Positions 1 through 35,788 of a stretch of DNA of 35,788 nt are shown piece after piece. Where the stretch lies: contig JAPOTD010000062.1 of assembly GCA_026709365.1 (NCBI GenBank), positions 1 through 35,788 on the forward strand, in the 5' to 3' direction. This DNA comes from Gammaproteobacteria bacterium (GTDB lineage: Bacteria; Pseudomonadota; Gammaproteobacteria; Pseudomonadales; Azotimanducaceae). A program made the position numbers and the translations under genes. How positions within the stretch are numbered: the stretch's first letter is position 1; the number at the start of each line of letters is the position of its first letter. Below the pieces are notes generated by a model that saw only the letters and a list, made by a program, of their open reading frames with translations, was not told the DNA's origin and did not search any database.

Positions 1-316
1 CATCCCCGCCGTCGCCAACCAACAGCCAAGCGCCCGCATGGCCGTCGCTGCGCACCTCAGCCAGCTTCGCCGTTGCTTGGCCGCGCGTCTCGAAAGGGCC
101 GAGCAGGAGCCGATGCCGACGGCCCGCGGCGGTGTCAAAGGCCCTGACCTGCAGCGGCTCCATGACATCCATGCCGGGCTCCCGCCTCGCTGCCTCGGCG
201 TTGCCGACGCTTTGGTAACTGCCCAGCACGATCCAAACCGGCGACTCGGCAGCAGATGCCGCCAAGGCAAGCGCCAACCCGAAGCATAAGGCCAATGTCC
301 GCGGTGCCGTCCTCAT
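1..316 (-). CDS. SPOR-domain secreted protein (C-terminus cut by window edge)
   Basis: The reverse strand reads an open frame from an ATG at 316-314 to the left edge, giving 105 visible residues. It starts with a short positive region and a hydrophobic stretch (about residues 8-22, ending ASAAES) that looks like a cleavable signal peptide. From about residue 27 it has a SPOR-like pattern: WIVLGSYQSVGNAEAARRE, then a run containing RHRLLLGPFETRGQATAKLAEVR and an alternating GAWLL strand. SPOR domains bind denuded peptidoglycan glycans at the septum in the periplasm. The gene follows the YCII gene on the same strand with a 59-base gap, so the two may be co-transcribed. The remainder and any extra domain lie outside the window. 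Confidence 0.72.
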   Translation of the reverse strand, partial: MRTAPRTLALCFGLALALAASAAESPVWIVLGSYQSVGNAEAARREPGMDVMEPLQVRAFDTAAGRRHRLLLGPFETRGQATAKLAEVRSDGHAGAWLLVGDGGD

Positions 317-375
317 GGCCGTGATTTTACCAGCATTGCGGCCCATCGCTGGGCAGTGCCCAGTCCAAGCGGCGC

Positions 376-681
376 TTAGCGCCAAGTTGCGCCGCCCACC
401 CAAGTGCCCGCAGCCGGTTGAAGGGCCTGGAACTGCGTTTCCCGATACAAGCCCGCCTGATAGTAAGGGTCGTTGAAAAGCAGGGATTCAGCGACCGTTC
501 GGTCATCCGTGTGATAGAGGAAGCAACTGCCGACATGGATGCCCTGTGGCTGCGAAGCCAGCGGCCCGGCAACTGCGATCTGGTCCATGATCGTGTCCAC
601 ATACGCCAAATGACTGCGCAGGTGCTGCTGGCGCAGGGCTTCGGAATCGTCGATGTCGCGGCAGATGACCAGCCAAGCCAT
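376..681 (-). CDS. YCII-family protein
   Basis: The product is 101 residues from the ATG at 681-679, preceded by a GAGGTG ribosome site. A longer upstream reading frame exists, but it runs through intergenic repeats and lacks protein-like composition, so this start is chosen. The YCII (DGPF-like) fold is visible: HLRSHLAYVDTIMDQIAVAGPL carries the family's conserved His followed by the AGPL turn, and FNDPYYQAGLYRE is the conserved DPyy.aGLy segment. YCII proteins are small dimeric alpha-beta proteins; some are enzymes (chloromuconolactone dehalogenase type) but most have no known reaction. A short copy of this gene's start region occurs at 2442-2507, just after the DUF3598 gene, which hints that it once belonged to the TonB-receptor operon. 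Confidence 0.82.
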   Translation of the reverse strand: MAWLVICRDIDDSEALRQQHLRSHLAYVDTIMDQIAVAGPLASQPQGIHVGSCFLYHTDDRTVAESLLFNDPYYQAGLYRETQFQALQPAAGTWVGGATWR

Positions 682-740
682 TGGCACCTCAAACTGAACG
701 TTTGCTTCGGCGCCCAGTGTACAGTGCAGACCAAAACCGT

Positions 741-774
741 GCGACCTGACGGTCGCGGCGGGCCTTCGGTCCGC
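741..774. other. two adjacent small stem-loops upstream of the YCII gene
   Basis: Positions 741-756 form a perfect 6-bp stem with a 4-base loop (GCGACC-TGAC-GGTCGC). Positions 758-774 form a second stem (GCGGGCC-TTC-GGTCCGC, one G-T pair). Neither is followed by a T run on either strand, so they are not obvious intrinsic terminators. They lie between the YCII start and the repeat-filled region. Function is unknown. Confidence 0.4.
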
Positions 775-829
775 GCCCGTTGCTTGGAGTGGATCTCGGT
801 ATGTTTTTGAAGCTGAACATCCGTTCGGC

Positions 830-1240
830 AGTGGCTCAGTTTGACTCAGGTCGTCGTCGTGACTCGGTCGAGGGCGGGACGCCCTCGCTCCAAGGTGCCA
901 CGCTCGGTTTGGGCGTCGTCCCCCGGAGCGAGGGCGTCCCGCCCTCGATTGGAAATCCGCGCGACAACACAGCGGGTTGGCGCGCCCACTCGCTCCGTGG
1001 GGTCGTTGCCCGATCCAAGCGGATTCCCGGAGCGAGGAGGCCCCTTGCTGCAACACGCGCAAAAAAAGCATCCAACCGTTGACAAGACGGAAACTCGCTC
1101 CCGGGGGCCTCACCTGAAGTGGGCGTCTCGTCCCGGAGCGAGGGCATCCTGCCCTCGCAGTGACGCCTGGTAGAGCGCCAGCCGCTCAAGCCCAGCCAAA
1201 GGCAAACTGAGCCACTACCGGAAATTCAAACTGAGCCACT
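830..1240. mobile_element. MITE-like remnant with IS21-like inverted ends
   Basis: A 15-bp sequence AGTGGCTCAGTTTGA at 830-844 reappears inverted as TCAAACTGAGCCACT at 1226-1240, with another 14-bp copy in the same orientation at 1203-1216. Repeated end boxes 20-25 bp apart are a feature of IS21-family ends. The roughly 410 bp between the ends contain no transposase-like frame, only the palindromic repeats listed separately. The segment therefore looks like a non-autonomous element or an internally deleted IS. No clear target-site duplication is visible. This block accounts for most of the gene-free stretch 682-1329. Confidence 0.5.
869..1157. repeat. cluster of REP-like extragenic palindromes
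   Basis: The unit is about 23 bp, starting GGAGCGAGGGCGTCCC and ending GCCCTCG, and is itself palindromic (CGAGGGCG..CGCCCTCG type). Good copies are at 925-947 (plus), 869-891 (inverted) and 1135-1157 (plus, two changes). Degraded copies are at 1029-1050 and about 1094-1116. The copies at 911-947 and 1121-1157 share a longer direct repeat that includes upstream GGGCGTC. A worn copy lies far away at 25872-25893. The inverted pair 869-891/925-947 resembles a BIME, the paired arrangement of REP elements. Confidence 0.65.
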
Positions 1241-1329
1241 ATTTCCATTCTGAAAGAATTCCATCACAAGCGGCCATGTGCTAAACAGGATGATTGTGCA
1301 ATCGCTCAATTGGGCGTTGAGGAGGCCAC

Positions 1330-2445
1330 ATGCACAAGATGCTTCCGTTCCTGCTGGCCGTTTTGGCCATTGGCTGGCAAGGCGCCGCTGCCGATCCGCC
1401 GGACACCGGGATCAGCGGCGTTTACGAAGTCATGGTTGGGGTGGCTGACGCTAAGCAGGCACTGGAGTACTTCCAGGAGTTTGGCTTTGCCCCGGTCGCC
1501 TCGGCGGAGTTGACGGCGGCGCAGGCGGCGCAGCTGTACGGCGTCAGTTCAGCGCTTCGATCATGGCGACTGCAAAACGGCTCCGTGGACGCCCACGGCC
1601 TGTTGCGGCTGCTGCAATGGGCCAACCCCTTGGGTCCTGGGGTTGGCTTCGCTCCTCCGGAGACGGTCGGCACCCGGATGGCGGTGATGCGCACTCGGGA
1701 CATCCACCGGCTGGCTGACGTGTTCGCCGACCTGCGCGACGGCGTCGGCGAACCCTGGCTGCTGGCCGGCCCTGTCTATGACGATCTCTACGATGCCACC
1801 AAAGGGGTGCCCAGCATCGTCAACCGGCGCATCGGGGTTCGGGAAATGGCCGTCTATGGCCGCTGGTTCAATCATGTCTTCTTTCAACGCTACGGCTACA
1901 CCATTCCCGGCTATGGCGTGATTGGCGAGCACGCTCCGCTGGGCACCAGCGAGTTCACCCATCATGATTTCATGGTGGCCGGGGATTTGGCCGAAGTCAC
2001 CGCTTACTACGAAACCGTTTTTGGCCTGCTGCCGGAGAACGACCCAGTCATCGACGGCGCTTGGCAGGCTGGTCCCCAAGCGGTGTTTCAGATGGCGCCC
2101 GGGCGCTCGCATTGGTACCGGGGCTTCGTCTCCCCCAACAACGTGAGCGGCAAGCTCAAGTTCTTCTCCTTGGAGGGGCTGCACGTCGCGGATGACCGCT
2201 CCGCTCGGCAACGCCCCGGCGAACTCGGCATCACCCTCCACTCCCTGTGGACCCCACGGCTTGGGCTGGTGCATCGCCTGGCCGAGGCGGCGGGACTGAA
2301 TCCGAGCCCGCAGCAACCCAATGAGTTCGATGAGCCGAGCTTCCTGCTGCGCGGCCCCGACGGCGCAAGCTGGCAGATCATCGAGCGCAAGCAGTCCCGC
2401 TGGCAGCCGGTCACTCAGTTTCAGCTATTGGATATGGACAACTAG
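1330..2445 (+). CDS. secreted two-domain VOC (glyoxalase-fold) protein
   Basis: The product is 371 residues with an N-terminal signal peptide (MHKMLPFLLAVLAIGW, cleavage near GAAAD). The ATG follows GAGGAGG closely. Two VOC-like modules are visible: about residues 27-125 (GVYEVMVGVADAKQALEYF, the usual 'paired strand then helix' start) and about 195-345, which opens with TSEFTHHDFMVAGDLAEVTA and contains YYETVFGLLPEND. VOC proteins bind a metal in a paired beta-alpha-beta fold and include dioxygenases, lyases and binding proteins. Export to the periplasm is unusual for catalytic members. It is the only plus-strand gene in the first 8 kb and lies between the two copies of the YCII start region, so it may have been inserted there. 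No substrate can be assigned. Confidence 0.78.
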   Translation: MHKMLPFLLAVLAIGWQGAAADPPDTGISGVYEVMVGVADAKQALEYFQEFGFAPVASAELTAAQAAQLYGVSSALRSWRLQNGSVDAHGLLRLLQWANPLGPGVGFAPPETVGTRMAVMRTRDIHRLADVFADLRDGVGEPWLLAGPVYDDLYDATKGVPSIVNRRIGVREMAVYGRWFNHVFFQRYGYTIPGYGVIGEHAPLGTSEFTHHDFMVAGDLAEVTAYYETVFGLLPENDPVIDGAWQAGPQAVFQMAPGRSHWYRGFVSPNNVSGKLKFFSLEGLHVADDRSARQRPGELGITLHSLWTPRLGLVHRLAEAAGLNPSPQQPNEFDEPSFLLRGPDGASWQIIERKQSRWQPVTQFQLLDMDN

Positions 2446-2507
2446 TGCGCTGAACCCGCCAGCAGCCAAGCCATTGGCGCCTTGAAGAGAACTGAACGTT
2501 TGCTTCG
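2442..2507 (-). pseudogene. fragment of a second YCII-gene start region
   Basis: Two blocks match the region around the YCII start exactly: 2464-2478 equals 671-685 (15 bp, covering ATG and the next codons) and 2490-2507 equals 692-709 (18 bp, the leader). The spacer differs (11 versus 6 bases). On the minus strand the copy reads MAWLLAGSAH and stops at 2444-2442, compared with MAWLVICRD in the intact gene. Only the leader and first four codons survive. It begins directly after the DUF3598 stop codon. Confidence 0.6.
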
Positions 2508-2531
2508 AGGCCTATTGCGCAGCGCCCGCTC

Positions 2532-2981
2532 CTAGGCGGTGCGACGCTCCTTGATGCAGGTTCGGCGGATCAACTCATCATCCACAAACCAATGCCAAGT
2601 TCGTCCCCGCAGATCGTTGCCTTCATTGATCTGGATCATCTCGTAGAGGTAGCTGCCCGGCATGTCCTTGCGGATCCAGTTGAGCATCATGGTGCGCTCA
2701 TCCACCTCCCAAGCGGAGCCGGCAATTCGCTCGTTGTCCCACCAGATGCGTCCGTCCCGATAGACGGCGGGAAACTCAATTTGCTCCCGCTTGCCGTCCG
2801 CCCAAGTGTAGGTGTTGGTCTGAAAGTAGTCGTGCGGTCCCGCAGCCGGAAAGGTGCAGGACAGGTGGGATGCGTGGCGATCCTGCACCGTGCCGTCCGG
2901 GTCGATGTGGATGTACTCGCCAACCCATTCGCCCTCATGGCGCGCCAGCACGGGCATGCCGGTTCGTATGTTCTCCGTCAT
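2532..2981 (-). CDS. DUF3598-like (calycin-type) protein
   Basis: The product is 149 residues; the ATG at 2981 is preceded by a strong GGAGGAG. The pattern HEGEWVGEYIHIDPDG at the start, followed by HYF/QTNTYTWADG, FPAVYRDGRIWWDNERI, and LYEMIQINEGNDLRGRTWHWF, fits DUF3598, a predicted beta-barrel of the lipocalin/calycin type related to cyanobacterial CpcS-like bilin lyases. It has no signal peptide, so it is probably cytoplasmic. It is the last gene of the operon that starts with the TonB receptor, 23 bases after the DUF1838 gene. A role in binding or chaperoning a hydrophobic ligand is plausible, but this is an inference from fold and position only. Confidence 0.68.
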   Translation of the reverse strand: MTENIRTGMPVLARHEGEWVGEYIHIDPDGTVQDRHASHLSCTFPAAGPHDYFQTNTYTWADGKREQIEFPAVYRDGRIWWDNERIAGSAWEVDERTMMLNWIRKDMPGSYLYEMIQINEGNDLRGRTWHWFVDDELIRRTCIKERRTA

Positions 2982-3004
2982 GGTTCACTCCTCCGAATTT
3001 AGGG

Positions 3005-3889
3005 CTATTCGCTGCGATCAGGCGCCACCACTTCGCCCTCGGCAACGCGCTGATAGTACATCCAGCTGGTGACGTTCACGCGGTCATCGTCCAAGGGCGG
3101 CGGGTTCCTGTAGTCGGGATAGTGGGCCTCGATCTCCTCCTTCATGCGGTCCGGCAAAGCGTTCCAGGACGACAGCCTAAGGCCGGCTGTGTGCATGTAG
3201 ATGATCCCCTCGCGCCCCTGCATGTTCATCCACGGCAGCCAATCGGAAACGCGCGCCCAGCCGACTTGTCGAGCCACCGTGGTGGTGGCGGGATCGAGCA
3301 GCTCATCGGTTGCGCCAAAGAAGTTGAACATTTCGGTGGCGTGATAGGTGCCTCCGATTTGCTTCTGGTAGGCCGAGGCAAGCGGGTTTGGATAAAAGAG
3401 CGGCACGGTGATGTTCATGCGCCACTGTCCTTCGGTGATCATGCCGCCCCAGTTGAGGGGCGTGCCGTCGCGATTGCGCACATAGGTCGAGTGGTTGACG
3501 GGATCATTGGCCACGTGCAGCACATCGACGGTTTCACCGCTCCAAGGGTTCTGCCAAGTGCTGAGCGCCTCGCCGGTTTCCGCGTCGCGGTAGATCAGCA
3601 GCTCGCGCGAGACCATGCGGTAGCCCTCGCCACGTTCAGGATGCGTGTCGCTGACGCAGGCGCGCACGTTCATGCCTTCAACATCGAACAGCAGCCTGTC
3701 GCGCTCGCCTTGACGCCTTGAATAGGCGCTTCCGGCCCACCAAAAGGTCGTGGGCTCGCCGTCAACGGTGGAGCACAGGACTTTTCGCTGCATGGCGAGC
3801 GCATTGCGCACATCCTGCGGGTCAAGCGTTTCCGCCGCCAGCTCGCCGACGAAAAGAATGCTGAACAGCAGCGTGAGTGTTAGCTTCAT
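3005..3889 (-). CDS. DUF1838-family exported protein
   Basis: The product is 294 residues from the ATG at 3889, which has AGGGA upstream; an in-frame start 11 codons earlier adds a non-signal extension and is less likely. The N-terminus MKLTLTLLFSILFVGELAAE is a signal peptide. The body has features typical of DUF1838: FWWAGSAYSRRQGERDRLLFDVEGMNVRAC near the start, then YRMVSRELLIYRD, TWQNPWSGETVDVLHVANDPVN, and a C-terminal segment RLSSWNALPDRMKEEI. The family's biochemical role is unknown. Genes of this family are often found near TonB receptors and oxidative catabolic enzymes, as here, where it lies between a flavin amine oxidase and a DUF3598 gene in one operon. Confidence 0.8.
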   Translation of the reverse strand: MKLTLTLLFSILFVGELAAETLDPQDVRNALAMQRKVLCSTVDGEPTTFWWAGSAYSRRQGERDRLLFDVEGMNVRACVSDTHPERGEGYRMVSRELLIYRDAETGEALSTWQNPWSGETVDVLHVANDPVNHSTYVRNRDGTPLNWGGMITEGQWRMNITVPLFYPNPLASAYQKQIGGTYHATEMFNFFGATDELLDPATTTVARQVGWARVSDWLPWMNMQGREGIIYMHTAGLRLSSWNALPDRMKEEIEAHYPDYRNPPPLDDDRVNVTSWMYYQRVAEGEVVAPDRSE

Positions 3890-3931
3890 GGTCAATTCCC
3901 TATTGCTGTTTTGGCCGCTCACGGCGATATG

Positions 3932-5326
3932 TTAGGCGCTCAGAGCGTTTGCGGCGGCGCGCTCGCCGGAGCGGACAGCGCCTTCCATGCCGGGCGCATC
4001 CGAAGCCATGTGCTCGCCGGCGAAGTGCAGGCGATCCACCGGCTCACCCAAGGCGCTGCGGTAGGCCGCCACCTTGCCCGGCGGCCAAGCGGCATAGCCG
4101 CCCCGGGCGAATGGATCGCGGCCCCAGCCATGGCGGAACCTGACTTGCAGTTGCCGCCCTTTTGAGGCTGGGCGAACCCTTCTGATGGTATCCACCGCCA
4201 AGGATTGAAAGGCTTGATCGCTCAGGGCATCGACGGCGTCCGTGCCGTCCCCGTTGACGAACACCTTGAGGCCGACGATGTCGCCGGTGGCGCGATCGGT
4301 TCGGGGAAAGATGCGCTCAAGGGGCGTATCCGTCCACATGTTCGGCGACAGGCCATCGTCCTCCCAGAACGGTTCGGCATCCATCAGCGCCACACTGGCC
4401 TTGGTGTATTCGATGGCATCAATGGCTTCGCGCTGGGCCGTGCTTAAGGGCGCCTTGATCCGCACATCCCGCAGGCATCCCACCGGCAGGGTGCAAACGC
4501 ACTGGGCGGCTTGGAAGGATTCGCCCGAAAGCGTCACCACACGGACGCCGCGCTTGCCCACTTCGATGTCGCTCACCGGCGCTTGCAGCCGCAGTTCCGC
4601 AGCGTCAAGTTCGGCGACCATCGCCTTCGGCAATTCGCCAGTGCCCGCCGCCAACCGGCCAACGCCGGTTTCCGTCTCGAACAGGCGCACCGACCGCCAC
4701 GGGATGAGCGCGCTCATGCGGTCGCTGTGATTGTGCGTGCCGGCAATGTTGATCAGGTCAATGGCGGCTTCGGATGCGCCGCGGGCGCGCAGCGCATCGC
4801 TGATGGACACATCAATGGCGGCGGAATCAGGCGAATCCCAAAGGTCCGCGCGCGCCAGCGGCACATCCTGCCGCAGGTAATGGCTCTGCAAACGATTGGG
4901 AGGTATGCCGCGTTCCGGCTCGGCCAAGGGATTGGCTTTGGATCCCGCCCAATCCGAGGCATCCATGGTCACGCCGCCGACGTGCAGGGTGAGGCCGCGC
5001 GGGAACTTTGATGGTTCGATTTCGAGGCCGAACTCCTTGGCCCAGGCATGCATTCGCACATACGAGTCGCCGATTTCCACGCCGCCGACCTCCGGGTTGT
5101 CCGGCAGGCCGTTGTAGGTGTAGGCGCGCCCGCCAACTCGGGGCCTCGCTTCAAGCAAAATGACCTTAGCGCCAGCGCGCTTCAATGTGAGCGCGGCTGA
5201 GAGTCCCGAAAGACCCGCACCGAGGACTATGACATCGACGACCGGGGTGCCGGCCCACGCCAAGCGCGGGGCAGCGAGGGTGGCAGCGAGACCGGCCGCG
5301 AACTGCCTGCGGGACAGCTGCGGCAC
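3932..5326 (-). CDS. Tat-exported flavin amine oxidase (FAD-dependent)
   Basis: The product is about 464 residues. The N-terminus has a twin-arginine signal (SRRQFAAGLAATLAAPRLAWA), implying folded export to the periplasm with FAD bound. Next is the dinucleotide-binding motif VIVLGAGLSGLSAALTL with the acid-ended second strand VILLEARPRVGGRAY. The C-terminal FAD clamp is LHFAGEHMASDAPGMEGAVR. This layout fits the monoamine/polyamine oxidase family, which oxidises amines to imines with release of hydrogen peroxide; the substrate cannot be read from sequence. Start choice is uncertain: a GTG at 5326 is used, a TTG at 5332 is equally in frame, and neither has a clear ribosome site. It follows the TonB receptor by about 35-40 bases and precedes DUF1838, all on one strand. 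Confidence 0.85.
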   Translation of the reverse strand: MPQLSRRQFAAGLAATLAAPRLAWAGTPVVDVIVLGAGLSGLSAALTLKRAGAKVILLEARPRVGGRAYTYNGLPDNPEVGGVEIGDSYVRMHAWAKEFGLEIEPSKFPRGLTLHVGGVTMDASDWAGSKANPLAEPERGIPPNRLQSHYLRQDVPLARADLWDSPDSAAIDVSISDALRARGASEAAIDLINIAGTHNHSDRMSALIPWRSVRLFETETGVGRLAAGTGELPKAMVAELDAAELRLQAPVSDIEVGKRGVRVVTLSGESFQAAQCVCTLPVGCLRDVRIKAPLSTAQREAIDAIEYTKASVALMDAEPFWEDDGLSPNMWTDTPLERIFPRTDRATGDIVGLKVFVNGDGTDAVDALSDQAFQSLAVDTIRRVRPASKGRQLQVRFRHGWGRDPFARGGYAAWPPGKVAAYRSALGEPVDRLHFAGEHMASDAPGMEGAVRSGERAAANALSA

Positions 5327-5366
5327 GGTCAAGCGCGATTGAGCGTTGCTAGGCGCAGGCGGGCGT

Positions 5367-7775
5367 TCACAAGCTAGCGCGAATCGTCACGCCAAAGCGC
5401 CGCCGTTCAGGCAGGGTCGCACCGATCCCCCGATTAATGAAGGGGGGGCGCGGAATGACGTTGACATATCGAATCAACGCCGGCGCGGACTCGTCATCTA
5501 GCGCATTGTCAAGCCACAGATTAAGCGACAAGCGCTCGCCCTCAATGCCAGCGCGCAGGTTCAGGATATCGCGGCTGCCAGTGTGGGCAAGGTTATACAC
5601 TTGGGCATAGCGCTTCGAGTTGTGATTCCAGTCGGCGCGCACGAACCATCCCCAATCGGCATTGATTCGGCCGTGGAACCGGCTGCTCAGCGAAGCTTGG
5701 TGCTTGGAGGTATGCGGCAAACTCGTACCGGAAGTGATGACGTCACCGCTCGCCGAGTAGCCGCTGATTAGCGCCGCCTCACGAAACCCGTTTTCGATCG
5801 TGCCCCCGGCATCGACCGACTGGACGAATTCTTTGATATCGCTATCCGTATAGGCGTAGGTGATGCGGGCATCCCAAAACTCAGTGAGCGCCATGGCAAG
5901 CTCCAACTCCAAACCCGTGATCTTGGCTTCGCCTAAATTCTCCAAGATAGAGGTGCTGGTCACGGTGCCGTCAGGGTTGTCAAAAGCCCGTGTGGAGGTT
6001 AGCTGCATGTCTTCCCAAGTGATGTGGTAGATGGCGACATTGCTCTCGACACGACCATCCATCCATAGGTTCTTGAGGCCAACCTCGTAGCTCACCGCAG
6101 TCTCTTCATCAACCGGGCGCACGGAATCCGGAATGCCCGAAGAGCTATTGAGCGTTCCCGGCTTGTTGCCAACAGCCACGTTGCCATAAATTAGCATGTC
6201 GTCCGAAGCCCTGTAGCTCAGGGTGAACTTCGGCAGGAAGGCATCGAACTTGCCGCTAACCGCGTCGCTTGCGCCAGCTGGAGTGATGTCGAACTCATCT
6301 TCGTTGTACCTCATCTCCAGCCCCAAGGTCATTTGTTCGGAAACGTCATACTCAACGGAGCCAAAAACGGAAATGCTGTTGATGGACGCAGCCCCGTCGT
6401 CCCTAGGGGGGTTGTTGGCGGGGTCCGCACGACGCGCCGTATCGCCACGCCCTGAACCGACTATGTCGCCGCTCTCCTCGGAGTCGTAGTAGTAAAGGCC
6501 CGCCATGTAGCGCAACTTCCCGCCTTGCTCGCCACTCAAGCGCAACTCCTGCGAGAAGTCCTCAAAGTCGTCATTCTCCATCGTCACGAACCCGAAAGCC
6601 GCCCCGAGCGCACCTCCGCCGCCAAAGGACTGATCCTGCGACCCAAACCAATCGACATCGTTGTAGCCAGTAATGGAGGTCAGCGACATGCTTTCATTCA
6701 AGTCCCAGTCCAAGCGAAGACCGAGCCGCAGGCTCTCCCGCTCGGAACCAGCGGGCGGGAAAAGGTCCGACGGGAAAAAACCCGTTCGCAGGGTCGTGGC
6801 GTCCTTGCCGTCATCCTCTCCCAAGACCGTTCCCACATCGACTTTACCGCAGTAGTAGCCGCTGCCGCCGTATCCAGCGCCTGTCGGGCCGGACCGGCCA
6901 AAATTCGCCGATGCCTCCGGCGTCCCGGCAGGAGGCGCCGGTTGCATGGTGTCCTGCGGCACTCGGAAACAGTTGTTGTAGGTCGATGGCAACATGCCAA
7001 TGGCGTAATGGGCGTCATCACTGTCCTCATAGATACCGTGCAGCCGAGCGCTGAACTGATCACTGGGAGTCAGGGTTATCACGCCAGCAAAGCTGGTGGT
7101 CTCTTCAGCACCGACTTTGTCGTCAATATCGCTGCCTGGCGAATTGTTGTCATACTCGCCCCCACGCTCATAATGACTAAACGTGACAGCGGCCCCCACC
7201 ACATCGGAGAGAGGCCCGCTGGCATGCAACTCAACCCGCGTATAGTCCCGTTCTCCCAACTCGGCGGAAACCTCGCCACTAAACTCATCGCCCGGCCCCT
7301 TGAGCACGTAGTTGACCGCACCGGCGAGCGTTGACCGGCCATAGAGCGCGCTTTGCGGCCCCTTCACCACTTCAACCCGCTCCAATGCAGCCAGCGGGAT
7401 GGACGCATTGCCTTCCTCAATGATGATGCCGTCCACGAAGAGGCCGGCGTTGGCACGGCCAAGCACGTTGGCCTGCCCCCTGATGACCGGACGAAAGTCG
7501 TTGCGGCCGAAAGCCGAAGCGAAGTCAAATCCGGGAGTGGCATCCGCGATGTCCTGCAGCGAGACAATGCCGCGCTCGTCCAGGGACTCCGCCGTAAGGG
7601 CATTGACGGTGGCAGGAACGTCCCGAAGATTCTCCTCGATCTTCCTAGCGGTCACGACAACCTCTTCGATTTCGAAGGCGCTGTCCGCCGCTTCCGCCGC
7701 AATCCCCGTTGGGATAAAGGGCAACAGGCCCAAAAACAGGATCGGGCCGCGCAGTTGGTTGAATGCCAATTTCAT
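5367..7775 (-). CDS. TonB-dependent outer-membrane receptor
   Basis: The product is 802 residues from the ATG at 7775 (GGGAG upstream); an 18-codon upstream extension lacks signal-peptide character. It has a signal peptide (LRGPILFLGLLPFIPTGIAAEA), a TonB-box-like segment (FEIEEVVVTARK), and a plug domain with RDVPATVNALTAESL, LQDIADATPGFDF, FVDGIIIEE, and LERVEVVKGPQSALYGRSTLAGAVNYV. The rest is a 22-strand barrel ending in an aromatic-rich strand with a terminal RRFGVTIRASL. Such receptors import scarce or bulky molecules across the outer membrane with TonB energy. It is the first gene of a four-gene operon, and the shared 18-bp motif lies 49 bases upstream of its start, linking uptake to the catabolic island. 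Confidence 0.95.
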   Translation of the reverse strand: MKLAFNQLRGPILFLGLLPFIPTGIAAEAADSAFEIEEVVVTARKIEENLRDVPATVNALTAESLDERGIVSLQDIADATPGFDFASAFGRNDFRPVIRGQANVLGRANAGLFVDGIIIEEGNASIPLAALERVEVVKGPQSALYGRSTLAGAVNYVLKGPGDEFSGEVSAELGERDYTRVELHASGPLSDVVGAAVTFSHYERGGEYDNNSPGSDIDDKVGAEETTSFAGVITLTPSDQFSARLHGIYEDSDDAHYAIGMLPSTYNNCFRVPQDTMQPAPPAGTPEASANFGRSGPTGAGYGGSGYYCGKVDVGTVLGEDDGKDATTLRTGFFPSDLFPPAGSERESLRLGLRLDWDLNESMSLTSITGYNDVDWFGSQDQSFGGGGALGAAFGFVTMENDDFEDFSQELRLSGEQGGKLRYMAGLYYYDSEESGDIVGSGRGDTARRADPANNPPRDDGAASINSISVFGSVEYDVSEQMTLGLEMRYNEDEFDITPAGASDAVSGKFDAFLPKFTLSYRASDDMLIYGNVAVGNKPGTLNSSSGIPDSVRPVDEETAVSYEVGLKNLWMDGRVESNVAIYHITWEDMQLTSTRAFDNPDGTVTSTSILENLGEAKITGLELELAMALTEFWDARITYAYTDSDIKEFVQSVDAGGTIENGFREAALISGYSASGDVITSGTSLPHTSKHQASLSSRFHGRINADWGWFVRADWNHNSKRYAQVYNLAHTGSRDILNLRAGIEGERLSLNLWLDNALDDESAPALIRYVNVIPRPPFINRGIGATLPERRRFGVTIRASL

Positions 7776-7823
7776 TGAATTTACTCCCATGCTGGCTGTC
7801 TGGATACATCCCCATTGACACAA

Positions 7824-7841
7824 TGACATATCATTAAGTCA
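7824..7841 (+). promoter_or_regulatory. operator-like 18-bp motif, site A
   Basis: The sequence is TGACATATCATTAAGTCA, and the wider block AATGA-CATA-TCATT at 7822-7835 is a perfect 5-bp inverted repeat. It matches sites B and C at 16 or more of 18 positions. It lies 49 bases upstream of the TonB-receptor ATG. A -35-like TTGAAA (minus strand, 7848-7843) lies immediately upstream of it. Its AT-richness stands out in GC-rich surroundings. A bound repressor here would block the receptor operon promoter (inference). Confidence 0.7.
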
Positions 7842-7844
7842 TTT

Positions 7845-7989
7845 TCAACCAGCCCGCACGGGTTTCGGGAGTAGGTTGAAGCCTTGCGCGGCGAAATCCG
7901 CATCCAGCGCCAGAACGTCAGTCAGCCCAAGGCGGCGCATCAGCGTCAAGGAGGGCGTAGAGCACCGATGTATCAACGAACAGGCTCAC
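7845..7989 (-). pseudogene. VapC-like PIN-domain toxin, internally deleted
   Basis: On the minus strand a GTG at 7989 overlaps the stop of the upstream antitoxin (GTGA). It begins MSLFVDTSVLYALLDAD, the PIN-domain first strand with the catalytic Asp, but terminates at 7918. In a second frame the DNA continues LGLTDVLALDADFAAQGF and ends NLLPKPVRAG at 7845. That is the usual VapC C-terminus, with the LALDaDFaaqGF signature. About 80-90 middle residues are missing and the join is out of frame, so no active nuclease can be made. The remnant ends one base before the site A region. Confidence 0.78.
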
Positions 7990-8243
7990 GAACCGTAGGC
8001 CTCATCAAGGTGTTGGTCGTGATTCTCCGCGACGTCGCGGCATCCCGAATGAAAAAGTCCAGTGAGTTCGCGGGCGCGGTCAAGCAGGGCGCGGCGGTCC
8101 CGTTCGGGCCGACGCGCCAAGTACTCCGTGACGCTCTCGCGCACGAGATCGGACAATGAACGTTCCTCGGCGCGCGCACGGACTCGGAGCGCGCCAGCCT
8201 GCTCCGCCGTGAGTTGAACCTGCATCCTGACAAGTGATGCCAT
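7986..8243 (-). CDS. ribbon-helix-helix antitoxin (VapB/CopG-like)
   Basis: The product is 85 residues from the ATG at 8243, with AGGAA nine bases upstream. The N-terminal half, VRMQVQLTAEQAGALRVRARAEERSLSDLVRESVTEYL in the middle of the protein, has the strand-helix-turn-helix periodicity of a ribbon-helix-helix DNA-binding fold. The C-terminal tail is charged and would wrap a toxin. The gene overlaps its toxin by four bases (GTGA), but that toxin is internally deleted, so this antitoxin is now an orphan. It may still bind DNA and could cross-react with other toxins; there is no direct evidence for either. Confidence 0.78.
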   Translation of the reverse strand: MASLVRMQVQLTAEQAGALRVRARAEERSLSDLVRESVTEYLARRPERDRRALLDRARELTGLFHSGCRDVAENHDQHLDEAYGS

Positions 8244-8295
8244 GACGGCAATTCCTACAGCATGATGTCACCAGCTTGGGGCCGCGCTGGCACAA

Positions 8296-8568
8296 TTGTC
8301 AACAACACTTCCAGCAAACACTTCCAGCGTTGACACGGCGGCGGAGGTCGAGGCCTTGCTGGCGGCGGATGTTCCCGAACGCCAAGCAAGGGCCATCGTG
8401 CGGATGGCCGTCCGAATCCAGGATGGTTTGGTCACGAAAAGCCACTTGGACGCCACGCTCGAAGCCAAGCTCGCAACGCTGAAGCACCAGATCGTGGTCA
8501 CGTTGGTCGGCGCCATGGTCGGCGTGGCCGGGCTGGCCTTGGCCATCGGGCAATCCATGTTCAGGTAG
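8296..8568 (+). CDS. small coiled-coil protein with C-terminal membrane segment (DUF1640-like)
   Basis: The frame gives 90 residues. The middle has the pattern VEALLAADVPERQARAIVRM followed by a helix ending LVTKSHLDATLEAKLATLKHQ, then a hydrophobic segment VVTLVGAMVGVAGLALAIG that should span the membrane. This order (QA-containing helix, 'vtk.dL..lea.l' coiled coil, one terminal TM) resembles the small DUF1640/CCDC90-like proteins common near mobile or toxin genes. The only in-frame start is a TTG at 8296 with no ribosome site, and the first 35 bases hold a 13-bp tandem repeat (AACACTTCCAGC at 8304 and 8317). The true 5' end may therefore be damaged. Function is unknown. Confidence 0.5.
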   Translation: MSTTLPANTSSVDTAAEVEALLAADVPERQARAIVRMAVRIQDGLVTKSHLDATLEAKLATLKHQIVVTLVGAMVGVAGLALAIGQSMFR

Positions 8569-8585
8569 GTGGCGGAATTCCGTCT

Positions 8586-9431
8586 CTACGGCGACGGCCC
8601 CTCGTTCCGGGAGGTTGGCTGCTGGGGCTCAGCCACCCGCGTCAGGCCAGCTTGAATCCAGCGCAGGTTGATGCCGATGCGGTCGGCGCCAGGCTCGGCC
8701 CAAGCGTAGCTTAGGGTGTCGCCGGTGGCGAGTTCGATGACGCCCAGCTTCAGAATCGACGTTCGGGTGTTCTGGTAGGTGAGCCGGGCCAGCTCGACGG
8801 CGTAGCCGGTCGGCCGGCCATCGTCGAGGACCGGCAGCAGGAAGCCTTCGTCGTGCCAGTCAGCCTCGCGCACGAACACGTAGTCGTCATCCGCCGCCTC
8901 GGCGTCCAGATGGCTGCGCTTAAGCGCCACCCAGCCGCGGTAATGGCGCACTCGCCTAGCCCGCTCCGCCTCCCCATCGGGCCAGACCGCCTCAAGCCCG
9001 GCTTCATCGACGCTGATCCGCCCCGGCAATCCGGCGCAGCCGCCGTCCAAGGCCTCGCCCGTGAAGCCGGCAGGTGTGCTGCGCCACGCATAACGGCATT
9101 GGGAGGCGCCGGAGACTTGGGCAATCCAGCCTTGGCGCTCCGTTGCGAAGGCAAAGCTCCAACCGGGCGCGTCGGGAGCGGCTTGGCCCTGCCCGATCGC
9201 TAGATCGAGACGATCATCACCGTCCTTTTGGAAACGCCAATGCCTGCGCACGCCCTCGGCAGCACCATCCAAGCCCTGCTGCCAGACCTGCTCATTGCTG
9301 TTGTATTCGCCGGCCAGCAGCGCCGTCAACCGATCGCTGTCGGCCAGCGCAGGGAGGGCGGACACCGCCAAGCCCAACGCCAAGGCGCGGGGTTTGGACG
9401 GCCAGCGGGATGCTTCAGACGGTTTGGGCAC
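8586..9431 (-). CDS. exported CpcT/CpeT-like protein
   Basis: The product is 281 residues from a GTG at 9431 that lies inside the last codons of the upstream deacetylase gene (17-base overlap). Residues about 12-31 (RALALGLAVSALPALADSD) form a signal peptide. Right after it comes LTALLAGEYNSNEQVWQQ, which matches the opening of the CpcT/CpeT family (L...laG.fsN..Qa). The rest is strand-rich, with SQCRYAWRSTPAGFTGEALDGGCAGLPG like the family's Cys-containing middle. In cyanobacteria these calycin-fold proteins attach bilins to phycobiliproteins; non-cyanobacterial relatives have unknown roles. It is the last gene of the operon starting at the cysteine hydrolase. A truncated relative lies at 22189-22399. 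Confidence 0.55.
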   Translation of the reverse strand: MPKPSEASRWPSKPRALALGLAVSALPALADSDRLTALLAGEYNSNEQVWQQGLDGAAEGVRRHWRFQKDGDDRLDLAIGQGQAAPDAPGWSFAFATERQGWIAQVSGASQCRYAWRSTPAGFTGEALDGGCAGLPGRISVDEAGLEAVWPDGEAERARRVRHYRGWVALKRSHLDAEAADDDYVFVREADWHDEGFLLPVLDDGRPTGYAVELARLTYQNTRTSILKLGVIELATGDTLSYAWAEPGADRIGINLRWIQAGLTRVAEPQQPTSRNEGPSP

Positions 9432-10344
9432 GCCAAGCCGCCACGATGTCGGAGGCGGATGCGGACCAAATGGACGCGCAGCCCGCCAAGTGCTCCAGCA
9501 CCTGCTCGAAGGCGGCGATGCGGTGCGGCTGGCCCATGAGCCAAGGATGCACCGACAGCGCCAACAAGCGCCCGTGGCCGGTCTGGGCCGCTTCGGCGAC
9601 CAGAAAGTCGCAGGCGTCGATGATCTGCGTCGCGTACTCCCACTCCGAGTGCAGGTTGGCGCCGATCAGGAATTGGTCATCCAACTCCAGCGACAGCGGC
9701 AGGGCGACCAGCTCGCCCGCATCGGTGCGAAAGGCGTAGGGCAGTTCGTCGTTGATCCAGTCGCCCATGTAGCACACCCCTTGGGCCGCCAGCAGGTCCG
9801 GGGTGCGGTGGCTTTGGGAGCGGGCTGGGCTCACCCAGCCTTCGACCGCTTGGCCGGTGCGCTCGCGCAGGGTCGCCAAGCTCCTCTCGACGATGGCCCG
9901 CTCCTCGGCGAGCCCGAGTTCGCCGTGGTGCAGCGTGTCCATGTGCCAGGAACTGGCCAGGACTTCGTCGCCGCGCCGAGCCAGCCGGTCAAGCAGGCTG
10001 GGGCAGCGCTCGGCCAGCGCCCCGTTGACGGCGAAGGTCGGGCGGATGCCGAAGGCGTCCAACGCTTCCAGGCAGCGCACGATGCCCACGCGGTTGCCGT
10101 ACTCGCGCAACGTGAAGTGCCGCAAATCCGGATAGGGCGTGCTCATGCCGCCGGGCGGCGCAAAGGGCTTGCCACGCTGGTCCAAGGGGAAGAACTGCAC
10201 CGCCAAGTTCACCCAGAGGGCAACGCTGGCTCCTCCCGGCCAGTTGATCGGGGGACGGTCGCCGAGCATGGAGAATTCGTAGCGCTCATGGTCCATCCCG
10301 CGGCGGCGGCGCGGATACTCCAAATGTTTGGCGTCAAGGGTCAT
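9415..10344 (-). CDS. PuuE-like polysaccharide-deacetylase-family hydrolase 1
   Basis: The product is 309 residues from an ATG that overlaps the previous gene's stop (ATGA). It has the NodB-type TIM-barrel layout of the PuuE allantoinase / cyclic-imide hydrolase branch: WPGGASVALWVNLAVQFF, REYGNRVGIVRCLEALDAFGI, ERTGQAVEGWVSPARSQSHRTPDLL, then SLELDDQ and a final LSVHPWLMGQPHRI. The usual second motif is altered: the expected S/C-H-G is SSWHMDTLHHGE here, unlike SHGIYN in its neighbour. That suggests a different active site or substrate. PuuE-type enzymes hydrolyse cyclic amides such as allantoin, and related proteins open cyclic imides. It is the third gene of the operon led by the cysteine hydrolase. 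Confidence 0.82.
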   Translation of the reverse strand: MTLDAKHLEYPRRRRGMDHERYEFSMLGDRPPINWPGGASVALWVNLAVQFFPLDQRGKPFAPPGGMSTPYPDLRHFTLREYGNRVGIVRCLEALDAFGIRPTFAVNGALAERCPSLLDRLARRGDEVLASSWHMDTLHHGELGLAEERAIVERSLATLRERTGQAVEGWVSPARSQSHRTPDLLAAQGVCYMGDWINDELPYAFRTDAGELVALPLSLELDDQFLIGANLHSEWEYATQIIDACDFLVAEAAQTGHGRLLALSVHPWLMGQPHRIAAFEQVLEHLAGCASIWSASASDIVAAWRAQTV

Positions 10345-11270
10345 GGCGCTGCTTCCGCCCCGCCGTCCCGCGCGCCGGACCGCGCCAAGTCAAGGTCGTA
10401 GTAGTGCTCAAGGTAGTGCTCCGCGATCTCCCGGCCGGTCGCTAGCCAAACGCCCTCGTGCTCGGTTGCGTGGGCCAGCGCCTCCTCAAAGGCGCGCAGC
10501 CGGTGGGGGTGGGCGACCTGATAGGGATGCAGCGGCACGCACATCACCGTGCCGCCCGCCTCGCCTTCGCGATGCAGCCGGTCGAAGGCCTGCTTGATCA
10601 TCTCGCCGTAGCGCCGCGGCTCCACCCGATTGACGACGTAGGCGATGGTGTCGTTGAGTTCCAGCGAGTAAGGCACGGACACGAACCGCTTTCCCGAACG
10701 CACCCGAACGGGCGTCGGCTGGTCGTCGTGGAACAGGTCACAGGTGTAGATGCCGCCCGCCTCGGCAAACAGGTCCAGCGTTTGCTCCGTATGCGTCAGG
10801 GCCGGCGCCAGATAGCCCGCGCAAGGCTGTCCGGTGTGGCGGAGGATGGCCGCCATGGAGTCCTCGATCATCGCCTGCTCCTGGGCTGCGTCCATGCCGT
10901 AGGCGTAGCGGGTGTTGTAGATGCCGTGGCTGAAGAACTCCCAGCCGCGCGCCGCGCCCAGCTCGATGATCTCCGGATGGTGGTCGCAGACCGCAGCCGA
11001 CAGGCTGACCGAGCCGCGCACGCCGTACTTGTCGAGCACCGCCATCATGCGCGCAAGGCCCACCCGATTGCCGTAGTCTCGGGTCGCGTAGCCCTGCACG
11101 TCGGGCGCTGGCCTGGGCCACGCCCGGCGGGACGGGTTGGCGGGCGGGTCGAGTTCATAGAACTCGATGTTGGGCGCCACCCAGAACGCCAGCCTGGCGC
11201 CGCCGGGCCAGCGGATGGGCAGGCGCTCGTCCCAAGCGCGATAGCGGTAAAGATCGGGGTCGTCGCGCAC
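10341..11270 (-). CDS. PuuE-like polysaccharide-deacetylase-family hydrolase 2
   Basis: The product is about 309 residues. The preferred start is the GTG at 11270, with AGGAG eight bases upstream; a TTG six codons earlier would place that AGGAG inside the gene. Motifs are WPGGARLAFWVAPNIEFYEL, TRDYGNRVGLARMMAVLDKYGV, EFFSHGIYNTRYAYGM (intact S-H-G), HTGQPCAGYLAPALTHTEQTLDLF, CDLFHDDQPTPV, PYSLELNDTIAY and CVPLHPYQVAHPHRL. These fit the PuuE/allantoinase-like branch better than chitin or peptidoglycan deacetylases, and there is no signal peptide, so it is cytoplasmic. Its end overlaps the start of deacetylase 1 by four bases. The two may form a hetero-oligomer or act on successive amide bonds (inference). 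Confidence 0.84.
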   Translation of the reverse strand: MRDDPDLYRYRAWDERLPIRWPGGARLAFWVAPNIEFYELDPPANPSRRAWPRPAPDVQGYATRDYGNRVGLARMMAVLDKYGVRGSVSLSAAVCDHHPEIIELGAARGWEFFSHGIYNTRYAYGMDAAQEQAMIEDSMAAILRHTGQPCAGYLAPALTHTEQTLDLFAEAGGIYTCDLFHDDQPTPVRVRSGKRFVSVPYSLELNDTIAYVVNRVEPRRYGEMIKQAFDRLHREGEAGGTVMCVPLHPYQVAHPHRLRAFEEALAHATEHEGVWLATGREIAEHYLEHYYDLDLARSGARDGGAEAAP

Positions 11271-11303
11271 CTCGCAGTCTCCTAGCAATGTCCAGGCAAT
11301 ATC

Positions 11304-12017
11304 CTAAAAGGGCGCGCCGCGGCCTTCACGGATGGGCGGGCAGCCGGGATGGTCGGCCAGCCAAGCCTCCACCGCCGCGAAGGGTTCGACGTCGCCGTAC
11401 TTGAGCATGATGTCGCAGAGATTGCTGAAGTGGGGAATCTCGTGCTTGTCGGCCACGCACTCCTCGGGGACGATGGTGCGGTAGCCGTGGGACAGGGACG
11501 CCACCGCCGAAGCCCGCACGCAGCCGGAGGTGCTGCCGCCGGTGAGGATCACCGTGTCAACCTTGTGCCAGACCAGCAGCGAGGGGATGAGGCTGTCATG
11601 GAACACGCTGGCCATGCGCTTGTTGACGATGGCGTCGCGATGGCGGTCGATGTCCAGGCGCGGGTCGAGTTCGGCGCGCTCGCTGCCCTCCTTGATGTTC
11701 TGCAGCGAATCCTCAGTGTTGGTTCGGGTGCCCCAGACGCCGGCGTCATCGGCGTTGCCCATGTAGGCGACGTAGGTCCAGATCACCGGCATGTTGCGGC
11801 TGCGGGCCAGTTCAGCCAGCCGGTTGACGTAGCGAATCTGGTTCGGGTCGGTGCGGTAGGCGGTGGCGAAGCGCGCAACGTCGGTGTAGGCGCGCTGCAA
11901 GTCGATGTTGATCAGCGCCGCCTTCTCGCCAAACCCGAACCGGGCGCGGCGCGGGTTGGACTTGACCTGCGCCCAGTACTGCCTGGGCGTCAAATCCGAT
12001 GTCTGCATGTCCGGCAT
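11304..12017 (-). CDS. isochorismatase-family cysteine hydrolase (amidase type)
   Basis: The product is 237 residues from the ATG at 12017, with AAGGA seven bases upstream; a TTG five codons earlier is in frame but would contain that site. The catalytic triad is complete: Asp39 (LINIDLQRAYTD), Lys133 (VNKRMASVFHDS) and Cys166 (GGSTSGCVRASAV). That Cys motif is typical of N-carbamoylsarcosine-amidase and maleamate-amidase relatives rather than of true isochorismatases. It likely hydrolyses a linear amide or half-amide in the cytoplasm, releasing ammonia. It is the first gene of the minus-strand operon that continues with two PuuE-like hydrolases, and site B is 33 bases upstream of its start. 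A pairing of ring-opening amidohydrolase and half-amidase is the natural reading. Confidence 0.88.
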   Translation of the reverse strand: MPDMQTSDLTPRQYWAQVKSNPRRARFGFGEKAALINIDLQRAYTDVARFATAYRTDPNQIRYVNRLAELARSRNMPVIWTYVAYMGNADDAGVWGTRTNTEDSLQNIKEGSERAELDPRLDIDRHRDAIVNKRMASVFHDSLIPSLLVWHKVDTVILTGGSTSGCVRASAVASLSHGYRTIVPEECVADKHEIPHFSNLCDIMLKYGDVEPFAAVEAWLADHPGCPPIREGRGAPF

Positions 12018-12049
12018 GCCACAGTCCTTCAAGACATCAATACATCCAT

Positions 12050-12067
12050 TGTCATATCATTAGGTCA
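12050..12067 (+). promoter_or_regulatory. operator-like 18-bp motif, site B
   Basis: The sequence is TGTCATATCATTAGGTCA, two changes from site A and two from site C. It lies between the divergent cysteine-hydrolase gene (start 12017, minus) and the flavoenzyme gene (start 12132, plus), so one bound protein could control both. The plus-strand operon downstream includes the GntR/HutC regulator, which would make the regulator self-controlled. Confidence 0.72.
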
Positions 12068-12131
12068 CCACCCAGTCAATGGCGCGCCCGCAATTTGAGC
12101 GGATCCGCGCCAGACCCGCAGGAGCCCGTTG

Positions 12132-13703
12132 ATGAGCGACCTTCCAACCGCCTTGGCCCCCTTGGCTGTGCGCATCGGCGCCGAGCGCCTGCTGATCGAC
12201 GACGACGCCCTGACGTTGTACGGCCAGGACGTGTCCGGCGAAGCGCACCCCCTAAGCGCCGTGGTGCGTCCCGCCGACATCAGCGATCTTCTCGCCACGG
12301 TGCGCTTCGCGGCGGAGCATGGCTTCGTGGTCGCGCCCCGAGGCGGCGGGATGTCCTACAGCGGGGGCTATGTCTGCCCCCGCGGACGCACCCTCTGCCT
12401 GGACATGGCCGCCATGGGCGAGGTCTTGGAGATCAACGCCGAGGACATGTACGTGCGGGTGCAGGCCGGCTGCACTTGGAAGGCCCTGCACGAGGCGCTC
12501 GAACCCCACGGCCTGCGCACGCCGTTCTGGGGCACCCTCTCCGGCTTGGGCGCCACAGTGGGCGGCTCCCTGTCGCAGAACGCGCTGTTCTGGGGCAGCG
12601 GTCGGCATGGCTGCGCCGCTGACTCGGTGGTCGGCTTCGAGATCGTGCTGGCCAACGGCCAGGTGCTGCGCACGGGCGCTGCGGCGCGCAACGGGACGCC
12701 GCCCTTCTTCCGCCACTACGGGCCCGACCTCACCGGGCTGTTCACTTGCGACAACGGGGCGCTGGGCATCAAGGCGACGGCGACCCTGAAGCTGCTGCCG
12801 AGGGGCGAGGCACGGCACGGCGTCAGCCTGACCTTTGCCGACCACGGCGGGATGCTCGCCGCCATGTCGGAAGTCTCCCGGCAGCGCTTGGCCGAATCCT
12901 GCTTCGGCTTCGACCCCGGCCTGCAGGCGCAGCGCATGAAGCGCGAATCCCTGGCGCAGGACGTCAAGACCCTGGGCCAGACGGTCGCGGCCCAGAACAG
13001 CCTGCTGGATGCGGTAAAGATCGGCGCCCGCATCGCCGTGGCCGGCCGTCGATTTCTGGCGGAGGCCGACTACTCCGTCCACTTCATGGTTGAGGAGCGC
13101 ACCGGAGCGGCAGCCGAGGACGCCGCCGAGCGCATCATGCGCATCGGCCAGGATGCGGGGGGCAAGGCGGTGGAGAACACCATTCCCACGGTCACCCGCG
13201 CCAATCCCTTCGGGCCGCTCAACTCCATGATCGGGCCTTCCGGAGAGCGCTGGCTGCCGGTGCATGGCCTGGTGCCGCACTCCGAGGCCAAGGCCGCCTA
13301 CGAGGCCGTTTCCGCCCTGTTCGAGCGCAACGCGGCGGTTCTGGAGGAGCACGGCATCGCGCACGGCACCCTGTTCACCACCGCGGATACCAACTGTTTC
13401 GTGATCGAGCCGGTCTTCTACTGGCCCGATGGGCTGAACGCCCTGCACCGGCACAGCGTCGAAGCCGCCGTGCTGCGGAGGACCAACGCCTTCCCGGACA
13501 ATCCCGCAGCGCGGGCGGAGGTCATGCGCCTGCGCCGGGAGGTGGTGGACACCCTGGCGGCCTGCGGCGCGGTGCATTTGCAGATTGGGCGCCTTTACCC
13601 CTACGCCCGGGATCTGGACGCCGCCTCGTTGACGACGGTTAGGGAATTCAAGCGCGCGCTCGATCCCGATGGGCGCATGAACCCTGGCGCACTCGGGCTG
13701 TGA
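12132..13703 (+). CDS. VAO/PCMH-type FAD-linked oxidoreductase
   Basis: The product is 523 residues from the ATG at 12132, with AGGAG seven bases upstream. The N-terminal FAD domain has VVRPADISDLLATVRFAAEHG, the pyrophosphate loop APRGGGMSYSGGY, and GLGATVGGSLSQNALFWGSGRHG, followed by LPRGEARHG. The C-terminal cap domain ends with IGRLYPYARDLDA and ALDPDGRMNPGALGL, as in 4-cresol dehydrogenase, vanillyl-alcohol oxidase and glycolate/lactate oxidases. These enzymes take a hydride from a hydroxyl or para-alkyl-phenol carbon. Whether FAD is covalently bound cannot be seen. It is the first gene of the plus-strand operon from site B and overlaps the next gene by four bases (GTGA), which suggests translational coupling. 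Confidence 0.86.
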   Translation: MSDLPTALAPLAVRIGAERLLIDDDALTLYGQDVSGEAHPLSAVVRPADISDLLATVRFAAEHGFVVAPRGGGMSYSGGYVCPRGRTLCLDMAAMGEVLEINAEDMYVRVQAGCTWKALHEALEPHGLRTPFWGTLSGLGATVGGSLSQNALFWGSGRHGCAADSVVGFEIVLANGQVLRTGAAARNGTPPFFRHYGPDLTGLFTCDNGALGIKATATLKLLPRGEARHGVSLTFADHGGMLAAMSEVSRQRLAESCFGFDPGLQAQRMKRESLAQDVKTLGQTVAAQNSLLDAVKIGARIAVAGRRFLAEADYSVHFMVEERTGAAAEDAAERIMRIGQDAGGKAVENTIPTVTRANPFGPLNSMIGPSGERWLPVHGLVPHSEAKAAYEAVSALFERNAAVLEEHGIAHGTLFTTADTNCFVIEPVFYWPDGLNALHRHSVEAAVLRRTNAFPDNPAARAEVMRLRREVVDTLAACGAVHLQIGRLYPYARDLDAASLTTVREFKRALDPDGRMNPGALGL

Positions 13704-15187
13704 GCCGATCGGCCATCGCCACGACGGCGGAACTGCCGCCGGTCCGACCACCGAGCATCCGCTGCTCAAGCGCACGGGTGCGCGTGGACGGCACCGAGCT
13801 CGATCTGCACTATCGGGTGACCGGCTCCGGCCCGCCGCTGTTCGCGCTGCACCCCTCCCCCCTCGACTCCGCCTTCATGGCGCCGCTCATGGCCAGGTTG
13901 GCGAGCCGGGCCACGGTCATCGCGCCGGACACGCCGGGCTTCGGCGACTCGGACCCGCTGCCGGGCCCGATCGACGACTTAAGCCCCTGCGTACGCGCCA
14001 TGACGGCGCTGCGCCAAGCCTTGGGGCTGGAGCAGGTGGGCGTCTATGGCTCCGCAACCGGGGCGCAGATCGCCGTCGAGTGGGCCAAGGCCGAACCCCA
14101 AGCGCTCAGCGGCATCATGCTCGACAACGCCGCCGCCTTCGATGACGCCGAACGGCAGCGGATACTTGAGGGCTACCTGCCGGACGTGACGCCCAGCCCC
14201 GACGGCGGCCATTTGGCGCGCGCCTGGCTGGCGGCGCACGACGGCACCCTGTTCTTTCCTTGGCAAGCGCCCGCAACGGAGAACCGCATCGCCCGGGCGC
14301 TTGCGCCCGCGGCTGCCATGCAGGCGACCGCACGAGGCTACTTGCGCGCCGGACCCGGCTACGCTTCGATCTACCGCGCCGCCTTCCGCAACGAGCGGGT
14401 GGAGCGGCTGGCGCCGGTGGCGACACCCTTGGTGATACTGCGCTGGCAGGGCAGCATTCTGGCCCGCTGGACGGGACGCCTCGATACCCAATCCTGGGGC
14501 GCCAACGTGACCATGGCCCATTGCGGGCCTTCGCTGGATGAGCGTTGGGCCTGCTTGGAACGCAACCTCGAACGCATCCTGCCGGCGAATTCGGTGCGGG
14601 CACAAGACCTGTGCCTGGAAAGCGGACGCCTGCGCCACGTGGACTCCAGTTTTGGGCAAATTCGCTACCGGCAACCCGATGGCGCGGCACCGACGCGCCT
14701 GCTGATCCCGCAGCCCGGCGCAACCGAGGCCGCGCTCCCCGACAGCGCCGCCCATCCGGCCTCGGCGGTGGTCGATCTGCCGGGGCACGGGGGATCGGCG
14801 CTGCCGGAGGATCTCAGGCCCAGCCACTGCGTGGAAGCCGTGCGCCGCATCGCAGCCGCTCTGGATGGAGTGGCCCGGTCCGTCGCCGGCGTCGGGCTTT
14901 CGGATGCTTTGGCGCAAGCAGTGGCGGCCGTCGAACCCGCGCTAGACCAAGCCGCGGCCCAGCCCGCGGAATTCCAAGGCCAACCGCCGGACTTGACCCC
15001 GGAGCGCTCCGGCGCCCATCTGCTGCGCGCTTGGCACTGGCTGCGGGAGCCGTTTCTGGCGCGCGACGAGGCGCCGCCGGAACCGGTGCGCCTGACAAGA
15101 ATGCTGATCGACCTAATCGATGCCCAAGCCGCGCATCGGGCCCTGCGGGAAGCGCTCGACGCCCCGAACCGCACCGATCGCTCCTAG
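13700..15187 (+). CDS. tandem alpha/beta-hydrolase-like protein lacking the nucleophile
   Basis: The product is 495 residues from a GTG that overlaps the flavoenzyme stop. Residues about 25-295 form an alpha/beta-hydrolase unit: LFALHPSPLDS, the loop DTPGFGDSD at 77-85, and the elbow VYGSATGAQIA at 115-125. The canonical G-x-S-x-G is G-S-A-T-G here, so Ala119 occupies the nucleophile position. Residues about 310-490 look like a second, shorter unit: LLIPQPG, then DLPGHGGSALP at 359-369, which mirrors DTPGFGDSD, then VAGVGLSDALAQAVA in the elbow position, also without GxSxG. No ordinary serine-hydrolase chemistry is expected. A cofactor-free oxygenase-like, lyase or binding role is possible; none is shown. 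The ordering beside a flavoenzyme and regulator places it in the pathway. Confidence 0.75.
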   Translation: MSRSAIATTAELPPVRPPSIRCSSARVRVDGTELDLHYRVTGSGPPLFALHPSPLDSAFMAPLMARLASRATVIAPDTPGFGDSDPLPGPIDDLSPCVRAMTALRQALGLEQVGVYGSATGAQIAVEWAKAEPQALSGIMLDNAAAFDDAERQRILEGYLPDVTPSPDGGHLARAWLAAHDGTLFFPWQAPATENRIARALAPAAAMQATARGYLRAGPGYASIYRAAFRNERVERLAPVATPLVILRWQGSILARWTGRLDTQSWGANVTMAHCGPSLDERWACLERNLERILPANSVRAQDLCLESGRLRHVDSSFGQIRYRQPDGAAPTRLLIPQPGATEAALPDSAAHPASAVVDLPGHGGSALPEDLRPSHCVEAVRRIAAALDGVARSVAGVGLSDALAQAVAAVEPALDQAAAQPAEFQGQPPDLTPERSGAHLLRAWHWLREPFLARDEAPPEPVRLTRMLIDLIDAQAAHRALREALDAPNRTDRS

Positions 15188-15236
15188 CCCGGTTGTTTCA
15201 CCAACATGCCTGCCCAATCAAGGGAATAAGGGAATC

Positions 15237-16022
15237 ATGGATGATCTGCAGCGGCTTTTCACTCCGATGGAGCTCGGCTCCCTGCGCGCGGACAGCCCGA
15301 TCCCGCTGTACCACCAGCTCCACCAATTCCTCAAGCAGCGCATCCTCAGCGGCGAACTGGGCTTCGGCGCCAAACTGCCCGGCGAAGCGCAACTCGCGGA
15401 AGGCTTTGGCGTCTCCCGAGTGACCGCCAAACGCGCCATGGACCTGCTGGTGGCCAATGAGCTCATCGCCCGCAAGCGAGGCCGGGGCAGCCACGTGGTC
15501 TTCCAGGCCCCGGCCTCCGACGTCGAGGCGCCGCTGGTCGGCATGCTCGAAAAGCTCGCACAGATGTCCCGCAGCACCCGGGTGCGGGTGCTGCACATCG
15601 ACCGGCGTTCGCCCCCGGCGAAGCTGGTCGAGGAACTCGACATCCCGGCGGCCGAACCCGTGCATTACGTGGTGCGGGTGCGTTTCCGAGAGGACCAGAC
15701 GCCCTTCGCCTACTACGAGAGCTGGACGCGCGGCATCGAGCGCGGCTACGACGCCCAAGCCATCGAAAGCCGGTTGCGGTTCGACATCATGGCCGAGAAC
15801 GGCCATCAAATCGCCCGCATCGAGCAGCACTTGAGCGCCGCCGCCGCAGCGCCGCCAGTTGCGGAGCAGCTGCGCCTAGTGCCGGGCGACCCCGTGCTGA
15901 CCCTCGTGCGCTACTCCTTCAACACTCAAGGCGACTTGGTCGATCTGCTGCATTGCCAATACCACACCGGCCACTTCCACTACCGCATGAACCTCAGCGT
16001 GGAGGACTACACCGGACAGTAG
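15237..16022 (+). CDS. GntR/HutC-family transcriptional regulator
   Basis: The product is 261 residues from the ATG at 15237 (AAGGGA upstream); a longer frame starts inside the previous gene and is rejected. Residues about 18-90 are a winged helix-turn-helix: IPLYHQLHQFLKQRILSGEL, KLPGEAQLAEGFGVSRVTAKRAMDLL, and IARKRGRGSHVV. Residues about 105-250 are a UTRA ligand-binding domain: VEELDIPAAEPVHYVVRVRF, PFAYYESW, and the end LVRYSFNTQGDLVDLL. HutC-type regulators bind AT-rich palindromes and usually release DNA when they bind a pathway intermediate. It is the only transcription factor in the window and is the third gene of the site B operon. It is the obvious candidate to bind sites A-E (inference). 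Confidence 0.92.
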   Translation: MDDLQRLFTPMELGSLRADSPIPLYHQLHQFLKQRILSGELGFGAKLPGEAQLAEGFGVSRVTAKRAMDLLVANELIARKRGRGSHVVFQAPASDVEAPLVGMLEKLAQMSRSTRVRVLHIDRRSPPAKLVEELDIPAAEPVHYVVRVRFREDQTPFAYYESWTRGIERGYDAQAIESRLRFDIMAENGHQIARIEQHLSAAAAAPPVAEQLRLVPGDPVLTLVRYSFNTQGDLVDLLHCQYHTGHFHYRMNLSVEDYTGQ

Positions 16023-16120
16023 CGCCCCCCTACAGCCAGCCCTGAATTGGGCCAAGGCGGGCAAGTCCAGCCAGTAGCGGGTGTGCCGCCTTCGTTCAGT
16101 CGCTCCAATGCCGCGACCGT

Positions 16121-17161
16121 TCAGCGCAGGACACCAAGTTCCAGCAGGTTGGCGATCGTCTCGGTCTGCACGGACACAAAGTGGCCAGGCGGTGGCGCGC
16201 GCACTTGGCCATCCTCGTCCAGCAAGCTGTTGGGCGGGCACACTTCCTCGCTGCCGTAAAGGTCTGCGAACAGCGCGAGCCGCTGGCGCGAGAACAGGTT
16301 GAACATGCCGGGGCGGCGGCGGTGGGCGCGCAAGCCCTCGACATGGATGTCAACGTTTGCCGCCATGGACTCGCCGACGGCCGCCTCAACCAGCACGCGG
16401 CCTTCGTAGTCAACGACCTGCGAGGCGCTGTCCACCGAGGCATTGGGCAGGTCGATGCCGCCCACGCCCGCCGAGTTGGCGGACACCACATAAACATGGT
16501 TCTCGTAGGCGCGCGCCCGCTTGGCGACGTTCTTGGGCGTCAGGGCCGGGCTCGCCACTTCCGAGGACGAGTGGCAAAGCACTTCCGCGCCCCGCAGCGC
16601 CAGCGCCCGGCTGATCTCCGGAAACAGGATCTCCTCGGAGGCGACCGCTGCCAAGCGCCCCAGAGCGGTGTCGGCCACCGGGAAAAGGCTGTCCGCTCCG
16701 TAGATGTCCAAATAGCGGTCGAGCACGTCGTAGGGCGTTGGGCCAAACTGCGAGATCAGGCGTCGGTAGCGCAGCGCCACGTCGCCGGACTCATCGGCGA
16801 TGAAGCTGGTCTGGAAGTAAAGATCGGGAAAGTGGCGGTCGGACTCGTAGAGGTTGCCGGCCAGAAACACACCGTTGTCCGCGGCGATGGCGCCGATGCG
16901 CTCGTACTCCGGCCCATCAACCGCAACGCACCCTCGGGCCAGCCAGGCGGCTGGGGTCTCACCCATGGGATAGCCGGTCAGGAAGTACTCCGGCAGCACC
17001 ACCAGCCGCAGATGGGGGCCGATGAACGCCTTGCTGGCCGCCACCTGGGCGGCAATGCGCTCCAGCGAGGCGTTGATTCGCTGACGGCACGAGGCAACAT
17101 CGGCGCACTGCGCGATGGCCTGCACCCTAGTCTGCAGCGCCAGCGCGCCGTAGCTGGTCAT
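16121..17161 (-). CDS. nitrilase-superfamily protein with altered catalytic residues
   Basis: The product is 346 residues from the ATG at 17161. The carbon-nitrogen hydrolase fold is clear: LRLVVLPEYFLTGYPMGE with Glu58, VFLAGNLYESD, RYRRLISQFG, and SEEILFPEISRALALRGAEVLCHSSSE. The catalytic triad of the family is Glu-Lys-Cys. Glu58 is kept, but the usual YRK Lys is Arg134, and the Cys of the 'C-x-x-x-x-FPE' segment is Ser175 (codon TCC). Amidase or nitrilase chemistry through a thioester is therefore unlikely. The protein may be a non-catalytic partner or have a different activity. It follows the HMG-CoA-lyase-like gene by 25 bases in the same minus-strand operon and converges with the GntR gene. 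Confidence 0.83.
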   Translation of the reverse strand: MTSYGALALQTRVQAIAQCADVASCRQRINASLERIAAQVAASKAFIGPHLRLVVLPEYFLTGYPMGETPAAWLARGCVAVDGPEYERIGAIAADNGVFLAGNLYESDRHFPDLYFQTSFIADESGDVALRYRRLISQFGPTPYDVLDRYLDIYGADSLFPVADTALGRLAAVASEEILFPEISRALALRGAEVLCHSSSEVASPALTPKNVAKRARAYENHVYVVSANSAGVGGIDLPNASVDSASQVVDYEGRVLVEAAVGESMAANVDIHVEGLRAHRRRPGMFNLFSRQRLALFADLYGSEEVCPPNSLLDEDGQVRAPPPGHFVSVQTETIANLLELGVLR

Positions 17162-17186
17162 GGTCGCAAGCCCACTTCCGGAACCA

Positions 17187-18155
17187 TCACGCCGCCGCGG
17201 CGCTGGCATAGGCAAATCCCTTGGGCAGGCCCGAGTCGGCGACGAAGCCGTACAGGGCCTCGTCAGGCAGCGCCGCCTGCACCTGTGCCCGCGCCGCGAG
17301 CAGCCGGTCGATGTCAATGCCCGTGCGCAGCCCCATCGCCTCCAGCAGGAACACCAAGTCCTCCGTGACGATGTTGCCGCTCGCCCCCGGCGCGAACGGG
17401 CAGCCGCCGAGGCCGCCCAAGGAACTGTCAATGGTGGTGATGCCCACGTCAAGGGCGGCCAGAACGTTGGCGAGCCCCTGCCCACGAGTATTGTGCAGGT
17501 GGACGCTGGAGAGCCGTTCCCGGCCCACCGCAGCCCAGATGCGCGTCGTCAGGCGCCGCACTTGGCTCGGATTGCCGTACCCGGTGGTATCCGAGAGACA
17601 GACTTCATCAGCGCCCAGGGCAATGGCCCGCTCCGCCAACGCCACCACGCGATCCTCAGATACCGGCCCTTCCAAGGTGCAGCCGAAGGCGGTGGACAGC
17701 GAGACTTCAAGGGTGGGACGCAACGCCGCCGGCTGCGCCGCCACCGCCGCCACGACGGCGGCGATCTCGTCGAACATCTGCGCGTGGGACTTCCTCACGT
17801 TGGCCAGGCTGTGGGTTTCGCTGACCGACAGCGGCATCGAGATGTGGTGCGCGCCCTCCGCAAGCGCTGCCTGGGCGCCGCGCAGGTTCGGCACCAGGAC
17901 CGCGACGTTCAATCCCGGAAGCGTCTTGGCGAAGCGGACCAACTCGGCCGTGTCAGCGAGCTGCGGCAGCAGCCGGGGCGGCACGAAGGACCCCACCTCG
18001 ATCTCCGGCACACCAGCCGCAGCCTCAGCGGCAATCCAAGCCTGCTTGGCTTGGGTGGGCAGGATCGTGTCGATGTTCTGCAGGCCGTCGCGCGTTCCGA
18101 CCTCGCTTACCGTCACGTCAATGGCCGCTTCCGCGCACCCCCTCTCGATCGACAC
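17187..18155 (-). CDS. HMG-CoA-lyase-like acyl-CoA lyase
   Basis: The product is 322 residues from a GTG at 18155 with only a weak ribosome site. It is a TIM-barrel aldolase of the HMG-CoA lyase family with all key residues visible: Arg22 and Asp23 (GTRDGLQN), the metal ligands His219 and His221 (VHLHNTRGQGLAN), and the mobile loop with catalytic Cys252 (GLGGCPFAPGASGNIVTED). The reaction is retro-Claisen cleavage of a 3-hydroxyacyl-CoA with a tertiary or secondary carbinol to acetyl- or propionyl-CoA and a keto acid. It sits across site C from a class III CoA-transferase and near a LeuCD-like dehydratase. A substituted malyl-CoA or citramalyl-CoA is therefore a better guess than HMG-CoA from leucine, since no leucine pathway genes are here. 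Confidence 0.88.
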   Translation of the reverse strand: MSIERGCAEAAIDVTVSEVGTRDGLQNIDTILPTQAKQAWIAAEAAAGVPEIEVGSFVPPRLLPQLADTAELVRFAKTLPGLNVAVLVPNLRGAQAALAEGAHHISMPLSVSETHSLANVRKSHAQMFDEIAAVVAAVAAQPAALRPTLEVSLSTAFGCTLEGPVSEDRVVALAERAIALGADEVCLSDTTGYGNPSQVRRLTTRIWAAVGRERLSSVHLHNTRGQGLANVLAALDVGITTIDSSLGGLGGCPFAPGASGNIVTEDLVFLLEAMGLRTGIDIDRLLAARAQVQAALPDEALYGFVADSGLPKGFAYASAAAA

Positions 18156-18176
18156 TCCGCAACCCCGCTCGCCAAA

Positions 18177-18194
18177 TGACCTAATGATATATCA
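18177..18194 (-). promoter_or_regulatory. operator-like 18-bp motif, site C
   Basis: On the minus strand it reads TGATATATCATTAGGTCA; its core TGATATATCA is a perfect 10-bp palindrome. It lies 22 bases upstream of the HMG-CoA-lyase-like start (18155, minus) and 34 bases upstream of the CoA-transferase start (18228, plus), so it is placed to control both directions. Confidence 0.72.
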
Positions 18195-18227
18195 TAGAGA
18201 CAAATTTGCGGCAGACGAGCCTCATCC

Positions 18228-19487
18228 GTGACAGCCACCGGTTCCCCCGCCACCGGCCAAGGGGCCAGAGACCCCGACCCGTCCCAAGCGCCCCCGCAGC
18301 AAGCGCGGCCCCTCGACGGGCTGCGCGTCATCGAGTTCTCGCACATGGTGATGGGACCGGCGACCGGGGTGATCCTGGCGGACCTCGGCGCCGACGTGCT
18401 CAAGGTGGAACCCCCCGGCGGCGACAACACCCGGCGGCTCAAGGGTTCCGGCGGCGGTTACTTCGCCATGTACAACCGCAACAAGCGCAGTCTGTGCGCC
18501 GACCTCAAGAACCCCAAGGCGCGGGCGCTGGCGCAGGACCTGCTCGCGGACGCCGACGTCCTGCTGGAGAACTTCCGCCCCGGCGCCATGGACAAGCTCG
18601 GCTTCGGCTACGAGGCCTTGAGCGAACGCAACCCCCGCTTGGTGTACTGCAGCCTGAAGGGCTTCCTGCCGGGCCCTTACGGCGAGCGCGTGGCGCTGGA
18701 CGAGGTCACGCAGATGATGGGCGGGCTCGCCTACATGACCGGCCTGCCCGGCAAGCCGATGCGCGCCGGCTCCTCCATCGTGGACATCACCGGCGGCATG
18801 TTCGGCGCCCTGGCGGTGCTCGCCGCGCTGCAGGAGCGCAATCGCACCGGCTGCGGCCAGCGCGTCACCAGCGCGCTCTTCGAGACCACGGCGTTCCTGG
18901 TCGGCCAGCACATGGCCCAGCAGTCAGTGCTTGGCGAGGAGCCGCAGCCCATGTCCATCCGCAGTTCCGCTTGGGGGGTTTATGACCTGTTCGACTGCGC
19001 CGACGGACAGCTGTTCGTGGCGGTGGTGAGCGACACCCAGTGGCGGCGGTTCTGCGCCGACTTCGGCCTTGAACCCCTAGGGGCCGACGATGCGCTCGCC
19101 GACAACGCCGGCCGGGTTGCCGGGCGCGAGCGCTTCATGCCCACCCTGCGGGAACTGTTCGCCGGCCTCGGCCGGGGCCAGGCAGCTGCCAAGCTCGCCC
19201 GCGCCGGGCTGCCCTTTGCGGAAATCAACAAGCCCTCCGACCTGTTCGATGACCCGCATCTGGCCCAAGCGGGACTGGTGGATGTCCGCCTTGCCGACGG
19301 CGCCCGCCAAGGCACCCAGGCGCGCTTGCCGAAGCTGCCCGTGGAGATGGACGGGCGTCGGTTCGACGTGCGCCGTCATCTGCCGCGCATCGGTGAGCAT
19401 TCCCGGGAAGCGGCGCGGGGCACCGGCCGCAACGAGGCCGAAATCGAGGCGCTGATGGCTGACGGGGTGCTTTTCGAAAACCGGTGA
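18228..19487 (+). CDS. class III CoA-transferase (CaiB/BaiF family) 1
   Basis: The product is 419 residues from a GTG at 18228. After a 25-residue Pro/Ala-rich tail it shows the family start LDGLRVIEFSHMVMGPATGVILADLGADVLKVEPP, then YFAMYNRNKRSLCADLK, LLENFRPGAMDKLGFGYE, and the catalytic-Asp segment ALDEVTQMMGGLAYM. The C-terminal part has FAEINKPSDLFDDPHL, also typical. These enzymes move CoA between carboxylic acids through an aspartyl-CoA thioester. It leads a plus-strand operon from site C and is divergent from the lyase, consistent with activating the acid that the lyase then cleaves. It is 30 residues longer at the N-terminus than the second copy at 32982. Confidence 0.92.
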   Translation: MTATGSPATGQGARDPDPSQAPPQQARPLDGLRVIEFSHMVMGPATGVILADLGADVLKVEPPGGDNTRRLKGSGGGYFAMYNRNKRSLCADLKNPKARALAQDLLADADVLLENFRPGAMDKLGFGYEALSERNPRLVYCSLKGFLPGPYGERVALDEVTQMMGGLAYMTGLPGKPMRAGSSIVDITGGMFGALAVLAALQERNRTGCGQRVTSALFETTAFLVGQHMAQQSVLGEEPQPMSIRSSAWGVYDLFDCADGQLFVAVVSDTQWRRFCADFGLEPLGADDALADNAGRVAGRERFMPTLRELFAGLGRGQAAAKLARAGLPFAEINKPSDLFDDPHLAQAGLVDVRLADGARQGTQARLPKLPVEMDGRRFDVRRHLPRIGEHSREAARGTGRNEAEIEALMADGVLFENR

Positions 19488-19569
19488 CCGCCCTTGGGCG
19501 GGCCGCCGATGCGCAGGATGGACGGGCCTTGAGTGCAATGAACGCAAGTGGACGAAGACGGACGCAGAT

Positions 19570-19585
19570 GATGCGCAGATGCGCA
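19570..19585 (+). repeat. short tandem repeat (GATGCGCA twice)
   Basis: Two head-to-tail copies of GATGCGCA precede the ribosome site of the DUF1330 gene, with a third copy at 19508-19515. The 111-base gap between the CoA-transferase and DUF1330 genes holds nothing else recognisable. Confidence 0.5.
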
Positions 19586-19598
19586 TAGGGAGGGGACG

Positions 19599-19895
19599 AT
19601 GGCCGCCTATCTCATCGTGACGGCTCAAATTCGGGACCGGGCCCGCTTCCTGGCGGACTATGCGCCCGCAGCCGCCGCGCTCACGGAGCGGTTCGGCGGC
19701 AAGTACCTGCTGCGGGCGCCGGGCGCCGAAGTGCTCGAAGGCGATCATCCCGGCGGTTCGGTGGTGGTGTCGAAATGGCCCGACAAGGCGGCTGCACTGG
19801 CTTTCTGGCATTCCCCGGAGTACGCCCAAGCCAAGCGCTTGCGGGAGGGCGTGGCCGACTGCCAAGTGTTGGTTGTCGAGGAGCCGGCGGCGTGA
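19599..19895 (+). CDS. DUF1330-family small protein
   Basis: The product is 98 residues from an ATG with AGGGAGGGG just upstream. It shows the DUF1330 pattern (ferredoxin-like dimeric alpha-beta barrel fold): MAAYLIVTAQIRDRARFLADY, the middle FGGKYLLRAPGAEVLEGD, and SVVVSKWPDKAAALAFWHSPEYAQAKRLR. Members are small cytoplasmic proteins of unknown reaction, often in catabolic operons. Its stop overlaps the start of the next VOC gene (GTGA). Confidence 0.9.
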   Translation: MAAYLIVTAQIRDRARFLADYAPAAAALTERFGGKYLLRAPGAEVLEGDHPGGSVVVSKWPDKAAALAFWHSPEYAQAKRLREGVADCQVLVVEEPAA

Positions 19896-20398
19896 GCGAC
19901 TTGGCCGCGCCAGCGTCAGCGCTGATCAAACGGACCACCTTGATCGTGCGCGACATGGCGGCGAGCCGCCGCTGGTACGAGCAGGTGCTCGGCATGCAGG
20001 TTTGGATGGACACCGAATTCGTGCTGAGCGGCGAGGGGCTGGCCGCCGGCGCAGCCGGGGATCGCACCCATCTGGTCATCATGCGCGGCGAGCATGACCG
20101 GATCGGCATGATCGGCCTGCTGCAGTGGCTGGACCCGCCTTGGCCCGCGCCGCCCGTTCCCACTGAGGTCGCCTACGGCGCACCCGTGTTCGTGGTGGAG
20201 TGCGACGATGCGGCACAGGTGGCCGCAAGCGCTGCGGCGCTCGGCACCCGCGTCCACTGTCCGCCCCGCGTCTGGTCCACCCGAGGCGCCCGGGGCGAAC
20301 TGCGCCACTTCATCGGCACGTCGGTCTTCGACCCGGACGGCCACTTCTATGAATGCAACCAAGTTACCGCCATTGAGGAGCCGGAGGATTCCCCATGA
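19892..20398 (+). CDS. VOC-family protein
   Basis: The product is 168 residues from the GTG at 19892, which overlaps the DUF1330 stop and has AGGAG upstream. It contains a VOC unit starting IKRTTLIVRDMAASRRWYEQVLGMQVWMDTEF and ending TSVFDPDGHFYECNQV. VOC proteins form paired beta-alpha-beta domains around a metal and include extradiol dioxygenases, lyases and isomerases. It is followed by another VOC gene with a 4-base overlap (ATGA), so the two may be subunits of one enzyme. The substrate cannot be assigned. Confidence 0.85.
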   Translation: MSDLAAPASALIKRTTLIVRDMAASRRWYEQVLGMQVWMDTEFVLSGEGLAAGAAGDRTHLVIMRGEHDRIGMIGLLQWLDPPWPAPPVPTEVAYGAPVFVVECDDAAQVAASAAALGTRVHCPPRVWSTRGARGELRHFIGTSVFDPDGHFYECNQVTAIEEPEDSP

Positions 20399-20835
20399 CC
20401 TTGCGATTTCAGCGCGCCAACTTTCTGGTGTCGAGCTTCGAGCGGGCCCTGCCCTTCTACCGAGACGTTCTCGGCTTCAGCGTGGCCTTCACCAAGCCGC
20501 CCAACGAAATCAGCTACTCCCACCAAGTGTTCGGCATCGACAGCCGTCCGCCCATCGGCTTCATGGTCCTCAGCACGCCCAGCCAGGAACGGGTGATGGC
20601 GCTCACGGAGGTGCCGGGGTTGGCCAACCAGGCCACGCCCCGCCGAAGCACCATCGTCATCGACGTGGAGAGCGTTGACGACGTGGTGGCCCGCGCCAAG
20701 GAACACGGCTTCCAGGTGTTCCCGGAGGAGCGGCTGGTGACCCACGACGGCCGGGTCGGCCGGGAGGTGGGCCTGCTCGACGGCGACGGCAACCTGACCG
20801 TCATCTACCACATCGACCAGCCGGCGCCCCAATGA
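20395..20835 (+). CDS. VOC-family protein
   Basis: The product is 146 residues, started by an ATG overlapping the previous stop, with a GGAG site upstream. The VOC pattern is clear: LRFQRANFLVSSFERALPFYRDVLGFSVAF, then TIVIDVESVDDVVARAKEHGFQV, and the last strand REVGLLDGDGNLTVIYHI. It is a single VOC unit, so it must dimerise or pair with its neighbour to complete a metal site. Its stop overlaps the MFS start (ATGA), showing tight coupling with the transporter. Confidence 0.87.
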   Translation: MTLRFQRANFLVSSFERALPFYRDVLGFSVAFTKPPNEISYSHQVFGIDSRPPIGFMVLSTPSQERVMALTEVPGLANQATPRRSTIVIDVESVDDVVARAKEHGFQVFPEERLVTHDGRVGREVGLLDGDGNLTVIYHIDQPAPQ

Positions 20836-22187
20836 GCGCCGCAGCGGACGGCAACGACGGCGCGCCAAAGGCAGCGGCCACCGCGCCAGCGGCGTATCCG
20901 AGCGCGGGACGCGCTTGGTACATGGTGTTCCTGCTCACCATTGCCTACGTCGTGTCCTTCGTGGACCGCAACATCCTGGGCTTGCTGATCGACCCCATCA
21001 AGGCCGACCTCGGGCTGTCCGACTTTCAGCTCGGCCTGCTGCTTGGCCCGGCGTTCGCCATCTTCTACGCCACGATGGGGCTGCCCTTGGGCTACCTTGC
21101 GGACCGCGGTCGCCGCACTTGGATCGTGGCCGCCGGCATCACCCTGTGGTCCGCCGCCACCGCCCTGTCCGGCCTGGCGCGCAACTTCGGGCAGCTGTTC
21201 ATCGCCAGAATGTCGGTGGGCGTTGGGGAAGCCACGTTGAGTCCCTGCGCCATGTCCCTGATTTCGGATTCCTACCCGGAGGAGCGGCGCGGCAAGCCCA
21301 TCGCGTTCTATTCCAGCGGCATCTCCCTGGGCAGCGGACTGGCGTCCCTGCTCGGCGCAGCCGTGCTCGCCTGGGTCGGGACCGAGAACAAGATCGATTG
21401 GCCCTTGCTGGGCCCGTTGTCCGGCTGGCAGGCCGCATTCCTGATCGTCGGGCTGCCGGGCGTGGTGCTCGGGGTGCTGTTCCTGCTGGTGCGCGAGCCC
21501 CGCCGCATCGGCGTCAGCGTCAGCGGCCACTTGGGGCACATGTTCGTCCATATCGGACGCCACGGCGCCGTCTTCGCCTGCTTCCTGTCCGTCTTCTGCG
21601 TCATGACCACCATTGCCTACAGCCACGGCTGGCTGGCGGTCACGTTCGACCGGACCTACGGCTGGGCGGTCGAGGAGTACGCCTTCGCCAACGGCATAGC
21701 GCTGCTGATCGTCGGCCCGCTTGCAGTGAACCTGGCCGGCGCCCTGTCCGACCGCTTCACCAGCCGCGGGCACCGGGATGCTCCCATGCGCATCGCGCTG
21801 GGCGGGTTGGCGGTGGCGGTGCCGACCTGCATCATCGGCCCGCTGCTGGACAACGCCTGGGCGGCCTTCGGGCTGCTGACGCTGGGCAACGCGGGGATGG
21901 CGTTCATCACCGCCACCTCCGTCACCGCCCTGCTGCCCATCACCCCCGCTCGCATCCGCGCCCAAGTGGTTGCCTTCTACTACATGGCGATCAGCTTGGC
22001 CGGGCTGATGCTGGGACCCACCTTGGTGGGCGCCTTGAACGACTTTGTGTTCGGTGCGGACGGGGTCCGCTACAGCGTGGCGGTGCTGCCGCTGGTGTTC
22101 GGCGTGCCGGTGCTGGCGCTGGCGCCGGTCACCCTGCGGCTCTACCGCCGGGCGCTCGAACAGGACATCGGCGAGTCCGGCGCTTAG
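20832..22187 (+). CDS. MFS transporter, spinster-like
   Basis: The product is 451 residues with about 12 hydrophobic segments. The first has FVDRNILGLLIDPIKADLGLSD, and the loop after TM2 carries GYLADRGRRTW, the MFS motif (G.laDr.GRr). The stretch MSVGVGEATLSPCAMSLISDSYPEERRGKPIAFY is typical of spinster-type permeases, which in bacteria often move aromatic or organic acids. It sits in the inner membrane as the last gene of the operon from site C, overlapping the VOC gene by four bases. It is the natural partner of the TonB receptor for import across the second membrane (inference). Confidence 0.93.
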   Translation: MSAAADGNDGAPKAAATAPAAYPSAGRAWYMVFLLTIAYVVSFVDRNILGLLIDPIKADLGLSDFQLGLLLGPAFAIFYATMGLPLGYLADRGRRTWIVAAGITLWSAATALSGLARNFGQLFIARMSVGVGEATLSPCAMSLISDSYPEERRGKPIAFYSSGISLGSGLASLLGAAVLAWVGTENKIDWPLLGPLSGWQAAFLIVGLPGVVLGVLFLLVREPRRIGVSVSGHLGHMFVHIGRHGAVFACFLSVFCVMTTIAYSHGWLAVTFDRTYGWAVEEYAFANGIALLIVGPLAVNLAGALSDRFTSRGHRDAPMRIALGGLAVAVPTCIIGPLLDNAWAAFGLLTLGNAGMAFITATSVTALLPITPARIRAQVVAFYYMAISLAGLMLGPTLVGALNDFVFGADGVRYSVAVLPLVFGVPVLALAPVTLRLYRRALEQDIGESGA

Positions 22188-22188
22188 T

Positions 22189-22399
22189 TTGGGGATACGC
22201 GCGCAGTCGCCGACGAACGCTTGCGCCGCGGCTTTGCTCGCCACCGCTTTGCTTGGCGCGTCGGGGGCCTGCTGCCTTGGGCGCCGACACGGCGGATGGC
22301 GCGGCGGTGCTTGAGATCTTCGCCAACTATTGGATCGGGGCGTTCTCGAACGAACGGCAAGCCAAGGCCGAGCGGCTGAATCGGGAGCCGGACTATTGA
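22189..22399 (+). pseudogene. fragment of a CpcT/CpeT-like gene
   Basis: Two frames together encode the start of a secreted protein. Frame one, from a TTG at 22189, gives a hydrophobic signal-like segment (CAAALLATALLGASG). A frameshift near 22270-22290 leads to frame two, which reads ADTADGAAVLEIFANYWIG then AFSNERQAKAERL and stops at 22399. The segment YWIGAFSNERQA matches the CpcT family opening (W..G.fsN..QA). The rest of the domain is missing, and the fragment ends against the stop of the convergent LeuD-like gene. It therefore appears to be a decayed second copy of the gene at 8586-9431. Confidence 0.55.
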
Positions 22400-23016
22400 T
22401 CCAGGCGCACCCACGGCTGCTCCGCCAAGCGTTGCCGCTCAAACGCATCGATCTTGGCGCCGCTTTCATCCGTCAAGGTGATGTCGTCCAAACCGCGCAA
22501 CAGGCGCACCCGCTGCCCTTCGGAGATCGCGAAGGGAACGGGCGAGCCGCCGCCCTCCATCACCGAGGCGCGAAGGTCCACTGTCAATCGGTTGCGCTGC
22601 GGATCTTCATCCGACCAAGCCGCCAGGGCCTGGATGCCGGACTGCGGCACCTGGGCCGGCAACAGTCCATTGGCCACGCAGTTCTTCTGGAAGATGGGGT
22701 TGAAGTCCGGCGCCACGATGACGCGGACGCCGAACTCCGCCAAAGCCCAGACCGCGAACTCCCGGGACGAGCCGCAGCCGAAGTTCGGCCCCCCGAGCAG
22801 AATGCTGGCACCGGCCCGCTCCGGGTGATTGAGGATGAAATCCGGATTGGGCAGGCGCCGCTCGGCATCAAGGTAGCGCCAATGGGCGAACAAGCCATCG
22901 GCCAACCCCGAGCGGGAGACGCGCCGCATCTCGCGTGACGGAATGATGGCATCCGTATCCACGTTGGCCCGCAGCAGCGGCGCCGCCACGCCCGTATGGA
23001 GTTCCAACGGCTTCAT
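22393..23016 (-). CDS. LeuD-like small subunit of an aconitase-type (de)hydratase
   Basis: The product is 207 residues from an ATG overlapping the LeuC-like stop (ATGA). It carries the small-subunit swivel-domain hallmarks: NVDTDAIIPSREM, the conserved GGPNFGCGSSREFAVWAL, and FNPIFQKNCVANGLLP. With the LeuC-like subunit it would form a 4Fe-4S (de)hydratase of the isopropylmalate isomerase type. No leuA or leuB gene is nearby, and the neighbours are catabolic. A hydratase for citraconate, maleate or dialkylmaleate (the dimethylmaleate hydratase DmdAB belongs to this family) is therefore more likely than leucine synthesis (inference). Confidence 0.9.
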   Translation of the reverse strand: MKPLELHTGVAAPLLRANVDTDAIIPSREMRRVSRSGLADGLFAHWRYLDAERRLPNPDFILNHPERAGASILLGGPNFGCGSSREFAVWALAEFGVRVIVAPDFNPIFQKNCVANGLLPAQVPQSGIQALAAWSDEDPQRNRLTVDLRASVMEGGGSPVPFAISEGQRVRLLRGLDDITLTDESGAKIDAFERQRLAEQPWVRLDQ

Positions 23017-24383
23017 ACCAACGCGCCCGGTGCGCCAATGCGCCCGAGGATGGCGGAGGCCGCCACCACTGCGGGGCTGGCCAAGTGCGACCGTGCGCCA
23101 GGCCCCTGCCGACCCTCGAAGTTCCTGTTGGTGGTGGTGATGACGCGCTCCCCGGCCCGGAAGCCCTCCCCGCCCGCAAAGAAGCACATTGAGCAACCCG
23201 GCTCCCGCCACTCGAAGCCGGAATCCTTGAATACCCGATCCAAGCCCTCCGCCTCGGCCAGCCGCTTCACCCGCTTCGATCCCGGAACGCAGATCGCAGC
23301 CACGCCGGGTGCCACGCGATGCCCCCTGAGCACGTCGGCGGCGCTCCGCAGGTCGCTGATGCGGGCGTTGGTGCAGGAGCCGATGAAGGCCGCGTCAATG
23401 CGTTCGGACGCCAAGGGCCGTCCGGGCTCCAGCCCCATGTAGCCAAGCGCTTGGCGGGCGGCGGCGTCCTTCGGCGGCGGAACCGGGTCATCAACCCCCC
23501 CGCAATGCTCCGGCGAGGTGCCCCAGGTGACCTGCGGCGCCACTTCGTGGGCATTGAGGACGAGGTCGCGGTCGAACCGGGCGCCGGGGTCGCTGCGCAG
23601 TCCCCGCCAGCGGCCGAGCGGCGGCTCCCGGGGCGCGAGGGGCGCTCCCGCCAGCTCCTCGAAAACGGCTTCGTCCGGGGCCACAACGGCAGTGGCCGCC
23701 CCGAATTCCGCAGCCATGTTGCACAGCGTCATGCGCTGCTCGACGGTCATCGCGTCGATCCCCTCACCCTGAAACTCGACGGCAGCGCCGCGGCCGCCCC
23801 CCGCGCCATGGGCGGCGATCAAGGTCAGGGCCAAGTCCTTGGCGGTGGCGTGGCCGAGCAGCCGCCCGGTGACGCTGACCCGCATGGTCGCGGGCTTCGT
23901 CATCCGCAGCGTGGAGGTGGCGAGCGCATGCTCGAGTTCGCTGGTGCCGATGCCGAACGCCAAGGCGCCCAGTGCGCCCAGAGTGCAGGTGTGCGAGTCC
24001 GGGCAAACCAAGCTCAAACCCGGCAACGCAATGCCCTGCTCCGCGCTCACCAAGTGGCAGATGCCTTGGTCGTCGTCATCGACGTCGAACATCCGCAGGC
24101 CAAAGGACGCAGCGCCTTGGCGCAGCGCCACGATGAAGTCCCGCCCGCCCGGCACCGGAGTGTCGTCGCTGCGCCCTGGCTGGGTGTCCACGACGTGATC
24201 GGCCACGCAGAAGGCGTGTTCAGGCCGCCGCACACAGCGGCGGCGGCGGGCCAGGGAATCGAGCGCCACGGCACCCGTGCGCTCGTGCATGACCACGCGA
24301 TCCACGTAAACCAAGCTGGCGCCGTCATCGTCCGTTTCAATGCAGTGGCTGTTCCAAAGTTTGTCGAATAGGGTGGCGGACAC
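23013..24383 (-). CDS. LeuC-like large subunit of an aconitase-type (de)hydratase
   Basis: The product is 456 residues with a GTG start at 24383, matching the family's usual first residues (SATLFDKLWNSH); the longer upstream frame has no family similarity. The iron-sulfur ligands are visible: Cys in FIGSCTNARISDLRSA and the CxxC in REPGCSMCFFAGG. Family segments also include VCPDSHTCTLGALGALAFGIGTSE and TNRNFEGRQG. It departs from ordinary LeuC: after HERTGAVALDSL there is a basic RRRR segment, and the region after the CxxC is FFAGGEGFRAGER instead of the usual LGMN. A different substrate is suggested. No clear ribosome site precedes the GTG, and site D lies 22 bases upstream of the start. 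Confidence 0.88.
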   Translation of the reverse strand: MSATLFDKLWNSHCIETDDDGASLVYVDRVVMHERTGAVALDSLARRRRCVRRPEHAFCVADHVVDTQPGRSDDTPVPGGRDFIVALRQGAASFGLRMFDVDDDDQGICHLVSAEQGIALPGLSLVCPDSHTCTLGALGALAFGIGTSELEHALATSTLRMTKPATMRVSVTGRLLGHATAKDLALTLIAAHGAGGGRGAAVEFQGEGIDAMTVEQRMTLCNMAAEFGAATAVVAPDEAVFEELAGAPLAPREPPLGRWRGLRSDPGARFDRDLVLNAHEVAPQVTWGTSPEHCGGVDDPVPPPKDAAARQALGYMGLEPGRPLASERIDAAFIGSCTNARISDLRSAADVLRGHRVAPGVAAICVPGSKRVKRLAEAEGLDRVFKDSGFEWREPGCSMCFFAGGEGFRAGERVITTTNRNFEGRQGPGARSHLASPAVVAASAILGRIGAPGALV

Positions 24384-24404
24384 TGGGCTGAGCAATAGAT
24401 ATAA

Positions 24405-24422
24405 TGACCTATCATTATGGCT
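24405..24422 (+). promoter_or_regulatory. operator-like 18-bp motif, site D
   Basis: The sequence is TGACCTATCATTATGGCT, the most diverged copy, but the block AATGA-CCTA-TCATT at 24403-24416 is a perfect 5-bp inverted repeat like site A. It overlaps TATAAT at 24400-24405 on the plus strand and runs into the aldehyde dehydrogenase ATG (24417-24419). It also lies 22 bases upstream of the LeuC-like start on the minus strand. Confidence 0.6.
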
Positions 24423-25856
24423 AATTTTCTGATCGCAGCGAACCCCCGCGGCGGTTCGGGGCACCGGTTCCGCGCCGCCGCCGCCACCGATGTGCTGGAA
24501 TCGGCCGATCGGTTGCGGGCAGCCCAGCGCGACTGGGCCGCGCTAGCCGTTGATGACCGCCTGTCGGCACTCGCGCAGTGGAGCGAGGCCATGCGGTCCG
24601 CCAGCGAAGACCTCGTGGACGCGCTCACCGAGGATACCGGCAGGGCGCTCATCTCCCGCGCCGAACTCGACGGCGCCTTGGCCCGCATCGCGCACTGGCA
24701 GCGCAAGGCCCCCGACCTGCTGACCGAGATCTCCCAAGGCCATTCCGAGTCCGCGCCCAGCGTGCGTTACCAGCATCGCCGCGATCCGCTTGGCCTAGTG
24801 GCCGTGATCTCGCCGTGGAACTTCCCTTTGCTGCTGATGCTGATCGACGCCGTGCCGGCGCTGGCGGCGGGCTGTGCGGTGCTGGCCAAGCCCAGCGAGC
24901 AAACCCCCCGATTCGTCGAGCCGCTCATGGAAACCGTTCGTTCCGTGCCGTCGCTGGCGGCGGTTTTCGACTGCCTGCTCGGGGGGCCGGAAACCGGCGC
25001 AGCGGTCGTGGACGCCGCCGATGCGGTGTGCTTCACCGGCAGCGTCGCCACCGGACGCCAAGTCGGCCGACAGGCCGGCGAACGGCTGATCCCCGCGTTT
25101 CTGGAGCTCGGCGGCAAGGATCCCCTCATCGTGCTGGCCGATGCGGACGTGCAGGAGGCCGCCCGGATCGCGCTGCGCGGCTCGGTGCTCGCCACCGGCC
25201 AAGCCTGCCAGTCCATCGAGCGCGTGTACGTCCACCAGTCCCTGTACGATGCGTTCGTTCCGGAACTAATCGCCCAAGCCAGCGCCGTGACGCTGAACAC
25301 CGAGCGCGTGGACCGGGGACATCTCGGGCCCTTCATCGATCCTCGCCAAGCCGACTTGGTGGAGGCCCAGCTTGAGGACGCTCTGGCCCAAGGCGCAGCC
25401 CTGCATTGCGGCGGCTTGGTGCGACAGGACGGGGGCGCTTGGTGCAAACCGGCAGTGCTGACTGGCACAAACCACGGCATGGCGCTCTACCGGGATGAAA
25501 CCTTTGGGCCAGTGATTCCGGTCATGTCGTTCGCAACGGACGACGAGGCGGTTGATCTGGCCAACGACTCCGAATTCGGGCTGTCCGCCGCCGTGCTCGG
25601 CGAACAGGCCCACGCCCTGTCCGTCGCCGCCCGGCTGCGCGCCGGCGCGGTCAGCATCAACGATGCAAGCCTGACCTCACAGGTCGGCGACGTGGAGAAG
25701 GACTCCTACGGCGTTTCAGGAGTCGGCCGATCGCGCATGGGACCGAGCGGCCTGCTGCGCTTTCTGCGCCGACAGGCGCTGCTGGTGCAGACCGCCCCTG
25801 CCGCGCCGCTCGATGCGTTCAAGGAAGTGGAGCGGCGTACGGTGACGGACGCCTGA
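24417..25856 (+). CDS. aldehyde dehydrogenase (NAD(P)+-dependent)
   Basis: The product is 479 residues of the ALDH superfamily. Catalytic residues are in place: Asn135 (ISPWNFPLLL), Lys158 (LAKPSEQ), the cofactor loop FTGSVATG, Glu230 (LELGGKDP) and the nucleophile Cys264 (TGQACQSIERV). The C-terminal YRDETFGPVIPV and FGLSAAVLG are also typical. It oxidises an aldehyde to a carboxylic acid, and the substrate is unknown. Its ATG has no ribosome site, and a TATAAT lies 12-17 bases upstream, so transcription would start only a few bases before the ATG; the mRNA may be leaderless. A downstream start is possible, since the first 25 residues are poorly conserved in this family. Confidence 0.93.
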   Translation: MANFLIAANPRGGSGHRFRAAAATDVLESADRLRAAQRDWAALAVDDRLSALAQWSEAMRSASEDLVDALTEDTGRALISRAELDGALARIAHWQRKAPDLLTEISQGHSESAPSVRYQHRRDPLGLVAVISPWNFPLLLMLIDAVPALAAGCAVLAKPSEQTPRFVEPLMETVRSVPSLAAVFDCLLGGPETGAAVVDAADAVCFTGSVATGRQVGRQAGERLIPAFLELGGKDPLIVLADADVQEAARIALRGSVLATGQACQSIERVYVHQSLYDAFVPELIAQASAVTLNTERVDRGHLGPFIDPRQADLVEAQLEDALAQGAALHCGGLVRQDGGAWCKPAVLTGTNHGMALYRDETFGPVIPVMSFATDDEAVDLANDSEFGLSAAVLGEQAHALSVAARLRAGAVSINDASLTSQVGDVEKDSYGVSGVGRSRMGPSGLLRFLRRQALLVQTAPAAPLDAFKEVERRTVTDA

Positions 25857-25871
25857 GCCGCAACGCGGCCC

Positions 25872-25893
25872 GGAGCAAGGGCGTCCAACCCTT
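25872..25893. repeat. degraded REP-like palindrome
   Basis: The stretch resembles the unit at 925-947 (GGAGCAAGGGCGTCC then AACCCTT). It can form a short stem AAGGG/CCCTT. It sits after the aldehyde dehydrogenase stop and before the convergent toxin gene, and it might act as a weak transcription end point. Confidence 0.45.
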
Positions 25894-25935
25894 ATCCATC
25901 GGAACGACAACCGTCAGCGGCCCCGTGCGCGTCGG

Positions 25936-26451
25936 TCACTGCGAGTCCCCCAGAGCAGCACGGCCCAGTGGCAGGAGTAGGCGCATCGGATTGTCGGTGA
26001 GTGGCGCGAAGCCAAAGCTCTCGTAGAAGCGTCGTGCGGCGTCGTTCGCGGCATCGACAATCAGCGCGTGAATGGCGACGGTTTCGCCAGCGACCGCAGT
26101 GCGCTTGACCGCATCGGCGAGAAGCAGGCGTCCGATTCCCTGCCCATGAACCGACTCATCCACCGCCAGCCGACCGATGAGGGCGCACGGCACCGGATGG
26201 CGCGGCAGTCTTCGGGAGAGCACTTTGGGCAGGGAGGAGAGATCGACGGATAACGCACTCAACGTGTAAAAGCCCAGCAAGGCATTAGCGTTCCCCGCAG
26301 TGCAGACGAACACCCGAGCAGTGCGGCGCCGGATGTCCTGACCAGCTTGATGCGCCAAGTAGCGGTCCAGCTCCGGCAAGCCACACGAGAAAGCCTTCCG
26401 GTCGTGCCGCCTTTCCAACGGCCCAACGGCCAGCGCATCGGGCGTGTTCAA
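25936..26451 (-). CDS. GNAT-family acetyltransferase toxin (TacT-like)
   Basis: The product is 171 residues, started by a TTG that overlaps the antitoxin stop (TTGA). It has the GNAT acetyl-CoA loop: IGRLAVDESVHGQGIGRLLLADAV, and the final AANDAARRFYESFGF. The N-terminus LAVGPLERRHDRKAFSCGLPELDRYL is characteristic of toxins paired with DUF1778 antitoxins, which acetylate aminoacyl-tRNAs to stop translation (TacT, AtaT). The overlap with the antitoxin and the unrelated function of the flanking genes mark this as a type II toxin-antitoxin module inserted in the pathway island. Confidence 0.9.
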   Translation of the reverse strand: MNTPDALAVGPLERRHDRKAFSCGLPELDRYLAHQAGQDIRRRTARVFVCTAGNANALLGFYTLSALSVDLSSLPKVLSRRLPRHPVPCALIGRLAVDESVHGQGIGRLLLADAVKRTAVAGETVAIHALIVDAANDAARRFYESFGFAPLTDNPMRLLLPLGRAALGDSQ

Positions 26452-26735
26452 CGCATTTCGACCCGCCGGGCGTGTTCCTCCAAAGCCGCATGGAGCCGGT
26501 CATTCGGCGGCGCCGGATCACCAAGGGCATCAAAGAAGCGCATCGCCTCCTCGCGACGGAGCACCAAGGTGTCATGCCGACCGACTGTCCTCTCCGCGTT
26601 CTCCAGCGCACTCGACACAATGAAGGCGCTGACGGTTTTGCCCTCGACAAAGGCTGCGTGTTCGATGCGCCGTTTCGCGGCTTCGCTGAGCCGCACGTTG
26701 ATGCGCTCGCTACGGGCAGCAATGATGTTAGGCAT
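26448..26735 (-). CDS. DUF1778 ribbon-helix-helix antitoxin (TacA-like)
   Basis: The product is 95 residues from the ATG at 26735, with GAGAGGA upstream; a longer upstream frame is rejected because it lacks family character. The N-terminus RSERINVRLSEAAKRRIEHAAFVEGKTVSAFIV in the middle carries the RHH fold for DNA binding. The C-terminal half (EEAMRFFDALGDPAPPNDRL) is the toxin-neutralising tail, a typical DUF1778 feature. It normally represses its own promoter together with the toxin. Confidence 0.9.
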   Translation of the reverse strand: MPNIIAARSERINVRLSEAAKRRIEHAAFVEGKTVSAFIVSSALENAERTVGRHDTLVLRREEAMRFFDALGDPAPPNDRLHAALEEHARRVEMR

Positions 26736-26760
26736 GGTTGCAGTCCTCTCGCACCCAAAA

Positions 26761-26782
26761 AAGTACGTCATTCTGGTACCTT
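26761..26782. promoter_or_regulatory. possible antitoxin operator (imperfect palindrome)
   Basis: Within the leader of the toxin-antitoxin operon the DNA reads AAGTAC then nine bases then GTACCTT, an imperfect inverted repeat about 25 bases before the antitoxin ATG. RHH antitoxins usually bind such repeats near their own promoter. Only position and symmetry support this. Confidence 0.35.
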
Positions 26783-26923
26783 CTTCAAGGCCGACTGGCA
26801 GGAAAGTGCGATGGCTCGCAGTTTGTGCGATCAACAGCATGACCAGGTAAGAAAAGGAACACTCCCCGCTAGTTGGAGCGCACTGTCACGGCCCAATGTC
26901 CTCAGCTACCTCCTTTCAGGCGA

Positions 26924-27913
26924 TCAGCATAACCGCACCACCGTCTTGCCGAAGGTTTGGCCGGCCATGAGGCGGCAGAACGCGGTCGGCGCCGATTCCA
27001 GCCCTGCGAAGACCGCTTCCCGGTAGGCCAAGCTGCCGTCGCGAATGCGGTCGCCCAACTCCTCCTCCATGCGCGGGCGCAAATCCTCGTGGTCATAGAC
27101 CACCAAGCCCCGCAGCGTTGCGCGGGCGCGTATGACCAAGCCGGGATTGGGGCCCGGCGGCACCTCCGCTTGGTTGTACTGCTCCATCAGCCCGCAAAGC
27201 GCCACTCGCGCATTGAGAGCCAAGCGCTCCATCACCGCCTGAAGGATCGCGCCGCCGACATTGTCGAAATACATGTCAATGCCATCGGGACAGAGGGCAT
27301 CAAGCGCCTCGCCGAGCGGCGCATGGCGGTCGATGCAACCGTCAAAACCAGCCGCTTCGCACAGCCAGTCCGCTTTATCCCGGCTGCCAACGATGCCGAT
27401 GATCCGGGCGCCAGCCGCCTTGGCCAACTGGCCCACGGTCGCGCCGACCGGGCCGGCGGCCGCGGACACCACCAGGGTTTGTCCGGGCGCTGGCTGCAGA
27501 ATGCGCTCCACGCCGGCGAATGCCGTGAGGCCGGGCATGCCGAGCACGCCCAAGGCAAGCGATGGCGGCTCCAAGCCATCGGGAATGGCGTTAAGCGCCT
27601 GCTCAGGCAGGCGCACCCGGTTCTGCCAAGGACCAAAGGCCCGGGCCAAGGTGCCCGCCGGACCGACAGCCGAGTCCTCAATGGTGCGGACGATCAGTTC
27701 ACTCTCCATCGGCTGGCCGGGCGCAATGGCCCCAGTGACGTGCCTGCCGCTTAGGCGCCCCCGCAAATAGGGATCAATCGAAAGGTAGAGCACCTCGGCC
27801 GCCACCCCGGACTCCGGCTGCTGCGCAGGCTGCAGGGCAAAGTCGCTTGGCGCGGGGTTGCCCACGGGGCAGCGGGCGACGGTCACGCAGGCATTGGGCT
27901 TGGGCTCGGTCAT
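26924..27913 (-). CDS. zinc-free NADP-dependent medium-chain reductase
   Basis: The product is 329 residues from an ATG that overlaps the VOC stop (ATGA). It shows the MDR layout of the 2-alkenal/curcumin reductase branch: LYLSIDPYLRGRLSG, LGVLGMPGLTAFAGVERILQ, the nucleotide loop VVSAAAGPVGATVGQLAKAAG, IGIVGSRDKADWL, and YFDNVGGAILQAV. There are no zinc ligands, so it likely reduces a carbon-carbon double bond of an enone or enal with NADPH. It is the last gene of the minus-strand operon that starts at the methyltransferase, preceded by a VOC gene. Confidence 0.9.
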   Translation of the reverse strand: MTEPKPNACVTVARCPVGNPAPSDFALQPAQQPESGVAAEVLYLSIDPYLRGRLSGRHVTGAIAPGQPMESELIVRTIEDSAVGPAGTLARAFGPWQNRVRLPEQALNAIPDGLEPPSLALGVLGMPGLTAFAGVERILQPAPGQTLVVSAAAGPVGATVGQLAKAAGARIIGIVGSRDKADWLCEAAGFDGCIDRHAPLGEALDALCPDGIDMYFDNVGGAILQAVMERLALNARVALCGLMEQYNQAEVPPGPNPGLVIRARATLRGLVVYDHEDLRPRMEEELGDRIRDGSLAYREAVFAGLESAPTAFCRLMAGQTFGKTVVRLC

Positions 27914-28797
27914 GCATCCTCCAGCAGTTCATAGAGCGTGCCGTCCGGGTCAGCCAGCACCGCGCTGCGCCGCCCGTCGTAGAGCATCTCGTCATGGCGA
28001 GCCGGCGGTTCGATGCAGGCGTCGGCAACGGCATCGAGGCTCGGCACTGACAGGGTCGTCATGGCGATGCCGGGCGGCAGGCGTCCCGCCCGGCTGGGAC
28101 GCGGCACCGCAGCGGGCGGCATCTGGTCCACTTGCAGGAACAGCTCATCGCCACGCTTTAGGGTGGAAATGGTGAATCGCGTGTCCAGCGGCTTGCCGAA
28201 CGCCTGCGCCAGCATGGTGTAAGCCATCTCCACGCGGGCCATGGCGACGGTGCAATCAAGGTGCAGCTCGGCCCACTGCTGGGTGGCGTCGAGATCGCTG
28301 GCGCCAACCACATGGATGAACAAGCGGTCCACGAAACTGTGCGCCCGGGGCAAGGAAAGCCCCGGCGGGTCGTCGTCAATCTGCGTGAAGTAGCAGATCT
28401 CGCCATCCGGGCCGCGCACCTGCATGGCGCACAGGCTGTCCAAGCCGTCGAGCCGCCGGGGCGGCCCGATGATCTCGAATGGCGAATCGGCCAGCCGCGT
28501 CGCCACAGCCTGTACGTCACGGACGCAGAACTCCAAGGCCGTCCAGCCCATGCTGACCAAGGGCTTAAAGCCAACCACCGTCGGCGACTCGACCAGCCGC
28601 AAGTAGGTGTCCGCGCCCGAGGGCGGCTGCAGCAGCGCACAGGCCGCACCGGCAGCGTCCGGGGCCGCCCAAGCGCCAGCCAAAGTCTCGGAGATCCGGC
28701 TGGTTTCGACGGTGCGGTACTCGATCAGGCGTTCGTAGGCCTGCCGGCTGCGCTCCAGATCAGCGACGCAGACCGTCCCGGCGCGCAGCGGCGTCAC
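27910..28797 (-). CDS. two-domain VOC-family protein
   Basis: The product is 295 residues from a GTG with GGAGG nine bases upstream. Domain one (about 1-130) starts LRAGTVCVADLERSRQAYERLIEYRTVET and ends MQVRGPDGEICYFTQI. Domain two (about 150-295) begins FVDRLFIHVVGASDLDATQQW and ends SAVLADPDGTLYELLED. Two fused VOC units of this size are typical of extradiol-type dioxygenases or hydrolases, but the metal ligands cannot be confirmed from sequence alone. It overlaps the reductase by four bases. A 255-base gap separates it from the small gene at 29053; I see no gene or structure in that gap. Confidence 0.8.
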   Translation of the reverse strand: MTPLRAGTVCVADLERSRQAYERLIEYRTVETSRISETLAGAWAAPDAAGAACALLQPPSGADTYLRLVESPTVVGFKPLVSMGWTALEFCVRDVQAVATRLADSPFEIIGPPRRLDGLDSLCAMQVRGPDGEICYFTQIDDDPPGLSLPRAHSFVDRLFIHVVGASDLDATQQWAELHLDCTVAMARVEMAYTMLAQAFGKPLDTRFTISTLKRGDELFLQVDQMPPAAVPRPSRAGRLPPGIAMTTLSVPSLDAVADACIEPPARHDEMLYDGRRSAVLADPDGTLYELLEDA

Positions 28798-29052
28798 GTC
28801 CGCCGACCTCCAGGGAGCATCCGATCATGCCCCGGAAGTCCAGAGCGGCCTGTGGGGCGGGCTGGCAAGGCGCACCGACGAGCGGCGGACGGTCTCGGGA
28901 TTGCTCGAGTCGCCGACATCCCGCGGTCGAGTGGCGCACAGCGCCGCTCATTCATGCGATGCGCTTCCTGCGGGCAGGCAACTGTTGCCCCGCCGAAGGC
29001 GTCGGCCTCGGCACCGAGCCGGAGCAAACCGAAGGCTTCCGAGTTGGCGGCG

Positions 29053-29430
29053 TCATTCCCCGAACATCCGGGCGCCGGCTTCCGCCGACGTGGGCTCCTC
29101 GCCGCGCTGCTGGGCCTCCGCTTCCTGCTGCAGGATGCGCAGAATGCGGGCCAAGTACTCCTGCTGCCATCGGCCGCGCTCCTGCGCATGCGCCGGGCTC
29201 GGCACGAAGGCTTCGATTTCAGCCCGGGTCAGGCTGCCCCGACTCTCCAGCAGCTCCTCAATGGTGTCCAGGCGCTGCCGCAGCACAGCCAGTTCCCCGG
29301 CAATCGCCATGGCAATGGACAGCACCCGTTCCGCATCCGGGTTCTCAAGGAAGTAGGGCCGCTTGCCGCGCGCCTTGGCGCCCGCCAAGCGGGCGACGTC
29401 AAGCGGCGGTTGCTCGCGGTCCTCGCTCAA
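29053..29430 (-). CDS. conserved hypothetical protein
   Basis: The product is 125 residues, probably started by the TTG at 29430, which has AGGAG nine bases upstream and lies 12 bases after the methyltransferase stop. I do not recognise a family. The middle (VLSIAMAIAGELAVLRQRLDTIEELLESRG) is predicted helical, with a hydrophobic then coiled-coil-like stretch, followed by a charged helix rich in Glu, Gln and Arg. There is no signal peptide or clear membrane segment. Its position between a methyltransferase and a VOC gene suggests an accessory role in that operon. Confidence 0.65.
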   Translation of the reverse strand: MSEDREQPPLDVARLAGAKARGKRPYFLENPDAERVLSIAMAIAGELAVLRQRLDTIEELLESRGSLTRAEIEAFVPSPAHAQERGRWQQEYLARILRILQQEAEAQQRGEEPTSAEAGARMFGE

Positions 29431-29442
29431 GCCGGCCCACTC

Positions 29443-30654
29443 CTAAGCAGCGACTTCGGCGCCGGTGATGCGCCAGGCGGGCTTGCGGCCGTAGTCCTCC
29501 ACCTCATCGGCAGCGGCATCGACCAACCCCTCCTCCTCGGCAATCGCATGCACGCCCTCGTGAATTAGCCGGTCTGGGTCGAAGCCCGCCGCCACCATGA
29601 GTTCGTCCAAGTCGATCTCGTGCAGCTTAGTCCAGAAGGGCTCGTTGTTGTTGAACGCATCCCAGTCCCGCAGCGCCTGTTCCAGCAGCGGCATGGCCGC
29701 GTCATAGCGGGGCTGCTCAACGTGGGTCACCAAGCCGCCCGGAGCGACCAGGCGGCGGCTTTCGGCCATGATGCGCTTCAGAGCGGGGAAGGAGGTTTCG
29801 TGGAGAAACATGATGCTGCCGACCCAATCGAAGCTGCCGTCCTCGAACGCGGACAGGTCGGTGGCGTCGGCCTGCACGAAGGTCACGTTGCTGATGCCCA
29901 GGCTCGCCGCCCGAGCGGCGCCGTAGCGCAGCATGGGCGCAGCCACGTCCACCGCCGTCACCTCGGCATCGGGATAGGCGGCGGCGATGGGCAGCACGTT
30001 GTGGCCCAGGCCGCAGCCCAGATCGAGAATGCGCTGCGGCGCGAAGTCCGGGCGCAGCTTCCTCAAAAACGCGACCATGCCCCGACCACCGCCGTCCGCC
30101 AAGCGGCCAAGCAGCCCGGCCGTGGTGACGAACAGCCCGGAGTCGTAGTTGGCCGCGGCGCTGACGTCCCGCTCCAGCCGCTCGGTGTAGTAGCTGCCCG
30201 GCATGCAGTGGTGGTCCACGGCGGTCAGGTAGCGGGGCTGCTCAAGCGCCGGGTTCAACTGCAGGCGCTGCCGGTCGGCCAAGGCCGCGCTGCGCTCGAT
30301 CAGTTCCCGCAGCTGCCCAAGCACGACGGTTAGGCCGGACTGCTGACGCATCTCCATGGCGTTGCGGCGCAGGGCGCTCCACATCTGGTAAAGGGAATGG
30401 CCTTCCAATTCGCGCCGCACCTCGTGCCGGTCGGCCGGGGCGCGGCCATGCCGCTGGCGAAAGTCGGGCTCGACCGCGCTTTGGTAGGCCGCGGTAACGC
30501 CCGGCAGCACTTCGGCCGCCAAGTGCCGGTTCAGGTGCGCCAGGAAATTGTAGCGCTCCGTCTGGTCGTGGGTGGTGTTCGGGAGCAGCGCATGCCGACC
30601 CACCGTGCGATAGTCCGGGGGGCCGTCATAATCCGTTCGGCTGACCGCTTGCAT
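29443..30654 (-). CDS. SAM-dependent methyltransferase with N-terminal extension
   Basis: The product is 403 residues from an ATG with AGGAGGT upstream. Residues about 205-320 are a class I methyltransferase core: RILDLGCGLGHNVLPIAAAYP (motif I), VTAVDVAAPML with the acidic ribose-binding residue, VTFVQADATDL, and DWVGSIMFLHETSFPALKRIM. The first 190 residues form a helical domain of unknown family that contains HDQTERYNFLAHLNRHL. It is the first gene of the minus-strand operon from site E. Substrate is unknown; O- or N-methylation of a pathway intermediate, or a protective step, are both possible. Confidence 0.87.
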   Translation of the reverse strand: MQAVSRTDYDGPPDYRTVGRHALLPNTTHDQTERYNFLAHLNRHLAAEVLPGVTAAYQSAVEPDFRQRHGRAPADRHEVRRELEGHSLYQMWSALRRNAMEMRQQSGLTVVLGQLRELIERSAALADRQRLQLNPALEQPRYLTAVDHHCMPGSYYTERLERDVSAAANYDSGLFVTTAGLLGRLADGGGRGMVAFLRKLRPDFAPQRILDLGCGLGHNVLPIAAAYPDAEVTAVDVAAPMLRYGAARAASLGISNVTFVQADATDLSAFEDGSFDWVGSIMFLHETSFPALKRIMAESRRLVAPGGLVTHVEQPRYDAAMPLLEQALRDWDAFNNNEPFWTKLHEIDLDELMVAAGFDPDRLIHEGVHAIAEEEGLVDAAADEVEDYGRKPAWRITGAEVAA

Positions 30655-30705
30655 GTCTTCCAGACCTCCTGTTCTCCGAACACTTCAAATCTGCAAATGA
30701 CGTAT

Positions 30706-30723
30706 TATCATATCAATATGTCA
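30706..30723 (+). promoter_or_regulatory. operator-like 18-bp motif, site E, inside a larger palindrome
   Basis: The 18-mer TATCATATCAATATGTCA matches site B at 15 positions; extending two bases gives 17 of 20. It lies in a wider inverted repeat with arms CAAATGAC (30694-30701) and GTCATTTG (30720-30727). The AT-rich centre includes TATTAT (30703-30708), a -10-like box on the plus strand. It is placed between the divergent methyltransferase (start 30654, minus) and deacetylase 3 (start 30816, plus). Confidence 0.7.
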
Positions 30724-30815
30724 TTTGAATTTGCAGGGCAGCAAACTGCGCCGCCCGCCGTTGTTGCTTGGTTTTCCATTATGCGGGAATCATCCCGTTG
30801 AGGTTTGACGCCGCA

Positions 30816-31727
30816 ATGGGTCCAGGCGACGGTTTTGAGTGGCCGAACGGTGCCCGTTTGGCCCTGTCCATCGTGGTGAACGTCGAGGAAGGCGCCGAAA
30901 TGAGCGTGCGCGACGGCGATTCACGTCCCGAGCCGGTGGATGAGTTGGGGGCCGTTCCCAAACGGCCAATGCGGGTCCACGCCAACGAGTCCAATTACCG
31001 CTACGGCATCGGCTTCGGCGCCCCGAGGGTGTTCGGGCTGCTTGAGGAGCGCGGGATTGCGGTGACCGCAACCGCCGCCGCCTTGGCCTTGGAACGGGCA
31101 CCCGCCCTTGCGGCGCAGCTACGCGACAACGGCCACGAGGCCGCCTGCCACGGCTACCGCTGGGTGTTCCAGCACGGCATGTCGGAGGCCGAGGAGCGCG
31201 AGTTCATTCGCAGCGCCCGGTCCAGCATCGAGGCCAGCGTCGGGATCGCGCCGGTGGGCTGGCTGTCCAGGCTGCTGCACACCGACCGAACCCGCCGCCT
31301 GCTCGCCGAGGAGGGCTTCGTCTATCACATGGACGACTACTCCGGCGACCTGCCGTTCTGGGACGATGTCGAGTGCGCCGACGGGCGGACCCACCCCATC
31401 CTCGTCATGCCCTACGCGCTGGACTCCAACGACATGAAGCTGTGGACGTCGCCTTCGCTCAGTCCCGCCGATTGGGCGCGCTACGCCATCGACAGCTTCG
31501 ATTGGCTGCTCGAGGAAGCCGCGGCGCAAGGCCCGCGGATGATGTCCTTGGGCCTGCATCTGCGCATCATCGGCCGTCCGGGGCGGATCGGGGCGCTCAA
31601 GCGGGTGCTCGATCACGTCAGCGGCCGGGATGACGTGTGGGTGGCCACGCGCCGGGACATTGCGTCCGCCTACGCCGCGGCGGTGCCGCCGCCAGCCAAC
31701 TCGCCAGCCACCGATTGCACCGATTAG
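30816..31727 (+). CDS. PuuE-like polysaccharide-deacetylase-family hydrolase 3
   Basis: The product is about 303 residues from the ATG at 30816 (GAGG about 13 bases upstream); a TTG at 30768 would add 16 unlikely residues. It is the copy closest to the PuuE allantoinase type: WPNGARLALSIVVNVEEGAEMSVRDGD, YRYGIGFGAPRVFGLLEERGI, EAACHGYRWVFQHGM, GWLSRLLHTDRTRRLLAEEGFVYHMDDYSGDLPFW, and LVMPYALDSNDMKLW. It differs from copies 1 and 2, so the three are not recent duplicates. It leads the plus-strand operon from site E. Cyclic amide or imide hydrolysis is the likely chemistry. Confidence 0.86.
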   Translation: MGPGDGFEWPNGARLALSIVVNVEEGAEMSVRDGDSRPEPVDELGAVPKRPMRVHANESNYRYGIGFGAPRVFGLLEERGIAVTATAAALALERAPALAAQLRDNGHEAACHGYRWVFQHGMSEAEEREFIRSARSSIEASVGIAPVGWLSRLLHTDRTRRLLAEEGFVYHMDDYSGDLPFWDDVECADGRTHPILVMPYALDSNDMKLWTSPSLSPADWARYAIDSFDWLLEEAAAQGPRMMSLGLHLRIIGRPGRIGALKRVLDHVSGRDDVWVATRRDIASAYAAAVPPPANSPATDCTD

Positions 31728-31740
31728 AGGAAGCGCCGCC

Positions 31741-32961
31741 ATGAGCCAAGACCGCCAAACCACGCCGGCATCGCTCCAGGACGGCGGGTATTCCGAACGC
31801 GACGAGCGGGCCATGCTCGACGCCATCGGGCGCTGGGTGGAGCGCGACGTCAAGCCCCAAGTGATGCAAATGGAGCATGACGACATCTACCCCCACGCGC
31901 TGGTGGAGCAGATGAAGGAGTTCGGCTTGTTCGGGGCGACCATATCGGAGCGCTACGGCGGGCTGGGGCTGCGGGCCGCCACCTACGCGCGCATCGTCTC
32001 CTTGATTTCGGAACAGTGGATGTCGCTCACCGGCATCTTCAACTCCCACCTGATGATGGCGACGATCGTCGAGAAGCACGGCACGGATGCCCAGCGAGAG
32101 TACTGGCTGCCGAAGTTCGTCACCGGGGAGATCCGCGGCGGGCTGGCGTTGACCGAGCCGGACGCCGGCACGGACCTGCAGGGCATCCGCACCCGGGCCC
32201 TCGCCTGCGGGGACGGCTACCGCATCGACGGCACCAAGACCTGGATCAGCAACGGCATCGAAGGCGGCGCCGTGGCGCTGTTGGTCAAGACCGACCCGGA
32301 CGCCTCGCCGCCGCGCCGGGGCATGTCCATGTTCATCGCGCCCAAGGCCGATCCGGACACCGGCAAGCCCCACCCTGGATTCCGCACGGGACGCAAGCTG
32401 GAAAAGCTCGGCTACCACGGCATCGACTCCGCCGAGCTGGTCTTCGAGGACTACCAGCTGGACGCCGAGCGGCACTTGGTCGGCGGCGTGCCGGGCAAGG
32501 GCTTCTACATGGCGGTGGGCGGACTGGAGCTCGGACGAATCAACGTCGCGGCGCGCTCGGTCGGCATCGCCCGCCGGGCACTCGACGAGGCGACGGCCTA
32601 CGCGCAAACCCGCAAGACCTTCGGCAAGCCCATTGCGGAGCATCAGGCCATTCAGCTCAAGCTGGGCGAAATGGCCACCCGCGCCCGGGCGGCCGAACTG
32701 CTCACCGAGGACGCCGCCCGCGCCTACGACGCCGGCGAACGCTGCGACATGGAGGCCGGCATGGCCAAGTACTTCGCTTCCGAGAGCGCCTTGACCAACG
32801 CCACGGAAGCGATGCGCATCCACGGCGGCTACGGCTACTCCCGGGAGTATCCAGTCGAGCGCCTGTACCGCGAGGCGCCGCTGATGTGCATTGGCGAAGG
32901 CACCAATGAGATGCAGCGCATCCTCATTGCCCGCCAGTTCGTGCAGCGCAACCCCATCTGA
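31741..32961 (+). CDS. acyl-CoA dehydrogenase
   Basis: The product is 406 residues from an ATG with AGAGGAAG upstream. The family layout is complete: ERDVKPQVMQMEHDDIYP, FGATISERYGGLGL, GGLALTEPDAGTDLQGIRTRA (flavin-binding), KTWISNG, the helix LGRINVAARSVGIARRALDEA, YAQTRKTFGKPIAEHQAIQ, HGGYGYSREYPVERLYREAP, and IGEGTNEMQRI. It introduces a double bond next to a CoA thioester, passing electrons to ETF. It lies directly after deacetylase 3 and before the second CoA-transferase. Confidence 0.96.
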   Translation: MSQDRQTTPASLQDGGYSERDERAMLDAIGRWVERDVKPQVMQMEHDDIYPHALVEQMKEFGLFGATISERYGGLGLRAATYARIVSLISEQWMSLTGIFNSHLMMATIVEKHGTDAQREYWLPKFVTGEIRGGLALTEPDAGTDLQGIRTRALACGDGYRIDGTKTWISNGIEGGAVALLVKTDPDASPPRRGMSMFIAPKADPDTGKPHPGFRTGRKLEKLGYHGIDSAELVFEDYQLDAERHLVGGVPGKGFYMAVGGLELGRINVAARSVGIARRALDEATAYAQTRKTFGKPIAEHQAIQLKLGEMATRARAAELLTEDAARAYDAGERCDMEAGMAKYFASESALTNATEAMRIHGGYGYSREYPVERLYREAPLMCIGEGTNEMQRILIARQFVQRNPI

Positions 32962-32981
32962 AGGCAGGCTTGGAGCGCCCA

Positions 32982-34151
32982 GTGAAGCTGGAGGGTGTGC
33001 GGGTGCTCGACCTCTCGGCCTTCCTGCCCGGTCCCCACCTGACCATGACTCTGGCCGACCACGGTGCGGACGTCATCATGGTCGAGCCCGCCAACGGCGT
33101 CGGGGAGCCAACCCGAACGGTGGGCTACCGGGATTCGGACGACGTCTCCGTCTGGTTCCGCAACATCGCGCGGGGCAAGCGCAGCCTTAAGATCAACCTT
33201 AAGGATGCCGATGGCCAGCGGCTCTTCCGTCGCTTGTCGGAAGGGACCGACGTGCTGGTCGAATCCTTCCGCCCGGGCGTGGCGGCCCGGCTCGGCATCG
33301 ACTACGCCACGCTCGCCGAAGGCAACCCGGGGCTCGTGTACTGCTCGATATCAGCCTTCGGCCAAGACGGCCCGCTGCGCGACAAGCCGGCCCACGACCT
33401 GACGGTGCAGGCGCTCGCCGGGGTGGCGGCGCTCAATCGTGGCCTTGAGGACGGCAAGCCCGCCGCGCCCAACATTCCCGCCGCCGACGCCATCGCCTCG
33501 CTCACCGCCCTGTCCGCCATCCTGATGGCGCTGCTGCGCCGCGAGCGCACTGGCCAAGGCGAACGCATCGACATTGCCATGTACGACGCCCTGCTCGCCT
33601 GGACGCCGAACGTCACCGGCCCGGTGTTCGCCAAGGGCGCCCACCCGGAACCGGCCCACATGCGCTCCTTCGGGGGTGCAGCGATGTATCGAATCTACGA
33701 GACGGCGGACGGCGAGTTCTTGGTGCTGGGCGGCTCGGAGGTGAAATTCGCGCGCAATCTGCTCGCCGCGTTCGATCGCCTGGACCTGCTGCCCTTCGCG
33801 GAACTGGAGCCCGGACCCGAGCAGGAGCCGCTGCGCGCGTTCTTTCGCGAACGCTTCGGCTCTCGCCCCCGCGCCCATTGGGAGCGCTTCCTCGAACCCA
33901 TCGACTGCTGCTGGGCCTTTGTGCGCTCGTTGAAGGACGCCTTTGCCGATCCGCACACCCTGCACCGCGAAATGCTGCTGCGCGATGCCGGAGGCCATCG
34001 ACACATCGGTGCGCCAATCAAGTTCAGCCGCGAGCCGGCCCGGCCGAACTTGGACATCCCCGACTACGGCGAGCACTCCGTCGAGATCGGCGAGTCCGTC
34101 GGCCTGGAGGCCGCCCATCTGGCCGCGCTGCGCGAGCGGGGCGTCCTTTGA
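32982..34151 (+). CDS. class III CoA-transferase (CaiB/BaiF family) 2
   Basis: The product is 389 residues. The GTG at 32982 is chosen because it has GGAG six bases upstream and gives the usual family start (KLEGVRVLDLSAFLPGPHLTM); a TTG four codons earlier is also in frame. Visible segments are LADHGADVIMVEP, WFRNIARGKRSLKINLKD, LVESFRPGVAARLGIDY, the catalytic-Asp segment PAHDLTVQALAGVAAL, and FADPHTLHREMLL. It moves CoA from one acid to another. It differs clearly from the first copy, so the two probably act on different acids. It precedes the MmgE/PrpD gene by one base. Confidence 0.94.
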   Translation: MKLEGVRVLDLSAFLPGPHLTMTLADHGADVIMVEPANGVGEPTRTVGYRDSDDVSVWFRNIARGKRSLKINLKDADGQRLFRRLSEGTDVLVESFRPGVAARLGIDYATLAEGNPGLVYCSISAFGQDGPLRDKPAHDLTVQALAGVAALNRGLEDGKPAAPNIPAADAIASLTALSAILMALLRRERTGQGERIDIAMYDALLAWTPNVTGPVFAKGAHPEPAHMRSFGGAAMYRIYETADGEFLVLGGSEVKFARNLLAAFDRLDLLPFAELEPGPEQEPLRAFFRERFGSRPRAHWERFLEPIDCCWAFVRSLKDAFADPHTLHREMLLRDAGGHRHIGAPIKFSREPARPNLDIPDYGEHSVEIGESVGLEAAHLAALRERGVL

Positions 34152-34152
34152 C

Positions 34153-35550
34153 ATGGGCGGCGCCTTGGCTTCGGGGACTGCCAGCGGCGCATTGCTGGAT
34201 CAGTTGACAAGGCTTGCCGCCGAAACCACCTTCAGCAACCTGCCGCCCGCCACCGTCGGCGCCACCCAGACCTTCCTGCTCGACAGCCTCGCCGTCGGCG
34301 TGGCCGGACGGACCGGGCCGTGGCGTGAGGAGACCCTGACGCTGGCGCTCGCTTGGGGCCGCGGGGGCAGCGCCCGCATCTTGGGCGACGGGCTGGCCGT
34401 ACCGCCAGCCACCGCAGCGTTCCTCAATGCTTGGCAGATGCACTGCCTGGAGTTCGACTGCGTTCACGAGGGCGCCGTGGCCCATGTGATGAGCGCCGTG
34501 GTTCCCGCCGCGCTGGCCGAATGTGACCGGTGCGCCGTCGATGGGCAAAGACTGCTGCTCGCGGTAGCCATCGGCGTCGAGGTTGCGGCCATCCTGGGCG
34601 TTGCGGCTAACGCGCCGCTGCGCTTCTTCCGTCCCGCCACGGTCGGCGCCTTCGGCGCTGCGGTGGCCGTCGGCGTGCTGCGCGGCTTCAATGCCGACGC
34701 CATCCGGCGTTGCTTCGGCCACGCCCTTGGCCAGGTTGCCGGCACCATGCAGGCCCACGAGGAGGGCAAGCCCACCCTCCCCCTGCAGCTCGCCGCCGCC
34801 GCCCGCGCCGGTCTGGTCGCCGCCGATTTGGCCGAGGCCAACGTCCCGGCCCCCGCAGACGCCTTGGAGGGGCGCTACGGCTACTTCTCCCTATTCGAGA
34901 CCTGCTCCGATGCCAGCCAGGCCGCAAGCCAAATCGGCGAGCCTTGGCGGGTGACAGAACTCAGCCACAAACCCTATCCCAGCGGACGGGCCACCCACGG
35001 CGGCATCGAGGCCGTGCTGCGCTTGCGGGCGCAAGGCGTAAGTTCCAGCAATCTCCGGTCGATGCGGCTGAGCGCGCCGCCGCTGATCCACCAATTGGTG
35101 ATTCGCCCCGCCCAGCAGGACATGAACGCCAACTACGCGCGCCTTTGCTTCCCCTACGTCGGCGCGGTGGCCCTGGAGTGCGGACGCATCGGCTTGGAAC
35201 ACTTTTCCGAGCAGGCTCTGAACCAACCGTCCCCCTTGGCGCTCGCCGAGCGCTTCACCGCAACCGTCAATGAAGCATCCGATCCCGCTGCCTTCGTGCC
35301 ACAGACCTTAAGCGCGGAACTGCAAGACGGGCGGTGCGTGGAGGTTTGCGTCAATGACCTGCTCGGCTCGCCATCGCACCCGCTGGCTGCGGAGCAGCAG
35401 GAAGCCAAGGCACGCGCCTGCTTGGCGGCCGTGTTCGCCGATGCCGCCAGGACGCAGCGCCTCATGGTGGCCGTGCGCGACCTTCCTGAAGCCGCCGACG
35501 CACGGGTTTTGCTCGACCCCATAACCGACCCGGCAACTCAAGATGACTGA
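34153..35550 (+). CDS. MmgE/PrpD-family protein
   Basis: The product is 465 residues from an ATG one base after the CoA-transferase stop; a longer frame starts inside that gene and is rejected. Family segments are LLDSLAVGVAGRTGPW, NAWQMHCLEFDCVHEGAVAHVMSAVVPAALAE, GVEVAAILGVAAN, and the C-terminal PYPSGRATHGGIEA, which carries the usual KPYP-x-G pattern. The family includes 2-methylcitrate dehydratase, cis-aconitate decarboxylase and iminodisuccinate epimerase, so it handles di- or tricarboxylic acids. Its exact reaction here is not known. It overlaps the next gene's ATG by eight bases. Confidence 0.92.
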   Translation: MGGALASGTASGALLDQLTRLAAETTFSNLPPATVGATQTFLLDSLAVGVAGRTGPWREETLTLALAWGRGGSARILGDGLAVPPATAAFLNAWQMHCLEFDCVHEGAVAHVMSAVVPAALAECDRCAVDGQRLLLAVAIGVEVAAILGVAANAPLRFFRPATVGAFGAAVAVGVLRGFNADAIRRCFGHALGQVAGTMQAHEEGKPTLPLQLAAAARAGLVAADLAEANVPAPADALEGRYGYFSLFETCSDASQAASQIGEPWRVTELSHKPYPSGRATHGGIEAVLRLRAQGVSSSNLRSMRLSAPPLIHQLVIRPAQQDMNANYARLCFPYVGAVALECGRIGLEHFSEQALNQPSPLALAERFTATVNEASDPAAFVPQTLSAELQDGRCVEVCVNDLLGSPSHPLAAEQQEAKARACLAAVFADAARTQRLMVAVRDLPEAADARVLLDPITDPATQDD

Positions 35551-35788
35551 GAACCCCCTCTATCTCGGCGCCGTGGACGTGAAGCAGCTGCTCAACGACC
35601 ACCCCATCGGCGGTGACTTTGAAACCCTCGCCCGTACCCTAAGCCGCGATGAACTGTTTGCCCGCCAGGACCGCCTGTTCCGCCGTTGCGTGGCCCAGGC
35701 TTGGCGGACGGGCTTCTATCGTCGGCTGTGGGGCGCCGTCGGCATCGAGCCCGGCGACATTCAAGGGCTTGAGGACATTCATAAACTG
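35543..35788 (+). CDS. phenylacetate-CoA-ligase-like enzyme (N-terminal part; cut by window edge)
   Basis: An ATG at 35543, overlapping the MmgE/PrpD stop, opens a frame that continues to the right edge (82 residues visible). It reads LFARQDRLFRRCVAQAWRTGFYRRLW and then GIEPGDIQGLEDIHKL. That is the usual start of PaaK-type AMP-forming CoA ligases (l...a..ta.fYrrl...g..p.di..leDl.kL). The catalytic domain lies outside the window. It would activate a carboxylic acid, probably aromatic or cyclic, at the head of the acyl-CoA branch. Confidence 0.72.
   Translation, partial: MTENPLYLGAVDVKQLLNDHPIGGDFETLARTLSRDELFARQDRLFRRCVAQAWRTGFYRRLWGAVGIEPGDIQGLEDIHKL

Follow-up and report, generated by a model that had tools for sequence, protein, structure and literature searches.

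A conserved 26-bp inverted repeat and its putative GntR-family regulator in a catabolic gene cluster of marine gammaproteobacteria

Among the questions raised by the 35,788-nucleotide stretch of gammaproteobacterial DNA analysed here (the window), the first one is whether its many enzyme genes answer to a single switch. A preliminary description had reported one AT-rich 18-mer in five intergenic promoter regions, four of them between divergent operons, and had attributed the nine flanked transcription units to a single GntR/HutC protein encoded in their midst. We find that the promoter positions of the nine units carry a conserved 26-bp inverted repeat, which occurs together with the regulator gene and falls to chance level in relatives without it. 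From these sequence comparisons, we estimate a probability of about 0.87 that the five sites are the operators of one local, self-regulating member of the GntR family, HutC/UTRA subfamily. Outside the nine units (Table 1), the window holds a lone ORF (1330-2445), a GNAT/TacA-type pair (25936-26717) and positions 1-1329.

Table 1. Transcription units, putative regulator and candidate operators of the window.
Feature	Position	Strand	Content or location
Unit A	2532..7829	-	TonB receptor, flavin amine oxidase, DUF1838, small conserved protein
Unit B-left	8586..12032	-	Isochorismatase-type hydrolase, two PuuE-like polysaccharide-deacetylase-family proteins, conserved protein
Unit B-right	12129..16022	+	FAD-linked oxidase, alpha/beta hydrolase, regulator
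Regulator	15237..16022	+	GntR/HutC-type; GntR HTH + UTRA domain; putative binder of A-E
Unit C-left	16124..18155	-	HMG-CoA-lyase-like aldolase, carbon-nitrogen hydrolase
Unit C-right	18228..22187	+	CoA-transferase III, two VOC proteins, MFS permease
Unit D-left	22393..24380	-	LeuC-like + LeuD-like hydratase subunits
Unit D-right	24417..25856	+	Aldehyde dehydrogenase (ALDH)
Unit E-left	26924..30654	-	Methyltransferase, conserved protein, VOC-like protein, CurA-like reductase
Unit E-right	30768..35550	+	PuuE-like deacetylase-family protein, acyl-CoA dehydrogenase, CoA-transferase III, MmgE/PrpD
Operator A	7816..7841		26-bp inverted repeat; upstream of TonB receptor unit only
Operator B	12042..12067		Between isochorismatase/deacetylase unit and FAD-oxidase/hydrolase/regulator unit
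Operator C	18177..18202		Between HMG-CoA-lyase-like/amidase unit and CoA-transferase/VOC/MFS unit
Operator D	24397..24422		Between LeuCD-like hydratase unit and aldehyde dehydrogenase
Operator E	30698..30723		Between methyltransferase unit and deacetylase/acyl-CoA dehydrogenase/CoA-transferase/MmgE-PrpD unit

The five copies of the 18-mer were confirmed at their exact coordinates, and each is part of a larger inverted repeat of 26 bp with the consensus WGACATAATGATATATCATTATGTCW. Its central core is TGATATATCA, and its outer arms, TGAC/GTCA, lie 8 bp further out. In the eight outer bases, which the preliminary description had not used, the opposite arm is mirrored at 26 of 40 positions when the five sites are pooled (binomial p ~5e-6 for a per-position chance of 0.30), so that the 18-bp definition gives way to a 26-bp palindrome. 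Operator B is the weakest palindrome of the five (12 self-matches out of 26). The strict 26-bp pattern recovers A, C, D and E in the window and misses B; an idealised consensus with up to three mismatches finds A, B and C, with none expected from 100 shuffles. As had been described, four sites (B, C, D and E) separate divergent units, while A serves one, whose TonB receptor has its likely start at 7775 or 7790. The intergenic location holds in general, and only partly at D, which overlaps the first codon of the called ALDH ORF (24417).

In the source genome (3,704,187 bases in 144 contigs, 95.7% complete), the degenerate 18-mer with up to three mismatches has eight matches, seven on the cluster contig and one elsewhere (C65:116149), and its backwards control has two. 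The seven correspond to the five places, A and C being matched twice by overlapping halves on opposite strands. Stray copies, which would speak against a dedicated operator, thus come down to a single match. Along the next 80 kb of the cluster contig, there is no site scoring 17 or more.

The distribution of the repeat among 58 relatives follows that of the regulator. Close regulator orthologs are present in nine of them (E 6.4e-100 or better), the same nine that carry close orthologs of the isochorismatase, and these nine genomes contain 43 operator places by the 26-bp pattern versus 0 control matches. All but two of these places (41/43) belong to contigs or regions that carry the cluster. 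The other 49 relatives stay at chance (44 places versus 40 for the control), and G003, of the same genus, has neither regulator nor isochorismatase and 0 operator places. The 26-bp pattern was used for this comparison because the 18-mer at three mismatches has matches in at least 51 of the 58 relatives, and outside the carriers its counts are mostly those of the control. Conservation in relatives, which had been proposed as a check, is borne out by sites kept at the same gene junctions: between species, the operators are 75-86% identical and their flanks mostly 30-43%. At operator C, the central 12 bases are 99% identical over 13 rows, with flanks at 36-38%. A site lies upstream of the receptor in 8 genomes, in rows chosen for having a site, while the receptor itself differs. 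No site was found in 20 kb of G421 (regulator 33%), nor at the isochorismatase units of G221 and G103, though 34-40% regulators are present in those genomes. A link between a weak site in G007 and pheophorbide oxygenase was considered and rejected, since by Pfam the protein is of the vanillate-demethylase type.

The search also covered independent loci of other marine gammaproteobacteria, which were retrieved by regulator similarity and include some near-duplicates (L130/L131). An unsymmetrised 30-column matrix, when iterated with a permissive threshold, strayed into AT-rich noise and runs of N and was replaced by a symmetric one of 26 columns (threshold 16, N penalised). The symmetric matrix gives 54 matches in 618 kb of 35 loci; with 100 permuted matrices, the mean is 6.0 and the maximum 16, so that some of the 54, such as two in L098, are due to chance. 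A sharper picture comes from twelve independent loci with 38-46% identical regulators, whose taxa include Alteromonas, Exilibacterium, SAR92 and Luminiphilus: 32 sites reach at least 26 bits with the family-trained matrix, versus 0.38 expected (mean of 200 permuted matrices, maximum 5). Every one of the 32 has a called start no more than 250 bp downstream, versus 21% at random, and nine fall inside some called ORF. The 23 loci with a more distant GntR protein show 0 sites at 26 bits and one at 22 bits, which is chance level. L133-L135 (regulators 37-42%) have no sites, L133 and L134 being short. Since the 26-bp switch accompanies one particular regulator gene in marine bacteria that are only distantly related, we are probably dealing with a genuine single-regulator system, ordinary in kind but not described before. 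Keyword searches of the literature, with subscription publications mostly outside their scope, gave no publication on this regulon or pathway among the matches listed.

Which protein binds the sites is a separate question. The preliminary proposal of the GntR/HutC protein gains support from its co-occurrence with the sites in the same nine relatives, from the operators around its 38-46% identical counterparts and from gene order: in the window, the unit that contains the regulator has operator B at its promoter, and sites lie directly before the regulator gene in several other records (L086, L129, L130, L131 and L132 among them), with G001, LSUCC0057, SAR92, UBA4026 and Luminiphilus represented. 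This arrangement is not found in all carriers, and a strong site immediately ahead of the regulator is missing from several of the twelve independent loci. A different regulator, encoded elsewhere, might own the operators, the GntR gene being a passenger of the cluster. We hold this to be quite unlikely. The link to the GntR protein is indeed one of co-occurrence, and a perfect palindrome precedes a CoA-transferase in G009, a genome without a regulator ortholog; however, the sites persist around the 38-46% identical regulators while gene content changes greatly, and some directly precede the regulator gene itself. G424 provides a natural negative, wherein core enzymes occur without a close regulator (its GntR proteins are distant, none above 31% identity) and no site is found in the 40 kb around the isochorismatase (78%) and two deacetylase genes.

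The sites could also be read as back-to-back TATAAT-like -10 elements kept for RNA polymerase. They are AT-rich, and three of them hold such hexamers at -10 places: operators B and E overlap TATCAT (12055-12060 and 30706-30711, respectively), and operator D contains TATAAT, with CGGACA 17 bp upstream. This explanation is nevertheless very improbable, as a general element would recur genome-wide and the 18-mer is nearly confined to the cluster, the 26-bp pattern exceeds chance only in regulator-bearing genomes, and the outer arms are mirrored. That the matches are recent duplication copies or a mobile repeat inserted near promoters, as toxin-antitoxin genes in the window and signs of rearrangement near site A might suggest, is hardly conceivable, because the flanks differ among the five sites and between species while the junctions remain unchanged.

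The GntR/HutC protein itself combines an N-terminal GntR winged HTH (PF00392, 60 bits vs a cut-off of 27) with a C-terminal UTRA effector domain (PF07702, 74.2 vs 23.8), the latter aligning to NagR/YvoA and DasR over most of its length. The plan of a catabolic regulon under a HutC-family regulator is also that of histidine utilisation in Proteobacteria, where comparative genomics has reconstructed the HutC regulon (PMC5343134). An identity as HutC proper, the histidine utilisation repressor, was rejected, as the protein scores 91.2 bits vs a cut-off of 220 (TIGR02018) and the scan of window proteins turned up no hut gene. A pattern search of viral contigs for relatives of the regulator gave 19 matching stretches, of which 0 were confirmed.

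According to PMC4333415, NagR (YvoA) of Bacillus subtilis, which binds dre sites, belongs to the same GntR/HutC subfamily and has the same two domains. Both operators have a central inverted repeat with half-sites six nucleotides apart and a G at -4 (in our matrix, G at position 10 of 26 has a weight of 0.83), and the arginine that reads it is kept (NagR Arg48, here Arg61). In contrast, NagR Arg38, which reads G-5, corresponds to Ala51, and the window operator has T at -5, which departs from the dre pattern of Arg38 with a GG half-site. The position of Ala51 is taken by Tyr in G047, and the 38-46% identical regulators have Gln, Glu or Lys there. As PMC4333415 also describes, AraR likewise keeps one of the two base-reading arginines, for the G-4 equivalent, and half-site spacings differ (5 in FadR, 6 or 8 in AraR). 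The match with NagR is consistent with our assignment and does not discriminate, as Arg38 is also absent, and the Arg61 equivalent mostly present, in distant GntR proteins that have no such sites. Unlike the NagR site (PMC4333415), the window operator has additional arms, 26 bp overall, unexplained by one NagR-type dimer, and no amino-sugar gene was recognised among the putative targets.

A regulator dimer would read the central TGATATATCA as NagR does its site, with Arg61 on G at -4, while a second dimer, or else extended contacts, might recognise the outer arms. The protein is probably a repressor: with three of five sites overlapping a -10-like hexamer, the bound form would probably block RNA polymerase, although A and C show no promoter-like match. 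A substrate or intermediate of the pathway would bind the UTRA domain and lift repression, so that uptake (TonB, MFS), catabolism and the regulator itself, through site B, would be derepressed jointly.

As to the pathway, the enzyme families suggest opening of a cyclic amide or imide ring, amide removal, hydration, CoA transfer and retro-Claisen cleavage. The PuuE-like proteins score below the PuuE model cut-off, and the isochorismatase-type hydrolase is N-carbamoylsarcosine-amidase-like. The LeuD-like subunit passes the leuD cut-off (182.1 vs 116.25), and the LeuC-like subunit stays below the leuC equivalog cut-off (492.6 bits vs 560.25). Its role as the genome's only LeuC for leucine biosynthesis was rejected, since a second LeuC on another contig scores 713.4 bits, above that cut-off. 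We infer co-transcription of the last two genes of unit E-left (VOC-like and CurA-like).

A more ambitious and doubtful extension would be an ancient marine gammaproteobacterial regulon, with two dimers per composite 26-bp operator and a new route for ring-shaped nitrogen compounds. PuuE-like proteins would open a cyclic imide or amide, isochorismatase- and nitrilase-type proteins would remove the amide, and the LeuCD paralog would hydrate a substituted maleate prior to CoA transfer and HMG-CoA-lyase-like cleavage. Chlorophyll, bilins and other tetrapyrroles are expected to yield substituted maleimides when broken down, and such a route, if true, would suit them, an idea that draws on the enzyme families and general biochemistry.

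With one local GntR/HutC regulator as the preferred reading, the operator would join 28 genes with no connection in the annotation (for a receptor, a permease, CoA-linked enzymes, hydrolases and oxidoreductases) into one response, so that the pathway becomes approachable as a unit. The source bacterium is uncultured and known from MAGs; as Luminiphilus, SAR92, LSUCC0057, Alteromonas and Exilibacterium records contain the regulator-operator pair too, the substrate can be searched for in named strains instead. The operator also serves as a genomic probe: on the single contig of the relative G001, it picked out a complete receptor-oxidase unit ~2.2 Mb away from the cluster, composed of g2 (72%), TonB, amine oxidase (53%) and DUF1838 (71%), with the operator between g2 and TonB.

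The preliminary description had proposed an 18-bp motif at five promoter regions, and all five of its sequences are present in the window exactly as given. A search of the 3.70-Mb host genome (95.7% complete) with the degenerate 18-mer, allowing up to three mismatches, gave eight matches, seven in the cluster contig at these five places (sites A to E) and one elsewhere, against two for a backwards control pattern; no further site occurs in the next 80 kb of the cluster contig. Sites A and C were each matched twice, the second time on the opposite strand and shifted by 8 bases, which shows that the 18-mer belongs to a longer inverted repeat. The motif is thus real, but its true unit is a 26-bp inverted repeat containing the 18-mer: in the 8 bases beyond it, the opposite arm is mirrored at 26 of 40 positions over the five sites. 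Site B, the poorest palindrome, is missed by a strict 26-bp pattern.

Operator sites and other features (window positions unless a locus is named)
Feature	Position	26-mer	Self-matches	Setting
Site A		TGACACAATGACATATCATTAAGTCA	20/26	before TonB receptor unit
Site B		ACATCCATTGTCATATCATTAGGTCA	12/26	between divergent units
Site C		TGACCTAATGATATATCATAGAGACA	18/26	between divergent units
Site D	24397-24422	AGATATAATGACCTATCATTATGGCT	18/26	between divergent units, next to aldehyde dehydrogenase (ALDH)
Site E		TGACGTATTATCATATCAATATGTCA	18/26	between divergent units
GntR/HutC-type regulator	15237-16022 (+)			
G009 palindrome	L159 5758-5783 (G009:C43:65758-65783)	TGGCATATTGATATATCAATATGCCA	perfect	upstream of CoA-transferase III gene
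Weaker site	L161 4950-4975 (G007:C23)			upstream of VanA-type Rieske oxygenase
Receptor-oxidase block	3005-7841			inverted versus congeners
Toxin-antitoxin remnant	7842-8585			beside the rearranged block
GNAT acetyltransferase and TacA-type antitoxin	25936-26717			between ALDH and reductase units, without operator
Short imperfect repeats	868-1157			also in loci L068, L071 and L077

Regulator and operator occur together among the relatives. Close orthologs of the regulator (E 6.4e-100 or better, 62-100% identical) are found in nine of 58 genomes, namely the window's own, seven of the eight other congeners and G021, from another genus. With up to three mismatches to the 26-bp pattern, these nine carriers hold 43 places, 41 of them on cluster contigs or in cluster regions, versus none for the control; the 49 other relatives hold 44 versus 40, as expected by chance. 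The eighth congener, G003, has no regulator ortholog (best GntR match 3.2e-5), no isochorismatase and no pattern place. Some GntR protein is present in 44 of the 58 genomes at a looser E-value of 0.001, including one at 37% in G047, and such matches were left out of the ortholog count. The perfect palindrome of G009 occurs despite the lack of a regulator ortholog in that genome.

The association extends to deeper relatives. Scanning an alignment of the regulator against named genomes gave 53 loci, twelve of which (L121-L132, from Exilibacterium, Alteromonas, SAR92, Luminiphilus, LSUCC0057 and related MAGs) encode 38-46% identical regulators. A matrix trained without these twelve loci finds in them 32 sites that score 26 bits or more, not all independent since L130 and L131 are near-duplicates, versus a mean of 0.38 and a maximum of 5 in 200 permuted matrices. 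Every one of the 32 has a called ORF start at most 250 bp downstream (as do 21% of random positions), and nine also fall within some called ORF (90% of random positions). Matrix scans around 23 more distant GntR genes gave no site at 26 bits and one at 22 bits, and L133-L135 gave none at 26 bits. In a class sample of 369 genomes, the isochorismatase is found in five (1e-40) and the regulator in six (1e-30), and the loci fetched from genomes with regulators hold four sites that reach 26 bits, versus 0.1 expected. In G221, G103 and G421 the isochorismatase unit carries no site, and in G421 none occurs anywhere in the 20 kb searched; G424, with the isochorismatase, two deacetylases and a best GntR match of 31% identity (7.2e-19), has none in the 40 kb around these enzyme genes. 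Near relatives of the regulator come from gammaproteobacterial MAGs, a few labelled alphaproteobacteria, and several source MAGs are presumably from sponges, judging by isolate names. One 76,929-base congener contig (L107; G007:C83) belongs to Candidatus Azophilus lithoversatilis (family Candidatus Azotimanducaceae, order Pseudomonadales).

In orthologous clusters the motif is kept at the same places, as junction alignments and the gene neighbours, conserved at most junctions, indicate. Among rows from different genomes, picked because a site had been found there, the 26-base sites are 75-86% identical and the 30-base flanks on either side mostly 30-43%, except the coding side of site D (63%); the central 12 bases of site C reach 99% (13 rows). 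In G021 the homologous units are spread over several contigs, five of which carry a pattern place. The single-contig G001 has, about 2.2 Mb from the cluster by record coordinates, a separate unit with the cluster gene g2 (72%), a TonB receptor (31%), an amine oxidase (53%) and DUF1838 (71%), with an operator between g2 and the receptor.

The window's receptor and oxidase are about 30-34% and 50-54% identical, respectively, to congener counterparts at the same place; many genes near their block show much higher identity, 80-95% in the nearest congeners, and the receptor has a better match in G021 (58%) than in congeners. Apparently both genes were exchanged, with an operator left in place. The adjacent remnant, read by eye in six frames, comprises a ribbon-helix-helix-like antitoxin and a broken PIN-like partner. 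The weaker L161 site, found in one genome only, is a possible trans target, and the neighbours of its oxygenase are an SDR and an arylmalonate-decarboxylase-like protein.

The nine transcription units flanked by sites A to E comprise 28 genes, which encode the TonB receptor, an MFS permease and the regulator; three PuuE-like proteins and isochorismatase-type, nitrilase-type and alpha/beta hydrolases; amine oxidase, FAD oxidase, acyl-CoA dehydrogenase, aldehyde dehydrogenase and CurA-like reductase; LeuCD-like and HMG-CoA-lyase-like proteins, two CoA-transferases, MmgE/PrpD and a methyltransferase; and DUF1838, VOC and a few conserved proteins. Among the enzymes, NCBIfam cut-offs, those of leuD and of subfamily models, are passed only by the LeuD-like, LeuC-like and HMG-CoA-lyase-like proteins, and no model names a pathway for these units. 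Since the LeuC-like protein falls below the leuC equivalog cut-off and another LeuC in the genome scores well above it, the pair is a paralog, perhaps acting on another substrate. The most economical reading is a pathway that would start with a cyclic amide or imide, pass by way of a substituted maleate and end in pyruvate and an acyl-CoA.

According to a domain search, the regulator combines a GntR-type HTH with a UTRA domain, and it can be aligned to DasR and to NagR (YvoA) of Bacillus subtilis. According to PMC4333415, NagR reads G-5 by Arg38 and G-4 by Arg48, with half-sites six nucleotides apart. Arg48 corresponds to Arg61 of the window regulator, invariant across nine aligned sequences, whereas Arg38 is replaced by Ala51, by Tyr in G047 and by Gln, Glu or Lys in the 38-46% group. 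In the window operator G occupies -4 and T occupies -5; its spacing and G-4 therefore fit the NagR-type residues that remain. This fit is consistent rather than discriminating, because more distant GntR proteins without such sites mostly share the two residue features. The outer TGAC/GTCA arms, 8 bases further out, lack a counterpart in the NagR site as described there, and would be contacted by a second dimer or by extended contacts.

Promoter-like matches place a -10-like hexamer within sites B, D and E, and none on site A or C. The likeliest mechanism is that the bound regulator would occlude RNA polymerase until a ligand of the UTRA domain relieves this occlusion. Through site B the circuit would be self-regulating; a site stands directly before the regulator gene in the G001, LSUCC0057, SAR92, UBA4026 and Luminiphilus records, though not in every carrier. 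The TATAAT inside operator D and the overlap of this site with the start codon of ALDH are both kept in nine of nine aligned rows, and the overlap means that the ALDH message may be leaderless.
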